This document shows, one piece after another, positions 1 through 64,000 of a stretch of 64,000 nucleotides of DNA. The stretch's first letter is position 1. Each line of letters opens with the position of its first letter. The position numbers and the translations under genes are program-made. The stretch lies in contig NZ_JAFLDR010000018.1 of NCBI RefSeq assembly GCF_017302275.1, positions 1-64,000 on the forward strand. Reading direction: 5' to 3'. The notes below the pieces were generated by a model. It ran no database searches. It was not told the origin of the DNA and saw only the letters and a program-made list of their open reading frames with translations. The stretch is from Sulfuritalea sp. (GTDB lineage: Bacteria > Pseudomonadota > Gammaproteobacteria > Burkholderiales > Rhodocyclaceae).

Positions 1-126
1 AAAATGGCCATAAACTGTCGGGAAACCACCACTTGTAACAGTATTATAAAACCATTTATTGCCAACGGTTAACGGTAGATATAAACTATCATCTGTTTGT
101 GATTTTAGTTTTACAGGTAAACTCAA
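1..126. other. AT-rich segment at left edge
   Basis: The first ~126 bases are clearly AT-rich and change abruptly at about 127 to the GC-rich composition of the rest. They hold no gene start that I can see. The last 12 codons of the RhlE-type helicase run into this segment. It may be the edge of an inserted element or an assembly junction. Confidence 0.6.
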
Positions 127-1351
127 GGCGTGCCGGCGCCGGCTTCTGCGCCGGCGGGCGACCAGCGGCGGGACGCGGCACCGAATGATTGTGCTGCGGT
201 TCGAAGCCGGGCATGACCGAAGCCGGTATTTCGCGTTTCAGCAGGCGCTCGATGTCGCGCAACTGGATGCGCTCGTCGCTGCTGACCAAGGACAGCGCCT
301 CGCCGCTGGCGCCGGCGCGGCCGGTGCGGCCGATGCGATGGATGTAGTCCTCGGGCACATTGGGCAGCTCGAAATTCACCACGCGCGGCAGGGAGTCGAT
401 GTCGAGTCCGCGCGCGGCGATGTCGGTAGCGACCAGCGCCGCGAGCTTGCCGGCCTTGAAATCGGCCAGCGCGCGGGTGCGGGCGTTCTGCGACTTGTTG
501 CCATGCAGGGCGGCGGTGCGCACGCCGGACTGCTCGAGCTTGCGCGCCAGCGCGTCGGAGCCGTGCTTGGTGCGGCAGAACACCAGCACCTGGTGCCAGC
601 CGTGGGCGGCGAAGAGATGCAGCAGCAGGTCGCGCTTCTGGTCCTGGTCGACCTTGATCACGGTGTGTGCCACCAGTTCGGCCGGCGCGTTGCGGCGCGC
701 GACTTCGACCATGGCCGGGTCCTTGAGCACCGTGTGGGCCAGTTCGCGCACCTCGGCGGCGAAGGTGGCGGAGAACATCAGGTTCTGCCGCTGTTTCGGC
801 AGGCGCTCGATGATGCGGCGGATGTCGCGGATGAAGCCCATGTCGAACATGCGGTCGGCTTCGTCGAGTACCAGGGTCTGCACCTTCGACAGGTCGACGG
901 TGCGCTGGCCGAGGTGGTCGAGCAGGCGGCCGGGCGTGGCAACCAGGATGTCAATGCCGCGGCGCAGGGTCTGGATCTGCGGATTGATGCCGACGCCGCC
1001 GAACACGGCAAGGCTGCGCAGCCCCGTGTGGGCGCCGTAGACGCGCACGCTCTCCAGCACCTGGGCGGCGAGCTCGCGCGTCGGCACCAGCACCAGCACG
1101 CGCGGTGCGGTGTGGGTGACTTTCTGCAGCGGGCTGCTGGTTGGGCCACTGTGCACCGCGGTCAGGCGCTGCAGGATGGGCAGCACGAAGGCGGCGGTCT
1201 TGCCGGTGCCGGTCTGGGCCAGCGCTTCGAGATCGCGGCCGGCGAGGATGTGGGGGATGGCCTGCTGCTGCACAGGCGTGGGCGTGGTGTAGCCCTGCTC
1301 GCCAATGGCGCGCAGGAGCTCGGCCGACAGGCCGAGTTCGGAGAACTGCAT
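89..1351 (-). CDS. rhlE: DEAD-box RNA helicase, RhlE type
   Basis: ATP-dependent RNA helicase of 420 aa, expected in the cytoplasm for RNA remodelling or ribosome assembly. Visible motifs in order are the Q motif ([14 protein letters not shown], about residue 20), Walker A AQTGTGKT (45-52), DEAD (163-166), SAT (194-196) and HRIGRTGR (338-345). The start at 1351 has AGAGG upstream and gives the usual RhlE N-terminus MQFSELGLS; an in-frame upstream extension has no support. RhlE proteins normally end in a long basic tail. Here the tail is short and its last dozen residues (after about residue 408) are encoded by the AT-rich edge segment, so the native C-terminus is probably truncated or replaced. 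The family call is firm; the RhlE subtype rests on overall resemblance. Confidence 0.93.
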
Positions 1352-1540
1352 GTTGATTACCTCTGAAGCCGACCCCCGCAAACGTGCAGGCCAATCTGGG
1401 CGGAAACTTCTATGGGGTGTAAACCTTCGAGGGACTGAATGTCGCCGTTTAGGCACGACCGGCAGACTGGGGCGCGGTCGCTAGGGAGGTGAAGCGGGGC
1501 GGACTGTAACACAGGCCGCCCGTGGCGCCGGAATTACTTT

Positions 1541-1565
1541 CGCCGTGCCGCCGGCGCCGACTTTT
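1541..1565 (+). repeat. 25-bp dispersed repeat, copy 1
   Basis: Near-perfect match to the dispersed 25-bp family (CGCCGTGCCG...GCGCCGACTTTT). It lies 15 bases past the rubredoxin stop codon. Confidence 0.85.
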
Positions 1566-1580
1566 CAATTCAATGCGACG

Positions 1581-1745
1581 TCAGATTTCCATCATGACGA
1601 AATCGGCCTTCGGCACGCCGCATTCGGGGCAGACGAAGCTGTCGGGTACGTCGGCCCAGAGCGTGCCCGGCGCCAGGCCGTGGGTTTCGTCGCCAAGGGC
1701 CTCGTCATAGACCCAGCCGCAAACGATGCATTGCCATTTCTTCAT
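1581..1745 (-). CDS. Rubredoxin
   Basis: Small one-iron electron carrier of 54 aa. The two Cys-X2-Cys iron-binding knuckles are visible as C6-x2-C9 (CIVCGWVYD) and C39-x2-C42 (CPECGVPK), with the expected spacing. The ATG at 1745 is preceded by GAGG at a 6-base spacing; the in-frame ATG two codons earlier is too close to that sequence. It stands alone. A likely partner is the rubrerythrin encoded about 5 kb away, which lacks its own rubredoxin domain, but that pairing is inference. A 25-bp dispersed repeat follows the stop. Confidence 0.95.
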   Translation of the reverse strand: MKKWQCIVCGWVYDEALGDETHGLAPGTLWADVPDSFVCPECGVPKADFVMMEI

Positions 1746-1917
1746 TGCCATCCTCGAACATGAAATCGCCAACCGCCATCTTAGCGGCTGGCGCATGCGC
1801 TCGCCAGCGGAAAACCGTTCCGGCTTCGGCGGTGGGGTGAAGGCTCAGCCCGGTTGCCGCCGCTGCGCGAACAGACCGAAAGTGCTCGTGCTGGTTGCGA
1901 TGCGTTTCCAGTTCGGG

Positions 1918-2025
1918 TCAGGCGGCCGCGTCGGCGCCCAGGCTGCCGCTGCTGCACGCCGCGATATCGAACAGGCGTGGGTGCTCGCGGTCGATCTGTT
2001 CCACCCCCGCCAGGAGCTTGTCCTC
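1918..2025 (-). pseudogene. Possible bacteriohemerythrin remnant
   Basis: In the 314-base gap between ubiT and rubredoxin, one frame reads EDKLLAGVEQIDREHPRLFDIA before a stop. This resembles the N-terminal helix of bacteriohemerythrins (GV..ID.EH..LF), including the first iron-binding His context. The remaining helices with the other His/Glu ligands are absent, and downstream sequence is only loosely similar in other frames. No start codon or ribosome site fits. I read it as a decayed fragment; chance similarity is possible. Confidence 0.4.
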
Positions 2026-2059
2026 GAACCGGGGTCGCGCTGGTCGATCGAGTGGCCTC

Positions 2060-2533
2060 TCAGGGCTTGAGGAAGGTCGGGCGCAGGCCCTGCCAGGAAA
2101 GCCGCGGCCATTCCAGCGCGTCGAGCATGTTCTTGACGCGCAGGCCGAGCTCGGTATCGCCCTCGATCGATAGGCTGCGATTGAAGAACAGGGTGTCGGG
2201 GTCTTCCTGGCGGCTGACCATCTGCAGGAAGGCCGAGAGGCGCGCGGTGAAGTGCAGGTCGGGCTGGCCGGAGGAAACGAAGACCGGGCGAAAGGCACCC
2301 TGGCGATAGGCGAAATCGGCCACCATGCCGGTGTCCAGCACGGTCACGCGGAAGTGCCGGCCTTCCAGTTCCCGCAGGCTGTCCTCGGGCAGCACGCCGA
2401 GCTTTTTCGCGGCATTCAGCGCCAACGCCAGGTTCAGCGAATGCGGCCATTGTGGCAGGCGCGCCCCAAGGCGGGCCACCAACGTAGGCAGTGCGAAGGG
2501 GGGAATCGTCGGAAGTTTCAGCGGATTTGCCAT
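2060..2533 (-). CDS. ubiT: UbiT, SCP2-domain accessory factor of O2-independent ubiquinone synthesis
   Basis: Lipid-binding accessory protein of 157 aa with an SCP2-type domain covering most of its length. In the known UbiTUV pathway, UbiT is needed with UbiU and UbiV to hydroxylate the ubiquinone ring without oxygen. ATG at 2533 has GAGAGG upstream. It is third in the ubiU-ubiV-ubiT order with a 10-base gap from ubiV, so it is almost certainly co-transcribed. The name rests on the SCP2-like sequence plus this diagnostic context. Confidence 0.88.
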   Translation of the reverse strand: MANPLKLPTIPPFALPTLVARLGARLPQWPHSLNLALALNAAKKLGVLPEDSLRELEGRHFRVTVLDTGMVADFAYRQGAFRPVFVSSGQPDLHFTARLSAFLQMVSRQEDPDTLFFNRSLSIEGDTELGLRVKNMLDALEWPRLSWQGLRPTFLKP

Positions 2534-2543
2534 GGTCTGCCTC

Positions 2544-3425
2544 TCATGCCGCCTGGTGCGCGGTGCCGGCGCGGCCGAACCAGAAGCCGTTCACCAGCCC
2601 CGCCGAAGCCCAGGCCGCATTGTCCTCCACCGGCTCACCCTTGCGCGCCCGGTCGAAGGCGTCGAGGATGTCGAAGGTGTGCGTCGCCTGTGGGCTGATG
2701 CGCACGGCCTCGATGCCCAGCGCCAGCAGTTGCGGCATCTGCATGAGCAGGCTGTGGGTCTGCGCCGACATGGTCTGGATCCCGTTCAGCGTCAGGAAAT
2801 GCTGCCCCTCGCGGGTATCCACCAACATGCCGTCGGGATGGTCGAGGCACTTGAACTGGCAGTCGTCCTTGTTGAGGCCGTAGTGGCGCGCCGTGAAGCA
2901 GCGCGCCGAGAAGGCCAGCGGCAGCTTGCCGAAGGCGAACACCTCGGTCTCCATGCCGGCCGGACGCGACGCGTGCAGGGTCTCGATGATGTTGCCGGCG
3001 AGTTCCAGCGGCGGCAACCAGCGTTGCGCACCCTGGCCGGCGAAGAAGGCCAGGGTCCGTTCGTTGTAGATGTTGAGGTGCGGCCCGGCGACGATGCCCA
3101 GGCCCTCATCCTGTGCCATTTTCACCGCGCCGAGGTCGTTGGCCTCGACCAGCCCGCCGGCATCCGCCATCAGGCGGCGCATGGCCTTGAGGTCGCTTTC
3201 CGATTCGAGCAGGGCCTGCGCCGTGAGCACCACTTCCTTGCCGGCAGAGCGCAAGTCCTTGGCCAGCCCGATCCAATCGGCAGTGCGCAGTTGCTGCCGG
3301 CGCGAACATACGGCTTCGCCCAGGTAGATGCGATCGATGGCCGGATGCTGCGCCGCCTGGGCGTAGAACTCCATGACCTCGGCCTTGGGCCAGAAGAAGA
3401 GCAGCGGGCCGAGTGTTATCTGCAT
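2544..3425 (-). CDS. ubiV: UbiV, U32-family Fe-S protein of anaerobic ubiquinone synthesis
   Basis: Protein of 293 aa in the peptidase U32 family. In characterised systems UbiV forms a heterodimer with UbiU and the pair carries out O2-independent hydroxylation of ubiquinone precursors. Four cysteines are visible at C40, C176, C189 and C193. The 13- and 4-residue spacings of the last three equal those of the [4Fe-4S] ligands of E. coli UbiV. The start at 3425 ([12 protein letters not shown]) lies 5 bases after the ubiU stop, so translation is probably coupled. Confidence 0.93.
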
Positions 3426-3430
3426 GTGAC

Positions 3431-4435
3431 CTAGCGCCACGGCCGGTTGTAGGCGCCCAAAGTAATTTGGGAACCCTCGGCGACCTTGCCCAGTTCAGCC
3501 ATCCAGGCCGGCTTCACGACGAACTTGTCGGGCGCGGCGACGGCGGCGTCGATGGCCTGGCGCAGGTTGCGCGTGACCTGGGCGACGTAGGTCGGGCTGC
3601 GCTGGCGGCCTTCGACCTTGATCGCTGAGACGCCGATGCGAATAATCTCCGGCAGCATCTCCACCACATTAAGGCTGGCCGGTTCCTCCATCGCATAATA
3701 GGTTTCGCCGGCGACCTCGAAGCGGCCCTTGCAGATCGTCGGGTAACCGGCGTTCTCGTCATTGCCGTAGCGGTCGATGAGAATGCCGTTGAGCCGCACG
3801 TCCATCTCGGTCGGCTTCTTCTCCCACTGCACGAACTTGGCCGGGGAGCAGGCGCCGACGGTATTGGGCGACTCGCCGGTGGCGTAAGACGACAGCCAGC
3901 AGCGGCCCTCGTTCATCACGCACAGGCTACCGAAGCCGAACACCTCGATCTCGACTTCGGTGTGGCGGATCACGTTCTCCACCTGGGCGAGCGTCAGCAC
4001 GCGCGGCAGCACGGCGCGCTGTATGCCGAATTTCTCGCGACAGAAGTTGATCGCTTCGTAGCTGGTCGCCGAGGCCTGCACCGAAAGGTGGCGGCGCATG
4101 TCCGGATGCGCCTGCGCGGCGTAGTCGAGCACCGCCGGGTCGGCAATGATCACGGCGTCGACGCCGAGTTCGGCCGCCTTGTCTACCGAGGCTGTCCAGT
4201 CGGCGAAGCGCCCGGCCTGGGCGTAGGTGTTGATCGCCACCAGCACCTTGCGCCCGCGCTGGTGGGCGTAACGGATGCCCTCGGCGAGGGCTTTGTCGTC
4301 GAAGTTCAGCCCGGCGAAGTTGCGCGCATTGGTGTCGTTGCGAAAACCCAGATAGACGTCGTCAGCGCCGTTGTCCACCGCCGCCTTGAGCGCCGCCAGG
4401 CTACCTGCCGGACACACCAGTTGAGGTTTGGCCAT
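3431..4435 (-). CDS. ubiU: UbiU, U32-family Fe-S protein of anaerobic ubiquinone synthesis
   Basis: Protein of 334 aa, peptidase U32 family, first gene of the ubiUVT operon and partner of UbiV. Cysteines C172, C179, C196 and C235 have exactly the spacing (7, 17, 39) of the cluster ligands of E. coli UbiU, and the motif [14 protein letters not shown] is characteristic. ATG at 4435 follows a G-rich ribosome site. An FNR-type box and a -10-like hexamer lie upstream, fitting induction when oxygen is absent. UbiU also resembles the U32 protease YhbU; the adjacent ubiV and ubiT settle the call. Confidence 0.95.
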
Positions 4436-4455
4436 TGCTGCCCCCACCAAAAAGA

Positions 4456-4504
4456 GGGCGCGAGTGTAGACGAAAGGCCTGAAAAATCAGTTGATCAGGG
4501 TCAA
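4456..4504 (-). promoter_or_regulatory. FNR-type box and promoter of ubiUVT
   Basis: TTGAT-CAGG-GTCAA at 4491-4504 matches the FNR consensus TTGAT-N4-ATCAA at 9 of 10 positions. On the minus strand TACACT (4468-4463) is a plausible -10. It would place the transcription start near 4456 and the FNR box centre near -41.5, the classic activating position. Anaerobic control by Fnr is known for ubiUV in E. coli. Confidence 0.72.
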
Positions 4505-4536
4505 AGGTGGGGGATTGAGGTACCCGACGGAGTGAC

Positions 4537-4561
4537 CACCGTGCTGCCGGCGCCGACTTTC
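4537..4561 (+). repeat. 25-bp dispersed repeat, copy 2
   Basis: Reads CACCGTGCTG then GCGCCGACTTTC. It has the same orientation as copy 3, about 100 bases away. It lies in the gap between DUF3501 and the ubiU promoter. Confidence 0.75.
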
Positions 4562-4661
4562 GGAGTGATACCTGCGACCATTGGAGTTGGCTCGCCCTGC
4601 AGACGCCATGGCGTTTGAGACCGAATCCGCGATGCGCGTAAAGCTGCGCTGCGGCAAAGCG

Positions 4662-4686
4662 CGCCGTGTCACCGGCGCCGACTTTT
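4662..4686 (+). repeat. 25-bp dispersed repeat, copy 3
   Basis: CGCCGTGTCA then GCGCCGACTTTT, 5 bases past the stop codon of the DUF3501 gene. Confidence 0.85.
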
Positions 4687-4691
4687 CGGCC

Positions 4692-5285
4692 TCAGCGCAG
4701 GTCGGAAGCCAGCGACGCCCTTGCCGCTTCCGGCAGGGCGCCGGTGTTGGCGGTATAGGCCGGGTGGTCGACGCCCACCGAGATCGCGGCGCCGCTCTTC
4801 GCGGCGGCGATCATGCCGGCGGAAAACTCGAAGCGCAGGAAATGCACGGCCGAGGTCTTTTCCTCGTTCTCGCGTTCGAGGTCTTCGTCGGCGATGGCGA
4901 ATACCGGATCGTGGCCGTCGATGCGCACCCAGACGCGGTCCTCGACGCCCTTGAGCTTGGTCAGCATGGTGCGGCGCTGGTTCTCGTCGGCGTATTCGAT
5001 CTGCATCGTCACCTTGAAGTTGCTGCCGGTGGGCACCAGCGGCACGTAGGATTCCAGTTCATGCCGGATGCCGTCTTCCTCGAAGATCTTCTCGACGCGC
5101 AGCATTTCCTGGATCTGGTAACGGATCAGCAGTTCGTTCTCGAAGATCAGCAGGATGTTTTCGCCCAGCTTGACGCGGCGCAGCTTTTTCTGCGCCATGA
5201 CCTGCTCGCGCATGGAGGTGCGCGCCTTGGCATAGGCTTCGAGGGTCATCAGGGAGTCGCGGGTGATGGTCATTGCGGTTTCCAT
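4692..5285 (-). CDS. DUF3501 family protein
   Basis: Soluble protein of 197 aa of unknown function, matching the DUF3501 family (ITRDSLMTLEAYAKAR near the N-terminus, RVKLGENILLIFEN in the middle). It follows the Fe-S oxidoreductase with no gap: that gene's stop directly abuts this ATG (TAAATGG). The trio rubrerythrin, CCG-domain Fe-S protein and DUF3501 is a recurrent proteobacterial cluster, so a role beside the Fe-S protein in peroxide or oxygen defence is likely but unproven. A second in-frame ATG four codons later (5273) is an alternative start. Confidence 0.88.
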   Translation of the reverse strand: METAMTITRDSLMTLEAYAKARTSMREQVMAQKKLRRVKLGENILLIFENELLIRYQIQEMLRVEKIFEEDGIRHELESYVPLVPTGSNFKVTMQIEYADENQRRTMLTKLKGVEDRVWVRIDGHDPVFAIADEDLERENEEKTSAVHFLRFEFSAGMIAAAKSGAAISVGVDHPAYTANTGALPEAARASLASDLR

Positions 5286-6620
5286 TTATTCGATTCCGTA
5301 GGCAATTCTGAGCAGCGTGAGCGGATGTTGCTTCTCTTTGCGCCCGGCGGCTCCGGCTTCGTTCATGCCCTGCAGGATGTGGCGGCCGGCGATGGCGCAG
5401 TCGGAACTGACGTAGTCCGGCTCGTTCTGCGCCATGGCCTTGAACACCGGCTTGCCGATTTTCATCGACAGCTCGTAATACTCTTCCTTGACGCCCCAGG
5501 TGCCGTCGTGGCCGGCGCAGCGCTCGACGGTGTTCACCTCGGCGCCGGTCATCTTCAGCATTTCCTCGGTCTTCCTGCCCACGTTCTGCACCCGCGAGTG
5601 GCAGGGGATGTGGTAGGACACTTTGCCCAGCGGCACCTTGAAATCGGTCTTCAGCAGGCCGTCCTTGTTGCGCAGCACGAAGTATTCGAAGGGGTCGTAC
5701 ATCGCCGCCGCCACCGCCTTGCAGCGCGCGTCATCGGCGAACAGCAGCGGCAGCTCGGCCTTGAACATCAGGGTGCAGGACGGCACCGGGGTGACGATGG
5801 CGTAACCGGCTTGCGCCAGATCGTGCAGCAGCGGGATGTTGCGTTCCTTGTACTTCTCCACGGTCTCCAGGTCGCCCAGTTCCAGCTTGGGCATGCCGCA
5901 GCAGGTCTCTCCCTTGACCACGACGTAGGGCACTTCGTTGTGCTCGAGCAGCTTGAGCAGGTCATGGCCCAGCCCCGGCTCGTTGTAATTGACGTAGCAG
6001 GTGGAGAACACGGCGACCTTGCCGGGCGTGTTGGCGCCATCCTTGACCGGGTGGTTATGGCTGGCCGTGGCGTCGGCACGGAAGTTGGCCGAGTCGAACT
6101 CGGGTAACTGGCGCCGGGCGTCGACACCGAGCACCTTCTGAAGCACGGCGCGCGCCGGGCCATTGCGGTTGGCGGCGTTCACCACCTGCGCCACCACCGG
6201 GATCGAAGACAGGGTGCCGACCAGCTCGGTCGATGTCAGCAGCTTGTCGCGGAACTTCATCTTGCCCGTCTTGTACTGGATCGCCTTGGCGCGCAACATG
6301 GTGTGCGGGAAATCCAGGTTCCACTGGTGCGGCGGCACATAGGGGCACTTGGTCATGTAGCAGACGTCGCACAGGTAGCACTGGTCGACGACCTGCCAGA
6401 ACTTCTCCTTGGGCACGCCGGCGGTTTCGGCGTCGCCCGCCTCGTCGATGAAGTCGAAGAGCTTCGGAAAGGCATTGCACAGCGAGATGCAGCGGCGGCA
6501 GCCATGGCAGATGTCGAAGATGCGTTCCATCTCCTGTTCGCAGGCGGCCTGGTCATAGAACGCGGGGTTCTTCCAGTCGATGACGTGTCGGGTCGGTGCT
6601 TCGAGATTGCCTTCGCGCAT
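5286..6620 (-). CDS. Heterodisulfide reductase D/GlpC-like Fe-S oxidoreductase
   Basis: Protein of 444 aa with two N-terminal ferredoxin-like cysteine sets (C38, C41, C44, C48 and C81, C84, C87, C92) for [4Fe-4S] clusters. Two cysteine-rich CCG-type regions follow ([11 protein letters not shown] about residue 240; a second set with [13 protein letters not shown] and later cysteines). This architecture is that of HdrD, GlpC and lactate-utilisation subunits, which pass electrons to thiol/disulfide or quinone partners. No hdr partner or membrane subunit is nearby. The neighbours are rubrerythrin and DUF3501, so it more likely supplies electrons in oxidative-stress defence than acts as a heterodisulfide reductase. 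That role is inferred. Confidence 0.88.
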
Positions 6621-6671
6621 GGCGTCCTTCCTTGAGCGTTACTTTTCGGGGGATAGGGCGTCGGGGTCGGG

Positions 6672-6693
6672 AGTCGGCGCTGGCGGTACGGCG
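6672..6693 (-). repeat. 25-bp dispersed repeat, copy 4 (22-bp core)
   Basis: Reverse-orientation copy (AGTCGGCGCTGG then CGGTACGGCG), 19 of 22 core positions. It lies 32 bases past the rubrerythrin stop, between it and the Fe-S oxidoreductase gene. Confidence 0.7.
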
Positions 6694-6725
6694 GCTGGAA
6701 CACCGCCGCCGTCCGCGGGCCTTTA

Positions 6726-7148
6726 TCAGCTGTTCAGGCTGTCCAGCGTCTTCTGGTACTTGTTGGCGTGCGAGCGCTCGGCCTTGGCCAGCGTCTCGAA
6801 CCAGTCGGCGATCTCATCGAAGCCTTCTTCGCGCGCGGTCTTGGCCATGCCCGGGTACATGTCGGTGTACTCGTGCGTTTCGCCGGCGATGGCCGACTTC
6901 AGGTTGTCCGCGGTCGCGCCAAAGGGCAGGCCGGTGGCGGGGTCGCCGCACTTCTCGAGGTATTCGAGGTGGCCGTGGGCGTGGCCGGTCTCACCCTCGG
7001 CGGTGTTGCGGAAAACGCCCGCGACATCGGCATAGCCCTCGACGTCAGCCTTGTTCGCGAAATACAGGTAGCGCCGATTCGCCTGCGATTCGCCGGCAAA
7101 CGCGGCTTTCAGATTGCCTTCGGTCTTGGATCCCTTGAGTCCTGCCAT
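6726..7148 (-). CDS. Rubrerythrin (erythrin-type, no rubredoxin domain)
   Basis: Di-iron four-helix protein of 140 aa that reduces hydrogen peroxide. Iron-binding glutamates and ExxH motifs are visible ([46 protein letters not shown]). There is no C-terminal CxxC rubredoxin module, so it is a short form that needs an external electron donor; the nearby rubredoxin and the adjacent Fe-S oxidoreductase are candidates. ATG at 7148 has GAGGAG upstream. It is the first gene of a likely operon with the Fe-S protein and DUF3501. An OxyR-type half-site lies 138-152 bases upstream, and oxyR is the next gene. Confidence 0.93.
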
Positions 7149-7285
7149 GGTGTTTCTCCTCAACGTTGAATGGAAAGGGTCGCGCCGTCGCGCAAGCCCG
7201 AGTCAAAGGGCGTGACGCCTCTTGCCCTGATTGCAATTTAGCCCAGGCGTGTTACAAGTTCTAATTGATTTTTTTCACTGCCCCG

Positions 7286-7300
7286 ATAGCGCTCGACTAT
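7286..7300 (-). promoter_or_regulatory. Candidate OxyR half-site upstream of rubrerythrin
   Basis: ATAG-N7-CTAT, the spacing of one OxyR dimer half-site, lies in the gap between the oxyR stop codon and the rubrerythrin operon. A second half-site at the normal phase is not clear. Possible promoter elements lie at about 7225-7260. Confidence 0.5.
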
Positions 7301-7303
7301 TGC

Positions 7304-8215
7304 TCAATGGATTGCCCGGGTTCCGGGCAGGCGGCAGTCGAGCACGGATTGGCGCATCACATCGATGGCCTTGTGGCGCGGGAAGCTCGAGCGCCAGACC
7401 AGCCCCACGCGCCGTGTCGGGCTGGGCTTGACGAAAGGCTTGACGCGCAGCAGTGGATCGTCGGCCGGAATGCCATCGACACTGCTCGATGGCATCACGG
7501 TCACGCCGACGCCGGAGGACACCATGTGGCGGATGGTTTCCAGCGAGCTGCCCTCCAGCACCTGCGGCGATTCGCCCTGGCTGGCACGGTGGCAAAGATC
7601 GAGCACCTGGTCACGAAAGCAATTGCCCGCGCCCAGCATCAGCAAGGGTTCGTCGAGCAGTTGCTCCGGGCGCAGGGTCTTGGCCGTCGCCCAGGGGTGG
7701 CCGGCCGGCACCAAGGTGCGAAAGTCCTCTTCGTAGACCGGCTGGACGACCAGTCCGGGCTCGCCGACCGGCAGGGCCAGCACCAGCACATCGAGTTCGG
7801 AGGCCTTGAGGCGCTCGAGCAGCGTCTCCGTGTAGCCTTCGGCGATGTACAGCGGCATTAGCGGCGCGCGCGCCCTGACTCGCGGCACCAGCGCGGGCAG
7901 CAGCCAGGGGCCGATGGTGTAAATCACGCCCAGACGCAGCGGGCCGTTCAAGGGATCCTTGCCGGCGGCGGCGACCTCGGCCACGCGCGCGGCTTCGGCC
8001 AGGGCCTTTTCGGCCTGGGCCACCACGTCGGCACCGATAGGCGTGGGGCGAACCTCGCCCGTGCCGCGCTCGAACAGGGCCACGCCTAGTTCCTCTTCCA
8101 GTTTTTTCACCGCCACCGAGAGCGTCGGCTGCGAAACATTGCATTTATCGGCGGCGCGGCCGAAGTGGCGTTCACGGGCCAGGGCAACGATGTAGCGCAG
8201 TTCGGTCAGGGTCAT
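7304..8215 (-). CDS. oxyR: Hydrogen peroxide sensor OxyR, LysR family
   Basis: LysR-type regulator of 303 aa. It has an N-terminal winged helix-turn-helix (MTLTELRYIVALARERHFGRAADKCNVSQPTLS) and a C-terminal sensing domain with the redox cysteines at exactly 199 and 208 (GNCFRDQVLDLC), as in E. coli OxyR. A disulfide between them switches the activator on under peroxide stress. The start at 8215 gives the canonical OxyR N-terminus; no clear ribosome site is visible. Its 5' end overlaps the 3' end of the acetyltransferase gene by 44 bases in another frame. The rubrerythrin operon downstream is a likely target. Confidence 0.95.
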   Translation of the reverse strand: MTLTELRYIVALARERHFGRAADKCNVSQPTLSVAVKKLEEELGVALFERGTGEVRPTPIGADVVAQAEKALAEAARVAEVAAAGKDPLNGPLRLGVIYTIGPWLLPALVPRVRARAPLMPLYIAEGYTETLLERLKASELDVLVLALPVGEPGLVVQPVYEEDFRTLVPAGHPWATAKTLRPEQLLDEPLLMLGAGNCFRDQVLDLCHRASQGESPQVLEGSSLETIRHMVSSGVGVTVMPSSSVDGIPADDPLLRVKPFVKPSPTRRVGLVWRSSFPRHKAIDVMRQSVLDCRLPGTRAIH

Positions 8216-8777
8216 GGCGGACGGGTATCGGGATCGTGATGCTGGCGCCGGTTTGCGGCACGGTCGGATCGGCCGTTCGCTCCTGCGCAATGTGGCACGA
8301 GACTATCACGGTCGTGCGTTCGTCGCCGATCCCGACGGTGAAGCCCTGCCCGCGCGCCACCCGGATCGCCGCCGTGTTGCCGGCCTGGATCAGCCCGTGC
8401 AGTCGGCTCTGGCCGCTGCGCACGGCGATCTCCAGCAGGGCGGCAAGCAAGGCCTGGCCAAGCCCCCGGCCGCGCCAGGCCGGCAGCACCATCAGGGCGA
8501 ATTCCGCAACCGTCGCCACGGAGACATTTTCGGCGTGCGCTATCGCCGTGCCGTCGGCGCCGACTCCCAGCAGCACCACCCGGTCGCGTCCGTCGGCCTC
8601 CGCAAGGCGCTGCAAGAGCGCCTGATTGGGCGCATCGCCGTGGGCAAAATGGCGTTCATAGAGGCCGGACTTGTCCATCTGCCGGATCAGGCCGGCCAGC
8701 GCGGGGTGGTCCGCCTGCGTTGCTGGCCGTATCCGGAAGCCTTCACCTAGCATCGCCCAGGGGTGGCGCGCGCTCAC
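8172..8777 (-). CDS. GNAT family N-acetyltransferase
   Basis: Acetyl-CoA-dependent N-acetyltransferase of 201 aa, substrate unknown. The GNAT fold shows in FRIRPATQADHPALAGLIRQM near the N-terminus and the acetyl-CoA-binding loop WRGRGLGQALL. I chose GTG at 8777 because it overlaps the preceding hydrolase stop (GTGA) and has GGAG upstream; the in-frame ATG at 8753 has no ribosome site. A poor match to the 25-bp repeat (8544-8568) encodes GVGADGTA in the core. The C-terminal tail overlaps the start of oxyR. Confidence 0.85.
   Translation of the reverse strand: MSARHPWAMLGEGFRIRPATQADHPALAGLIRQMDKSGLYERHFAHGDAPNQALLQRLAEADGRDRVVLLGVGADGTAIAHAENVSVATVAEFALMVLPAWRGRGLGQALLAALLEIAVRSGQSRLHGLIQAGNTAAIRVARGQGFTVGIGDERTTVIVSCHIAQERTADPTVPQTGASITIPIPVRHDPDRTALHRCPGP
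8544..8568 (+). repeat. Weak match to the 25-bp dispersed repeat, inside the acetyltransferase gene
   Basis: 20 of 25 positions match (CGCCGTGCCG then GCGCCGACTCCC). It may be a diverged copy or chance in GC-rich coding sequence. Confidence 0.35.
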
Positions 8778-9676
8778 GGCCGCTCTCCGGCGAGGAAGTC
8801 CACCGTGGCGGCGATGACGGTCGGGTCCGCAAGCAAACGGCGATGTCCCAGGCCGGTGGTTTGGAGCAGGCGTGCCCTGGGCCAGGCGCGGACATGGCGC
8901 AGTCCGTGGGCGATGGGAACTTCGCTGTCCTTGCCGTCGTGGATCACCAACAGCTCCTGGCGACCGCCGCTGCGCTCGGCCTCGAATTCGCTCCAGGCAA
9001 GGCCGAAATGGTATTCGATGCGGCGCTGCACGGCGGCGGCGAGGGCTTGCGTCCAACCGAGGGCGTCGGCGATGCGGCGGGTCGAATCGCTCAGGCTGGC
9101 CGGCGGGGCAATCAGTACGCCGCGTTCGACGCCGGCGGCGCGACGCGACATGATCATCGCCGCCGCCGCACCGCCCATCGAGTGCCCGATCAGCGCATGT
9201 ACGTGCCCCAGATGGTCCAGCATGGTCTCCAGCGCGCGCAAAAAATGCGGCAGCGAGGACTCGGCGCCACCGGTCATGCCGTGCCCCGGCGCGTCATAGG
9301 CCACGACCGATAGACCGCGTGCCAGCAGGGGTGCGATGAAGGCCCTGAGTTGGGTGCCGCGCCCGCCCCAGCCGTGCACCAGCACCACCACCGGGTCGCG
9401 TGCCCGCCCCCAGCGCCAGCCAATCAGGCGGCCGGTGACCATGGGCACCGGCAGCAGGCTGGCATCTTCCATGAGGCGCAGCTCGGCATCCGGAAACTGG
9501 TGCCTGGGCGGCGTCAGCAACTGGCGCACGCCGGACTCGATGGCCTTTCCCGGCGCAAGCCGCCATAGCAAGCGATACCACGTGCGCCGCCCGGCCAGAC
9601 CGAGCCTGAACTTAAAGGAGCGAACGATCGTGCTATTAATGGGCCAAAAAAAAGCAGGGGTCAGATTCAGTTCCAT
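8774..9676 (-). CDS. Alpha/beta hydrolase
   Basis: Predicted hydrolase or esterase of 300 aa. It has the oxyanion-region HGWGGRG, the nucleophile elbow GHSMGG (Ser), a later Asp in VIHDGKDSEV and a His near the C-terminus (GLGHRRLL). The start at 9676 has AAGGAG 5 bases upstream, inside the end of tetR, so translation is coupled to the regulator. The first dozen residues (MELNLTPAFFWP) are unusual and may come from a captured intergenic sequence. The substrate is unknown. TetR control is likely because the two genes form an operon. Confidence 0.88.
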   Translation of the reverse strand: MELNLTPAFFWPINSTIVRSFKFRLGLAGRRTWYRLLWRLAPGKAIESGVRQLLTPPRHQFPDAELRLMEDASLLPVPMVTGRLIGWRWGRARDPVVVLVHGWGGRGTQLRAFIAPLLARGLSVVAYDAPGHGMTGGAESSLPHFLRALETMLDHLGHVHALIGHSMGGAAAAMIMSRRAAGVERGVLIAPPASLSDSTRRIADALGWTQALAAAVQRRIEYHFGLAWSEFEAERSGGRQELLVIHDGKDSEVPIAHGLRHVRAWPRARLLQTTGLGHRRLLADPTVIAATVDFLAGERP

Positions 9677-9678
9677 GA

Positions 9679-10284
9679 TCACTCCTTGCCGCGCTCCACG
9701 GCATAGTCGCGGACCAGTCGATCGAAGGCGAAGAGCGCCCGGCGGTCCGCGTCCGGGTCGTTCAACAGGCGCCGACTTTGCTGCGCCACCTGATAAATCC
9801 CTTCCAGTTCAAAGGCAAGCTGCTCAGGATCGGTATCCGGCCGCAGATCGCCCGCTTCAACCGCCTTGGCCACGGTTTCGACCAGGGTGCGGCGCAAGGC
9901 AATCAAGCCTCGACGCACCTCGTCGCGCAGGGCGCCGGGCTGGTCGTCGAACTCGGCCGCAGCGGCATTGATCACGCAACCCCCGGGCAGATTGGCCACC
10001 CGCGTCCAGTCCAGCCAGTTGAGAACAATCGCTCGCAGCCGGGCCACGCCCCGCGGCTGGCGAAACGCCGGCCGCAGCACGACTTCGGCAAAACGCTGCT
10101 GCGCCTCGCGCAGCACGGCAAGCTGCAGCTCCTCCTTGGAACCGAAGTGGGCAAACAATCCGCTCTTGGACATCTTCGTCCGTTCCGCCAGGATGCCAAT
10201 GCTCAGGCCTCCGACGCCGACGCAACTCGCCAGCGAGAAAGCCTCGTCGAGTATGGCCTGCCGTGTTTGTTCGCCTTTGCCCAT
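9679..10284 (-). CDS. TetR family transcriptional regulator
   Basis: Repressor-type regulator of 201 aa with an N-terminal TetR helix-turn-helix (TRQAILDEAFSLASCVGVGGLSIGILAERTKMSKSGLFAHFGSKEEL) and a divergent ligand domain (resembling TetR_C members with LDWTRVANLPGGCVI). It is followed by the hydrolase gene with overlapping signals. Its promoter holds a perfect 12-bp palindrome between the -35 and -10 boxes, the expected place for autorepression. The ATG lies 6 bases after the -10 hexamer and no Shine-Dalgarno is present, so the mRNA is probably leaderless. Confidence 0.9.
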   Translation of the reverse strand: MGKGEQTRQAILDEAFSLASCVGVGGLSIGILAERTKMSKSGLFAHFGSKEELQLAVLREAQQRFAEVVLRPAFRQPRGVARLRAIVLNWLDWTRVANLPGGCVINAAAAEFDDQPGALRDEVRRGLIALRRTLVETVAKAVEAGDLRPDTDPEQLAFELEGIYQVAQQSRRLLNDPDADRRALFAFDRLVRDYAVERGKE

Positions 10285-10290
10285 GGCCGC

Positions 10291-10319
10291 TTTATAGAAC
10301 GATCGTTCGTTTGTGTCAA
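10291..10319 (-). promoter_or_regulatory. tetR promoter with palindromic operator
   Basis: On the minus strand TTGACA (10319-10314), a 17-base spacer and TATAAA (10296-10291) form a near-consensus sigma70 promoter. GAACGATCGTTC, a perfect 12-bp palindrome (10297-10308), fills the spacer next to the -10. Ten bases of it recur at 9622-9631 inside the hydrolase gene. Confidence 0.8.
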
Positions 10320-10393
10320 GTGCCTATATCTGGCCGTGCAAGCGCTAACCGAACCCATGGCATCGGACTTGCCACGGCGCGATAATCGGCGCC

Positions 10394-11902
10394 ATGTCCG
10401 CAAGCTACCCGCCCCTGATTGCTGCTTTGCTGGCCGGGCAGGGCTTTCCCCAGCCGCCGGCAAGGGTCGATCTGGTCGAGACGCATGCCTCGTGGCTGGT
10501 GCTGGCCGACGATCTCGCCTACAAGATCAAGAAGCCGGTCACCCTGCCGTTTCTCGACTACGGCAGCCTGGAACGACGGGAAGACTGTTGCCGCGCCGAA
10601 TTGCAGCTCAACCGGCGCCTCGCGCCGGGGCTCTACCTCGACGTCGTGCCGATAGGCGGCAGCCCGGAGCGCCCACGGATCGGCGCCGAGCCGGCCATCG
10701 AGTGGATGGTATGCATGCGCCGCTTCGACGAGGCGGGGCGGCTCGACCATGTCGCGGCACGCGGCGCACTGCGGACTGAACAGGTGGCACAGCTCGCGGC
10801 GAGCCTGTATGCATTCCATACCGCCGCGCCGATCGCTCAACCTGGCAGCCGTTTCGGCGAGCCGGCGCGGATCGCCGAAACCGCGCGCGAGAACTTCGTC
10901 GAACTGCGTCAGTTGCTGCCCCGGGCCGAGCAGCCCCGCATCGAAGCGCTCGCGTCCTGGACCGAAACCGAGTTCGCCCGACGTGCCGAGGACTTTGCCG
11001 CGCGCAAGCGCGAAGGCTGCATCCGCGAAGGCCACGGCGACCTGCACCTGGGCAATCTGGTGTTGATCGACGGCCATGTCACCGCCTTCGACTGCATCGA
11101 GTTCAATGACGATTTCCGCTGGAACGACCCGATCAGCGAAATCGCCTTCGTCTGGATCGACCTGCTCGACCATGGCCGACCCGGGCTTGCGGCGGCATTT
11201 CTCAATGCCTGGCTGGAAGCAGGCGGGGACTTCGCGGCGATCAAGCTGCTGCGCTTCTACGCCGTGTATCGCGCGGTGGTGCGAGCCAAGATCGCCGCGC
11301 TGCGCGCGCGGCAGGAGGACGAAGCGGCGGCAGCCGGAGAAACCGCCACAGCCTGCGGCTACCTCGATCTGGCGCGGAAAATCGCCGTGCCGCCGGCGCC
11401 GACTCTTGCCATCACCTGTGGCCTGTCGGGCTCGGGCAAGACCACGGCCAGTAGCGCCCGGCTGCTCGACGCCGAACGGCCCGAGGCGGGCCGTCTGCTG
11501 CGCATTCGCTCGGATGTCGAGAGGAAACGCCTGTTCGGCCTGGCGGCGGGGGAAAGCAGCAGATCTCCGCCCGACGGCGGAATCTATACGCCAGAAGCGA
11601 CGGCGCGCACCTATGCCCGGCTGCAGGCACTAAGCCGCGAACTGCTGCTTGCCGGCTGGCCGGTGATCGTCGATGCCGCCTTCCTCAAGCGCGCCGAGCG
11701 CGACCGCTTTGCGGAACTGGCGGCGGAACTCGGCGTCGGCTTCAGCATCCTCGCCACCGAGGCGCCACCGGAAGAACTGCGTCGGCGCCTGCTGGCGCGC
11801 AGCGGCGATGCCTCGGAAGCGACCGTCGATGTACTCGAAAGGCAGTTCGGGTGGTTCGAACCCTTGAGCGCCGCGGAGCAGGCGGTGGCCGTGAGTTCGT
11901 GA
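10394..11902 (+). CDS. Aminoglycoside phosphotransferase-like / P-loop kinase fusion
   Basis: Protein of 502 aa with two modules. Residues ~1-325 are an aminoglycoside/choline phosphotransferase-like domain (HGDLHLGNLVLIDG catalytic loop; DCIEFNDDFRWNDP). Residues ~338-502 are an AAA_33-type P-loop kinase (Walker A GLSGSGKT, about 343-350). This fusion is known as a conserved bacterial protein of unknown substrate. The linker between the modules (about residues 330-338, AVPPAPTL) is encoded by a copy of the 25-bp repeat. A GATAAT hexamer ends 7 bases before the ATG and no Shine-Dalgarno is visible, so the mRNA may be leaderless. Confidence 0.88.
   Translation: MSASYPPLIAALLAGQGFPQPPARVDLVETHASWLVLADDLAYKIKKPVTLPFLDYGSLERREDCCRAELQLNRRLAPGLYLDVVPIGGSPERPRIGAEPAIEWMVCMRRFDEAGRLDHVAARGALRTEQVAQLAASLYAFHTAAPIAQPGSRFGEPARIAETARENFVELRQLLPRAEQPRIEALASWTETEFARRAEDFAARKREGCIREGHGDLHLGNLVLIDGHVTAFDCIEFNDDFRWNDPISEIAFVWIDLLDHGRPGLAAAFLNAWLEAGGDFAAIKLLRFYAVYRAVVRAKIAALRARQEDEAAAAGETATACGYLDLARKIAVPPAPTLAITCGLSGSGKTTASSARLLDAERPEAGRLLRIRSDVERKRLFGLAAGESSRSPPDGGIYTPEATARTYARLQALSRELLLAGWPVIVDAAFLKRAERDRFAELAAELGVGFSILATEAPPEELRRRLLARSGDASEATVDVLERQFGWFEPLSAAEQAVAVSS
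11383..11407 (+). repeat. 25-bp dispersed repeat, copy in domain linker of the kinase fusion
   Basis: CGCCGTGCCG then GCGCCGACTCTT, in frame as AVPPAPTL, exactly between the phosphotransferase and P-loop kinase modules. Confidence 0.8.
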
Positions 11903-11927
11903 ATGGTGCGGCCTGTCTCGGCGGCGC

Positions 11928-12383
11928 CTAGGCTACCTTCAAGTAACGCTCCTTTGCCGCACGGGCCTCGATAGCCTCCTCGGGAGTGTAGGCGTGACCG
12001 GACCAGAGCATGCGATAGGCAATCTCCTCGTTGCCGTTCTCGCAAAGTTCGAGGACATGCCGGAACAGCGGCTGGAAGGTCGCGGAACGATGGCTCTGCT
12101 CATGTTCTTCGAGCGATTTCCAGAAGGTAACGATGAGCGCCTCGCGATCCTTCAGCGGCGAGGCGACGGCCTGGCCGACAGTGGATCCTTCGTTGGAAAT
12201 CTGTCCGGTGTTCAAGACCACGAAGCCACCGATGAAGCCCGTATCGGAGTGATATGTCTTGACGTTCTCGCACATTTCGGCGACCCGCATTTCCAGGTCA
12301 TCGACGGTGAACTCCGGTCGCAGGACGACGCGATTGACCGTCACGGTTCCATCGCCGTCAAAGCCATTGATGAGTGAGGACAT
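11928..12383 (-). CDS. Conserved hypothetical protein, NhaR-linked cluster
   Basis: Soluble protein of 151 aa that I do not recognise. It is acidic, with a segment (GFVVLNTGQISNEGSTVGQ, FWKSLEEHEQSHRSATFQPLF) that recalls ferredoxin-like antibiotic-monooxygenase folds, but this is only an impression. It is last in a run of four small minus-strand genes divergent from nhaR. It follows the 64-aa gene by 15 bases and shares its promoter. Confidence 0.75.
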   Translation of the reverse strand: MSSLINGFDGDGTVTVNRVVLRPEFTVDDLEMRVAEMCENVKTYHSDTGFIGGFVVLNTGQISNEGSTVGQAVASPLKDREALIVTFWKSLEEHEQSHRSATFQPLFRHVLELCENGNEEIAYRMLWSGHAYTPEEAIEARAAKERYLKVA

Positions 12384-12398
12384 ACTTAGCTCCCCGGC

Positions 12399-12593
12399 TT
12401 ATTTGGCGGGGCGGGAAGCCACCGCCTCGGGCATCACCGCCTCCCATGACGAGTCGAATGCCGACTCGCTGCTCGGCACCGGCAACGGCCGCTGGTCGGC
12501 AGCCGAGCGCGGACGCGCGCAAGCCTGACGGAGCGGGAAGCTCGCCGATCCGCTACGTTCTGCAATGGCACAAAGTTCGTTCAGGGTGTTCAT
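12399..12593 (-). CDS. Small hypothetical protein, NhaR-linked cluster
   Basis: Predicted 64-aa protein (MNTLNELCAIAERSGSASF) without a recognisable domain or membrane segment; the second half is Ser/Pro rich. ATG at 12593 has GGAG 8 bases upstream; an in-frame ATG five codons earlier lacks one. A good promoter lies about 30-60 bases upstream, so it probably starts a transcript that includes the 151-aa gene. Confidence 0.6.
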   Translation of the reverse strand: MNTLNELCAIAERSGSASFPLRQACARPRSAADQRPLPVPSSESAFDSSWEAVMPEAVASRPAK

Positions 12594-12623
12594 GATGGGT
12601 AACTCCATGGTTGCGACAATTTC

Positions 12624-12652
12624 AGGATATTAATGTCGACAGAATCAGTCAA
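12624..12652 (-). promoter_or_regulatory. Predicted sigma70 promoter of the 64-aa/151-aa genes
   Basis: Minus strand TTGACT (12652-12647), 17-base spacer, TATCCT (12629-12624). Confidence 0.6.
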
Positions 12653-12684
12653 CTATTGCTTCGATAGTGCGGGGCTATCAATGC

Positions 12685-13218
12685 TCAACCCCGGCCCGAC
12701 ATTGCCTTGAATTCCGTCTGGCGCTGACGGCCCCGTTGCCTGAAGGCCGCCACGCGCGGGCGGTATTCGATGCCGTCGTCCAGCCGCAGGCGCCAGGTAT
12801 CGAGCGCATGCCAGATCAGACGCGCCTCGCCGTCGGCCAGGTGGCCGTCACTGCGGATGACGTCGAATATCAGGCGCACCAGTTTCTGGCGCTCCGCGAC
12901 GCTGCCGACCTCGGCGAACAGCGTTTCCAGGAGCGCCGGCGACAGCAGGTAGTTGCCCCGGCCGTCGGGCAATCCCGTTGCGTCGGCGCAGAATTCGTAG
13001 AGCACCTCGAAGAAGGCTTCGCGCGTAACGCCCAGTTCGGCAAAGGCCCGGTTTTTCGCGAGGCCGTCCAGTTCGGCAGCATCCATCCGGCCGTCGGCCA
13101 ACAGTGCCAAGACCACCAGGCGAGCCTTGGCGCGCGGGCTATCGGTCGGGTAGGACCGCAAGGGGCGGCCCGGGTAGTTGATCGGGGAGAAGCTTTCCCT
13201 GGCTTGTAGGGTCATCAT
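12685..13218 (-). CDS. TerB-like helical protein
   Basis: Protein of 177 aa, all-helical by inspection, with two repeats of the kind LVVLALLADGRMDAAELDGL and LVRLIFDVIRSDGHLADGE. These resemble the acidic DGxxxxxE turns of TerB/DUF533-type tellurite-resistance domains. Function is unknown. ATG at 13218 has GAGGAG upstream, 13 bases after the preceding small gene, so the two form an operon. It belongs to the nhaR-divergent group. Confidence 0.72.
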   Translation of the reverse strand: MMTLQARESFSPINYPGRPLRSYPTDSPRAKARLVVLALLADGRMDAAELDGLAKNRAFAELGVTREAFFEVLYEFCADATGLPDGRGNYLLSPALLETLFAEVGSVAERQKLVRLIFDVIRSDGHLADGEARLIWHALDTWRLRLDDGIEYRPRVAAFRQRGRQRQTEFKAMSGRG

Positions 13219-13231
13219 GGCGTCTCGCTCC

Positions 13232-13432
13232 TCAGGCCGCCAGGCGCTGCGACAGCGCGGCAGCGTGCACGGCAAGCATCGGCTGGCGGGCTTTCAGGCG
13301 CCGGGATTTCGAGACGCGACTCTGGGCGCAGGCGATCGCCAGTATTTCCGGCAGCCGCTCATGCCGCGCCACGCGCGCCACAGTCGCCGGATCGACAGTG
13401 CAAAATGCCTTGCAATCGTTGAGGGTAATCAT
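13232..13432 (-). CDS. Small hypothetical protein, first gene divergent from nhaR
   Basis: Predicted 66-aa protein (MITLNDCKAFCTVDPATVARVARHERLPEILAIACAQ), basic at the C-terminus, with two N-terminal cysteines. I do not know its family. ATG at 13432 has AAGGAG at good spacing. It heads the operon with the TerB-like gene and faces nhaR across a 128-base AT-richer gap, the usual arrangement for a LysR-regulated target. Confidence 0.65.
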   Translation of the reverse strand: MITLNDCKAFCTVDPATVARVARHERLPEILAIACAQSRVSKSRRLKARQPMLAVHAAALSQRLAA

Positions 13433-13560
13433 GTGCCGTCTCCTTGGTGGGTTGATCCTCCGCAGCAGGCTTGCTGCGTATGAAGCGCACTGTAGAGAAA
13501 CCTGGGCTTCCAATAAATGGATAATTATGGATAGAATGATCCCATTTACTGGAACAGTCG

Positions 13561-14463
13561 ATGACCCCGGACCAACTCAATTTCCGCCACCTGCTGTACT
13601 TCTGGGCGGTTGCCAAGGAAGGCAGCATCACCCGTGCGGCGGAGCGCCTGAATCTCTCGGTACAGACCATCAGCACCCAGCTCGGCCTGCTCGAACAGCA
13701 GCTGGGCCAGGCGCTGTTCGCGCCGCAGGGCCGCTCGCTGGCGCTGACCGAGGCCGGCCGTGCCGCGCTCGACTATGCCGATCAGATATTCCTGCTCGGC
13801 GAGCGGCTGCGCCATGCCGTGGCCGACCACGCATCGGGACGCCGGCGCTTCGCCGTGGGCCTCAGCGAGGCGGTACCCAAGCTGGTCGCCTACCGCCTGC
13901 TGCAGCCGGTGCTGCAGGCGCCGCTGTCGATGCGCCTGGAATGCATCGAAGGCAATGTAGACCACCTGCTGGCCGAACTGGCGCTGAACCGGCTCGACCT
14001 GGTCCTGACCGATCGCTCAGCGCCGACCGACGCCCATCTCAAGCTTCAGTCGCGACTGCTGGGCACGGTCGGCATCGACCTGTACGCCGCCGATGGCCTG
14101 CACGACCGATATGCCGCCGACTTTCCGCAGCGCTTGAACGGGGCGCCGGTGCTGCTGCCGGTACGCAGCAATCCCCTGCGTGGCGCCATCGATGCCTGGT
14201 TCGCGCGGCACAACCTGAAGCCCGAGGTCGTCGGCGAGTTTTCCGACAGCGCCCTGCTCAAAACCTTTGGCCGGGCCGGGCTCGGCCTGTTTCCGGCACC
14301 GTCCGGGATGCATGCCGACATCCTGGCGCAGTTCGGCGCCCGCCCGCTCGGCACGCTGGCCGACGTGCGCGAGGACTGGTATGCCATTGTCACCCAGCGG
14401 CGGATCCAGCACCCGGCCGTCGAGGCGATCCAAGCCGGCGGCATTGCCTCGCTGCTGGAATGA
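13561..14463 (+). CDS. nhaR: LysR-family activator NhaR
   Basis: LysR-type regulator of 300 aa. The N-terminus NFRHLLYFWAVAKEGSITRAAERLNLSVQTISTQLGLLEQQLG and LTEAGRAALDYADQIFLLGE are typical of NhaR, the sodium-responsive activator of nhaA and envelope genes in enterobacteria. No Na+/H+ antiporter is nearby; instead four small genes diverge from it and are likely targets. The ATG fits the family start. The gene ends 9 bases from convergent dgkA. Confidence 0.85.
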   Translation: MTPDQLNFRHLLYFWAVAKEGSITRAAERLNLSVQTISTQLGLLEQQLGQALFAPQGRSLALTEAGRAALDYADQIFLLGERLRHAVADHASGRRRFAVGLSEAVPKLVAYRLLQPVLQAPLSMRLECIEGNVDHLLAELALNRLDLVLTDRSAPTDAHLKLQSRLLGTVGIDLYAADGLHDRYAADFPQRLNGAPVLLPVRSNPLRGAIDAWFARHNLKPEVVGEFSDSALLKTFGRAGLGLFPAPSGMHADILAQFGARPLGTLADVREDWYAIVTQRRIQHPAVEAIQAGGIASLLE

Positions 14464-14472
14464 GAACGGACA

Positions 14473-14862
14473 TCATGGCAGCGCAAGATCGAGCAATCGG
14501 CTCAACTCTACGCCGAGCACGATGATCCAGACGAAGATCGCGATGCCGACGCCGGCAGCGGCGATGTCCTTGATGACCTTGATCTTCTCGTTGTGGCGCG
14601 TCTCGACGAAATCGCACAGCGCCTCGATCGCGCTGTTGAAGATTTCGGCGACCAGGACGAAGGCGGTCACCACCAGGATCAGCAGGAAATCGACCCAGGC
14701 ACGGGCGCCGAAGGCAACCGCCAGCACCACCACCGAAGCGATCAGTTTGTAGGTCACCGACCAGTCGTAGAGCACGGCATAGCGCAGCCCGGAAAAAACG
14801 GTGCGGACCTTGCGCAGCGGGTGGTAGCCGGCGTCGCCGGTGCCGAGAAACTTGTGTCTCAT
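14473..14862 (-). CDS. dgkA: Diacylglycerol/undecaprenol kinase, DgkA family
   Basis: Integral membrane lipid kinase of 129 aa with three hydrophobic segments. The prokaryotic DagK signature is present (AEIFNSAIEALCDFVETR), containing the catalytic Glu and metal-binding Asn/Glu. It phosphorylates diacylglycerol or undecaprenol in the inner membrane. Its ATG overlaps the stop of the PAP2 gene by 4 bases (ATGA). Pairing a lipid kinase with a PAP2 phosphatase fits lipid-carrier or phosphatidate turnover. Confidence 0.9.
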   Translation of the reverse strand: MRHKFLGTGDAGYHPLRKVRTVFSGLRYAVLYDWSVTYKLIASVVVLAVAFGARAWVDFLLILVVTAFVLVAEIFNSAIEALCDFVETRHNEKIKVIKDIAAAGVGIAIFVWIIVLGVELSRLLDLALP

Positions 14863-15386
14863 CGTGACGTCTCCCGCCATGCCGGCAGACGACGCAACAG
14901 CAGGACCCAAAGGGTCGCCAGCAGGGCGCCGGCGGCGACATCGCTCGGAAAGTGAACTTGCAGGTAGAGCCGCGACGCAATGACTACGGTCACGACGGCG
15001 AGAAGGACGGCGATCTCGATCCGCCCCGGCGCCGCTCCCGGCCGCAGCAGCCAGGCCAGGGCAAAGGCGGTGACCTGCGCCGCATGGGCGCTGGGGAAGC
15101 TCCAGTCCTCGGGCATGGCAATCAAGGACGGAAACAGGTCGGGCCGCGGCCGCGCCGCGACCAGCTTGACCAGATGCCCGAGCGCGGACGCGCCGATCAG
15201 GGCCAGCGCGACAAAGGCCGCGCTCCTGTCGCCACGCCGCCGCCACCAGAGCAGCAGCACCAGCGGCAGCAGCACCACCAGCGAACCGAACCAGGTGACG
15301 GCGGCGAACACGCCGTCAAGCCACGGTGTTCGAGCGGCGTGCGCCAGCGCGAGTCCGGCGTTATCCCATGAATGAAAGCCTTCCAA
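14859..15386 (-). CDS. PAP2-family membrane phosphatase
   Basis: Membrane phosphatase of 175 aa with all three acid-phosphatase motifs: KLVAARPRP, PSAHAAQ and SRLYLQVHFPSD (catalytic histidines in the last two). It is probably an undecaprenyl-pyrophosphate or phosphatidylglycerophosphate phosphatase of the PgpB/BcrC kind; the substrate cannot be told. It starts with TTG at 15386, supported by GAGGGG at 5-base spacing. It lies 9 bases after terC and is coupled to dgkA, so the three genes may share the terC transcript. Confidence 0.87.
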   Translation of the reverse strand: MEGFHSWDNAGLALAHAARTPWLDGVFAAVTWFGSLVVLLPLVLLLWWRRRGDRSAAFVALALIGASALGHLVKLVAARPRPDLFPSLIAMPEDWSFPSAHAAQVTAFALAWLLRPGAAPGRIEIAVLLAVVTVVIASRLYLQVHFPSDVAAGALLATLWVLLLRRLPAWRETSR

Positions 15387-15395
15387 GGCGACCCC

Positions 15396-16370
15396 TCATT
15401 CGCGCCTGGCGGCGGCGGCTGAAGGTTCCAGCCTTTCCTTGCGCAGCGACATCCCGATCGAAATGCCGATGAAGGTGGCGACCACGGCCAGCGAGAAGCC
15501 GATCGGGATCTTGTAGAGGTCGATCAGCAGCATCTTGACGCCGATGAACACCAGCACCGCCGCGAGGCCGTACTTGAGCAGCGAGAAGCGGTCGGCCATG
15601 TCGGCCAGCAGGAAGTACATCGCGCGCAGGCCGAGGATGGCGAAGACGTTCGAGGTCAGGACGATGAAGGGATCGGCGGTGATGGCGAAAATCGCCGGGA
15701 TCGAATCGACGGCGAAGATCAGGTCCGAGATCTCGACCAGAATTAGGGTCAGGAACAGGGGCGTCGCGTAGCGCACGCCGTCCTTCCAGACGAAGAACCT
15801 CTCGCCGTGGAGTTCGTCGCTGATCTTCATGTGGCCCCGCAGCCAGCGGATCAGCGGGTTGTTCGCCATGTCGGGCTTTTCCTCGGCGAACCACCACATC
15901 TTGATGCCGGTGACCAGTAGGAAGGCGCCGAAGATGTAGAGCATCCAGTGGAACTGCGTGATCAGCCAGGCGCCGGCGAAGATCATCACCGTGCGCAACA
16001 CGATGGCGCCGAGCACGCCGAGCACCAGCACGCGTTTCTGCAATTCCAGCGGGATGCCGAAAAACGAGAACAGCATCAGCCAGACGAAAACGTTGTCGAT
16101 CGCCAGCGATTTCTCGATCAGGTAGCCGGTCACGAATTCGAGCGACTTCTGGTTGGCGACTTCGCGCCCAGCGCTGCCGTCCAGATGCCACCAGAGCGCC
16201 GCGGCGAAGAGGAATGATACGGAGACCCAGATCGCCGACCAGGTGGCGGCCTCGCGAAACGATACCTTGTGCTGCTTGCCACCGCCGACCACGAACAGGT
16301 CGATCGCCAGCATCACCAGGACGATGGCGAGGAATCCCGCCCACATCCACCACGTACCGATTGTTTCCAT
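15396..16370 (-). CDS. TerC/Alx family membrane protein, probable Mn2+ exporter
   Basis: Integral membrane protein of 324 aa with about nine hydrophobic helices and the TerC acidic motifs ([12 protein letters not shown] and [22 protein letters not shown]), whose Asp/Glu residues are proposed metal-binding sites. TerC/Alx proteins move manganese out of the cytoplasm. The upstream leader carries a yybP-ykoY-type riboswitch and an intrinsic terminator, which supports Mn2+-induced expression. ATG at 16370 has AAGGAG upstream. Confidence 0.92.
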
Positions 16371-16430
16371 TCCATGCTCTCCTTGTCAGACCCGGTTCGC
16401 CGTTCCCTCCGCAGCTCCCGCTGCAAACGA

Positions 16431-16466
16431 AACGGCCCTTTATCCAGCGAGGACGAAGGGCCGTGT
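16431..16466 (-). terminator. Leader terminator of terC (expression platform)
   Basis: Inverted repeat ACGGCCCTT / AAGGGCCGT with a ~15-base loop, followed on the minus strand by TTTCGTTT. It lies between the riboswitch and the terC start, as expected for transcription-attenuation control. Confidence 0.65.
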
Positions 16467-16479
16467 TTTCGACAAGGGA

Positions 16480-16610
16480 ACCTCCGCCATCGCGGCAAAG
16501 GTCTTGCTCGTACCTGCCTTGCGACAAGCACCCGGGGCGCCGGGGAATCCTTCAGCGACAAGGATTTCCGTATTGACGACGCCGCGGCGGAGAGCTACTC
16601 CCCCTTGGGA
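16480..16610 (-). ncRNA. yybP-ykoY (Mn2+) riboswitch
   Basis: The minus-strand leader of terC begins GGGGGAGTAGCTC and ends near GCAAGACCTTTGCC, the two conserved blocks of the yybP-ykoY manganese riboswitch. GC-rich paired regions lie between them. Position (directly after the promoter) and downstream gene (TerC/Alx) are the classic context. Boundaries are approximate. Confidence 0.8.
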
Positions 16611-16617
16611 TGGCGGC

Positions 16618-16646
16618 AATTTACTTAACTTGATAAAAACAGTCAA
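16618..16646 (-). promoter_or_regulatory. Promoter of terC riboswitch leader
   Basis: Minus strand TTGACT (16646-16641), 17-base spacer, TAAATT (16623-16618). Transcription would start near 16611, right at the riboswitch. Confidence 0.7.
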
Positions 16647-16711
16647 CTACTTCGTGAGGGGACGAATGGAAGTCCGCGTCGAACCTGATTGCCGCCGCCA
16701 GACCGGCCGAC

Positions 16712-17650
16712 TCAGTGCCTGCTGCGCTGCGGATGCGCAGCGTGCCATTCGGCCAGCGCCGGGGCTACGTCGCTCAGCGCGCCGATCACGCGCACGCCGG
16801 CGACGCTGCGGCCGCGGCCGGCAAGGCCGGCGCCGCCGGCCCAGAGTCCGGTGGCGGCCGGCAGCGCGGCACGCAGTTCCACCAGCGCATCGCGCGCCTT
16901 GCGCCAGGGATAGGCGGCTGAAAATGAAAGGGCGACGATGTCGGCATGGGTTCCCCGCGCCGCGCCGGCGATATCGGCAATCGGGGTTTGCGCGCCGAGC
17001 GACACGGCAAAGGCGCCGTTGGCGGCGAGCAGCGCCTCGGCCATCAGCAGGCCGAGCAGGTGCTCCTCGTCCTTCACCGTGGTCAGCAGCACCTGCGGTC
17101 GCGTGCCGCGGCCGCCCAGTCCATGGGTCGCCGAGCGCAGCAGGTTCTGCACCAGTTCCGTGTATAGGTGTTCCTCGAAAATCGCGATTTCCCCGCTCAT
17201 CCAGCCGTCGCCGATGCGCAGGTTGAGCGCCGGCACGGTCTCGATGACGAAGCGCTCGAGGCCGTCGCGCGCCAGACGCTGCGACAGCTCGGCGCGCAAC
17301 GTGTCTATGTCGCGCGCCTTGAGCAGGGGCACGATCCACTCCGCCGTGTCGCCAGCGCCGACTTTTTCGGGGGATGCCGCCAGCCTCTCGGTCAATGCCG
17401 CCATCGGCTGGCGCAGCAGGGCGCCGGGGCGCTGGCCCTGATCCATCAGGCGCTTGATCAGGCGCAGGTGCTCTACCTGCTCGGCCGGATAGACGCGTTC
17501 GCCGAACGCATCGCGCAAGGGCTGCGGGAAGCCGTAGCGCCGCTCCCAGACGCGCAGGGTGTCCTTGCCGAGTCCGGTGTCGCGTTCGACGGCGGCAATG
17601 CCGATTCCCTGCGCCGGGCTGGCCGTGATTTCAGGCGGGGTGTTGTCCAT
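16712..17650 (-). CDS. CarH/LitR-like B12-dependent light-sensing MerR repressor
   Basis: Protein of 312 aa. An N-terminal MerR DNA-binding domain (~15-85; DTLRVWERRYGFPQP) is followed by a linker, a B12-binding cap and a Rossmann-like B12-binding domain. The cap holds W150-X9-E160-H161, the W-X9-EH signature of adenosylcobalamin light sensors; the cobalamin-ligating motif is E195-x-H197-x-x-G200 (EEHLLG). Such proteins repress DNA in the dark and release it when light cleaves AdoB12. The linker (residues ~95-103, KVGAGDTA) is encoded by a 25-bp repeat copy. It is divergent from the gpx-folE2-lipid operon with palindromic operators between. TAAAAT ends 6 bases before ATG and there is no Shine-Dalgarno. 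Confidence 0.88.
   Translation of the reverse strand: MDNTPPEITASPAQGIGIAAVERDTGLGKDTLRVWERRYGFPQPLRDAFGERVYPAEQVEHLRLIKRLMDQGQRPGALLRQPMAALTERLAASPEKVGAGDTAEWIVPLLKARDIDTLRAELSQRLARDGLERFVIETVPALNLRIGDGWMSGEIAIFEEHLYTELVQNLLRSATHGLGGRGTRPQVLLTTVKDEEHLLGLLMAEALLAANGAFAVSLGAQTPIADIAGAARGTHADIVALSFSAAYPWRKARDALVELRAALPAATGLWAGGAGLAGRGRSVAGVRVIGALSDVAPALAEWHAAHPQRSRH
17342..17366 (+). repeat. 25-bp dispersed repeat, copy in linker of the CarH-like regulator
   Basis: CGCCGTGTCG then GCGCCGACTTTT; read on the gene strand as KVGAGDTA, between the DNA-binding and B12 modules. Confidence 0.85.
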
Positions 17651-17660
17651 GAAATTATTT

Positions 17661-17739
17661 TATGTCCAAGACAAAGTGGTTGACAAGAGAAATTTCAGGC
17701 CGTATCTTACGTCCGAATTATTGATTTGTCCAGGACAAA
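17661..17739 (+). promoter_or_regulatory. gpx operon promoter flanked by two palindromic operators
   Basis: TTGACA (17680-17685), 17-base spacer, TATCTT (17703-17708). TTTGTCCAGGACAAA (17725-17739) is a perfect palindrome about an A and covers the ribosome site. TATGTCCAAGACAAA (17661-17675) is a close copy upstream of the -35 and next to the regulator's own -10. They are probable sites for the divergently encoded CarH-like repressor. Confidence 0.75.
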
Positions 17740-17742
17740 ATA

Positions 17743-18306
17743 ATGAACATGAAAAGCTTGGCCATGCTGCTCCTGACCGCTGCCGGACTCGCCGCCGCGC
17801 TGCCCGCTGCTGCCGCGAACTGCCCGGCCCTGCTTGACCACAGCTTCCAGCGCCTGCAGAACAGCGCCCCGCAGTCGCTATGCCAGTACCAGGGCAAGGT
17901 GCTCCTGGTGGTCAACACGGCAAGCTTCTGCGGGTTCACCGCCCAGTATGAAGGCCTCGAAACTGTCTACGACAAATACAAGAGTCGCGGCCTGGTGGTG
18001 GTCGGCTTTCCGTCCAACGATTTCGGTGAACAGGAACCGGGCAGCAACAAGGAGATCGCCGACTTCTGCCGCATGACCTACGGCATCAAGTTTCCGATGA
18101 TGGCCAAGACCGACATCGCGGCGCCGAAAACCCACCCCTTCTACAAGCAGTTGATCGCCAAGAGCGGGGCCGCGCCGAAGTGGAACTTTCACAAGTACCT
18201 GATCGACCGCAACGGCAACACGGTCGAGAGCTTCGACACCCGCACCGCACCCGACGACCGCCGCCTGATCGCGCAGATCGAGCGCCGCCTGGCGGAAAAG
18301 CCCTGA
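17743..18306 (+). CDS. Exported glutathione peroxidase-like protein
   Basis: Thiol peroxidase of 187 aa with an N-terminal signal peptide (about 24 residues ending AAAANC), so it acts outside the cytoplasm. The active-site block NTASFCGFTAQYEGLE uses cysteine rather than selenocysteine, and FPSNDFGEQEPGS and KWNFHKYLID complete the family motifs. It reduces hydroperoxides, including lipid peroxides. It is the first gene of the long operon behind the paired operators, which fits photo-oxidative defence. Confidence 0.93.
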   Translation: MNMKSLAMLLLTAAGLAAALPAAAANCPALLDHSFQRLQNSAPQSLCQYQGKVLLVVNTASFCGFTAQYEGLETVYDKYKSRGLVVVGFPSNDFGEQEPGSNKEIADFCRMTYGIKFPMMAKTDIAAPKTHPFYKQLIAKSGAAPKWNFHKYLIDRNGNTVESFDTRTAPDDRRLIAQIERRLAEKP

Positions 18307-18338
18307 AACCCCTACCACGCCCAACCGAGGAGAACGCC

Positions 18339-19139
18339 GTGAATGCACCCGAAAGATTTTTCATGCCCGACATCCAGTCCAGCCGCGACCACCGCCAACT
18401 GGCGATCCAGCAGGTCGGGGTCAAGGGCCTGCGCTATCCGATGACCCTGCTCGATGCCGCAGGCGAGGCCCATCCCACGGTCGCCACGCTGACCATGAGC
18501 GTCGGCCTGCCGCCCGAGGTCAAGGGCACGCACATGTCGCGCTTCGTCGAGATCCTCGAGCGCCCGCGCGCGGCGCTGAGCCTCGCCGACCTCCGCCGCC
18601 TGTTGCAGGAAACCCTGCTGCACCTGCAGGCCAATTCCGGTCGCATCGAGATGAAGTTCCCCTATTTCATCCGCAAGCAGGCGCCGGTCTCGAAGGTCTC
18701 CAGCCTGCTCGACCTCGATGCCGCGATCACGGTGTGGCGCGACGAGGGCGGCCCGATCGAAACCGAACTCGAGGTCACCGCCGCGGCGACCAGCCTGTGC
18801 CCCTGCTCCAAGGAAATCTCCGATTACGGCGCGCACAACCAGCGCTCGCACCTGACGCTGCGGGTGCGCTTGCTGGAAGACATGAGCCTGGAGCAGCTGG
18901 TGCGCATCGCCGAGGACGAGGCCTCCTGCGAAGTGTTCGGCCTGTTGAAGCGCCCCGACGAAAAATGGGTCACCGAGCGCGCCTACGACAACCCCAAGTT
19001 CGTCGAGGACCTGGTGCGCGACATCGCCCTGCGCCTGCGCGGCGACCGGCGCATTGCCGAGTGGTCCGTGGCATCGGAAAACTTCGAATCGATTCACAAC
19101 CATTCCGCCTACGCGCTGATCGAGGGACGCAATGTTTGA
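18339..19139 (+). CDS. folE2: GTP cyclohydrolase FolE2 (type IB)
   Basis: Enzyme of 266 aa that converts GTP to 7,8-dihydroneopterin triphosphate, the first step of folate/pterin synthesis. The FolE2 active-site region SLCPCSKEISDYGAHNQRSH is present. FolE2 is the non-zinc alternative to FolE. GTG at 18339 is chosen because GAGGAG lies 6 bases upstream. folE genes occur in several LitR/light-controlled regulons, where they supply pterin for photolyase antennae; no photolyase is in this window, so that link is inferred. Confidence 0.93.
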   Translation: MNAPERFFMPDIQSSRDHRQLAIQQVGVKGLRYPMTLLDAAGEAHPTVATLTMSVGLPPEVKGTHMSRFVEILERPRAALSLADLRRLLQETLLHLQANSGRIEMKFPYFIRKQAPVSKVSSLLDLDAAITVWRDEGGPIETELEVTAAATSLCPCSKEISDYGAHNQRSHLTLRVRLLEDMSLEQLVRIAEDEASCEVFGLLKRPDEKWVTERAYDNPKFVEDLVRDIALRLRGDRRIAEWSVASENFESIHNHSAYALIEGRNV

Positions 19140-19251
19140 CTTCCTGCTCGGCCTCGCCCTCACCGCCCTGCTGCTGCGCGCCGCCGCACGCCTGCCCGAG
19201 CGGTCCCGCGTACGCGCCACCCGACCTGAAAACACACGGAGCAAGACATGA
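19132..19251 (+). CDS. Possible 39-aa membrane peptide
   Basis: Small reading frame coding MFDFLLGLALTALLLRAAAR then a basic tail. It overlaps the folE2 stop at its start (ATGTTTGA) and the next gene's ATG at its end (ATGA), as the other genes of this operon do. One hydrophobic helix. Coupling at both ends suggests translation, but there is no homologue that I recognise. Confidence 0.4.
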   Translation: MFDFLLGLALTALLLRAAARLPERSRVRATRPENTRSKT

Positions 19252-20525
19252 AAATCGCCGTCGTCGGCGCCGGCATCTCCGGTCTCGCCGCAGCCTGGCT
19301 GCTCAAGCAGCATCACGAAGTCACCCTGTTCGAAGCCGGCGACTACCTCGGGGGCCACACGCACACCGTCGACGTGGACCTGGCCGGTACGCGCTTTCCG
19401 GTGGACACCGGCTTCCTGGTATTCAACCATCGCACCTACCCGAACCTGACCGCGCTGTTCCGCGAACTGAAGGTCGACACCGTCGCCAGCGACATGTCGT
19501 TCGCGGTCAGCATGGTGGAACCCGACCTGGAGTGGGCGGGCTCCAGCGTCGCCACGCTGTTCGCGCAAAAGCGCAACCTGGCGCGCACAGGCTTCTGGCG
19601 CATGCTGCAGGACACCCTGCGCTTCAACCGTGAAACAGCGGGAGCTTTGCCTGAGGTAACACTGGGCGACTACCTCGCAGAACACGGCTACAGCGCCGAA
19701 TTTCGCGACTGGTACCTGCTGCCGATGGCCGCCGCGATCTGGTCCTGCCCGACGCAAGCCATGCTCGGCTACCCGCTGACCACCTTCGTCCGCTTCGCCC
19801 GCAACCACGGCCTGCTGCAGATCTTCGACCGGCCGCAGTGGCAGACGGTGCGTGGCGGCGGCCGCGAGTATGTCGAGCGCATCGTCGCGGAACTGGACGA
19901 CGTGCGCCTGGCAAGCCCGGTGAAATCGGTGCTGCGCGACGCCGACGGCGTCTGGTTGGGCCTGCCCGGCGGCGAATGCGAACGCTTCGACGAAGTGGTG
20001 CTGGCCTGCCACAGCGACCAGGCGCTGGCCCTGCTCGGCGGCGCGGCCACCCCGGCAGAGCGCCACATCCTCGGCGCCATCCGCTATCAGCCCAACCGCG
20101 CCGTGCTGCATACCGATGCCGCCCTGCTGCCGCGCGACGAGCGTGTCTGGTCGGCCTGGAACTACATGTCCGGCGAACGCAGTGGCGGCCAACAGCCTGT
20201 CAGCGTCTCCTACCTGATCAACCGGCTGCAGCCGCTACCGACGCAAACACCGGTCATCGTCTCGCTCAACCCGCATGTCGAACCCGACCCGGCGAAAGTG
20301 ATCGGCGACTGGGATTACGACCATCCGATCTTCGACCAGGCGGCAATCGGCGCCCAGGCGCAGCTCGATGCCATCCAGGGCGTCGAACGCCTGTGGTTTT
20401 GCGGCGCCTGGGGTGGCTACGGTTTCCATGAAGACGGCCTTAACTCCGCGCTGGCGGTGGCGGACCGTCTCGGCTGCCGCGCGCCCTGGCAGTCCGCCCC
20501 GGCAGGGCTCGAAAGCGCGGCATGA
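19248..20525 (+). CDS. FAD-dependent amine oxidase-like protein (NAD(P)-binding)
   Basis: Flavoprotein of 425 aa. The N-terminal dinucleotide-binding motif KIAVVGAGISGLAAAWLL and the EAGDYLGGHTHTV strand are clear, and the C-terminal WFCGAWGGYGFHEDGLNSAL closes the FAD site. This family sits with DUF1365 and a Cfa-like methyltransferase in many Proteobacteria and in the singlet-oxygen (RpoE-ChrR) regulon of Rhodobacter, where it is tied to fatty-acid modification. The substrate is probably a membrane acyl chain; this is inference. Confidence 0.88.
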   Translation: MKIAVVGAGISGLAAAWLLKQHHEVTLFEAGDYLGGHTHTVDVDLAGTRFPVDTGFLVFNHRTYPNLTALFRELKVDTVASDMSFAVSMVEPDLEWAGSSVATLFAQKRNLARTGFWRMLQDTLRFNRETAGALPEVTLGDYLAEHGYSAEFRDWYLLPMAAAIWSCPTQAMLGYPLTTFVRFARNHGLLQIFDRPQWQTVRGGGREYVERIVAELDDVRLASPVKSVLRDADGVWLGLPGGECERFDEVVLACHSDQALALLGGAATPAERHILGAIRYQPNRAVLHTDAALLPRDERVWSAWNYMSGERSGGQQPVSVSYLINRLQPLPTQTPVIVSLNPHVEPDPAKVIGDWDYDHPIFDQAAIGAQAQLDAIQGVERLWFCGAWGGYGFHEDGLNSALAVADRLGCRAPWQSAPAGLESAA

Positions 20526-21292
20526 AACCCGAACTCTGCACCGGCAGCGTGATGCACGCGCGCTTCGCCGCAGGGCAAAGCCCCGCCGCGCACCGCTTCG
20601 TCTATCCGCTGTTCTTCCTCGCCCTGCCGCTGTCGCAGTTGCAGGACGCCGGCAACCGCTGGTTCGGCGTCGAGCGAGCGCGGCCGCTCTCGCTGCGTTT
20701 CCGCGACCACGGCGCGCGCGACGGCTCGCCGCCGGAGCCGTGGATCCGCCGGCTGCTCGCCGCCGAGGGCATCACCGCAGCCGACGGTGAGGTGGTGCTG
20801 CAAACTTTTCCGCGCATCTTCGGCTTCGTCTTCAATCCGGTCAGCTTCTGGTTCTGCCATGACCGCTCCGGCGCCCTGCGCGCGGTGCTGGCGGAAGTCC
20901 GCAACACCTTTGGCGACCATCACAACTACCTGGTCGCCCATGCCGACCAGCGCCCGATCACGTCCGCCGACACGCTGACGGCGCGCAAGATCTTCCACGT
21001 CTCGCCCTTCTTTCCGGTGGCCGGCGAGTACCGCTTCCGCTTCGACCTGAGTGCCGAACGCCGCCTGGTCGTGCTCGACTACTGGCTCGATGGCGAGCGC
21101 GTGCTGGCCACCTCGCTGCAAGGTGCGCCGCAGGCGCTGGCCGCCCCCGCCGCGCGGCGCGCGCTGCTGCGCCAGCCGCTCTTGACCCTCGCCGTCGTCT
21201 GGCGCATCCACTGGCAGGCCGCACAGCTCTGGCTGAAACGCGCCGTCTTCCATTCCCGCCCGCAACCTCCCCTGCAGGAGACAACCCGATGA
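20522..21292 (+). CDS. DUF1365 family protein
   Basis: Protein of 256 aa, DUF1365 (RFVYPLFFLALPL, FPRIFGFVFNPVSFWFCHD, KIFHVSPFFPVAGEYRFRF). Biochemical role unknown. It is nearly always encoded between an amine oxidase-like flavoprotein and a Cfa-like methyltransferase, as here. It overlaps both by 4 bases (ATGA), so it is translationally coupled. Probably part of a lipid-modifying set. Confidence 0.9.
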   Translation: MKPELCTGSVMHARFAAGQSPAAHRFVYPLFFLALPLSQLQDAGNRWFGVERARPLSLRFRDHGARDGSPPEPWIRRLLAAEGITAADGEVVLQTFPRIFGFVFNPVSFWFCHDRSGALRAVLAEVRNTFGDHHNYLVAHADQRPITSADTLTARKIFHVSPFFPVAGEYRFRFDLSAERRLVVLDYWLDGERVLATSLQGAPQALAAPAARRALLRQPLLTLAVVWRIHWQAAQLWLKRAVFHSRPQPPLQETTR

Positions 21293-22530
21293 ACACCCTG
21301 GTTTCGAATTCCCTTCCCCTGTCGCGGCAACGCCCCGCCGCCGTGCCTTCAGCACTGGCACCCGCGACGCGCACCGCGATCAAGCTGCTGCAGAACATCG
21401 AGGGCGGCAGCCTGCGCCTGATCCTGCCCGATGGCCAGCACATCATGCTCGGCCACGGCGCCGAGCGCGCGACGCTGGAAGTCAACGATGAACGCGTGTT
21501 CCGCCGCGTGCTGGCCGAAGGCGACATCGGCTTCGGCGAGAGCTGGATAGCCGGCGACTGGCACAGCGACCACCCCGCCGAACTGCTGACCCTGCTCGCC
21601 GAGAATCGCGCCCAGCTGGCGCGCGCGGTGCATGGCAGCTGGCTACCGGTCCTCGGCCACCGCCTGCGCCACCTGCTGCGCAGCAACACCCGCGCCGGCT
21701 CGAAGCGCAACATCCTCGCCCACTACGACCTCGGCAACGACTTCTACAAGCTCTGGCTCGACCCGTCGATGAGCTATTCGTCGGCGCTGTTCGGCACCGA
21801 TCCGCAGCAGTCGCTGCAGCAGGCGCAACGCCAGAAGTACCTGCGTCTGCTGGAGATGCTCGAGCCGAAACCGGGCGACACGATCCTCGAAGTCGGCTGC
21901 GGCTGGGGCGGGCTGGCGGAGATCGCCACCACCGAGTTCGGCTGCCGTGTGCATGGCATCACGCTGTCGCCTTCGCAACTGGAGTGGTCGCGGGCGCGCG
22001 CGCAGCAGAAGGGCTTTGCCGACCTCGCCGACTTTTCGCTGACCGACTACCGCGATGTGCGCGGCCGGTACGACCACATCGTCTCCATCGAAATGTTCGA
22101 GGCGGTCGGCGAGCGCTTCTGGCCGGGCTACTTCGCTCAGTTGAATAACTGCCTGAAGCCGGGCGGGCGTGCCGCGGTGCAGACCATCACCATCGCCAAC
22201 GAACGTTTTGGCGCCTACCGGCGCGGCACCGACTTCATCCAGCGCCACATCTTCCCCGGCGGCATGCTGCCTTCGCCCGCGGTCTTCGAACGCCGTGCCG
22301 CCAGCGCCGACTTTTCCGTGCTCGACCGCCATGCCTTCGGCATCGACTACACGCGCACCCTGGCCCACTGGCATGGTGATTTCGAGGCCGCCTGGCCGCA
22401 GATCGCCGTGCAGGGTTTCGACGAGCGCTTCCGCCGCCTGTGGCGCTTCTACCTCGCCTACTGCGAGGCCGGCTTCCGTTCCGGCGCCATCGACGTCTAT
22501 CACTTCCTGCTGGAAAAGCCGCGCGCATGA
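21289..22530 (+). CDS. Cyclopropane-fatty-acyl-phospholipid synthase family methyltransferase
   Basis: SAM-dependent methyltransferase of 413 aa that acts on unsaturated acyl chains of membrane phospholipids. The SAM motif ILEVGCGWGGLAEIA and the Cfa block HYDLGNDFYKLWLDPSMSYSSALF are present; the catalytic region includes SIEMFEAVGERFWPGYF. In this gene context it may make a methylated precursor (for example of furan fatty acids) instead of a cyclopropane. Residues ~335-342 (RRAASADF) are encoded by a 25-bp repeat copy, just before the segment FSVLDRHAFGIDYTRTL. Confidence 0.9.
   Translation: MNTLVSNSLPLSRQRPAAVPSALAPATRTAIKLLQNIEGGSLRLILPDGQHIMLGHGAERATLEVNDERVFRRVLAEGDIGFGESWIAGDWHSDHPAELLTLLAENRAQLARAVHGSWLPVLGHRLRHLLRSNTRAGSKRNILAHYDLGNDFYKLWLDPSMSYSSALFGTDPQQSLQQAQRQKYLRLLEMLEPKPGDTILEVGCGWGGLAEIATTEFGCRVHGITLSPSQLEWSRARAQQKGFADLADFSLTDYRDVRGRYDHIVSIEMFEAVGERFWPGYFAQLNNCLKPGGRAAVQTITIANERFGAYRRGTDFIQRHIFPGGMLPSPAVFERRAASADFSVLDRHAFGIDYTRTLAHWHGDFEAAWPQIAVQGFDERFRRLWRFYLAYCEAGFRSGAIDVYHFLLEKPRA
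22291..22315 (+). repeat. 25-bp dispersed repeat, copy inside the Cfa-like gene
   Basis: CGCCGTGCCG then GCGCCGACTTTT, read as RRAASADF in the C-terminal part of the methyltransferase. Confidence 0.75.
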
Positions 22531-23036
22531 AGACCGCCCTGCGTCGATACCTTGTCGGCCTCGGCCTGCTGCTGCTCGCCGGCGGCGCGGCGGCGGTGCT
22601 GCCGCCGGACTGGCGCATCCAGGGCCAGGGTGAAATGCGCTGGTTCGGTTTCCGCCTCTACCAGGCCAGCCTGTGGGCGCCTGAAGGGCGCTGGCAGGCC
22701 GCCCAGCCCTATGCGCTGGAACTACGCTATGCGCGCGACATTCCCTCGGCGCGCCTGGTGCAGGCCAGCATCGAGGAAATGCAGCGCCTGGGCAGCGCCG
22801 ACGATGCCCGCCTGGCGCGCTGGAAGCTCGAGCTGGAGCGCGTGTTTCCCGACGTGCGCGAGGGCGAGGTGATCCACGGCCTGCACCTGCCGCAGCGCGG
22901 CGCCGAGTTCTACCACCAGGGCAGGCTCACCGGGCGCATCGAGGACGTCGAATTCGCCCGCGCCTTCTTTGCCATCTGGCTCGACCCGCGCACCCGCGAA
23001 CCGGGGCTGCGCGCGAACCTTCTGGGAGCCGGATGA
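22527..23036 (+). CDS. Chalcone isomerase-like exported protein
   Basis: Protein of 169 aa with a signal peptide (LVGLGLLLLAGGAAAV) and a chalcone-isomerase-like fold (EMRWFGFRLYQASLWAPEG; ALELRYARDIPSARLVQASIEEMQRLG). The family binds fatty acids in other organisms; the bacterial role is unknown. It overlaps the Cfa-like and MFS genes (ATGA, ATGATG). Confidence 0.8.
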   Translation: MKTALRRYLVGLGLLLLAGGAAAVLPPDWRIQGQGEMRWFGFRLYQASLWAPEGRWQAAQPYALELRYARDIPSARLVQASIEEMQRLGSADDARLARWKLELERVFPDVREGEVIHGLHLPQRGAEFYHQGRLTGRIEDVEFARAFFAIWLDPRTREPGLRANLLGAG

Positions 23037-24310
23037 TGTCCGCCGCCGCGATGCCGACGCGGCAGATGGTGGCTTATGGCGCGCTCGGCTTTCCGCTGGC
23101 CTTCGCCGCCCTGCCCTTGTACGTCCATGTTCCCAACCTGTATGCCGACAGCGTCGGCCTGCCGCTGGCGCTGGTCGGCGCCGTGCTGCTGCTGACGCGC
23201 TTCGCCGACGCCCTGATCGATCCGCTGCTGGGACAGTGGAGCGATCGCCTCGGCAACCGGCGGCGGCTGATCCTGATCGCGCTGCCCCTGCTCGGCCTCG
23301 GCCTGGCGGCGCTGCTGGCGCCGCCCGCGGACGGCGGCACGACATGGCTGGTGCTGACCCTGGCGTTGACCTTCATCGGCTTCAGCCTGGCCACCATCAA
23401 CTATCACGCCTGGGGCGCCGAGATCGGCGAAACCCCGCAGGAGCGGGTACGCGTTACCGCCGCGCGCGAAATGTTCGCGCTGGGCGGCGTGGTGGTGGCC
23501 GCCGCCCTGCCGTCGCTGCTGGCCAAGGATGTCGCCACGGCGATGCAGCACCTGGGCTGGGTCTTCATTCCGATTCTGGCGCTGGCCGCGCTGGCCACCT
23601 TCGCCGGCGCGCCGCCGGCAAACGCAGCGGCCGGCACGACGCAGCAAGGCCTGCCGCTCTCCGCCGTGTTCGCCGACCCGCGCTTCCGCCGCCTGCTCAC
23701 CGTACTCGCCGTTGGCGGCATCGCCTCGGCGATCCCGGCGACGCTGGTGCTGTTCTTCATCGCCGACGTGCTGCAACTTCAGGAGTGGCAGGGCCTGTTC
23801 CTCGTCATCTACTTCGTCTGTGGCGGCCTCGCCCTGCCGGGCTGGGTGGCGCTTGCCCGCCGCTACGGCAAGGTGCGCACCTGGCTGGCGAGCATGGTGC
23901 TGGCGATCGCCAGCTTCGTCTGGGCCTTCCTGCTCGGACCCGGCGACGGCCTCGCCTTCGCCCTGATCTGCGCCGCCAGCGGCGCCGCGCTCGGCGCCGA
24001 ACTGGCGCTGCCGCCGGCCCTGCTGGCCGACCTGCTGGCGGACGGAAGACGCAAGGGGCGGGCTGCCGCCGGGGCCGGTGCGTATTTCGGCGTCTGGAAT
24101 TTCGTGAACAAATTCAACCTCGCGCTGGCCGCCGGCATCGCCCTGCCGCTGGTCGCCCTGTTCGGCTACAAAGTCGGCGCCGGCGATACGGCGAATCAGG
24201 GGCTGTTCGCCCTGGCCGCCACCTACGCCCTGCTGCCGGCCGCGATCAAGGTGGTTTCCCTGCTGCTGCTGTGGCGCTGGCAGCATCATTTCGAAGGAAG
24301 GACATCATGA
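23033..24310 (+). CDS. MFS transporter, GPH (glycoside-cation symporter)-like
   Basis: Inner-membrane transporter of 425 aa with about 12 helices. The DALIDPLLGQWSDRLGNRRR motif between helices 2 and 3 and the WGAEIGETPQERVRV segment mark the GPH group. The substrate is unknown. The same kind of transporter accompanies the amine oxidase/Cfa set in other genomes. The loop before the last helix (residues ~380-387, KVGAGDTA) is a 25-bp repeat copy. Confidence 0.87.
   Translation: MMSAAAMPTRQMVAYGALGFPLAFAALPLYVHVPNLYADSVGLPLALVGAVLLLTRFADALIDPLLGQWSDRLGNRRRLILIALPLLGLGLAALLAPPADGGTTWLVLTLALTFIGFSLATINYHAWGAEIGETPQERVRVTAAREMFALGGVVVAAALPSLLAKDVATAMQHLGWVFIPILALAALATFAGAPPANAAAGTTQQGLPLSAVFADPRFRRLLTVLAVGGIASAIPATLVLFFIADVLQLQEWQGLFLVIYFVCGGLALPGWVALARRYGKVRTWLASMVLAIASFVWAFLLGPGDGLAFALICAASGAALGAELALPPALLADLLADGRRKGRAAAGAGAYFGVWNFVNKFNLALAAGIALPLVALFGYKVGAGDTANQGLFALAATYALLPAAIKVVSLLLLWRWQHHFEGRTS
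24170..24193 (-). repeat. 25-bp dispersed repeat, copy in last loop of the MFS transporter
   Basis: Reverse orientation: AAAGTCGGCGCC then GGCGATACGGCG. In frame as KVGAGDTA between the last two helices. Confidence 0.85.
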
Positions 24311-24861
24311 TGAAAACACTGCGCCGGCTCGGCATCGTGCTGCTCGCCGCCGTCTTCCTCGGCGGTTGCGCCAGCATCGACGTCGAGCAGTACCGCGCCG
24401 AGAAGCCGCAACTCGACCTGCGCAAATTCTTCTCCGGCACGCTGGACGGCTGGGGCATGTTCCAGGACCGCTCGGGCAAGGTGATCAAGCGCTTCCATGT
24501 CGTGATCGAGGCGAAGTGGCAGGGCGACACCGGCACGCTGGACGAGCGCTTCACCTGGTCCGACGGCGAAGGCGGCGGCAATCCGCCGCGCCGCGTGTGG
24601 ACCCTGCGCGACACGGGCAACGGGCGTTTCATCGGCACCGCCGGCGACGTGGTCGGCGAGGCGCTGGGCGAGACCGCCGGCAACGCGCTGCGCTGGCGCT
24701 ACGTGCTGGCGCTCAACGTCGACGGCAAGACCATCAACGTCGATTTCGACGACTGGATGTTCCTGGTCGACGACCAGGTCATGCTCAACCGTTCGCTGAT
24801 GAGCAAGTACGGCTTCGCCCTGGGCGAGGTCACGCTCTCGCTCAAGCGCAGGACACCGTGA
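24307..24861 (+). CDS. DUF3833 lipoprotein
   Basis: Predicted lipoprotein of 184 aa. The signal peptide ends in the lipobox LGGC (about residue 21), followed by a DUF3833 domain (FFSGTLDGWGMFQDRSGKVIKRF). Function unknown; a recurrent member of this lipid-modifying operon. ATGA overlap with the transporter, GTGA overlap with the next gene. Confidence 0.88.
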   Translation: MMKTLRRLGIVLLAAVFLGGCASIDVEQYRAEKPQLDLRKFFSGTLDGWGMFQDRSGKVIKRFHVVIEAKWQGDTGTLDERFTWSDGEGGGNPPRRVWTLRDTGNGRFIGTAGDVVGEALGETAGNALRWRYVLALNVDGKTINVDFDDWMFLVDDQVMLNRSLMSKYGFALGEVTLSLKRRTP

Positions 24862-25625
24862 ACCAGCCCATCCGCGACTGGACCGCGCAGCGCGTCTGGA
24901 TCATCGGCGCCTCGTCGGGCATCGGCGCCGCGCTGGCGACGCAACTGTTGCAGCGGGGCGCACATGTCGCCGTTTCGGCGCGGCGCGCCAAGGAACTGCA
25001 GGCGCTGGTTGCCGGGCATGACGAAGCTCGCGTGCTGGCCTTCGACCTCAACGACCGCGCCGCGCTCGGTCGTGCCTGCGACGATCTGTTCAAGGCCTGG
25101 GGCGGCATCGACCTGGTGGTCTTCTGCGCCGGCGCCTATGCGCCGATGCGCGCCTGGCAGCTCGACGCCAACGACATTGACCGCGTGCTCGACATCAACC
25201 TGCGCGCGCCGATGGCGGCGGCGGCGCGGCTGATTCCGACCCTGCTGAAACAGGGCAGCGGCGCGCTCGCCTTCGTTTCCAGCGTCGCCGGCTATCGCGG
25301 TCTACCCAAGGCGGCGGCCTACGGCCCGACCAAGGCGGCGCTGAGCAACTTCGCCGAAACCCTGTACCTCGACCTCGCGCCGCGCGGCCTGTCGGTCTTC
25401 CTCATCAACCCGGGCTTCGTCGCGACGCCGATGACCGCCGCCAACGATTTCGAAATGCCGGCGCTGATCAGTCCGCAACAGGCCGCCGAAGAAATCATCG
25501 CCGGCTTCGGCCGCGGCAGTTTCGAGATTCACTTTCCACGCCGCTTCACGCACTGGCTCAAGCTGCTGCGCCTGCTGCCCTACGGTGTTTACTTCGCGCT
25601 GGTAAGGCGCTTCACCCGGTTGTGA
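24858..25625 (+). CDS. Short-chain dehydrogenase/reductase
   Basis: NAD(P)-dependent oxidoreductase of 255 aa. The TGxxxGIG-type cofactor motif (WIIGASSGIGAALA) and the catalytic Ser with YGPTK (Tyr and Lys) are visible. The C-terminal extension HFPRRFTHWLKLLRLLPYGVYFALVRRF is hydrophobic and basic and may attach to the membrane, which would suit a lipid substrate. GTG start overlaps the previous stop. Confidence 0.9.
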   Translation: MNQPIRDWTAQRVWIIGASSGIGAALATQLLQRGAHVAVSARRAKELQALVAGHDEARVLAFDLNDRAALGRACDDLFKAWGGIDLVVFCAGAYAPMRAWQLDANDIDRVLDINLRAPMAAAARLIPTLLKQGSGALAFVSSVAGYRGLPKAAAYGPTKAALSNFAETLYLDLAPRGLSVFLINPGFVATPMTAANDFEMPALISPQQAAEEIIAGFGRGSFEIHFPRRFTHWLKLLRLLPYGVYFALVRRFTRL

Positions 25626-26053
25626 CCGCCATGAACCACCTGCAAGAGTTGATCGACTGGTTCGAACACCTGAGCCCGGCAACGGTCGACCGCGTGCCGG
25701 ACTTCTACGCCGCAAACGCCGAGTTCAAGGATCCCTTCAACGAGGTGCGCGGCACGGAGGCCATCGCCCGCATCTTCGGCCACATGTTCACCCAGGTCGA
25801 TGAACCGCGCTTCGTGATCGACAGCCGCTTCAGCGGCGAGGATGGCGTGATGCTGCTGTGGGACTTCCACTTCCGCACCCGCGGCCGGCGGCCGCAGGCG
25901 ATCCGCGTGCGCGGCGCCAGCCACCTGCGCTTCGATGCCGCCGGCAAGGTCGTGCTGCACCGCGACTACTGGGACACCGCCGAAGAGCTGTATGCCAAGC
26001 TGCCGCTGCTGGGCGCGCCGATGCGTTTCCTGCAGCGCATGGGCCGCGCCTGA
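25622..26053 (+). CDS. SnoaL/NTF2-like protein
   Basis: Small NTF2-fold protein of 143 aa (LIDWFEHLSPATVDRVPDFYAANAEFKDPFNEVRGTEAIARIFGHMF). Members act as isomerases, cyclases or lipid/ligand-binding proteins. GTG at 25622 overlaps the SDR stop; the in-frame ATG three codons on is an alternative. It is the last gene with a 4-base overlap in this run. Confidence 0.85.
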   Translation: MTAMNHLQELIDWFEHLSPATVDRVPDFYAANAEFKDPFNEVRGTEAIARIFGHMFTQVDEPRFVIDSRFSGEDGVMLLWDFHFRTRGRRPQAIRVRGASHLRFDAAGKVVLHRDYWDTAEELYAKLPLLGAPMRFLQRMGRA

Positions 26054-26071
26054 CATGCGCTGCCGGACGCG

Positions 26072-27259
26072 GTGCCGCGCCGTGTCGCAGGCGCCGACTT
26101 TTGGCTGAGCCCGACGGTGGACGCAACCGCCGTCGTCGCCATCGAGGCGCGCCTGGAATGGCACAGCGATCAGGCGGCCCATGTCGATCGCCTGTTGGTA
26201 AGGCCCCCGGCGCTGCAGGCCGATGACCGCTGGCGGGCGGCGGGCGAGGACGTGCTGCGCGGCGACACCGCCGCGCTTGACCCGGCGCCCTTGTGCCAGC
26301 CCTGCGGGCAGCCGAATCTCGCGCTGGCGCGGGCCGGCTTGCGGCTGCCGGCCGAGCTTGCCGTCGGCCGCCATTACCCGCGCGGAATCTTCGGCCGGGC
26401 GCCGGGCAGCCCGCGCGACATGCGCCCCGTGCGGCTGGCGGAGCTTGCGGATGACGGCACGCTGCAGCTTGACCCCAACCATCCGCTGGCCGCCGCCCAA
26501 GCTCGCATGATCCTCGCGCCCGCAGCGGCGCCGGCGGCACCCGCGCTGCGGCTCGAAGAACTGTTTGCCGGACCCGGCATGCAGCGTCTGCCCGCGGCGC
26601 CCGCGCTCGCCTACTTCACGCCCGGAGCCTTCGACCGGTCCGACGCGGCAAGCGACATCGCCTTCTACGCCCGGCCACGCCTGACGCAACACCTCGACGC
26701 CCGCTGCCGGGCCGAGCTCGCGGCCCTCTACGGCCGCCTGCTGCAGCCCGGCATGCGCGTGCTCGACCTGATGGCCGGCGTCGACAGCCACCTGCCGCCG
26801 GCGCCGGCCGGGCTGGAAGTGGCCGGGCTCGGCATGAACGCGGAAGAACTCGCCGCCAACCCGCGCCTGACGGAACGCGTGGTGCAGGACCTGAACGCCA
26901 GCGCCGTCCTGCCCTGGCCCGACGCCGGCTTTGACGCCGTGCTCAATACCGCATCGATCGAGTACCTGCTGCGACCGGCTGCGGTGGTCGCCGATGTGCT
27001 GCGCGTGCTGCGTCCCGGCGGCGTGTTTGCCGTGGCCTTTTCCGACCGCTGGTTTCCGACCCGGGCCATCGCGGTCTGGTCCCGGCTGCACGCCTTCGAG
27101 CGCATGGGCCTGGTGCTGAGCCTGCTTTACCAGGCCGGCTTTACCGACCTGCATACCGAGTCGCTGCGCGGCGCGGCGCGCCCGGCCGACGATCGCTACA
27201 TCACGGTGCGTGATTTCGCCGATCCGCTGTTCGTGGTCCGGGGCCGCAAACGCGACTGA
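26072..27259 (+). CDS. SlyD-like FKBP domain fused to a SAM-dependent methyltransferase
   Basis: Protein of up to 395 aa. The middle part (~100-155: GRHYPRGIFGRAPGSPRDMRPVRL...LDPNHPLA) resembles the C-terminal part of SlyD-type peptidyl-prolyl isomerases. The rest (~200-395) is a type-11 methyltransferase (MRVLDLMAGVDSHLP, LPWPDAGFDAVLNTASIEYLLRPAAVVADVLRVLRPGG). The first possible start, GTG 26072, lies within a 25-bp repeat copy that would encode RRVAGADF; a later GTG at 26117 is possible. No good ribosome site is seen for either. It follows the lipid operon by 18 bases and probably belongs to it; the substrate is unknown. Confidence 0.75.
   Translation: MPRRVAGADFWLSPTVDATAVVAIEARLEWHSDQAAHVDRLLVRPPALQADDRWRAAGEDVLRGDTAALDPAPLCQPCGQPNLALARAGLRLPAELAVGRHYPRGIFGRAPGSPRDMRPVRLAELADDGTLQLDPNHPLAAAQARMILAPAAAPAAPALRLEELFAGPGMQRLPAAPALAYFTPGAFDRSDAASDIAFYARPRLTQHLDARCRAELAALYGRLLQPGMRVLDLMAGVDSHLPPAPAGLEVAGLGMNAEELAANPRLTERVVQDLNASAVLPWPDAGFDAVLNTASIEYLLRPAAVVADVLRVLRPGGVFAVAFSDRWFPTRAIAVWSRLHAFERMGLVLSLLYQAGFTDLHTESLRGAARPADDRYITVRDFADPLFVVRGRKRD
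26078..26102 (+). repeat. 25-bp dispersed repeat, at start of the methyltransferase fusion gene
   Basis: CGCCGTGTCG then GCGCCGACTTTT, 24 bases after the SnoaL-like stop; read as RRVAGADF if GTG 26072 is the start. Confidence 0.85.
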
Positions 27260-27280
27260 GGACGGCGGCCCGCCGCGTGC

Positions 27281-28216
<936 letters not shown>

Positions 28217-28223
28217 GGCTATT

Positions 28224-30896
28224 TCATTCGATCCGAGAGAACGGCAGGCAGTTTATCCGCGATGGACGCGAAATCCTCGATTCGACAAGCCGACAGACGA
28301 CTGCGGCGCAATAGGGCAGCGACTGGATCGCCAGGATGGCGATCCAGCCCAGTCGCCCCGTGTCGTCCGGGCTGCGACTCAGCGCCAGCAGGCATATGCA
28401 GAACACCAGGCCGACGAGCAACGCGAACTCTTCCTTGATGCCCCGCACGAAGCGCGGTCCGGAATCTGGCGCTTCCGGTGCGGCGTCCGCCGCCGCGGCC
28501 ACATCCTGGTCGGCGGCGGCGGATGCTTTCTGCGTGATCTCGAACACCGCCCGGTGGCTACGCAGACCCTGCAGCACGCCGCGCGCGATGCGGTGCGACA
28601 GGGCCATGCCGGCGACCGCCGCACCCAGGCGGTCGGCCAGGCCGCAGGGCACGCACCGTGTATAGAGCAGCGGGCCGATCAGCAGCCGGGCGGCGAAGAA
28701 GGCGATCAGCGGCAACACGAACAGCCACAGTGGCGGCTCGACGGTAGTCGGCAGGTAGACCATGCCCAGGCTGAAGGCGATCACGATGATGGTGAACAGG
28801 AAATGCAGCGTGTCGCCCAGCCATGGCAGCCAGCCGGCCAGAAAGTGGTAGCGCTGGGCAAGCGTCAGGCGCGAGCGGCCCAGCAGCGAACCGGCGTGCA
28901 GCCGGAAAATCTGCGTCGCGCCCTGCGCCCAGCGTTTCCTTTGCCGGGTGTAGGCCGAAAAATCCCTCGGCAGCAGGCCGGTCCCGAGCTGGCGGTCGAC
29001 GTAGACCGCCCGATAGCCTGACTGCAGCAGGCGCAGTCCGAGTTCGGTATCCTCGCAGATGCAGTCTTCGTTCCATCCGAGGCGACGCAGATCGGCGGCC
29101 CGCACCAGCGTCATCGTGCCGTGCTGGATGATGGCATTGCGCTCGTCCCGGTGGTGCATGCCGATGCGGAAGAAGCCTTCGGTCTCCCAGTTCATCATCC
29201 TGTCGAAGCGACGCGCAGACCAGTGCCGATGGGCTTGCGGCGCCTGAACCAGGCCAACCGCAGGATCCTGGAAATGGTTCTGCACCTGACGGAACCACTG
29301 CGGATCGACCACGTAGTCGGCATCCACCACCGCGATCCACTGCGCCGCCGGGTCGGTGAGCGCCAGGGCCTGGTTCAGGGCACCGGCCTTGTAGCCGGGC
29401 AGTTGCACCCATTGGGCGAAGCGCAGCCGCGAATCCCGCCGGGCAGCCATCCAGGCCGCCAGCTTTTCGCGCGCGTCCGGGTCGCTGGTGTTGTTGTCCA
29501 CCACGATCACCTCGAAGGCAGGCCAGTCGATGGCCAGCAGGGATTCGACGCTTTCGATGACCATCCCGGGCGGCTCGTTGGCGCATGCCATATGGATGCT
29601 GATGAAGGGTGGCGCTGCGGGGGAATATTCCGCTGCCGGCGCGACGTCTCCCGGCCCGTCCGGCCAGAAGCGCTCGGAGAATTCGAATGCCTGCGCCAGC
29701 AGGGTGGCGCTGATGAAGGCGAGGGCGGCCACCACCAGCACGAGTCCGAAGACGTCGGTCAGCGTCAGGTAGTGGGCCAGCGGGATGGACACCAGGATGA
29801 CGCCCGCCGAGACGACGGCCTGGGCGATCGCGCAGAACGTGATCCGCCCCGCCAGCCGCATCCGCGGCACGGCCAGCAGGAAGGCCAGCATCATCGCCGC
29901 GCCCAGCACACTGGCCGCCCTGGCCTTGTGCCGCCAACGCGGGTCTTTGACTACCGGTCCGCTCAGGTCGAACTTGGGCTGGCGCCAGGCATCCCACAGG
30001 CCCCAATACGCGCCGGCGCGCCCTTCGGTGGACATCTTCCACGGCTGATCGAAGGCCTCGATCAGGTAGTAGTCGAGTCCCAGCGAAGTAGCCCGCTGCA
30101 GGAAGTTGCGGACGAAGAACGCCTGGTTCGCCGCCGTGGCGCGGGCCTTGCCCAGGGTCGGGCCGTTGCTGGGCCAGCCGATTTCGGCGATCACGACCTT
30201 GCGCTCCGGGAAGCGGGCCTGCACCCGTGCGACCTGCTTCAGGCTGGTTTCCACGGCGGCGTCTATGGATTCCTTCTCCCAGTAGGGCAGCACGTGGATG
30301 GCGATGAAGTCCACGTGCTGGGCCAACTGCGGCTGAGCCAGCCAGACATGCCAGGGTTCGGCGGTCGACACCTGGACCGCCGTGCCGCGCAGCGCCAAGC
30401 GAACCTGGTCGAGATAGGCGACGAGGCGGTTGGGCGGCAACGCGGCCTTCAACTGCGTTTCATTGCCCACGATCAGCCGATGGACGTTCGGATGCGAGCG
30501 GGCAAGGTCGATGGCGGCGGCGAGTTCGCGCTGGTTGCCGTCCAGCCTTTCATTCAGCCACGCGCCCAGCATCACCTGCAGGCCGTGCTTGCTGGCGATC
30601 GCAGGCAACTCCGGATGGGCGGCCGCGGTATAGGTGCGGATGCGCTGCGTGTGGCGCGACAGCAGCGCCAGGTCCCGGTCCAGGTCGGTGGCCGACGGGC
30701 GCTCTCCCTCGATCGGGCTTTCCCAGCGGTCGGCGCCGCTGTAGGAGAACCCGGCGACCGGCCCGCCGTGGTCGGGCGCTTGGATCTGCCCATGAAACAG
30801 CGCCCAGACGGCGAGGTTGATGCCGGCAATGCCCAGGGCGATCATCAGTGCGGCGGCCCATCGCCCGTGGCGCTTGGGCGATGCCGTGGTGGCCAT
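28224..30896 (-). CDS. GH17 glucanase domain fused to a membrane GT2 glycosyltransferase (beta-glucan synthase, NdvB-like)
   Basis: Protein of 890 aa. An N-terminal membrane anchor is followed by a GH17 domain (IVGNETQLKA and VIAEIGWPSNG carry the two catalytic glutamates). Then come membrane helices, a GT2 catalytic domain (VVDADYVVDP, CEDTELGLRL, TRQRKRWAQG) and C-terminal helices. The architecture matches NdvB/NdvC-type synthases of beta-1,3/1,6-linked, often cyclic, periplasmic glucans. The GH17 part probably cuts or cyclises the chain by transglycosylation. The neighbouring alkaline-phosphatase-superfamily protein may add a substituent. The start at 30896 lacks a strong ribosome site and may lie elsewhere. 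Confidence 0.9.
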   Translation of the reverse strand: MATTASPKRHGRWAAALMIALGIAGINLAVWALFHGQIQAPDHGGPVAGFSYSGADRWESPIEGERPSATDLDRDLALLSRHTQRIRTYTAAAHPELPAIASKHGLQVMLGAWLNERLDGNQRELAAAIDLARSHPNVHRLIVGNETQLKAALPPNRLVAYLDQVRLALRGTAVQVSTAEPWHVWLAQPQLAQHVDFIAIHVLPYWEKESIDAAVETSLKQVARVQARFPERKVVIAEIGWPSNGPTLGKARATAANQAFFVRNFLQRATSLGLDYYLIEAFDQPWKMSTEGRAGAYWGLWDAWRQPKFDLSGPVVKDPRWRHKARAASVLGAAMMLAFLLAVPRMRLAGRITFCAIAQAVVSAGVILVSIPLAHYLTLTDVFGLVLVVAALAFISATLLAQAFEFSERFWPDGPGDVAPAAEYSPAAPPFISIHMACANEPPGMVIESVESLLAIDWPAFEVIVVDNNTSDPDAREKLAAWMAARRDSRLRFAQWVQLPGYKAGALNQALALTDPAAQWIAVVDADYVVDPQWFRQVQNHFQDPAVGLVQAPQAHRHWSARRFDRMMNWETEGFFRIGMHHRDERNAIIQHGTMTLVRAADLRRLGWNEDCICEDTELGLRLLQSGYRAVYVDRQLGTGLLPRDFSAYTRQRKRWAQGATQIFRLHAGSLLGRSRLTLAQRYHFLAGWLPWLGDTLHFLFTIIVIAFSLGMVYLPTTVEPPLWLFVLPLIAFFAARLLIGPLLYTRCVPCGLADRLGAAVAGMALSHRIARGVLQGLRSHRAVFEITQKASAAADQDVAAAADAAPEAPDSGPRFVRGIKEEFALLVGLVFCICLLALSRSPDDTGRLGWIAILAIQSLPYCAAVVCRLVESRISRPSRINCLPFSRIE

Positions 30897-30943
30897 CGGG
30901 GACGGGATGGGTCTTTGCACTGCAGTGGCCGGCTGGATCGGCG

Positions 30944-32602
30944 CTAGGGCCGCGCCGGGGCGGGGCCGAAACCGCTGAGCAGCAGGCTCGTCAGGTGATG
31001 GATGCCGCCCAGCACCGTGCGCTCGGGCCACAGGCCTTCCGAGAAGCCCTGGGCCTTGAAGCGGTCGAGCAGGCGCCGGTCACGGCTGATGATGTGCACG
31101 GGCACATCCCAGGGCGGTCGCTCGCCGGTGATGTTGGCCGTCGGCTGATGGTCGCCGATCAGCACGTAGATGGTTTCCCGCGCTTCCGGCAGTTTGAAAT
31201 AGCCGCTCAGCCAGCGATACACATAGTCGACGCTGGCCAGGTAGCTGGGGCGCATGTCGAGCCAGTCCACTTGCTGGGCAGCGACGGCTTCCAGTTCCTC
31301 CCGATCGAATGGCGTGGCGGTCAGCGCGCGCTGCCAGTCGGGCTGGTAGGGCGGGACCGGACTGAAGGGGAAGTGCGAACTGATGGTCGGAAAGAACAGC
31401 ACCCTCGGCGGGCTGTCGGCGGTTCGCGGGAACTGCTGCTCGTAGCGGGCCAGCGCGATCTGGTCGGGAATTTTCCAGAAGGTGATCGGCGGACCCTGGT
31501 AGCGCAGCGCGGGGCCATCGATGTAGTGGTCGAACCCGTAGTACACATGCTCGGGCCAGGGCCACGAGACCGCGTGATACACGCCGAAGGTCTGGTAGCC
31601 GGCCTGCTTGAAGAGGTGCAGCAGCGTGGGCCGGCGGGTGGTCAGCAGCAGGTCGTGGCGCCGCGGGTCCGACAGGTCGATGCCCGACAGCAGGGACAGG
31701 TGCGCCAGGTCGGATGCGCCGCCGACCGTGGGCGAGCGGAAGAATCCCGAGACGACCTGGCGACCGCTGGCCGTCAATGCGTCCTGCAGGGCCCGACGCG
31801 CGGGATCCGAGGCCGGTCGCGCCTGGGGATGGTCGTAGAGCACCGCACCGAAGGACTCCAGGAAGATGAAGCTCACGTCCCGATTGGCCAGTGCCGAGAA
31901 TACCTGCGGACCGTGCGTGGCCAGGGCGTCCTCGGTTGCCGTGACGGCAGGCAGCGCCCCCGCCAACCGGCCCGGCGCATGTACATCCCAGAGCAGCCCG
32001 ATTTGTCGTGCATAGGTCGGCAGCATGGCGTCGGACGCCCAGCGGCCCGTGCCGGCGACCCCCGCCAGGTGCGCAGCCGCCAGCAGGGCCGCGCCGAAGC
32101 TGATCAGCCAGGCCGGAAACGACCGCAAGGACCACGGCACCAGGGTCTGCGTCAGCGTCGACAGGCAAAGCCGGATGACGGCAAAGAGCAGCCAGGCGCC
32201 GCCGAGCACTGCCGCCGCCGCTGCGGCGGACAGCCACGCGGGGTGGTCCTTGGCCGTCACCCAGAGGAATCTCGGCAGTTGCGGCAGATCCCAGTAGAGG
32301 TTGACCGGCCGGCCGAACAGGCTGGGCGCCGTGACATCGGCGTAGCGGCCCAGGATCAGGCACAACACGAGGGCCGACAGGATCCCCAGCGCGCGGCGTG
32401 ACAGTCCGGGCCGGCGCGCCGCCAGCCACAGCAGGAGCAGCCACAGGGCGACGAACTCCGGCGCCAGCCGGGCCTGCGGAACGATGCCCGGCGTCGGCCA
32501 CCAGGGCCCGAAGCTCAGCAGTCCGTTGAGGAGCAGCAAGGCCACCGCGCCTTTCAGTGCCGCGGGCCAGTTCAGGGGCATTCGCAGATGCGTTATCGGC
32601 AT
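30944..32602 (-). CDS. Membrane alkaline-phosphatase-superfamily (sulfatase/LtaS-like) protein
   Basis: Protein of 552 aa with about five N-terminal membrane helices and a periplasmic sulfatase/phosphoglycerol-transferase-like domain (FIFLESFGAVLYD; RSPTVGGASDLAHLSLLSGI; VLIGDHQPTANI). LtaS/OpgB relatives transfer phosphoglycerol to glucans or lipids. It is upstream of and co-directional with the glucan synthase (47-base gap), so modifying that glucan is a reasonable guess. The LtaS catalytic Thr position reads Ala in GGASD, so a neighbouring Ser or Thr would have to be the nucleophile. Confidence 0.8.
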   Translation of the reverse strand: MPITHLRMPLNWPAALKGAVALLLLNGLLSFGPWWPTPGIVPQARLAPEFVALWLLLLWLAARRPGLSRRALGILSALVLCLILGRYADVTAPSLFGRPVNLYWDLPQLPRFLWVTAKDHPAWLSAAAAAAVLGGAWLLFAVIRLCLSTLTQTLVPWSLRSFPAWLISFGAALLAAAHLAGVAGTGRWASDAMLPTYARQIGLLWDVHAPGRLAGALPAVTATEDALATHGPQVFSALANRDVSFIFLESFGAVLYDHPQARPASDPARRALQDALTASGRQVVSGFFRSPTVGGASDLAHLSLLSGIDLSDPRRHDLLLTTRRPTLLHLFKQAGYQTFGVYHAVSWPWPEHVYYGFDHYIDGPALRYQGPPITFWKIPDQIALARYEQQFPRTADSPPRVLFFPTISSHFPFSPVPPYQPDWQRALTATPFDREELEAVAAQQVDWLDMRPSYLASVDYVYRWLSGYFKLPEARETIYVLIGDHQPTANITGERPPWDVPVHIISRDRRLLDRFKAQGFSEGLWPERTVLGGIHHLTSLLLSGFGPAPARP

Positions 32603-32743
32603 TTCGTCCCGGCCGTCGATCCTTGGCCGGCCTTCGCCGGCAATCGCCCGCTGGCAATGTAGCCCATGCGTTAACGTGAAACAACCGTTGCGATGTCTAT
32701 GAAAACTATCGAGCGTAGCGAGCCAGATGGTAGCCCCTGCCCC

Positions 32744-32768
32744 GGGGCGGGGGATGGGGGGTGGGGGG
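32744..32768 (+). other. Potential G-quadruplex tract
   Basis: Four G runs of 4, 5, 6 and 6 separated by C, AT and T. It lies about 145 bases upstream of the sulfatase-like gene, on the opposite strand. Confidence 0.6.
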
Positions 32769-32943
32769 CGATCCATTCGCCTTGCGCGTGTTTCATCTTC
32801 AAGGGTGGAGTCAGCGCAGCATGAGCGTTTGGCAGAGGAAATTCAGTGCGACACACGTGAGTATCTTGACTCCCTTCGCCTCTGTCAATTTTTTGCGGAT
32901 CCGCAGGGAGAAACAGGGCAGTCCGCGAGAAAACCGCCCACAC

Positions 32944-32968
32944 CGCCGTATCGCCAGCGCCGACTTTC
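32944..32968 (+). repeat. 25-bp dispersed repeat, after the norD-like gene
   Basis: CGCCGTATCG then GCGCCGACTTTC, 43 bases past the norD-like stop codon. Confidence 0.85.
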
Positions 32969-33011
32969 GGGCCCGTCCTGCGCCAGGACCGGCCGAGATT
33001 TGCAATGCCCA

Positions 33012-35075
33012 TCAAATCGTCAGCTTGCGATAAATCTCCGCCACCTTCAGCGGCAGCTTGCGCACTTCGTCGAGCACGGCGTAGGCGGCGGGGCCGTACA
33101 TGCGCTTGAGGTAGTCCGCGCCTTCGCGGTCGATGGTGATGCAGAAGGGGCGCACGCCGGCGCGGCGCGCTTCGAGCAGGGCCTGGCGCGTGTCCTCGAT
33201 GCCGTAGTCGCTGCGGTAGTCGTCACCGAAATCGTCGGGACGGCCATCGGAAATCGTCACCAGCAAGCGGTGGCGGGCCGGTTCGGCGAGCAGCTTTTCG
33301 GTGACGAAGCGGATCGGCGGCCCCATGCGCGTGTAGTCGCGCGGCTGGATCGCGGCGATGCGCGCCTGCACCCCGGCGCCGTAGGCCTCGTCGAACTCCT
33401 TGATGCGGTAGAGGTCGCTGCGGGTGCGCGTCCAGCCCGAGAAACCCCAGATCGCGTAGCGGTCGTCGAGCATTTCCAGCGCCTCGCAAAGCAGCACCAG
33501 GGCTTCGCGCTCGGCGTCGTTGACCCAGCCCTGGGTGCTGCCGCTCATGTCCACCAGGAAGACGGCGGCCAGCGAACGCTCGTCGCGCTGGCGGCGGCAG
33601 AACAGGCGCTCTCCGGGCTCGGCGCCGCCGCGCCGATCGGCGATGGCCTCGACCAGCGCATCCATGTCCACGTCCTGGCCGTCGGACTGGCGGCGCAGCA
33701 CGCGGTCCTCGCCGCGCATGGCCTCGAAGCGCCGCCGCAACTGGCGGATCAGCGGCGCATGGCGCGCACGCACGGCAGGGACGTAGCTTTCGTCACCGCC
33801 GCCGACCGCGTGCAAATAGACGTGGCACCACTGCCGCCGGTAGGCCCGGCGCCGGCAGTCCCATTCGTCGAACAGCGCATCGGCGCGGGTTTCCAGCGTG
33901 CCCGGCTTGCCGTTGCCAACCCCATTCGGCTTCCATTCCGCGGCGCCGGCCGGCACCAGCAGCTCGGGCGTGATCTCGCCCAGGTCCTGCAGCAGCGACT
34001 GCGCGGCGGCCAGTCCTTCCGGCGGCAGGGTGACGCTGGCGCCGTCGATCTTCAGGTCGAGTTCCAGGCGCTCCGGATCGGCATCGACGTCCAGCTCCGG
34101 CGGCGCGCCGTCCTGGCCGGCGTGCATGGACTCCAGCAGTTCGGCAATCGACAGGCGCAGCACCTGGCTCTGCTCGCGGATGCGCGCGGCGCGCAGCTCG
34201 CGCGCGACCGCCGGGTGCAGCGCGGGCAACCAGGCAAGAGTCGGCGCTGGCGACACGGCGATTTCGGCATGATCGCGCAACCAGGCGATGCTGTCGCCCG
34301 CTCCGGCGGCAGGCCCGGCGAGCACCGTGCGCGCCGTACCGAGTTGCGGCGGCAGGTCGGCCAGCAGGGCCGCCACCTCGGCGCGCAGGCCCGGCAGTTC
34401 GCGCTCCAGCTTGGCACCAAGACGCAGGTTTTCGAGCAGGGCCAGCCAGTTCAGCGCATGGCCGGGTTGCACGAAATCCGCCAGCGCCGCGTCGATGTCG
34501 ATGGCGTAAGTGCCCCAGCGCGCCTGCGCCCAGAGCATGGCGGCCAGCGCCAGGTAGCGGTCGGCCGAGGCCTCGCGCGATGCCAGCTCCACCAGCGGTG
34601 GCAGGAACACGGTCTCGGTGTCGGTCCACGGCCGGGCATCGGCCTCGACGCGCAGCGGGCGGCCCGACAGCCCCTGCAGGAAGCGCAGCAGGCGGGGCGT
34701 GATGGCGTCCAGGCTCACCGCCGCCGGCGAGACGCCGCGCGCGAAACCCTCGATGTCGCGCAGGCGCATCACCGCCGCGCGCAGGCCGACGCGGTCGAAG
34801 CCGTCGAGCGCGGCGACCACCCAGGCCTCGGCCTGGCGCAGGCTTAGCGCGCGCAGGGCCTGCGGCGCCAGCAGCATCACCAGGTAGGCGATTTCGAGAT
34901 GGGTGCGCGCCGCCACCGTGGCCCAGTGCAGGGCGAAATCCTGGGTGGCCCGCTCGGCCGGCAGCAGCGGCTCGATCAGCTCGTCGTAGTTGCGGCCCGA
35001 GGAAACGTCGAAGCTGAAGATCGCGTCCAGGCGTTCGCCCAGCGCGGCGCGATCGAGCGGTTCAGAAGACGGCAC
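33012..35075 (-). CDS. NorD/CbbO-like von Willebrand factor A protein
   Basis: Protein of 687 aa with a C-terminal VWA domain. The MIDAS motif [12 protein letters not shown] (DxSxS) is followed by downstream Thr and Asp contexts ([13 protein letters not shown]). It pairs with the MoxR-type ATPase encoded just upstream; such pairs remodel or activate metalloenzymes (NorQD for nitric-oxide reductase, CbbQO for RuBisCO). Neither target is in this window. GTG 35075 overlaps the ATPase stop by 14 bases. Residues ~272-280 (AVSPAPTL) come from a 25-bp repeat copy in a variable stretch between the N-terminal helical part and the rest. Confidence 0.87.
34236..34260 (-). repeat. 25-bp dispersed repeat, copy inside the norD-like gene
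   Basis: Reverse orientation (AAGAGTCGGCGC then GGCGACACGGCG); read in the gene as AVSPAPTL. Confidence 0.85.
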
Positions 35076-35883
35076 GGATCAGGTCGTCGACGGCGGACAC
35101 CGAATCGGCATCGTCCGACAGCGCGCGCCCGATGGCCGCGGCGCAGGCATCGCGCGGCGCCACCCCGGAGGCGATCAGGTGGCCGGCATGCACCAGCAGG
35201 CGGGTGCTGGCGCCCTCGTCGAGGCCCTGGCCCTTGAGATTGCGCGTGAGGCCGGCGACCTTGACCAGTTGCGCGGCGACCGCGCCGGCGATGCCGGTCT
35301 CGCGCGCGACGATGGCGGCCTCGAGTTCCGCCGGGGGGTAGTCGAAATCGAGGGCGATGAAGCGCTGGCGGGTGCTCTGCTTGAGTTCCTTCAGCACGCT
35401 CTGGTAGCCGGGGTTGTAGGACACCACCAGCATGAAGTTGTCGGGGGCGCGCACCAGCTCGCCGCGCTTTTCCACCGGCAGCACGCGCCGCGTGTCGGTC
35501 AGCGGATGGATCACCACCGTGGTGTCCTTGCGCGCCTCGACGACTTCGTCGAGGTAGCAGATGGCACCGGCGCGCACGGCGGCGGTGAGCGGGCCGTCGA
35601 GCCAGACGGTTTCCTCGCCGGCCAGCAGGTAGCGCCCGACGAGATCGGCGCTGGTCAGGTCGTCATGGCAGGCGACGGTGACCAGCGGCCGGCCGAGCTG
35701 CCAGGCCATGTATTCGACGAAGCGGGTCTTGCCGCAACCTGTCGGTCCCTTGAGCAGCACCGGCAGCTTCTTGCCCGCCGCCGCGCGGAACAATTCGACC
35801 TCGCGGCCGACGGGCTGGTAATAGGGTTCGGCGGCGAAAGTTTCGAGTTCCGGCGCCAGGGCGTGGAGATGGGGTCGGTTCAT
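35062..35883 (-). CDS. NorQ/CbbQ-family MoxR AAA+ ATPase
   Basis: AAA+ ATPase of 273 aa. Walker A GPTGCGKT (about 47-54), Walker [11 protein letters not shown] and the sensor region [10 protein letters not shown] are clear. It is very close to the CbbQ/NirQ/NorQ family. It works with the VWA protein encoded next to it as a motor that activates or inserts metal into a partner enzyme. The divergently encoded HpaB-family flavoprotein starts 93 bases away; whether it is the client is unknown. Confidence 0.92.
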
Positions 35884-35976
35884 CGCGTGGGGTCCTCTGC
35901 CGGTCTTGGCCTGCCGGCTGGCTTCACTTTAGCAGCTTCGGCGGCTAGTATCTGCTGCCAGTCCCGGGAGAAACCC

Positions 35977-37491
35977 ATGCTGATGACTGCCGACGCCTAC
36001 CGCGAATCCCTGCGCCGCCTGAAGCCCCAAGTCTATGTCGATGGTCTCGCCGTGGCGTCGGTCGCCGACGACCCGGCCCTGGCCCCGGGCGTCAATGCCG
36101 TGGGCCTGAGTTACGACTTCGCACTGCGCGAGGACACCGCCGTGCTGATGCGCGTGGCCGCGGGCGACGGCGGCAAGGATTGCAACCGCATGCTGCATGT
36201 GCCGCAAAGCTGCGACGAGCTGCTGCAGAAGCTGGAGGCCGTGCGCCTGATCTGCCGCTACACCGGTTGCGCCCAGCGTTACCTGGCCGGCGACGCCATG
36301 GCCGGCATCCTGCAGGCCGCGCCGGCGCTCGACGCCGTGCACGGTACCGAGTACGCGGCCCGCGCCCGCGCCTACCATGAGCACATCCGCGACGCCGACC
36401 TGGCCGTCGGCATCGCCATGACCGACGCCAAGGGCGACCGCTCGCAACGTCCGCACGCCCAGGCCAACCCCGATGCCTACGTGCATATCGTCGAGCGCCG
36501 CGCCGACGGCATCGTGATTTCCGGCGCCAAGGCCATCGTCACCGGCGGGCCCTACATGCACGAATTGCTGGTGATGCCGGGGCGTGCCATGACCGACGCA
36601 GACGCCGAGTTCGCCGTCTGCTGCGCCGTGCCGATCGACGTCGATGGCCTCACCCTGGTGGCGCGCCCGGCGGGGCGCCCCGGCGAGGCCGCAGCGCTGT
36701 TCTCCAACCGCTACGGCCAGAGCACGGCCGTTTGCCTGTTCGACAAGGCCTTCGTGCCCTGGGAGCGCGTCTTCCTCGCCGGCGAGTGGCGCCACAGCGA
36801 GGAACTCACCTATGCCTACGCCACCCACCACCGCCACACCTGCATCGCCGCGCGCGCCGGCTACGGCGACCTGCTGATCGGCGCCGGTACGCTGATGACC
36901 GAGGCCAACGGCCTCGACACCGGGCATGCCCACGGCCTGCGCGAAGCCATGACCGAGTTGATCACCATCGTCGAGGGCTTCTATGCCTGCGGTGTCGCCG
37001 CCTCGGTGTATGCGACGCAGGAAGCCGGTGGCATCGCCATGCCCGACGCGGTGTTCGCCAACATCGGCAAACTGCTGCTGGCGACGCAGATCTACGACAT
37101 GCAGCGCCTCGCCCACGAAGTTTCGGGCGGCCTGATCGTCACCCTGCCCGGCCCCGACGAGGACCACAACCCGGCCACCGCCGGACGCATCTCGGAAGTG
37201 CTGACCGCGCGCTCGGACGTGCCCTACGAGAAGCGCATCGCCGTGGCGCGCTTCATCGAGGACCTCACCGCCTCCTACCAGGCCGGCTGGTATTCGGTGA
37301 TCAGCCTGCACGGCGGCGGCTCGCCGGCCGCCATGAAGAAGGAGATATTTCGCCGCTATCCGCTGGCCGATCGCGTCGAGCTGCTTGAAAATCTGCTTGA
37401 CCGGGGTATGCTGTCCGACTCGCGGTGCCGTATCGCCATCGGTCGCCAGCCCGGGCGCTGTTGTGCCGAGGGTTGCAAGCCCGACAACTGA
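35977..37491 (+). CDS. HpaB/4-hydroxybutyryl-CoA dehydratase family flavoprotein
   Basis: Protein of 504 aa, acyl-CoA-dehydrogenase-like fold of the 4-hydroxyphenylacetate 3-hydroxylase superfamily. Overall it looks closer to 4-hydroxybutyryl-CoA dehydratase (AbfD) than to HpaB (MTADAYRESLRRLKPQVYVDG; GDRSQRPH; VSGGLIVTLPG). By my alignment from memory, of the four AbfD [4Fe-4S] ligands only Cys98 and His285 remain: Cys103 is Tyr102 and Cys299 is Ala292. It may therefore hold FAD but no cluster and do a different reaction, such as an isomerisation or oxidation of a CoA thioester. GGGAG lies 6 bases before the ATG. Confidence 0.8.
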   Translation: MLMTADAYRESLRRLKPQVYVDGLAVASVADDPALAPGVNAVGLSYDFALREDTAVLMRVAAGDGGKDCNRMLHVPQSCDELLQKLEAVRLICRYTGCAQRYLAGDAMAGILQAAPALDAVHGTEYAARARAYHEHIRDADLAVGIAMTDAKGDRSQRPHAQANPDAYVHIVERRADGIVISGAKAIVTGGPYMHELLVMPGRAMTDADAEFAVCCAVPIDVDGLTLVARPAGRPGEAAALFSNRYGQSTAVCLFDKAFVPWERVFLAGEWRHSEELTYAYATHHRHTCIAARAGYGDLLIGAGTLMTEANGLDTGHAHGLREAMTELITIVEGFYACGVAASVYATQEAGGIAMPDAVFANIGKLLLATQIYDMQRLAHEVSGGLIVTLPGPDEDHNPATAGRISEVLTARSDVPYEKRIAVARFIEDLTASYQAGWYSVISLHGGGSPAAMKKEIFRRYPLADRVELLENLLDRGMLSDSRCRIAIGRQPGRCCAEGCKPDN

Positions 37492-37525
37492 AGCCTTCCA
37501 CCCACTTTTTTTGCTGAGCCCCGCC

Positions 37526-38098
37526 ATGAACATGACTGGAATGCATGCCGCCCTGGCGGCAATCCTGATATGCCTCGCCACTCCCGGCGAGGCCGGCCGT
37601 GCCGGCAGTCGCTCGTCGTCCTCGAAGTCGAGCGCCAGCCCGCCGCCGTCCGCAACGAAGAGCGCGTATCGCGACGCGGCCACGCCGGCTAAAAGCGGAG
37701 GGATCAATATCAACATCAATACCGGCAGTTCGTCTGCCGGTGGCGCATCGTCGACCGGTGTGGCCGCCGGTGCCGCAGTCGGTGTCGCGGCGGGCGCGAT
37801 CGCAGGATCCGCAGCGGCGAAGAAATCGCCCGACGACCCGCAGCGCGAGATGGACCGGCAGAGCCAGCAGGTGGAGCTGGCGCGGATCGCCGACGAAAAA
37901 CGCCGGGCGGATGAAAAGCGCAAGGCCGAGGAACTCGAGCGGCTGGCCAGGGAAGCCGAGGAGGATCGCAAGCAGGAAGCGGCGCGCCTTGCAGCGGAAA
38001 AGAAAAAGAGGGAAGTCGCTCGGCAGCAAACCGATGTCACCCCCCGCTGCGTGCTGAAGCCGGTAATGACGGACGCCGAGATCGCGCGCTGCCGCTGA
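37526..38098 (+). CDS. Exported low-complexity/coiled-coil hypothetical protein
   Basis: Protein of 190 aa. It has a signal peptide (MHAALAAILICLATPGEA), a Ser-rich stretch, GGININI repeats, a small-residue helix (TGVAAGAAVGVAAGAIAGSAAA) and a charged coiled-coil segment rich in Glu, Arg and Lys (about 115-170), ending with two cysteines. Probably periplasmic or outer-membrane associated. No known family recognised. The stop codon overlaps the start of a diverged 25-bp repeat copy. Confidence 0.75.
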   Translation: MNMTGMHAALAAILICLATPGEAGRAGSRSSSSKSSASPPPSATKSAYRDAATPAKSGGINININTGSSSAGGASSTGVAAGAAVGVAAGAIAGSAAAKKSPDDPQREMDRQSQQVELARIADEKRRADEKRKAEELERLAREAEEDRKQEAARLAAEKKKREVARQQTDVTPRCVLKPVMTDAEIARCR

Positions 38099-38119
38099 GT
38101 CGGCGCCGACGGCACGGCG
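38098..38119 (-). repeat. 25-bp dispersed repeat, diverged copy at a stop codon
   Basis: AGTCGGCGCCGA then CGGCACGGCG, 20 of 22 core positions; its first base is the last base of the preceding TGA stop. Confidence 0.65.
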
Positions 38120-38135
38120 GCACATCGTGCCGCCG
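38115..38135. terminator. Hairpin between convergent genes
   Basis: Perfect 9-bp stem CGGCGGCAC / GTGCCGCCG with loop ATC. No good U-tract on either side, so termination is likely but weak by sequence. Confidence 0.5.
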
Positions 38136-38141
38136 CCGGAT

Positions 38142-38723
38142 TTACTTGCGCTCGCCCCCCACGTACTGGCTGCGCAAGCGCTCCAGCCCCTGGCGAAAGG
38201 CCTCGGCATCGCCGTAGTCGAAAAACCGCGGATAGCGCCCGTGCGCTGCTTCGACGCGCCGCGCATGCTTGATCGGGCACCAGTATTGCTCGGTGCGTGC
38301 GGCCACTTCGCGGGTGTAGGCGGCGATGCCGTTGCCGTAGGAACAGTAGAAGCAGTTGAATTTTTCGACCAGGTTCAGGTAGGGCAGGTCGGCGCGGTCG
38401 AACACCAGGTAGTCGGCACGGCGCACTTTCGGGATGCGGTAGATAGGGAAACAGACCGCCTGATACACGCTCACGAAAAGGTCGAGCAGCAGGAACGGGA
38501 TCCAGCCGGCGTAGATCAGCGGCGCTGTCAGCGCGACCAGCGGCCGCGCCTGCCCCACGAAGCGGAGCAGGCCGACCCGGTAGCGGCGCTGCTGGCACAG
38601 GAACTCGTCGGCGAGCTGCGTCCGCTTCTGGCCGAACTCCTCGCGCGCCTTGCGATACTCGTCCTCGAGCTCGTCCTGAAGGGCTCGAATGCGCGCCAGC
38701 AGTTCATCAATAGTGGGTGGCAC
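38142..38723 (-). CDS. Conserved membrane protein, unknown function
   Basis: Predicted 193-aa protein. An N-terminal coiled coil (IRALQDELEDEYRKAREEFGQ), two adjacent hydrophobic segments (LVALTAPLIYAGWIPFLLLDLF), and a C-terminal part with FNCFYCSYGNG and YWCPIKHARR, whose cysteines could bind metal. GTG at 38723 is chosen because GGAG lies 6 bases upstream and because a longer frame would start inside the transcription terminator of livK. No function can be assigned. Confidence 0.72.
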   Translation of the reverse strand: MPPTIDELLARIRALQDELEDEYRKAREEFGQKRTQLADEFLCQQRRYRVGLLRFVGQARPLVALTAPLIYAGWIPFLLLDLFVSVYQAVCFPIYRIPKVRRADYLVFDRADLPYLNLVEKFNCFYCSYGNGIAAYTREVAARTEQYWCPIKHARRVEAAHGRYPRFFDYGDAEAFRQGLERLRSQYVGGERK

Positions 38724-38742
38724 CGCATTCTCCAGGGGATCG

Positions 38743-38775
38743 TCAAAAAAATACGGGCGTCCCACGGACGCCCGC
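38743..38775 (-). terminator. Intrinsic terminator of the liv operon
   Basis: Minus strand: GC stem CGGGCGTCC / GGACGCCCG with a short loop, then TATTTTTTT. It lies 34 bases after the livK-like stop. Confidence 0.85.
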
Positions 38776-38808
38776 TGCTTGCCGCAAGCTGCCCGATCGG
38801 GCGGGCCG

Positions 38809-39987
38809 TTACTGCGTGAGGTAGTCCGTCACCGCGACCCAGCGGCCGTTCTGGATCTGGCCGACCTTGGACTTGTCGTTGCCCAGATGCTGCTTGGGTC
38901 CGAACTTGTACTCGGGGCTGCCGAACATGTCGCGCGCGAAGGTGGTGCTCTCCAGGGTCTTGATGAAGTTGTCGGTGGTCAGGTTCGGCCCCGTCTTCTT
39001 CGCCGTCTGCATGAACATGTCCATCGCCACATAGCCATAGGCCGAGAACAGGCCGGGGTCCTCGTTGAACTTGGCCTTGTAGGATGCGAACCAGTCGCGC
39101 ACGTTCTTCGACGGGTCGTCTGCGTACGGTACCGCGACCTGATGGAAGGCATAGAGCCCGTCCATGGCCTTGCCGCCCAGCTTGTGGATCAGGTCCGTAT
39201 AGGCCGCCGAGGAACCGACGAAGTTCGGGTTCCAGCCCATCTTGCGCGCCGTGCCGATGGTGCCGATGGTCTCGCGGATGATGGTGCCGAGCACGACCGT
39301 GTCGCAATCCGCCGCCTTCATTTTCGACACCTGGGCCGAGAAATCGGTGGCGCCGCGCTTGAAGGAGGTCTTTTCGGCGAAGGCCATGTTGATGTCCTTG
39401 AGGCCGTCCTCGGCGCCCTTGAGCACTTCGGTGCCGAAGTCGTCATCCTGGTAGATGACGCAGAACTTCTTGGCGCCGCGCTCCTTGACCATCCACGACA
39501 TGCCCTTGCGCATCTGGTTGTAATAGGGCGCGGCGAAGGAGAACTTGAGCTTGTGCAACGGCTCGTACATTTCACGCGCCGCGGTGAGCGGGAAGAGGTT
39601 CATCACGCCCTTGTCGAACAGGGTCGGGAAGGTGGCGAGGTTCACCGCCGTGCCGATGGTGCCGACCATGGCGAAGAGCTTGTCCTGCTGCACCATCTTC
39701 TGCGCCGCGAGCAGGCCCTTCTTCGGATCGTAGCCGGAATCCTCGGCGATGAACTTGACCTTGCGCCCGTTGATGCCGCCGGATTCGTTGACCTCGTCGA
39801 CGCGCATCTGCATGCCGAAGCGCAGGGCCTTGCCGAAGCCGGCCAGCGGCCCGGAAAGGTCCTGGATGGTGCCGATCACGATTTCGTTCTTGCTGACGCC
39901 CATCTGCTCCGCGGCGATCGCCGTGGTGCCGGCGCCGACTCCTGCAACGGCCAGCGCGGCGACGGCCAGTTTCATGCTTTTCTTCAT
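38809..39987 (-). CDS. LivK-type ABC transporter substrate-binding protein
   Basis: Exported binding protein of 392 aa (type I periplasmic fold: IVIGTIQDLSGPLAGFGKALRFGMQMRVDEVNESGGINGRKV). The signal peptide is about 26 residues. It delivers its ligand to the LivHMGF permease encoded upstream. Because an acyl-CoA ligase is in the same operon, the ligand may be an aromatic or fatty acid instead of an amino acid; this is inference. A weak 25-bp repeat match falls in the signal peptide (GVGAGTTA). Confidence 0.9.
   Translation of the reverse strand: MKKSMKLAVAALAVAGVGAGTTAIAAEQMGVSKNEIVIGTIQDLSGPLAGFGKALRFGMQMRVDEVNESGGINGRKVKFIAEDSGYDPKKGLLAAQKMVQQDKLFAMVGTIGTAVNLATFPTLFDKGVMNLFPLTAAREMYEPLHKLKFSFAAPYYNQMRKGMSWMVKERGAKKFCVIYQDDDFGTEVLKGAEDGLKDINMAFAEKTSFKRGATDFSAQVSKMKAADCDTVVLGTIIRETIGTIGTARKMGWNPNFVGSSAAYTDLIHKLGGKAMDGLYAFHQVAVPYADDPSKNVRDWFASYKAKFNEDPGLFSAYGYVAMDMFMQTAKKTGPNLTTDNFIKTLESTTFARDMFGSPEYKFGPKQHLGNDKSKVGQIQNGRWVAVTDYLTQ
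39919..39943 (+). repeat. Weak match to the 25-bp repeat in the LivK signal peptide
   Basis: 21 of 25 positions (CGCCGTGGTG then GCGCCGACTCCT). It could be chance in an Ala/Gly/Thr-rich signal peptide. Confidence 0.4.
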
Positions 39988-40025
39988 GGTTTCTCCTCGT
40001 TATGGGTACTGCTGAATCAATCGGG

Positions 40026-41894
40026 CTAATCCCGGTACATCGACTCGATCAGCTCGGCATATTTCTGACTGACTAGCTTACGCTTTAGTTTCATGGTCGG
40101 GGTCAGTTCCTCGTCCTCGGCGCCGAGCTTCCTGTCGATCAGGCGGAACTTCTTGATCTGCTCAACGCGCGCGAACTGCTTGTTGACCCGCTCGATTTCG
40201 CCCTCGATCAGTTTCTGCACTTCCGCCGTCCGCGTCAGGCTGGCGTAGTTGGAGAAGGGCACGTCGTGGTCCTGGGCGAATTTCTCGACGTTCTCCTGGT
40301 CGATCATGATCAGGCAGACGAGATAGGGCCGCTTGTCGCCGATGACCACGGCGTCGGTGACATAGGGCGAGAACTTGAGCTGGTTCTCCAGCTCGGAGGG
40401 CGTGATGTTCTTGCCGCCCGCCGTGATGATGATGTCCTTGAGGCGGTCGGAGATGCGGAAGTAGCCGTCGCCATCCACCGTGCCGACGTCGCCGGTATGC
40501 AGCCAGCCCTCGGCGTCGATGGTCTCGGCGGTCTTCTCCGGCTGGTTGAGGTAGCCCATGAAGACGTTGGGCCCGCGCACCAGGATCTCGCCCTCGTCGG
40601 AAAGCCGCACCTCGTTGGGCGCGTTGGCGATGCCGATGGAGCCCGGCTTGATGCGCTCGACCGGCGTGCCGACGGCGACGCTGCCGGTCTCGGTCATGCC
40701 CCAGACTTCCAGCATCGGCACGCCCAGCGCCATGTACCAGCGCACCAGGTCGGGCGAGATCGGCGCGGCACCCGTGATCAGCATGCGACTGCGGTGGATG
40801 CCGATCAGCTTCCTCACATTGTTCAGCACCAGCAGCCGCGCCAGCCAGTGGGCGAGTTCGAGCCCGCTGCCGATGGCCTCGCCCTTTTCGTAGCGGCGCA
40901 CCTTCTCCAGGCCGATGCCGATGGCCAGCTTGTAGGCCCATTGTTCGAAGGCATTGGATTCCTTGAGCGCGATGCTGACGCCGGAATAGAACTTCTCCCA
41001 GACGCGCGGCACGGCGCCGAACACGGTGGGCGCGATTTCGCGCACGTTCTCGGGAATGGTTTCCGGGTTCTCGACGAAGTTGAGCTTGGTGCCGGTGTAG
41101 AGCGAGAAATAGGCGCCGCTGGAGCGCTCGGCGACGTGGCACAGCGGCAGGAAGCACATCCGCTCGTCGTCCTCGTTCTGCGCCGTGGCACGGTTGAAGC
41201 TCTTCACCGCCGACAGCAGGTTGGCGTGCGAGAGCATCGCGCCCTTGGGCTTGCCCGTGGTGCCCGAGGTGTAGATCAGGATCGCCAGGTCTTCGGGCTT
41301 GCGCGCTGCGGTGCGCGCCTGCCACTCGGCATCGGCCGCCGCCTGGCCCAGGCTCGCAAGGCGTTCGCGCCCCAGCTCGCGCAGGCGCTCGAAACTGATC
41401 ACCTGCTCGTCGTGCAGGTCGCGCAGGCCCTCCATGTCCCAGACCACGATGCGGCGCAGCAGCGGCAGGCGCTCGCGCACTTCGAGCAGCTTGTCGAGCT
41501 GCTCGTCGTCCTCGACGAAGACCAGCACGGAGTGCGAATCGCCGGTCAGGTACTCGACCTGGGGTGACGCGTCGGTCGGATAGATGCCCGAGCTGACGCC
41601 GCCGCAGGAGAGCACGGCGAGGTCGGAGAACAGCCATTCCTGGCGCGTGTTGCCGAGTATCGAGGCCGTCTCGCCGATGTCGAAGCCCAGTTCGATGAGG
41701 CCCATGCCGGCCTCGCGCACGATGACGCCGACCTGGTTCCACGACAGGCTCTGCCAGAGGCCGTACTTCTTCTGCCGGAACAGCGTCAGCTCGCCGCGTT
41801 GGGCGACGCCGTTCCAGAACATCTCGGCCATGTTGTCGCCAGGAACGACGACGCGTTCCTCGGCCCAGTAGCGCTTGCCGTCAAGCTGCCACAT
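40026..41894 (-). CDS. Long-chain acyl-CoA synthetase (AMP-forming)
   Basis: Acyl-CoA ligase of 622 aa. The AMP-binding motif ILIYTSGTTGKPKGAML and the later GWLHTGDVGTVDGDGYFRISDRLKDIIITAGGKNI are intact. It activates a carboxylic acid with ATP and CoA at the inner membrane, trapping it in the cell. It sits between livF and livK in one operon, so it probably acts on what the transporter imports (vectorial acylation). It starts 3 bases after livF ends. Confidence 0.92.
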   Translation of the reverse strand: MWQLDGKRYWAEERVVVPGDNMAEMFWNGVAQRGELTLFRQKKYGLWQSLSWNQVGVIVREAGMGLIELGFDIGETASILGNTRQEWLFSDLAVLSCGGVSSGIYPTDASPQVEYLTGDSHSVLVFVEDDEQLDKLLEVRERLPLLRRIVVWDMEGLRDLHDEQVISFERLRELGRERLASLGQAAADAEWQARTAARKPEDLAILIYTSGTTGKPKGAMLSHANLLSAVKSFNRATAQNEDDERMCFLPLCHVAERSSGAYFSLYTGTKLNFVENPETIPENVREIAPTVFGAVPRVWEKFYSGVSIALKESNAFEQWAYKLAIGIGLEKVRRYEKGEAIGSGLELAHWLARLLVLNNVRKLIGIHRSRMLITGAAPISPDLVRWYMALGVPMLEVWGMTETGSVAVGTPVERIKPGSIGIANAPNEVRLSDEGEILVRGPNVFMGYLNQPEKTAETIDAEGWLHTGDVGTVDGDGYFRISDRLKDIIITAGGKNITPSELENQLKFSPYVTDAVVIGDKRPYLVCLIMIDQENVEKFAQDHDVPFSNYASLTRTAEVQKLIEGEIERVNKQFARVEQIKKFRLIDRKLGAEDEELTPTMKLKRKLVSQKYAELIESMYRD

Positions 41895-41897
41895 GGT

Positions 41898-42686
41898 TTA
41901 TCTCCATGTCTTCTTCTTCTTCCAGCGCCGCCCTTCGCGCACGCCCGACTCCTTGGCGCCGAGGTAGAACTCCTTGATGTCCTCCTTCTCGCGCAGCGCG
42001 GCGCAGGTGTCGTGCATGACGATGCGGCCGATCTCCAGCACGTAGCCGTAGTCGGCGTACTTCAGCGCGATGTGGGCGTTCTGCTCGACCACCAGCAGGG
42101 TCACGCCGCGCTCGCGGTTGATGCGGATGATGATCTCGAAGATCTCCTTGGTCAGCTTGGGCGACAGGCCCAGGCTGGGTTCGTCGAGCAGCATCATCGT
42201 CGGCTTGGCCAGCAGGGCACGGCTGATCGCCAGCATCTGTTGCTGGCCGCCGGAAAGCTGGCCGGCCGGCTGGTCGCGGCGCTCCTTGAGGATGGGGAAG
42301 TAGGCGTAGACGTCCTCGATGTCCTTCGCCACCTGGTCCCTGTCGTGGGTGGGCCGCGTGTAGGCGCCCATCAGCAGGTTCTCGCGCACCGTCAGCAGCG
42401 GGAATATCTCGCGCCCCTCGGGCACCTGCACCAGGCCCTGGCGCACGATCCAGGCCGGATCGCGGCCCTCGAGCTTTTCATGGCGGAAGAGGATGCTGCC
42501 CTTCTGCGGATCGAGGATGCCGGAGATGGTCTTCAGGATCGTGGTCTTGCCGGCACCGTTCGATCCGAGCACGGTGACCACCGAACCCGGCGCCACCGAG
42601 AGCGATACGCCGCGGATCGCCTTGACCGCGCCGTAGGCAGCCTCGACGTTGTTGAGCTGCAGGATGGGCGGCGACTCAGTCGTCAT
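41898..42686 (-). CDS. livF: LivF-type ABC transporter ATP-binding protein
   Basis: ATPase subunit of 262 aa for a branched-chain-type importer. Walker A GSNGAGKTT, signature LSGGQQQML and Walker B MMLLDEPSLGLSP are visible. The C-terminus (GRRWKKKKTW) is unusually basic. It overlaps livG by 11 bases. Confidence 0.92.
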   Translation of the reverse strand: MTTESPPILQLNNVEAAYGAVKAIRGVSLSVAPGSVVTVLGSNGAGKTTILKTISGILDPQKGSILFRHEKLEGRDPAWIVRQGLVQVPEGREIFPLLTVRENLLMGAYTRPTHDRDQVAKDIEDVYAYFPILKERRDQPAGQLSGGQQQMLAISRALLAKPTMMLLDEPSLGLSPKLTKEIFEIIIRINRERGVTLLVVEQNAHIALKYADYGYVLEIGRIVMHDTCAALREKEDIKEFYLGAKESGVREGRRWKKKKTWR

Positions 42687-43452
42687 CGGCGCCCCCCAGG
42701 TAGGCCTCGATCACGCCAGGATGCGCCTGCACTTCTTCCGGCGTGCCCAGCGTCAGCACTTCGCCGAGGTTCAGCGCCAGGACGCGGTCGGAAACACGCG
42801 AGACCAGGCCCATGTCATGCTCGACCATGATCACCGTGATGCCGAGGTCGGCCTTGATGTCCTCGATCCAGAAGCCCATGTCCTCGGTTTCCTCGGTGTT
42901 GAGGCCGGAGGAGGGCTCGTCGAGCAGCAGCAGGCGCGGCCGCATCGACAAGGCGCGCGCCAGTTCCACCACCTTGCGCACGCCGTAGGGCAGGCCGACG
43001 ACGAGGCTGTCGCGGTAATGCTGCAGGTCGAGGAACTCGATGACTTCCTCGACCTGGCGGCGGAACTCGAGTTCGGCGCGGCGCACCGAGCCGGTGAACA
43101 GCAGGTCCTGCACCCAGCCGGTATGACGGTGGCAATGGCGGCCGACCAGCAGGTTCTGCAGCACCGTGGCGTGCTCGAAGAGTTCGATGTTCTGGAAAGT
43201 GCGGGCGATGCCGTGGCGCGCCACCACATGCGGCGGCATGCGCGAAATCACCTCGCCCTCGAAGCGCACCTCGCCCGTGGTCGGCCGGTAAAGCGCCGAG
43301 ATCAGGTTGAAGATCGTCGTCTTGCCGGCGCCGTTCGGCCCGATCAGCGAGAACACCTCGTTGGGCCAGACCTCGAAGGAAACCTTGTTGACCGCAAGCA
43401 GCCCGCCGAAGCGGACCGACAAGTCGACGGCTTCGAGCATCGGCGCGGTCAT
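42676..43452 (-). CDS. livG: LivG-type ABC transporter ATP-binding protein
   Basis: ATPase subunit of 258 aa. Walker A GPNGAGKTT, the LivG-type insertion (TARTFQNIELFEHATVLQNLLVG here as IARTFQNIELF), and Walker B LLLLDEPSSGLNTEE. ATG at 43452 has GGGGAGG upstream, at the downstream edge of a structured repeat that separates it from livM. Confidence 0.92.
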   Translation of the reverse strand: MTAPMLEAVDLSVRFGGLLAVNKVSFEVWPNEVFSLIGPNGAGKTTIFNLISALYRPTTGEVRFEGEVISRMPPHVVARHGIARTFQNIELFEHATVLQNLLVGRHCHRHTGWVQDLLFTGSVRRAELEFRRQVEEVIEFLDLQHYRDSLVVGLPYGVRKVVELARALSMRPRLLLLDEPSSGLNTEETEDMGFWIEDIKADLGITVIMVEHDMGLVSRVSDRVLALNLGEVLTLGTPEEVQAHPGVIEAYLGGADDD

Positions 43453-43489
43453 GCGACCTCCCCGAGCGGGCGCAGCCCGCGAACAACCG

Positions 43490-43600
43490 TCACCCCCTCT
43501 CGCGGAGAGGGGGGCGTAGGCGGGGTTTCGCAAAGCACCGCTTTGCGCCGCCGCAGCCAGCCGGCCATGCAGGGCCGGCCGAGGAGCGGGGAGAGAGCCC
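43490..43600. repeat. Structured dispersed repeat, copy X (between livM and livG)
   Basis: Shares an ordered core with 62005-62115: GTCACCCC, GGGTTTCGC, hairpin GCAAAGC-ACC-GCTTTGC (43530-43546), GCCGCAGCC, hairpin GCCGGCC-ATGCAG-GGCCGGC (43560-43579). Both hairpins differ from the other copy by paired, compensating changes. Confidence 0.8.
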
Positions 43601-43639
43601 ACCCAACCCATCGAAGATGAAATGAGAGAACCTGTTTTC

Positions 43640-44716
43640 TCATTTCATTCTCTCGGATTTCATGTAGCTCTTCTGCCGCTTGAACATGCCCTTGCGATAG
43701 AAGGGAAAGATCTGCAGGAAGGTGCGGAACTTCAGCCAGCGGCCGTAGAGCCCCATGGGCTCGAACAACACAACGGCAATCAGGATGATGCCGAAGATGG
43801 TGGGTTGCAGCCCGGTCTGCTGGCCCAGCCCAGGCGGAAGCCAGTCCTTGCCGATGACGATCACCTGCTGCACGATGAACCAGAAGGTCGGCCCGAAGAT
43901 CGCGCCCGGGATCGAGCCGAGGCCGCCGATCACCACCATCATCAACAGTTCGATGGACTGCAGGAAGCCGAACTGGTCGGGCGTGATGAAGCGGATCTTG
44001 TGCGCGTAGAGCGCGCCGGCGATGCCGGCCAGCGCCGCCGACAGCGCGAAGGCTACGGTCTTGTAATAGGCGAGGTTGATGCCCATGCTCTGCGCCGAGA
44101 CCTCGGAATCGCGGATGGCAACGAAGGCGCGCCCGGTCGGGCTGCGCAGCAGGTTGAGCACGCCCAGCACGCAGAGCACGGTGATGGCGGTGACCAGGTA
44201 ATAGAAGTTCCTGCCGTCGTCGAAATCGATGCCGGCGATGACCAGCTTGCCGAGCTGGAGGCCGGCGTTGCCGCCGGTGATGTGCTCGGCGCGCACCACG
44301 GCTTCCTCGATGATGAAGCCGAAGGCCAGTGTGGCGATCGCCAGGTAGATGCCCTTGACGCGCAGCGCCGGCAGGCCGACCAGGATGCCGGTGATGCCGG
44401 CGACCAGCGCCGACATGGAAAGCGAGAGCACGAAGGGCCAGCCCATGGACTGCAGCCAGGCCTCGGTATAGGCGCCCATTGCAAGAAAACCGGCATGGCC
44501 GAGCGAGACCTGTCCGGTAAAGCCCGAGAGCAGCATCAGGCCGAGGCAGACGATGGCGTAGATGCCGATGAAGCTGAATTGCGACAGCGCGTATTCGGAA
44601 AGAATGAAGGGCGCGGCGATCAGGGCCGCGGCCAGCAGGGCGTACCAGAATTTCTGGCCGCCGTGCTTGAACAGCGCGATATCCTGGGCGTAAGCCGTCT
44701 TGAATATGAAATGCAT
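43640..44716 (-). CDS. livM: LivM-type ABC transporter permease
   Basis: Inner-membrane permease of 358 aa with about ten hydrophobic segments (QFSFIGIYAIVCLGLMLLSGFTGQVSLGHAGF; GGLGSIPGAIFGPTFWF is the conserved ABC-2-type EAA-like loop of LivM). Its ATG shares a base with the livH stop (TGATG). The 187-base gap to livG is filled by a dispersed repeat. Confidence 0.92.
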   Translation of the reverse strand: MHFIFKTAYAQDIALFKHGGQKFWYALLAAALIAAPFILSEYALSQFSFIGIYAIVCLGLMLLSGFTGQVSLGHAGFLAMGAYTEAWLQSMGWPFVLSLSMSALVAGITGILVGLPALRVKGIYLAIATLAFGFIIEEAVVRAEHITGGNAGLQLGKLVIAGIDFDDGRNFYYLVTAITVLCVLGVLNLLRSPTGRAFVAIRDSEVSAQSMGINLAYYKTVAFALSAALAGIAGALYAHKIRFITPDQFGFLQSIELLMMVVIGGLGSIPGAIFGPTFWFIVQQVIVIGKDWLPPGLGQQTGLQPTIFGIILIAVVLFEPMGLYGRWLKFRTFLQIFPFYRKGMFKRQKSYMKSERMK

Positions 44717-45606
44717 CAGACCTTCTTCGTCAGGTTTTCGCCGAACAGGCCATTGGGCTTGAACACCAGCATCACCAGCACCACGACGTAGGCGGCAATG
44801 TCCTTGAAGCCCTCGGGCAGGTAAAAGCCGGCCAGGGACTCGACGATGCCGATGACGAGGCCGCCGACCAGCGCGCCGGGAATGCTGCCGAAGCCGCCGA
44901 CCACCGCCGCCGGAAAGGCCTTGAGGCCGACGAAGCCCATGTTGGCATGGACGAAGGTGATCGGCGCCAGCAGCAGGGCGGCGACGCCGCAGATCGCCGA
45001 GGACAGACCCCAGATCAGCATGTTCACGCGCCGCACCGGAATCCCCATGTAGAAGGCGGCGAGCTGGTTCTGCGAGGTCGCCTGCATGGCGATGCCCAGC
45101 CGCGTGTAGCGGAAGAAGGCGAACAGCAGCGCCACCAGGGCCACGGTGGCGACGATGATGGCGACATGTTCGAGGGATACCACAAGGCCCTTGCCGGTCT
45201 CGCCGATCCAGAACACTTCATCCTTCCAGGGCACCGGCAGGGTGTGCGTCTCGGTGCCCCAGTAGGGGATCATGGTCACCACGCCGCGCGCCAGGTAGCC
45301 GATGCCGATGGTCATCATGATCACGGTGAAGGCCGGCTGGCCGAGCAGGGGCCGCAGCACCAGGCGCTCGGTGCCCATGCCGAACAGGGTCATGACCGTG
45401 ATGGTGATGAGGAAGGCCATCCAGAAAGGCAGGCCGGCCACCGTCATCGCGGTGAGGCCGACGAAGCCGCCGATCATCATGATGTCGCCCTGGGCGAAAT
45501 TGACGGTCTCGGTCGCCTTGTAGATCAGCACGAAACCGAGCGCGATCAGTGCATAGATGCAACCGATCGCCGCTCCGCTGATGATCAGTTGCAGGAGCTG
45601 CACCAC
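44716..45606 (-). CDS. livH: LivH-type ABC transporter permease
   Basis: Inner-membrane permease of 296 aa, first gene of the transporter operon. Typical LivH segments include ISGAAIGCIYALIALGFVLIYKATETVNFAQGD and GGFGSIPGALVGGLVIGIVESL. I place the start at GTG 45606 (VVQLLQLIISG), which has GGAGGA about 10 bases upstream; an upstream in-frame extension has no family resemblance. Confidence 0.9.
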   Translation of the reverse strand: MVQLLQLIISGAAIGCIYALIALGFVLIYKATETVNFAQGDIMMIGGFVGLTAMTVAGLPFWMAFLITITVMTLFGMGTERLVLRPLLGQPAFTVIMMTIGIGYLARGVVTMIPYWGTETHTLPVPWKDEVFWIGETGKGLVVSLEHVAIIVATVALVALLFAFFRYTRLGIAMQATSQNQLAAFYMGIPVRRVNMLIWGLSSAICGVAALLLAPITFVHANMGFVGLKAFPAAVVGGFGSIPGALVGGLVIGIVESLAGFYLPEGFKDIAAYVVVLVMLVFKPNGLFGENLTKKV

Positions 45607-45704
45607 CCGATAACTCTCCTCCGGGAATACTGCTGTTGTAGCGCTCTTTCCGAGTCTGCTTGGATGCCAATTATGCATCATGCCGGAACGCGTGCGCGAT
45701 GCTC

Positions 45705-45729
45705 CGCCGTTTCCCCGGGGCCGACTTTT
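45705..45729 (+). repeat. 25-bp dispersed repeat, upstream of livH
   Basis: CGCCGTTTCC then GGGCCGACTTTT. One of two intergenic copies not next to a stop codon; it lies about 100 bases upstream of the livH start. Confidence 0.7.
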
Positions 45730-45832
45730 CTCCGTCGTGCAAGGTGCGCCGCCGCTTTCCCCTGAAAACGGCACGCGCCAGACCTGGCTGGCAGCCGACT
45801 GGTCGAATCCACTATTAATTGATACCCTGTTT

Positions 45833-45880
45833 GCGTTGCTCCGTGACCTATTCCACACCGACCGAATCCCGGAGCAACGC
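45833..45880 (+). other. Long inverted repeat in the DUF3135 leader
   Basis: Perfect 11-bp arms GCGTTGCTCCG (45833-45843) and CGGAGCAACGC (45870-45880) with a 26-base loop, about 20 bases before the ribosome site of the DUF3135 gene. Could be an RNA hairpin or an operator. The rest of the 45607-45914 gap shows no gene. Confidence 0.6.
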
Positions 45881-45914
45881 CGGCATGCAAAAATTTCCGA
45901 AAGGAGGCCTGCAA

Positions 45915-46292
45915 ATGGATACCGACTTCGATTTTCAGGATTGGGAACAACTGGCTCGGGCTTCTCCCGAGGCCTTCGAGGCTCGCCGCAAGGAAGCCAT
46001 CGAGGCCTTTCTGGCGGGATCGTCCGTCGAGCAGCGCCGTCTGGGCAGGCGCCTGCAGCGCGAGATCGATTTCGAAATTCGGCGCGCGGGTTCGCCGCAG
46101 TTGGCGTTAGCCGCGATCGCAAGAATGGTACGGGACCAGATGGCTTTCCTCTGCGAGGAACTGGTCAGCCTGAACGAATCGCTGGTCGAATTCGATGCAC
46201 TGACTCGGGCCCAGGCCGCGGTTCTGACGGCAGCGGCGACAACGGTTGTGGCAATGCCGGAGCCGCAGTCGATGGACTCGCGCGGCAGCTAG
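45915..46292 (+). CDS. DUF3135 family protein
   Basis: Protein of 125 aa, DUF3135-like (FDFQDWEQLARASPEAFEARRKEAIEAFLAGSS), helical and charged. Function unknown. ATG at 45915 has AAGGAGG at a 7-base spacing, one of the strongest ribosome sites here. Its leader holds an 11-bp inverted repeat. It converges with a rhodanese gene. Confidence 0.82.
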   Translation: MDTDFDFQDWEQLARASPEAFEARRKEAIEAFLAGSSVEQRRLGRRLQREIDFEIRRAGSPQLALAAIARMVRDQMAFLCEELVSLNESLVEFDALTRAQAAVLTAAATTVVAMPEPQSMDSRGS

Positions 46293-46340
46293 CAGGTTTG
46301 TCGCAACGGTGACGTGCGCCGGGTCATCCCGCGCGCGGCC

Positions 46341-46733
46341 TCAGCACTGTTCCCAAGGCAGTCCCTCGAACCGCCAGCCGTTCATCGAGCCACGATGGTG
46401 GTTGTCGTCGAGCTCACCTTCGAAACCGTGCAGGACGTTGTATACGGCGGAGAAGCCGGCGTCCTCGAGCGCCTTGCCCGCATCGACCGAGCGATTGCCG
46501 CTGCGGCAGATCAGCACCACCGGGCGGTCGTGGGCGTGGCCCGCATACTTTTTCACCTCGCCTACGAAGTGGGGATTGACATCCCAATCGGGACCGTCGT
46601 TCCACGAAACATGCAGCACACCGGCGGGATGGCCGACGAAGAGGAATTCCATCTCGCTGCGGCAGTCGATGAATAGCGCCTTGGGGTTGTCGTGGAGGAA
46701 CTGCGCGGTTTCTTTCGGGGTCAGATGTTCCAT
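46341..46733 (-). CDS. Rhodanese-like protein (cytoplasmic)
   Basis: Single-domain sulfurtransferase-like protein of 130 aa. The active-site loop CRSGNRS carries the catalytic cysteine, and LFIDCRSEMEFLFVGHPAGVLHV is the rhodanese N-terminal motif. No signal peptide. ATG at 46733 has AAGGAG 5 bases upstream. The sulfur donor and acceptor are unknown. Confidence 0.92.
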   Translation of the reverse strand: MEHLTPKETAQFLHDNPKALFIDCRSEMEFLFVGHPAGVLHVSWNDGPDWDVNPHFVGEVKKYAGHAHDRPVVLICRSGNRSVDAGKALEDAGFSAVYNVLHGFEGELDDNHHRGSMNGWRFEGLPWEQC

Positions 46734-46819
46734 GGGCACTCCTTGTCCGGATGTTTCGATTTTAGCCCAGCACTCCGACTGCAATGCCTGGGCGGGGCGT
46801 TGACGGTATCCTCGGCACC

Positions 46820-47320
46820 ATGAAACCCGTTTGCCTGGCACTCCCACTGCTGTTCGCAATAGGTCTAAGCGGCTGCGACGCCACACGGCTGGCAAACCTG
46901 AGGCCGGGCAGTTCGATGGCCACCGAGGTCCGCGCGCTGTTCGGCGCGCCGGCGGCGGAATGGCCTAATCCGGACGGCAGCGTGACCTGGGAATATCCGC
47001 GCGGCCCGGAGGGAACGCGCACCTGGATGCTGACGCTCGACCCGCGCTCCGTGCTGCAATCGATCGGGCAGGCGCTGACGGAAGAAAACTTCGCGCGCAT
47101 CCAACACGGCTGGCGCCCGGAGCAGGTGCGGCGCCTGCTGGGCAAGCCTTCAGGCACGGTCCGCTTCCCGCAGAAGGCCGAAGAGGTATGGGAATGGCGC
47201 ATCGCTCCGCTGGAGCCGATCAACAGCGCGTGGTTCCATGTGCACTTCGGCCCCGACGGCAGGGTGACCGGGACCTCGCGCCGCGAGGAAGCGCCGGTGG
47301 GCGGGCCCGACCAGAACTAG
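46820..47320 (+). CDS. BamE/SmpA-like lipoprotein, tandem copy 1
   Basis: Predicted lipoprotein of 166 aa. The signal peptide ends at lipobox LSGC; then come two BamE-like repeats, each with a GxxxxEVRxLFGxPxxxW-type turn (ATEVRALFGAPAAEW; PEQVRRLLGKPSGTV). Probably outer-membrane anchored. The next gene is a close paralogue. TATCCT ends 7 bases before ATG and there is no Shine-Dalgarno, so the mRNA may be leaderless. Confidence 0.82.
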   Translation: MKPVCLALPLLFAIGLSGCDATRLANLRPGSSMATEVRALFGAPAAEWPNPDGSVTWEYPRGPEGTRTWMLTLDPRSVLQSIGQALTEENFARIQHGWRPEQVRRLLGKPSGTVRFPQKAEEVWEWRIAPLEPINSAWFHVHFGPDGRVTGTSRREEAPVGGPDQN

Positions 47321-47362
47321 GCGGCGGCTGGCCCGGCCGGCGTTTGCAGGTATCATCGTCGC

Positions 47363-47851
47363 ATGAACCCGCTCACCCGCATGCTCGCCGCGCTGGCGTC
47401 CGTCCTCGGCTTTTACGGCTGCGACGCGGCACATCTGGCCGACCTCAAACCCGGCGTTTCGACGGCGCAGGAGGTGCGCGAACGCCTCGGCGCTCCGGGT
47501 GCTGAATGGCCCAACGCCGACGGCAGCGTGACCTGGGAATACACCCGCCAACCGCAGGGCACGCGCTGCTACATGCTGACGCTGAACCAGGGCGGCGTGC
47601 TGCAGAAGATCGACCAGGTGCTGACCGAAGCCAACTTCGCGCGCGTCGAAAAGGGCTGGAGCGCGGAACAGGTAAGACGTCTGCTGGGCCGGGCCGCGGG
47701 CGAAACGAAATTCCCGCTGAAACCGGAAGTGGTGCGCGAGTGGCGCGTCGAGCCGGTGACGCCGGGCAACAACGCTTTTTTCCATGTTCATTTCACCCTC
47801 GACGGCTTTGTCACCCACACCTCGCGCCGCGAGGAGCAGCCAGTCGGTTGA
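47363..47851 (+). CDS. BamE/SmpA-like lipoprotein, tandem copy 2
   Basis: Paralogue of the preceding gene (162 aa), alike along its whole length (AQEVRERLGAPGAEWPNADGSVTWEY; AEQVRRLLGRAAGET). The lipobox is weaker (FYGC). TATCAT ends 6 bases before ATG with no Shine-Dalgarno. The pair arose by tandem duplication; both keep intact frames. Confidence 0.82.
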   Translation: MNPLTRMLAALASVLGFYGCDAAHLADLKPGVSTAQEVRERLGAPGAEWPNADGSVTWEYTRQPQGTRCYMLTLNQGGVLQKIDQVLTEANFARVEKGWSAEQVRRLLGRAAGETKFPLKPEVVREWRVEPVTPGNNAFFHVHFTLDGFVTHTSRREEQPVG

Positions 47852-47909
47852 ACCTTGCGCGGCCGGCCCGGTCGGAGCCTGTCCGTTGATGAATTGCCGA
47901 AAGGATTCC

Positions 47910-48356
47910 ATGTTCCACGCCACCCAAACCCTGCGCGGTGCCTTGCTTGCCACCCTCTTCGCCTGCGCCGCCGCAGCCCAGGCCCAACCCGACCTGGCGG
48001 CACCCGACGCGGCGGCCGCGGTGGCCGCCGGCAAGATCACCCTGATCGACATCCGCACGCCGCCTGAATGGAAGGAAACCGGCGTCGCCAAGGGTGCCAA
48101 TTTGATCAACATGCTGCATCCGCAAGGCGCGCCGGGCTTCACCAATGCCCTGCTGGACAAGGTGAAAGGCGACAAGAACGCGCCGATCGCGCTGATCTGC
48201 CGCACCGGCAACCGCACCACCCAGGTCCAGCGCTACCTGCAAAGCCAAGGCTTCACGCAGGTGTACAACGTCAAGGAAGGCATGGCCGGCAGCGGAGCCG
48301 GCCCGGGCTGGCTCAAGCGCGGATTGCCGGTCGACGCCTGCTCGACGCAGTGCTGA
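47910..48356 (+). CDS. Exported rhodanese-like protein
   Basis: Periplasmic rhodanese-fold protein of 148 aa. Signal peptide about 22 residues (LLATLFACAAAAQAQP), rhodanese motif ITLIDIRTPPEWKETGVAKGA, catalytic loop CRTGNRT. ATG 47910 has AAGGA just upstream. A further in-frame ATG upstream (47889) would lengthen the signal peptide. A 25-bp repeat follows 16 bases after the stop. Confidence 0.88.
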   Translation: MFHATQTLRGALLATLFACAAAAQAQPDLAAPDAAAAVAAGKITLIDIRTPPEWKETGVAKGANLINMLHPQGAPGFTNALLDKVKGDKNAPIALICRTGNRTTQVQRYLQSQGFTQVYNVKEGMAGSGAGPGWLKRGLPVDACSTQC

Positions 48357-48372
48357 GCCACGGCGCAAGGGA

Positions 48373-48397
48373 CAAAGTCGGCGCCGGCGCCACGGCG
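48373..48397 (-). repeat. 25-bp dispersed repeat, between rhodanese and metH
   Basis: Reverse orientation (CAAAGTCGGCGCC then GGCGCCACGGCG). 16 bases after the rhodanese stop and immediately before the metH -10 hexamer. Confidence 0.85.
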
Positions 48398-48398
48398 T

Positions 48399-48404
48399 TA
48401 TAAT
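48399..48404 (+). promoter_or_regulatory. -10 element of metH
   Basis: Perfect TATAAT. It would start transcription near 48411, just before the SAH riboswitch. The -35 region falls inside the 25-bp repeat copy and does not resemble TTGACA. Confidence 0.65.
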
Positions 48405-48414
48405 CGCCCCTCGC

Positions 48415-48490
48415 TTCCGAGGAGCGCTGCAAGGTTGGCCTGCCGGCCATCACCCTAGGCTCGGAATCCGTTTTGAACGGCGCTCGCCTG
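48415..48490 (+). ncRNA. SAH riboswitch
   Basis: CTTCCGAGGAGCGCTGC at the start, AGGCTCGGAA in the middle and AACGGCGCTCGCCTGA at the end match the conserved blocks of the S-adenosylhomocysteine riboswitch. Location upstream of metH is its usual context; SAH binding raises expression of SAH-recycling genes. Confidence 0.88.
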
Positions 48491-48567
48491 ACCTTGGTTA
48501 AACCGGGGCTTCGGTGAGCCGCATTGTGAGTCGCGCTCCCCGCCCCGGTCATGGATTGGAGAGACGC

Positions 48568-52275
<3,708 letters not shown>

Positions 52276-52294
52276 CCCCATCCAGGAGCACCCC

Positions 52295-52765
52295 ATGCAG
52301 GAAAACCCGGCTTACTCAACTGAGCGGCTGAGCTTCAACGAAGCCGTTGCCTACGTGCAGCAGACCGGCAAGGCGGCCTTCGCCGCTATGCCGGTGTTCG
52401 GCGACGATGGCGACGACGAGAACGCCACGGCCGAAGGCGCCCGCATCTTCCTGCTGCTGCCCGACGAGGACGAGGGCTGGCTGCTGCGCTTCATCGCCGG
52501 GCCCTTCTTCACCTCGGCCTACGCCGCCAACGACGTGATTCCCGCCGAGGAAATCCCCGATCGCGTGCACGAGCTGCTGTTCATGCCGACGCGCTGCGAG
52601 GACGGCTGGCTTACCGACCAGTTGCAGGTTCTGCTGGGCAAGCTGACCCAGGCCGCCGGCATCGGCGAGCAGATGCCGGATTACGAGAAAATGCCGGTCA
52701 AGGGCGCCGGGCCGGAAGCCGTGTTCCCGGTGAATTTCATCGGCGGCTCGAAGAAGCCGCACTGA
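52295..52765 (+). CDS. Conserved hypothetical protein downstream of metH
   Basis: Soluble acidic protein of 156 aa (ERLSFNEAVAYVQQTGKAAFAAMPVFGDDGDDENATAEG; RIFLLLPDEDEGWLLRFIAGPFFTSAYA). No family recognised. AGGAG lies 8 bases before ATG. It starts 19 bases after metH and may be co-transcribed. A 25-bp repeat begins 7 bases after its stop. Confidence 0.75.
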   Translation: MQENPAYSTERLSFNEAVAYVQQTGKAAFAAMPVFGDDGDDENATAEGARIFLLLPDEDEGWLLRFIAGPFFTSAYAANDVIPAEEIPDRVHELLFMPTRCEDGWLTDQLQVLLGKLTQAAGIGEQMPDYEKMPVKGAGPEAVFPVNFIGGSKKPH

Positions 52766-52772
52766 GCAAAAT

Positions 52773-52797
52773 CGGCGTCCCGCCGGCACCGACTTTT
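52773..52797 (+). repeat. 25-bp dispersed repeat, between convergent genes
   Basis: CGGCGTCCCG then GCACCGACTTTT. It fills most of the 43-base gap between two convergent stops. Confidence 0.75.
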
Positions 52798-52808
52798 GGC
52801 GGCCTGGC

Positions 52809-54254
52809 CTATTGCGCCGCCGCCGCGACTTTCGCCACCTCGGCGTTGAAATTCTGCACGCCGTTCATGACCCCGGCGGCGAAGGCCTCGCGGTCGATCG
52901 TCAGCTCGTAGTTGGTCACTGAACGCTGGATGTTGCCGCCGCCGAACACGCTCAGCGCACTGCTCAGCGCATTTCCCGCCGCCGGCGAGGCATCGGTTCC
53001 GGACGAGAGGGCGCCGACTTTCTCGCTGACGTTGATAACGGGTTTCGTCGTCGCCACGCCGGGAATGCCGCGCATCATGCGCGACACCGGCTGGCCAAGC
53101 CAGGTCGCGCGGGCGCTGGCCATGTTCATGCCATGCACCACGTTGGCGGTAGCCGACACCGAGTTGTAGCCGCGGCTGCCTTCGGCCCAGGCTTGTGGCG
53201 CATGAAAGACATAGTTCGGAATGATCAGCGTGGCATCGGCGATGCGCGTCTTGCCGCCGGCAATGAATTCGCTGAACAGGCCCCCGGCGAAACCGCTCTG
53301 GAACAGCTGCTCGTCGCTCGGGGCGACGGTCAGGGTGTTCAGGCTGCCCTCGGAATCCACTTTCGGCCCGGCCTCGCGGGCGGCATTGCGGAACACGTCG
53401 CGGTCCTTGACATCGGCATAGGTCAGGACGGTATAGCCGGCACCGCGCAACTGCCCGACCAGGTTGTCAATGGCCGCCTTCGCCAGTTTTTGGGCATAGG
53501 CCTTGTCGATGCCATTCACCTTGAAATTCGCCGCGGCCCGCGCCGTGGCATTTCCCTGCTGGAAAGCGCCGGACTGCTTGGTCGCCGAGACGCGGCCCTC
53601 GGTCACCAGCGTGACGTAGGCGGTGGGTATCAACAGAGTCTTGTTCGAACTCAGCAGGACTTCTGGATTGATCGCATCGACGGCGATCGGCATCGGCGTC
53701 GCCCGTTTCCCGGCGAGGGTTTCGGCGCTGGCATCCGCTGCCGAAGGTGGCGGCGCCGATGCCGCTTGAGTCGGTGCCTGAACCGGGGCGGCGGCATTCG
53801 GCGCCTTGCCCGGCGCCGAGGGATCGCTCGCCGAGCAACCCTTGGCAAGGAAGATCTGCGTCAGATGCTCCTTGCGGGCCAGCGCCTGTTTCTCGCGCTC
53901 GGCCGCCTGCGCCGCGTTCATCTGTCCCTGCTGTTCGGCGACGTTGGCGGCGGTCTTGGTCGCCACGGTGCCGAGCAGATGCCCGGTGAGGCCGCCGATC
54001 GAACCAAACAACCCTGTGCGGCTCGCCACTTCCGCCGCGACGCCCGCGGCCTGGCCGGCCGTTGCCGTGTCCTGTCCCGAGGCCTGGGCCGCCCTGGCCT
54101 CGGCGACGATCTTGTCCATCCCCTGCAGCTCATTGTGGGCCGAGAGGCAGGTCAGGTCGTTATCGGTAATCTTGACCCGCTCTATCGGAGCCGGTGCCTG
54201 GGCGAAAACGATCGCCGAAAAAAGGGTGAGGACAGAAGCCGACAGGCCGCGCAC
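52809..54254 (-). CDS. Exported hypothetical protein
   Basis: Protein of 481 aa with a signal peptide (LSASVLTLFSAIVFAQA). An N-terminal helical Ala/Gln-rich part contains a Gly-rich hydrophobic stretch (GLFGSIGGLTGHLLGTVATKTAANVAEQQ). A Pro/Ala linker (about 155-185) leads to a C-terminal domain (KTLLIPTAYVTLVTEGRVSA; VVHGMNMASARATWLG) whose family I do not know. It has few cysteines and is probably periplasmic or surface associated. GTG 54254 has GGAG 6 bases upstream. Confidence 0.75.
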   Translation of the reverse strand: MRGLSASVLTLFSAIVFAQAPAPIERVKITDNDLTCLSAHNELQGMDKIVAEARAAQASGQDTATAGQAAGVAAEVASRTGLFGSIGGLTGHLLGTVATKTAANVAEQQGQMNAAQAAEREKQALARKEHLTQIFLAKGCSASDPSAPGKAPNAAAPVQAPTQAASAPPPSAADASAETLAGKRATPMPIAVDAINPEVLLSSNKTLLIPTAYVTLVTEGRVSATKQSGAFQQGNATARAAANFKVNGIDKAYAQKLAKAAIDNLVGQLRGAGYTVLTYADVKDRDVFRNAAREAGPKVDSEGSLNTLTVAPSDEQLFQSGFAGGLFSEFIAGGKTRIADATLIIPNYVFHAPQAWAEGSRGYNSVSATANVVHGMNMASARATWLGQPVSRMMRGIPGVATTKPVINVSEKVGALSSGTDASPAAGNALSSALSVFGGGNIQRSVTNYELTIDREAFAAGVMNGVQNFNAEVAKVAAAAQ

Positions 54255-54328
54255 GTGAATCTCCAGGTTGCTTGGGGAGCCGAGATTCTATGCAATATTC
54301 AGCCGTCTGGCATGTCTCTCCGGAAGGC

Positions 54329-54661
54329 TCAGACGCCCCAGACCACAGGCTTCTGCTTCTTCAGCGACCACTCCAGCAGTTCCAGCAACGGCACGGCGCG
54401 CTGGGTCAGGCTGACATAGGGGCGGCTGCCGCCGCCTTCGGCTTTTTCGCTTTGCGGCTGGTCTTCCGGATCGCGGCCGGCACGCTGCTGCTTGTCATCC
54501 TCGATCGCCGCCTTGAGCCGGGCGATCGCCTCCGGCAGCTGTTCGACGGTTACGATGCCTTTGTCGGTCGGCTCCTTGCCCATGAGTTTCATCATGCGCT
54601 TGGCGACATCGCCGAACATGATGACGTCGCCCGAGGCGGGGGACTGGAAGGTCACGATCAT
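54329..54661 (-). CDS. DUF1840 family protein
   Basis: Protein of 110 aa, DUF1840 (MIVTFQSPASGDVIMFGDVAKRMMKLMGK), a small betaproteobacterial family of unknown function. Its ATG overlaps the hydrolase stop (ATGA), so the two are coupled. Confidence 0.88.
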   Translation of the reverse strand: MIVTFQSPASGDVIMFGDVAKRMMKLMGKEPTDKGIVTVEQLPEAIARLKAAIEDDKQQRAGRDPEDQPQSEKAEGGGSRPYVSLTQRAVPLLELLEWSLKKQKPVVWGV

Positions 54662-55461
54662 AGTTCGCGCTCCCCGAGCCAATCGAGTATTTGCCGGGCG
54701 GGCTTTTCCCAGTCGCGTTCCAGCATCAGGCCGTGGCCCATGCCGGGAAAGATGTTGGCTTTGACGCCGTAAGTGCGGGCTGTCATCTGTACCAGCGACG
54801 CCGGAATCAGGTGATCATGTTCCGCCCCCTGCACCAGCAGTGGCGTGCGCTTCACGCTGCCTGTTCGCGGCATCGCGAACAGGGACATGTCCCAGATCGC
54901 CCGATGCGATTCGGATTGCGTTCTCTTGTAGTAGCGCTTCAGGTCGTCGACCGACACCGGCTGGGCGAACAGCGCCTCGCGCAGGGTTTCCAGCGAAGCT
55001 TTGCCGCCGCTCATCAGGCTGTTCATGTCCTGCATCATGCCCGGCTTGGAGAACATCATGCCTACTGCCGCCGCCAACAGGCCTTGTGGCGGCACGGCAC
55101 ACATCAGCACCGCGCCGGGTGCCTGGTATTTTTCAAGGTACTTCTGCACCACGAAGCCGCCCATCGAATGCCCGATGAGGACCGGCGGCGCCGGCAGCTG
55201 ATTGACGACGCTCGTTACGTCGCGCGCATAGTCGAGGATGGAAAAGCTGTCGAGCTGCTTGCGGCCCGGCGAACCGCCGTGGCCGGAGAGACTGACGGCA
55301 TAGGCCGCATAACCCGCGTCGGCGAAGAACTGCAGGAAATGTTCCTCCCAGCACCAGGCGGCGGCATATGCGCCGTGGATGAACAGCAGGGGTGTCGGCT
55401 GCGCCTTGCCCGCGGGGACGCGGACCAGCACTTCGAGGTGTTCGAAACGGGGTTGATTCAT
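54658..55461 (-). CDS. Alpha/beta hydrolase
   Basis: Hydrolase of 267 aa with LLFIHGAYAAAWCWEE (oxyanion region), nucleophile elbow GHSMGG, Asp in VQGAEHDHLIP and His in GMGHGLMLERDW. All catalytic residues are present. The substrate is unknown. First gene of a two-gene unit with DUF1840. Confidence 0.88.
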   Translation of the reverse strand: MNQPRFEHLEVLVRVPAGKAQPTPLLFIHGAYAAAWCWEEHFLQFFADAGYAAYAVSLSGHGGSPGRKQLDSFSILDYARDVTSVVNQLPAPPVLIGHSMGGFVVQKYLEKYQAPGAVLMCAVPPQGLLAAAVGMMFSKPGMMQDMNSLMSGGKASLETLREALFAQPVSVDDLKRYYKRTQSESHRAIWDMSLFAMPRTGSVKRTPLLVQGAEHDHLIPASLVQMTARTYGVKANIFPGMGHGLMLERDWEKPARQILDWLGEREL

Positions 55462-55537
55462 CGCTTGGGATCGCCCGAGGTCAGCTGGCGCGCTGGGATA
55501 TGATTGGTGTCTCCGGCAATTCTACCGCGCACCATCC

Positions 55538-55726
55538 ATGCTGAAATGGCTGATCGTCCTGTTCGCCACGGTTTTCGTGATCGGCCTGATGCAGTCCCGC
55601 TGGCGCCAGGCCGGCCGTCTGCCGGGCGACCTGCATTTCCGCCTGCGCGGCAGGGAGTACTCCTTTCCCTTCGCCTCGGTGGTGGTGTTTTCGCTGGTGG
55701 CGGCGTTTATTGGCTGGCTGCTTTGA
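55538..55726 (+). CDS. DUF2905 family small membrane protein
   Basis: Protein of 62 aa with two hydrophobic helices flanking [20 protein letters not shown], the DUF2905 signature. Inner membrane, function unknown. Its 3' end overlaps the end of convergent cca by 20 bases. Confidence 0.88.
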
Positions 55727-56939
55727 TCGCGGCCAGCGCCGCGACGCGCGCGCGGCCGATGCTCGCCGCGATGGCCTGTGCGTCACCGCCCTCGCGGGTG
55801 GTGGCCCGTGCGATGCCGCCCGCATCGACCACGCGCACCGCCGCCAGCGCCGCGCGCCATACCGCCGCCGACGGGTAGTCGCGCTCCTCCCAGCCCAGGC
55901 GGCCACGGTAGTCGGCCTCGCAGGCGAGCAGGATCAATTCGAAGCGTTCCGGGCGGCGCAATGCGTCGCAGCGTTCGAGCAAGCCGAGCATGGTGTCGGC
56001 GCGCAACTGCTCGACCCGGTGCATGTCGCCGTGGTAGCGCGCGACGAGGCGCGCCACGTCGCGGCATTCGATCGGCACGCGCAGTCGCTCGCAGATCGCC
56101 TCGACCAGCGCCACGCTCTTGGTTTCGTGGCCGTGGTGGCGCGGCAGGATGTCGGCCGGCGTGCGCGCCTTGCCCAGATCGTGGGTCAGCGCGGCGAAAC
56201 GCGCGGGCAGCTCCGCGCCAAGGCGCGCCGCCATGTCGATCACCATCATCACATGCACGCCGGTGTCGATTTCCGGATGGAAATCGGCGCGCTGGGGAAC
56301 ACCCCACAGGGCGTCCAGTTCCGGCAGCAGGCGAACCAGCGCACCGCATTCGCGCAGCACGGCAAACATGCGCGAGGGCCGCGTTTCCATCAGGCCGCGC
56401 GCGAGTTCCTGCCAGACGCGTTCCGCCACCAGCGCATCGACCTCACCCGCCGCGACCATGTCGCGCATCAGCGCCAGGGTTTCCGGCGCCACCGTGAAAT
56501 CGGCGAAGCGCGCGGCGAAGCGCGCCACGCGCAGGATGCGCACCGGGTCCTCGGCGAAGGCCGGCGAAACATGGCGCATCACGCGCGCCGCGATGTCGGC
56601 GCGCCCGCCGTGGGGATCGATCAACGCGCCACTTGCATCCTTGGCCATGGCATTGATGGTCAGGTCGCGCCGCAGCAGGTCGTCTTCGAGGCGCACCTCG
56701 GGCGCGGCGTGCACCACGAAGCCGGTGTAGCCCGGCGCGGTCTTGCGCTCGGTGCGCGCCAGCGCGTATTCCTCGTGGCTTTTGGGATGGAGGAAGACGG
56801 GAAAGTCGCGGCCGACCTGGACGTAGCCCTGGGCAATCATCTGCTCGGGGGTGGCGCCGACCACCACCCAGTCGCGGTCCTTCACCGGCAGGCCAAGCAG
56901 CTCGTCGCGCACGGCGCCGCCGACGACGTAGGCCTTCAT
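55707..56939 (-). CDS. cca: CCA tRNA nucleotidyltransferase (multifunctional)
   Basis: Enzyme of 410 aa that adds or repairs the 3' CCA of tRNAs. The N-terminal nucleotidyltransferase motif [34 protein letters not shown], and a C-terminal HD phosphohydrolase domain (HDLGKARTP) mark the multifunctional gammaproteobacteria/betaproteobacteria type. ATG 56939. Upstream lies a MITE-like repeat that separates it from the epimerase gene. Confidence 0.95.
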
Positions 56940-56952
56940 ATCAGCATTGCTA

Positions 56953-57098
56953 AGAGCTTGTAAAGAAATCGTCGCGAGCGGGCCGCAGCGGGGTGCGGCC
57001 GGAGCGCAGCTACCGGAGCGTATGTCGATATACGCGAGGATAGCGAGCACCGCCCAAGCCCCGATCCGGCACGCGCAGTAGATTTATTCATAAGCTCT
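56953..57098. repeat. MITE-like element with terminal inverted repeats
   Basis: A ~146-bp segment bounded by AGAGCTTGTAAAGAAAT (56953-56969) and the inverse of AGAGCTTATGAATAAAT (57082-57098), 14 of 17 positions matching. The interior is GC-rich with an internal palindrome (CGTAT...ATACG). The right end coincides with the stop codon of the epimerase gene. No target duplication or coding content is evident. Confidence 0.65.
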
Positions 57099-58033
57099 CA
57101 GGCGCGCAGGTAGGTCGGCGCGATGACTTCCAGCGCCGTGGCGACGCGGCCAAATGGCAGGCCGCAGCCGCTTTCGCAAACGCTGGGCACGCGCATCGAT
57201 CGCACGTTGTCGCGCGTCATCGGGCCATTGGGGATGAACTCCATGGCCCAGGCCTGCAGCCAGGCGATGGCCTCGGGCAGACCGATCACGGCGCGCGGAT
57301 GGCCGGCGACGGCGCTCGCGTAACGCACCAGCTCGGCCAGCGCGTACTGCTTCGGCCCACACAGTTCGTAGATGGCGCCGATGCTTTGCGAATTGGCGAG
57401 GCTGTCGGCCACCGTTGCGGCCACGTCCTCGACCCAGACCGGCTGGAAGCGCGCGGAAGCACCCGCCAAAGGGAAGAAAGGCGCGATCCTGGCCATGCGC
57501 GCGAACAGCGTAAGGAAGGAATCGCCGCGACCGAAGATCACCGAGGGACGGAAGATCGTCAGGTCCAGCCCGGCCGCTTGCAACGCCGCCTCGCCGAACG
57601 CCTTGGAACGCAGGTAGCCCGAAGGCGCATCCGCCGCCGCCTTGAGCGCAGAGACATGCAGCACGCGCCGCACGCCGGCCGCCTTGGCCGCTGCGGCGAT
57701 CTTCTGCGGCAGCTCGACGTGGGCGCGGGCGAAACCCTTGCCATACGGGTCACCCTCACCACCCTTGAGGACGCCGACCAGGCTAATCACCGCATCCTGG
57801 CCTGCCATCAGCCGCGCCAGCGTGGCCGGATCATGCACGTCCAATTCCAGCACGCGTGCCGTCGGCAACACGGTGAGGTGTTTGGCGCCGGCCTCGCGCC
57901 GTGTCGGCAGCGTGAAACAACAGTCGGCGCCCCACAGGGACTTCCTTTGGTCGCTGGCGGGACGGCGAGCCAGCTCGCGGACGACCGCGCTGCCCAAAAA
58001 ACCGCTGCCGCCGATGACGAGAATGTTCTTCAC
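57098..58033 (-). CDS. NAD(P)-binding epimerase/NDUFA9-like protein
   Basis: Complex I NDUFA9-like short-chain epimerase-type protein of 311 aa (ILVIGGSGFLGSAVVREL nucleotide motif; VLHVSALKAAADAPSGYLRSKAFGE; IFRPSVIFGRGD). It may act on or bind a quinone or lipid-linked substrate; role unknown. GTG 58033 overlaps the slt stop. Residues ~25-42 (PASDQRKSLWGADCCFTL) look like an extra segment between the first helix and the usual PTRR strand. Confidence 0.85.
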   Translation of the reverse strand: MKNILVIGGSGFLGSAVVRELARRPASDQRKSLWGADCCFTLPTRREAGAKHLTVLPTARVLELDVHDPATLARLMAGQDAVISLVGVLKGGEGDPYGKGFARAHVELPQKIAAAAKAAGVRRVLHVSALKAAADAPSGYLRSKAFGEAALQAAGLDLTIFRPSVIFGRGDSFLTLFARMARIAPFFPLAGASARFQPVWVEDVAATVADSLANSQSIGAIYELCGPKQYALAELVRYASAVAGHPRAVIGLPEAIAWLQAWAMEFIPNGPMTRDNVRSMRVPSVCESGCGLPFGRVATALEVIAPTYLRA

Positions 58034-60006
58034 GGCAACTGCTCCACGCCGTTCTCGCCCTGTCCGCGCGCACGGATCATCCCCAGTCGGGCCTTGAGCG
58101 ATTGCGGCCTGCCTTCGAACAAGGTGTTGTAGTACACGGCGTTGCTCATTACCTTCTTCACGTAATCGCGGGTTTCGCTGAACGGGATGGTCTCTGCATA
58201 GATCGCGCCTTCCAGCGGCCGGTCGGCACGCCAGCGGCGGGCGCGGCCGGGACCGGCGTTGTAGGCGGCGGAGGCCAGCACCGGGTGGCTGTCGAGCGAA
58301 TCGAGCACCATCTTCATGTAGTGGGTGCCGAGTGTGACATTGGTATCCATTTCGGTGACGCGTGACGGGTGGTAGTTGTCGAGCTTGATCTTCTGCGCCA
58401 CCCACTTCGCCGTGGCCGGCATCAGTTGCATCAGGCCCTTGGCGCCCACCGAGGACTTCGCGTTCATCACGAAGCGCGATTCCTGGCGCATCAGGCCGTA
58501 GACCCAGCCATTATCCAGCGCCAGCTGGTTCGCCTTGGGCCGCACCCGGTCGCTGAAGGGCGCGATGTAGCGCAGGTTGTAATCGTGCTGGTTCTGGGTG
58601 CGGTCGGCGGTGTTGATGGCGCGGTCCCAGACTTCGTGGCGGCGGGCCAGTTCGGCGGCGGCGAGCAGGGCTCGGTCGTCCATGCCGCGCAGCGTCCAGA
58701 CCCATTCGCGCACACCCTCGATGCGCATGTCGGTGCGCAGCAATGCCAGCGCGCGCTGGAAGCCCGGATTGACCGAAGCCAGCGCCAGCTCCTCGGTACT
58801 CGGTACGGCGGCGCGCGGCGGAATCTCGATGTTGCGACCGAGTTCCTCGTCCGCGAGGTTGCCGTAAAAATTCGGCTGGCCGCCGATTTTCAGGAATAGG
58901 GCGCGCGCTTCCTCGCCATGTCCGGCGGCCGCCAGGGCGCGGCCCTGCCAATAGGTCCAGTCGGACTGCGCGGACAATGCTGGCGGCATGGCGGCGATGG
59001 CGCGCCGCACCGCGCCCCAATCGTGCGCGCGCAAGGCCGCACGGACCTGCCAGGCCAGTTGTTCGTCGGACAGCATGGTGGCGGCCGTCCGCCCGTACCA
59101 GTCGAGTGCTTCCGGCAGGTGGCGCTGCGCCGCCTGCAACGCAATCTGGCCCCAGGCGTAGGCGCGCTCCTCGGCGGAAAACTGGGTTTCAATGCGGGCG
59201 AAACGCCTTGCCGCATCCTGCGGATCGGCGCGTGCAGCGCGCTGCACGGCGAACAGCACCACCTCGCGACCGCCGCGTTTCGCGGCGAAGCCGGCCGGCG
59301 GCTTTTCGAGATGCCGCACCGGCGCCTGGGCAATGGATTCGAGTCCGCGCCCGTCGAAACCTTCGCCGGCCGGCAGATAGGCCGCCGCGCTGCGCGCCGC
59401 GCCGACGCGCTTGGCCTCAAACAAACGGCGCACGCGCTGCCAGACTTCCTCGACCGACAGGTTGCCGGCGGCCACCAGGTTATCGACCAGGGCCTCGCAG
59501 GCCTGCGGCAAGTCCTGACCGCCGGTCCATAGCGGTCGCACCATTTCGGCCGTGTCCGCCGCCCGTGCGGCATAGCAAGCCACCTCGGTGTCGGGCAGGG
59601 CCAAGCCCTGCAGTTCGCGGCGGAAGCCATCCCAGTCCGCCTTCTTGCCCAGCGCACGCAACCAGTCGCCGCGCAGCTTTTCGGCCAGGTAGGCACCCGG
59701 ATGGCGCGCCAGGTAGTCGGCCACGCCGGTGGCATCGCCGTCCTCCAGGTGCAGGCGCAGCAACCAGTACTCGGCCCAGGCCTGCAGCGGATGCCCTTGC
59801 AATGCCTCAACCTGGCGCGCCAGGCGCACCCGCTCGCCATTGCGCCAGGCGTCCCGCGCCGCCATGAAGGCAGCTTCGCCCCGTTCGAGCACATAGGTTC
59901 CCGCCGGGGCGCCGAGTGCCGACGGCGCGCACAAGGCGGCGACGAGGGCAAACGCCACGGGGGCGACTCGCGACGAAGACAGGAAAGGTTTGCGCTTATA
60001 GTTCAT
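58030..60006 (-). CDS. slt: Soluble lytic murein transglycosylase
   Basis: Periplasmic enzyme of 658 aa that cleaves peptidoglycan glycan strands. Signal peptide (VAFALVAALCAPSALGA), a long helical superhelix domain, and a C-terminal SLT domain with GLMRQESRF (catalytic Glu), GAKGLMQLMPATA and AYNAGPGRARRW. The size is normal for Slt70. It overlaps the epimerase gene by 4 bases and is divergent from the cyclo-ligase gene across 42 bases. Confidence 0.95.
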   Translation of the reverse strand: MNYKRKPFLSSSRVAPVAFALVAALCAPSALGAPAGTYVLERGEAAFMAARDAWRNGERVRLARQVEALQGHPLQAWAEYWLLRLHLEDGDATGVADYLARHPGAYLAEKLRGDWLRALGKKADWDGFRRELQGLALPDTEVACYAARAADTAEMVRPLWTGGQDLPQACEALVDNLVAAGNLSVEEVWQRVRRLFEAKRVGAARSAAAYLPAGEGFDGRGLESIAQAPVRHLEKPPAGFAAKRGGREVVLFAVQRAARADPQDAARRFARIETQFSAEERAYAWGQIALQAAQRHLPEALDWYGRTAATMLSDEQLAWQVRAALRAHDWGAVRRAIAAMPPALSAQSDWTYWQGRALAAAGHGEEARALFLKIGGQPNFYGNLADEELGRNIEIPPRAAVPSTEELALASVNPGFQRALALLRTDMRIEGVREWVWTLRGMDDRALLAAAELARRHEVWDRAINTADRTQNQHDYNLRYIAPFSDRVRPKANQLALDNGWVYGLMRQESRFVMNAKSSVGAKGLMQLMPATAKWVAQKIKLDNYHPSRVTEMDTNVTLGTHYMKMVLDSLDSHPVLASAAYNAGPGRARRWRADRPLEGAIYAETIPFSETRDYVKKVMSNAVYYNTLFEGRPQSLKARLGMIRARGQGENGVEQLP

Positions 60007-60048
60007 GCGGTGATCTCGATTCGACTTCTTTCAGCCCAACATTAGCAC

Positions 60049-60654
60049 ATGCCCCCGACGACGCCGTCCGCCGAACACCCCGCAGATTCGAGAGCTGTTC
60101 GCGCCGCGTTGCGCCGCGAACGGCTGGCGGCGCGCATGGCGCTGGACGATGCCGGCCATGCGGCGCTTTCGTCCCGCGTCGGCACCCATTTGGCGGCGCT
60201 GCTGGACGCGCTGCCGGCGCAGACCGTGGCCTTCTGCGCCCCGCTGCGTCGCGAGTTCGACGCCCGTGCGCTGGTCGTGCGCCTGCTCGACCGCGGCTGG
60301 CGCGCGGCGATGCCGGTGGTGGTTGCGGCCGAGGCGCCGATGGTTTTTCGCGAATGGGCGCCGGACGCGGTGATGGCGGTCGATCGCCACGGCATCCCGA
60401 TCCCGCGCGATGGCGCCGAAGTGACGCCCGAGATACTGCTGCTGCCGCTGGTGGCTTTCGACTCACGGGGCTATCGCCTTGGCTATGGCGGAGGCTATTT
60501 CGACCGCACGCTGGCGGCGATGGTTCCGCGCCCGCTGGCCGTCGGCATCGGCTACGAACTGTGCCGGGTGGCCGACATCCACCCCGAACCACACGATATC
60601 GCGCTGGACGTGCTGGTCACCGAGGCGGGAGCGTTTCATCCGCGCGTCAAGTAG
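60049..60654 (+). CDS. 5-formyltetrahydrofolate cyclo-ligase
   Basis: Enzyme of 201 aa that converts 5-formyl-THF to 5,10-methenyl-THF with ATP. The ATP/folate motif LGYGGGYFDRTL and PLVAFDSRGYRLG are clear, and RRERLAARMAL near the N-terminus fits. It salvages folate and so complements MetH and FolE2 in this window. No 6S RNA is seen upstream. Confidence 0.93.
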   Translation: MPPTTPSAEHPADSRAVRAALRRERLAARMALDDAGHAALSSRVGTHLAALLDALPAQTVAFCAPLRREFDARALVVRLLDRGWRAAMPVVVAAEAPMVFREWAPDAVMAVDRHGIPIPRDGAEVTPEILLLPLVAFDSRGYRLGYGGGYFDRTLAAMVPRPLAVGIGYELCRVADIHPEPHDIALDVLVTEAGAFHPRVK

Positions 60655-60675
60655 AGCGTTCCGGCAAAACCGTTA

Positions 60676-60748
60676 CCGTTCGCGGTGAGCCTGTCGAACC
60701 GCGTTTCTCCCTGCCACGAGGGGCCTGCGACAGGCCCAGGCCGAACGG
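60676..60748. repeat. REP-like inverted repeat
   Basis: Arms of 21 bases (60676-60696, starting CCGTTCGCGG; 60728-60748, ending CCGAACGG) pair at 17 positions. Sequences of the type TTCGACAGGCTCA...CGAACGG are widespread intergenic repeats in Proteobacteria. It lies between two convergent genes. Confidence 0.7.
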
Positions 60749-60780
60749 TTTCGTTGGAAACGTCTCGCGGGAATGGCCTG

Positions 60781-61935
60781 CTAAGGCCGCGCCGCGCTGT
60801 CCAGGCGCCGCAGGGCTTCGTCGAGCAGCGAGCGCCGTGTGCCGAAATTGAGCCGGACGAAGCCCGGCGCGCCGAAGTCCGCGCCATCGGAGAGACCGAG
60901 GCCGTGTTCCTCGAAATAGCGCGCCGGATGGGCTACGCCATGGTCGGCGGCGAATTCGCGCGCGTCGATCCAGGCCAGATACGTGGCTTCCACCGGCCGC
61001 ATGTCGAGGCCAGGGATGTCCTCCACGGCGCGCTCGACCGCGCGCGCGTTGCCGCGCAGGTAGTCGAGCAGGGCCGCATGCCAGTCGTCGCACTCGGTCA
61101 ACGCCGCTTCCGTCGCTACCATGCCGAGCGCATTGACGTGGGGCACGATGCCATGCAGCGCGGCACGGAAACGATGGCGCAGGGTCGCATCGGAGATGAC
61201 GGCGAAGGCACAGCCGAGTCCCGGAATGTTGAAGGTCTTCGACGGCGCCAGCAGGGTGATGCTGCGTGCGGCCACCTCCGGGGCGAGTGTCGCGAAAAGT
61301 CGGTGCCGGTGATACGGCGAAAGCACGAGGCCGTTGTGGATTTCGTCCGAACAGACCACCAGGTCGTGCTTTTCCGCCAGCGCGGCGACCTGCCACAACT
61401 CGTCCTCGCTCCAGGCGCGGCCGGTCGGATTGTGCGGATGGCAAAGCTGGAACAGGTTCGCCCTGCTGCCCTTGAGCACCGCGTCGACCGCCGGGAAATC
61501 CCACAGCCAGCCGGCGGAATCGCGCACCAGCGGAGCACTTGCCACGTGCCGGCCGGAGTCGACCGGCGCCGACAGGAAGGGCGGATAGATCGGCGTCGCG
61601 GTGAATATCGCATCGCCCGGCTCGCCCACGGCGCGGCAGGCGACATTGAGGCCCGACACCAGGCCCGGCAGCCAGACGATCCATTCCGGCTCGATGCTCC
61701 AGGCAAACTTGCGCGCGAGGTAGCCGGCCACCGCCTCGACCTGGCTCGCGGTTGGCTGGTTGTAGCCGAACACGCCGTGCTCGACGCGACGCCGCAGCGC
61801 CGCCAGCACCGCAGGCGGCGCCGCGAAATCCATGTCGGCGACCCACAGCGGGATGATGTCCCGTCCGGCATGCCGCGCCCACTTCACCGAATCGGTGCCG
61901 GCGCGCTCGACGACGGCATCGAAGTCGAAGTTCAT
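60781..61935 (-). CDS. MalY/PatB family PLP-dependent C-S lyase
   Basis: Aminotransferase-fold enzyme of 384 aa, cystathionine beta-lyase type of the MalY/PatB group. Motifs: WVADMDFAAPPAV, LCHPHNPTGRAWS, SDEIHNGLVL, and the PLP lysine in APSKTFNIPGLG. It would release homocysteine, pyruvate and ammonia from cystathionine, feeding MetH. A 25-bp repeat copy (read as SPYHRHRLF, residues ~206-214) directly follows the SDEIHNGLVL motif. Confidence 0.92.
   Translation of the reverse strand: MNFDFDAVVERAGTDSVKWARHAGRDIIPLWVADMDFAAPPAVLAALRRRVEHGVFGYNQPTASQVEAVAGYLARKFAWSIEPEWIVWLPGLVSGLNVACRAVGEPGDAIFTATPIYPPFLSAPVDSGRHVASAPLVRDSAGWLWDFPAVDAVLKGSRANLFQLCHPHNPTGRAWSEDELWQVAALAEKHDLVVCSDEIHNGLVLSPYHRHRLFATLAPEVAARSITLLAPSKTFNIPGLGCAFAVISDATLRHRFRAALHGIVPHVNALGMVATEAALTECDDWHAALLDYLRGNARAVERAVEDIPGLDMRPVEATYLAWIDAREFAADHGVAHPARYFEEHGLGLSDGADFGAPGFVRLNFGTRRSLLDEALRRLDSAARP
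61295..61319 (-). repeat. 25-bp dispersed repeat, copy inside the MalY/PatB gene
   Basis: Reverse orientation (AAAAGTCGGTGCC then GGTGATACGGCG). In the gene it is read in a third frame as SPYHRHRLF. Confidence 0.75.
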
Positions 61936-62004
61936 GCCGCCGCCGAGCCGCCCCAAGGCGGCATGAAGTCAAAAACAGGGAAGCCGCTCAGCGGCTGAAC
62001 CGAG

Positions 62005-62115
62005 GTCACCCCTTCCCTTGGCGGCGAAGGCAGGGTTTCGCGGAGCACTGCTCCGCGCTGCCGCAGCCGGCTGGCTGTGCAAAGCCAGCCGTGGAAAGGG
62101 GCTGGGGAAAGGGCA
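62005..62115. repeat. Structured dispersed repeat, copy Y
   Basis: Second copy of the repeat at 43490-43600. Hairpins: CGCGGAGCA-C-TGCTCCGCG (62039-62057) and GGCTGGCT-GTGCAA-AGCCAGCC (62069-62090). It lies in the 184-base gap between the caspase-like gene and the MalY/PatB gene. Confidence 0.8.
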
Positions 62116-62119
62116 TATT

Positions 62120-63133
62120 TCATGGCGTGCGGAACAGGAAATCGCCGCCCTCGATGTGTCCGGCCGAGACCACCGCGCCATACTGCGGCTGCTGCGGGTA
62201 TTCGCTGGTGACGCCCTTGCTGACCTTGCTCCAGACCTGCGCGCCGGGCGTCAGGCCGCCGGCCGCCTGCAGGGTCTTGATCAGGTTCCAGGCGAAGATC
62301 GAATGGCCTTCCTTGCCTTCGTCCGACACGGGCTCGTCGGCGCCCGAGGACAGCACCAGCACGGAACGCTGCTGCAGGATCTGCTCCGGCGGCAAGTCAC
62401 GGCCCTGGGTGAGCTTCCGTTCGCCGGTCAGGGTGCCGGAATAGCAGCTGTCGGAAATCAACATCAGTTGACGCGACGGGATCGCGGCCAGCAGGCGCGA
62501 GATGTCGCTGTTGGAGATCCAGCCCTTCGCGGTCTTGACCGAGGCATCGACCGGAATCCAGTAGCCCATCTTGACGTCGTCCAGCAGGTAGCCGTGGCCG
62601 GCGTAAAACAGCAACACGCTGTCCTGCGGCCGCACGTCGGCCGCCAGCGCATTGAGCGCCTCGATGATCTGCGCCTTGCCGGCGTCCTTGACCAGCCGCG
62701 TTTCATAGCCGAAGCGCGATTGCAGCACACCGCCGATCTGGGTGATGTCGGCGATCGGCGTTTCCAGCGCCGGGATCGGCGCCGGGTAGGCGTTGTTGCC
62801 GACCAGGATGGCGAGGCGACGGCCCGCGGCGGGCGGAGACGTGGCAGCGGGCGCCGCAGCCGGCGCCGCCGACGATGTTTCGGCGCGCGCCAGGCACTGG
62901 CCGCCGGCCGGGCTTTGTCCCGCGCCGCATTCCGGCAGGTCGGCGGCGGCGGGGTTCTTGCGCAGTTCCTCCAGTGCCTCGCGGTACAGCAGCGTGCGCG
63001 CCTGATGGCGCTGCATCTGGATTGCCTGGAACTGGGACATCCCCGGGATGCCGCCGGCAAACGGCATCGGGCGCATCTGGGCCAGGACAGGCAGGCTTTG
63101 CAGCAGGGCGATCAGCAACAGCAGGCGTTTCAT
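62120..63133 (-). CDS. Exported caspase-like (peptidase C14) protein
   Basis: Protein of 337 aa. Signal peptide (LLLLIALLQSLPVLAQM), a ~80-residue helical/low-complexity region, then a caspase-fold domain from about 104: RRLAILVGNNAY, catalytic His180 in FYAGHGY and catalytic Cys230 in ISDSCYSG. Both dyad residues are intact. It is therefore a secreted metacaspase-like protease, with Arg/Lys-type specificity likely by family but untested. GGAGG precedes ATG 63133. It lies downstream of an outer-membrane barrel gene on the same strand. Confidence 0.9.
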   Translation of the reverse strand: MKRLLLLIALLQSLPVLAQMRPMPFAGGIPGMSQFQAIQMQRHQARTLLYREALEELRKNPAAADLPECGAGQSPAGGQCLARAETSSAAPAAAPAATSPPAAGRRLAILVGNNAYPAPIPALETPIADITQIGGVLQSRFGYETRLVKDAGKAQIIEALNALAADVRPQDSVLLFYAGHGYLLDDVKMGYWIPVDASVKTAKGWISNSDISRLLAAIPSRQLMLISDSCYSGTLTGERKLTQGRDLPPEQILQQRSVLVLSSGADEPVSDEGKEGHSIFAWNLIKTLQAAGGLTPGAQVWSKVSKGVTSEYPQQPQYGAVVSAGHIEGGDFLFRTP

Positions 63134-63423
63134 GGCGTTTCCTCCAGCAGGTGTCGCCGGTCCCGCGACCGGCGGCACCGGTGATCGAAATCAGGCAGCG
63201 CCCGAATCCAGCTCGCCCGCGGCGTCGGTGGGTGCAATGCTGTCCATTCTGCCACTGCGCGGGGCGCCTCGACGGAGACTGATCGCGCGACATCGTCAGG
63301 CCCTGCCGCGTGCGGCGCCGGATCGGCGGCGGGTACCCGCGCTACTCGAAACCCGGCCGGCATCCGAAGAAAAAAGGCCGCGCCCTCGAGCGCGGCCCTG
63401 CCTGCAACTGACTCGGACAAGGT
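63134..63423. other. 290-base gap with terminator
   Basis: No gene seen. It contains the terminator of the barrel gene at 63367-63397 and, presumably, the promoter of the caspase-like gene, which I could not place. Confidence 0.6.
63367..63397 (-). terminator. Intrinsic terminator of the outer-membrane barrel gene
   Basis: Minus strand: perfect 8-bp stem GGCCGCGC / GCGCGGCC with a 6-base loop, then a run of T. It begins 27 bases after the stop. Confidence 0.85.
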
Positions 63424-64000
63424 TCAGAAGCGCATGCCGATATTGCCGGTCAGGACACCGGATTTCTGGTTCGACCGGCCGCTTTCCCAGGTCGCGGCGA
63501 TGCCGGCGTTGATGCCCCTGGAAAGCGAAAAGAAATTCATGCCCAGCGCCCATTGCCAGGCCTGCTTGCCGATCGGGTCAGCGCCGGCCAGCGACGACTT
63601 GCGACGGTCGCCGAGATAGGTGACGCCGGCATAGGGCTGCGCGCCGTTGCCCATCCAGTAGCCGACCTGGGCGCCGACCAGCATGCGATCCAGCTTGTTC
63701 TTCGCCGCCGTGTTGGCCACCGCCACGCCATTGACCGTGGTCAGGCCGAGGTCCTCTTCACCATGCAGGTAGCCCAGCTTGCCGGAGAACTGGAAGTCCT
63801 TGACCCACCTGGAATAGTTGAGGTTGGCCGCATAGAACAAGCGGTCTCCGGTGGAGTCGGCCCCGCCGAGCGCTGAGGTCTTGCCCGAACCCAGGCCGAC
63901 CGTGGCGTCGAGCGAGAACTCCTTGTTGATCTGGTAACCGAGGTAAGGCGCGATCGCCCAGCCCTTGGTGGTCGAGGCCTCCCTGGCGGCGGCGGCCGTC
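63424..64000 (-). CDS. Outer-membrane beta-barrel (autotransporter-type domain), partial
   Basis: The C-terminal 191 residues of a protein that continues beyond the right edge. Alternating short beta strands with aromatic girdles (APYLGYQINKEFSLDATVGLG; FYAANLNYSRWVKDFQFSGKLGYLHGEE; LVGAQVGYWMGNGAQPYAGVTYLGD) end in the outer-membrane signal phenylalanine (GNIGMRF). It looks like an autotransporter beta-domain or a stand-alone barrel; the missing N-terminus would decide. A good terminator follows. Confidence 0.82.
   Translation of the reverse strand, partial: TAAAAREASTTKGWAIAPYLGYQINKEFSLDATVGLGSGKTSALGGADSTGDRLFYAANLNYSRWVKDFQFSGKLGYLHGEEDLGLTTVNGVAVANTAAKNKLDRMLVGAQVGYWMGNGAQPYAGVTYLGDRRKSSLAGADPIGKQAWQWALGMNFFSLSRGINAGIAATWESGRSNQKSGVLTGNIGMRF

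What the first reader, a model, noticed from the sequence alone, without database searches (positions are those of the whole stretch)
1541..61319. A ~25-bp dispersed repeat present about 17 times in 64 kb, in genes and between genes
Seen directly: copies at 1541, 4537, 4662, 6672, 11383, 17342, 22291, 24170, 26078, 32944, 34236, 38098, 45705, 48373, 50469, 52773 and 61295 (two weaker at 8544 and 39919). Each begins CGCCGTRYCG and ends GCGCCGACTYTT, in both orientations, with unrelated flanks. That is one per ~3.8 kb; if typical of the genome it implies on the order of a thousand copies. The core GTCG-CCGGCGC-CGAC is a near palindrome followed by T/C. No transposase or known repeat name fits. 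It could be a protein-binding site, a chromosome-organising motif, a processing signal, or a very small mobile unit.
Basis: seen in the sequence. Interest (0 to 1): 0.85.

Follow-up and report, generated by a model that had tools for sequence, protein, structure and literature searches.

The report
Uptake-like 25-bp motif in Rhodocyclaceae genomes
A 25-letter DNA word is repeated hundreds of times, spread evenly, in the genomes of a group of environmental bacteria, and it behaves like the address labels some other bacteria use to recognise DNA of their own kind, although that job has not been tested here.

Summary
The repeat is real. The window holds 19 copies (12 on +, 7 on -); 100 shuffles hold none. 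The whole genome holds 721 copies at up to 3 mismatches, against 1 for the reversed control. The unit is a sharp, non-palindromic 25-mer, CGCCGTRYCGCCRGCGCCGACTYTT. In a sample of 150 genomes of the family, the own genus and six others have 131-741 copies each, all other genera at most 39; spelling differs by genus. Of 194 sampled genomes from other families, 183 have no match to a related pattern and 11 have 1-4.

It is not a terminator, a strongly polar mark or an ordinary insertion. Copies are denser between genes, stand in both orientations past stop codons, and neighbours lie close together less often than by chance. Fixed positions are conserved beyond their flanks, and in conserved proteins the motif mostly replaces residues without changing length. 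This resembles published uptake sequences (DUS/USS), with a longer motif. An uptake signal is my best explanation (0.5), unproven: no receptor was found, competence genes do not track the motif, and intergenic copies show a mild replication-strand bias.

About 5% of copies carry a hairpin cassette inside the motif, unexplained. Ten paper searches found no earlier description.

The parts
1542..1565 (+). motif copy, 0 mismatches, between genes
4538..4561 (+). motif copy, 3 mismatches, between genes
4663..4686 (+). motif copy, 0 mismatches, between genes
6669..6692 (-). motif copy, 2 mismatches, between genes
8545..8568 (+). motif copy, 3 mismatches, in a predicted gene
11384..11407 (+). motif copy, 0 mismatches, in a gene
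   Evidence: G117 has a 3-mismatch copy at the same place
17343..17366 (+). motif copy, 0 mismatches, in a gene
   Evidence: kept at the same place in G117 and G008
22292..22315 (+). motif copy, 0 mismatches, in a gene
   Evidence: kept in G117 and, identical, in G008; replaced without gap in the homologue of G126
24169..24192 (-). motif copy, 1 mismatch, in a gene
   Evidence: kept in G117
26079..26102 (+). motif copy, 1 mismatch, between genes
32945..32968 (+). motif copy, 1 mismatch, between genes
34236..34259 (-). motif copy, 0 mismatches, in a gene
38095..38118 (-). motif copy, 3 mismatches, counted as between genes (its low end overlaps a weak predicted gene)
39920..39943 (+). motif copy, 3 mismatches, in a gene
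45706..45729 (+). motif copy, 3 mismatches, between predicted genes
48373..48396 (-). motif copy, 2 mismatches, between genes
50469..50492 (-). motif copy, 2 mismatches, in a gene
   Evidence: 3-mismatch copy at the same place in G069
52774..52797 (+). motif copy, 3 mismatches, between convergent genes
61295..61318 (-). motif copy, 1 mismatch, in a gene
57919..57967 (-). long form: the motif's two ends with a 24-bp cassette between them; G069 has the short motif at the matching place

Best explanation
The 25-mer is a self-recognition signal on DNA that works like the DNA uptake sequences (DUS) of Neisseriaceae and the uptake signal sequences (USS) of Pasteurellaceae. Proposed mechanism, inferred and not shown: a DNA receptor at the cell surface, probably on a type IV pilus, binds the motif on free DNA and favours its import; recombination of imported fragments then spreads the motif and keeps it wherever the sequence tolerates it. 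Genera have their own spellings, so exchange would be mostly within a genus. Shown here: abundance, genus spellings, placement, in-place replacement, conservation. Not shown: uptake, a receptor, or that these bacteria transform at all.
For: 721 copies against 1 for the control. Genus spellings that share GCCGT...GACTTTT. Enrichment between genes: 0.39 against 0.13 per kb in G069, 0.89 per kb between convergent genes; 0.75 against 0.12 per kb in 324 kb of the own genome. Both orientations past stops, 43:43. Close neighbours rarer than in random placement: 5.9% within 500 bp against 11.1% expected, none of 500 simulations as low. In all seven classes of flank identity the 18 fixed positions are more conserved than the flanks, and the 6 loose positions less (177 alignments). 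The motif mostly appears in place, without length change: 9 of 13 alignments at 60% identity or more, and 0 of 94 with 8-9 extra residues. Fewer copies in low-GC stretches. Similar traits are reported for DUS/USS in passages of PMC3630211, PMC2397512, PMC1939737 and PMC12616744 and the abstract of PMC2346458. ComEC and a ComP_DUS-type pilin are present in the own genome.
Against: Competence genes do not track the motif: ComEC is in 381 of 395 and ComP_DUS-type pilins in 138 of 150 family genomes, and motif-poor G225, G247 and G155 keep ComEC, DprA and GspH/FimT. Motif-rich G001 and g10-dialect G073 have no DprA match above cut-off; G010 has no GspH match. Intergenic copies have a replication-strand bias of 32:62, p 0.003, whereas PMC1939737 states none for DUS/USS. 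Closely spaced inverted pairs, common for DUS, are rare: 2 neighbour pairs within 40 bp among 379 copies. At 25 contiguous bp it is longer than the roughly 13 given for DUS (PMC12616744). About 5% of copies have a cassette inside the motif. Evenness holds for neighbour distances but not for counts per 20 kb (12% of simulations as even).
Confidence: 0.5

Rival explanations
1. A binding site for an intracellular chromosome protein (nucleoid organisation, segregation or recombination) that needs a regularly placed site every few kilobases.
For: Neighbour distances more even than random; mild replication-strand bias between genes, same direction in both replichores; strong conservation at the same places across species; long, highly informative motif.
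Against: Orientation is nearly balanced overall, 134:178, and balanced in genes, 102:116; fewer copies in low-GC stretches; some species of carrier genera have almost none (G247, G155). No candidate protein was sought.
Confidence: 0.25
2. A repeat that spreads by itself, by gene conversion or transposition; the short form is the minimal member of a family of small hairpin elements with fixed ends (CGCCGT...GACTYTT).
For: Long forms with the same ends and several cassettes, each at several unrelated places; short and long forms at matching places in different genomes; one cassette occurs in both directions; gaps in the motif are somewhat more frequent than in control 24-mers, 26% against 19%; one clear 10-residue gain (p182).
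Against: Long forms are a minority: 9 at the 61-bp spacing against 199 at the short spacing in G069. No empty sites of motif length in excess: deletions of 9 or more bases in 3 of 177 motif alignments against 13 of 708 controls. Y1 (RAYT-type) transposase not found in 7 genomes with many copies of the motif or its g10 dialect: G038, G045, G064, G019, G080, G126, G073. Neighbour spacing is not random.
Confidence: 0.18
3. A transcription terminator or RNA processing signal.
For: Enriched near stop codons and between convergent genes; ends in a short T run.
Against: Orientation within 80 bp past stops is 43 same, 43 opposite; 218 of 304 placed copies in G069 lie inside genes; the short form has no conserved hairpin.
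Confidence: 0.03
4. A polar mark for replication or repair, of the Chi or KOPS type.
For: Intergenic orientation 32:62 relative to replication.
Against: Overall 134:178 and genic 102:116, far weaker than for Chi or KOPS (recalled); 25 bp is much longer than such marks (recalled).
Confidence: 0.04

Closest known systems
DNA uptake sequences (DUS) of Neisseriaceae
   Same: Most abundant long repeat of the genome, in and between genes, no terminator orientation, family dialects, appears by replacement, conserved as a word; the first five letters GCCGT are also those of the neisserial DUS core (GCCGTCTGAA, as searched), which may be chance.
   Different: 25 contiguous bp rather than about 10-13; one per about 6 kb rather than about one per 1-1.5 kb; few inverted pairs; mild strand bias between genes; hairpin cassettes in some copies; no receptor identified and no uptake test.
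Uptake signal sequences (USS) of Pasteurellaceae
   Same: Hundreds or more copies, even spacing reported (PMC1939737 citing others), dialects in subclades, intragenic orientation bias reported (PMC2346458 abstract).
   Different: Unrelated sequence; USS has a 9-bp core and is described as discontinuous (PMC12616744 passages).
REP elements with RAYT transposases
   Same: Hundreds of short dispersed copies; long forms have hairpins.
   Different: The short form has no conserved hairpin, is common inside genes, and Y1 transposase is missing from 7 genomes rich in the motif or its dialect.
Polar chromosome marks (Chi, KOPS)
   Same: Short word dispersed over the chromosome; a mild strand bias exists between genes.
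   Different: Those are about 8 bp and strongly polar (recalled); here orientation is 134:178 overall.

Membership tests
DUS/USS uptake sequence | Promotes uptake or transformation of DNA that carries it | not testable with these tools
   needs a bench assay
DUS/USS uptake sequence | Known or candidate receptor, such as a ComP-type minor pilin, that goes with the motif | tested here: inconclusive
   PF16732 in 138 of 150 family genomes whether or not they have the motif; no receptor singled out
DUS/USS uptake sequence | Massive over-representation of one word on both strands | tested here: met
   355 + 366 against 1 + 0
DUS/USS uptake sequence | Clade-specific dialects with a shared core | tested here: met
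   no species tree was built, only genus labels used
DUS/USS uptake sequence | Placed in permissive sites and rare in atypical DNA | tested here: met
   intergenic enrichment; 0.04 per kb below 55% GC against 0.24 per kb at 65% or more (the motif is itself GC-rich, and core against accessory genes was not tested directly)
DUS/USS uptake sequence | Arises by replacement, conserved as a word | tested here: met
[quoted passage not shown]
   genic 102:116, intergenic 32:62
DUS/USS uptake sequence | Frequent closely spaced inverted pairs that act as terminators (DUS) | tested here: not met
   2 neighbour pairs within 40 bp among 379 copies
REP/RAYT | A Y1 transposase in the carrying genome | tested here: not met
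   found in 10 of 19 genomes searched; not found in 7 that are rich in the motif or its g10 dialect
Insertion element | Empty sites in relatives without the element | tested here: not met
   0 of 94 with 8-9 extra residues; large deletions no more frequent than in controls
Intrinsic terminator | Fixed orientation past the stop codon | tested here: not met
   43 same, 43 opposite
Chi/KOPS-type polar mark | Strong orientation bias relative to replication | tested here: not met
   134:178 overall; only the intergenic subset is biased, 32:62

The most novel reading that the evidence does not exclude
A self-spreading 25-bp word that overwrites existing DNA in place without changing its length, through uptake-driven or direct patch conversion, and that also accepts interchangeable hairpin cassettes between its fixed ends: either a third, independently evolved uptake-signal system with an unusually long contiguous site, or a new kind of replacing (not inserting) repeat.
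Probability: 0.3. Interest if true: 0.9.

Novelty: new variant of a known kind. Interest (0 to 1): 0.72.

Why it matters
The passages I saw name Neisseriaceae and Pasteurellaceae as the families whose uptake is guided by a genomic word. A third case in environmental Rhodocyclaceae, with its own long motif, genus spellings and species that have nearly lost it, would give an independent test of whether such words spread by selfish drive or by selection. It could also show which environmental bacteria exchange DNA: small clusters of near-exact copies in genomes that otherwise lack the motif look like donated DNA. If it is not an uptake signal, an unexplained site with about 700 copies is conserved across chromosomes of a whole group.

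Tried and rejected
Terminator (orientation 43:43). Ordinary insertion element. REP/RAYT. Protein-coding repeat: copies occur in all six frames and between genes. Strongly polar mark. ComP-type pilin as the discriminating gene: one hit in the own genome, but 138 of 150 family genomes have one. Loss of competence genes in motif-poor G225, G247 and G155: not seen for ComEC, DprA or GspH/FimT. Literature: all 10 searches gave no description of this motif in the listings; the 4 papers that hold one of four 12-letter pieces are about plant disease resistance (listing only, not opened). The pure uptake reading was softened after the long forms turned up.
Full report
What is there. The window holds 19 copies of a 25-mer, CGCCGTRYCGCCRGCGCCGACTYTT, at up to 3 mismatches over its last 24 positions, 12 on + and 7 on -. 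100 shuffles of the window hold none. The genome (4.41 Mb, 88 contigs) holds 355 forward and 366 reverse copies, against 1 and 0 for the reversed pattern. In G069, a one-contig genome of the same genus of which I fetched 1.88 of 3.80 Mb, the counts for 0, 1, 2, 3 and 4 mismatches are 36, 109, 96, 71 and 29, against 0, 0, 0, 1 and 2 for the control; from 6 mismatches on the two agree. The logo has sharp edges: positions 0-24 carry the information; the flanks carry almost none, apart from a weak T at -1. Positions 6, 7, 22 and 24 are loose, 12 is A or G. The logo comes from loci chosen by the motif and is biased; the G069 stretches were not chosen by it.

Where it occurs. In 150 genomes of the family, 82 have at least one match. 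Large numbers occur in g1 (own), g8, g19, g38, g45, g46 and g64 (131-741 per genome, 16 genomes, own included); no other genome exceeds 39. A looser pattern in 395 genomes shows a second spelling...GGGACTGACTTTT, in g10 and g66. Spellings read from samples: g8 GCCGTCTCGCCAGCGCCGACTTTT; g19 GCCGTCC..CCAGCGCCGACTTT; g64 GCCGTnTCRCCAGCGCCGACTTTT; g10 GCCGTsCyGC.G.GACTGACTTTT (n = 6 to 23 for these); g45 ...CCAGCGTCGACTTT. In 200 genomes of the order 15 match: G000 (426), G080 (200), G019 (78), and 12 with 1-4, of which 11 are in other families and one (G029) in the same family; 183 of 194 genomes from other families have none. Some species of carrier genera have nearly none: G247 (g19, 87% complete) 1; G155 (g10) 1, where 15 other g10 genomes have 10-184; G225 (g1) has 69.

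Placement. Genes come from a simple predictor of my own (starts approximate). In G069, 218 copies lie in genes and 86 between genes, 8 at stretch edges left out; intergenic DNA is 11.6%. Density is 0.39 against 0.13 per kb, and 0.89 per kb between convergent genes. In 324 kb of the own genome, window included, it is 32 between genes and 35 in genes, 0.75 against 0.12 per kb. In the window 10 lie between and 9 in predicted genes. For intergenic copies the median distance to a neighbouring stop codon is 22 nt in G069 and 43 nt in the own genome, to a neighbouring start 89 and 103 nt. Within 80 bp past stops, orientation is 43 same and 43 opposite. There is no clear trend along genes. Frames in G069 are uneven: 97 read VGAGDTA, 49 AVSPAPTF, 35 RxASADF, 29 a fourth, and the two Arg-rich frames 4 each. 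A codon model reproduces this only in part: it expects 70, 7, 97, 35, 6 and 3. It expects about 3 per million samples of this size to hold an exact in-frame copy (2.8e-6), against 24 exact genic copies.

Spacing. 5.9% of neighbour distances are under 500 bp against 11.1% expected, 13.5% against 21.0% under 1 kb, CV 0.73 against 0.89; 0, 1 and 0 of 500 simulations were as low. Counts per 20-kb stretch are not clearly more even than random (12% of simulations). Density falls with GC content, from 0.24 per kb at 65% or more to 0.04 below 55%. Low-GC stretches may be foreign DNA, but the motif is GC-rich, so this is only suggestive.

Strand. Relative to replication (switch taken from GC skew) the split is 134:178 (p 0.015). 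Genic copies are balanced (102:116, p 0.38); intergenic ones are not (32:62, p 0.003), in the same direction in both replichores. This speaks against a simple uptake reading. Mutation bias on a C-rich word could contribute; I have not shown that.

How copies arise and last. From the fetched genomes I took 552 copies with at most 1 mismatch at 18 fixed positions; 133 of them gave 177 best-hit alignments to other genomes (counted as orthologous by sequence only). In all seven classes of flank identity the fixed positions are more conserved than the flanks (0.81 against 0.61 in the lowest class, 1.00 against 0.93 in the highest), and the 6 loose positions less (only just in the lowest class, 0.595 against 0.610); 130 of 177 partners keep the motif at up to 3 mismatches. 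Gaps inside the motif occur in 26% of alignments against 19% of control 24-mers; partner deletions of 9 or more bases are 3 of 177 against 13 of 708. At protein level, 214 genic windows gave 200 alignments for 104 copies: 102 with the motif in the partner, 94 without, 4 in between. Of the 94 (46 copies), none has 8 or 9 extra residues; 7 have 6 or more extra (5 copies, two of them in low-complexity stretches; p182, with 10, is clear); 36 have no gap. Of the 13 at 60% identity or more, 9 have no gap. In p139 and p180 a run of about 8 residues is swapped in segments that are 80-83% identical. So the motif mostly overwrites what was there. PMC2397512 reports for Neisseria that many recent DUS cannot have arisen by point mutation and ascribes them to recombination (passages).

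Long forms. At a few matching places one genome has the short motif and another the same ends with a cassette between (which printed at most 22 gapped cases). Cassette words found: 61-bp forms with a hairpin in one direction (5 full copies, one partial) or the other (4, plus a variant seen); 49-52-bp forms ending GCATAACTYT (5); forms with a GAAGGAAGYCCC cassette (5, plus the window copy at 57919-57967 and one degraded copy); one further type (1). In G069, of 279 right ends, 199 have the left end at the short spacing and 9 at the 61-bp spacing. By these lists long forms are about 15 against 312 short copies in G069 and 5 against 67 in the own genome sample. All inserts found are multiples of 3, also between predicted genes. 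Whether the short form gains cassettes or the long form loses them is open.

Mechanism. Abundance, genus spellings, placement, in-place replacement and conservation of the word together resemble the published profile of uptake sequences (passages of PMC3630211, PMC2397512, PMC1939737, PMC12616744; abstract of PMC2346458). I therefore think it most likely (0.5) that a DNA receptor reads the word on free DNA. The receptor is unknown. ComEC (381 of 395), ComP_DUS-type pilins (138 of 150), GspH/FimT (17 of 18) and DprA (16 of 18 above cut-off) are present nearly regardless of the motif; G001 and G073, which carry many copies, lack DprA above cut-off. So carriers could be competent, but nothing ties competence to the motif. 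A chromosome protein (0.25) and a self-spreading repeat (0.18) stay open. A Y1 transposase was found in 10 of 19 genomes and not in 7 that are rich in the motif or its dialect.

Comparison and novelty. It works like a DUS/USS in its genome-wide behaviour. Membership is not claimed: uptake was not tested, and the DUS habit of close inverted pairs was tested and not met (2 neighbour pairs within 40 bp among 379 copies). It differs in length, in lower density, in the mild strand bias and in the cassettes. Ten searches of the paper library found no description. I rate it a new variant of a known kind.

Noticed in passing
   Followed up: no
G083:C1:1461266-1502267, G055:C50:1691-12983, G428:C3:26360-30943, G475:C34:277115-285480: Small clusters of near-exact motif copies in genomes that otherwise have few or none, as if a block of DNA had come from a motif-rich relative.
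   Followed up: no
G069 (L163-L256): Another dispersed word, ATCCGCAGATTTCGCAGATT, with a 15-mer counted 32 times in the fetched half.
   Followed up: no
L122 4995-5041, L153 6693-6736, L161 17284-17330, L239 17194-17240, L185 16847-16905, L199 1575-1633: Long forms of the motif with hairpin cassettes; one cassette type is found in both directions between the same ends.
   Followed up: partly
G225, G247, G155: Species of carrier genera with few or almost no copies (69, 1 and 1-3) that keep ComEC, DprA and GspH/FimT matches: natural controls for finding the reader protein.
   Followed up: partly
L258-L303 (46 IMG/VR stretches): 46 stretches in 2.9 million viral contigs hold an exact copy, one or two each; whether they are proviruses with host flanks was not examined.
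   Followed up: no
window 46870-47847: Two neighbouring stretches 546 bp apart are 72-75% alike, which looks like a duplicated gene.
   Followed up: no
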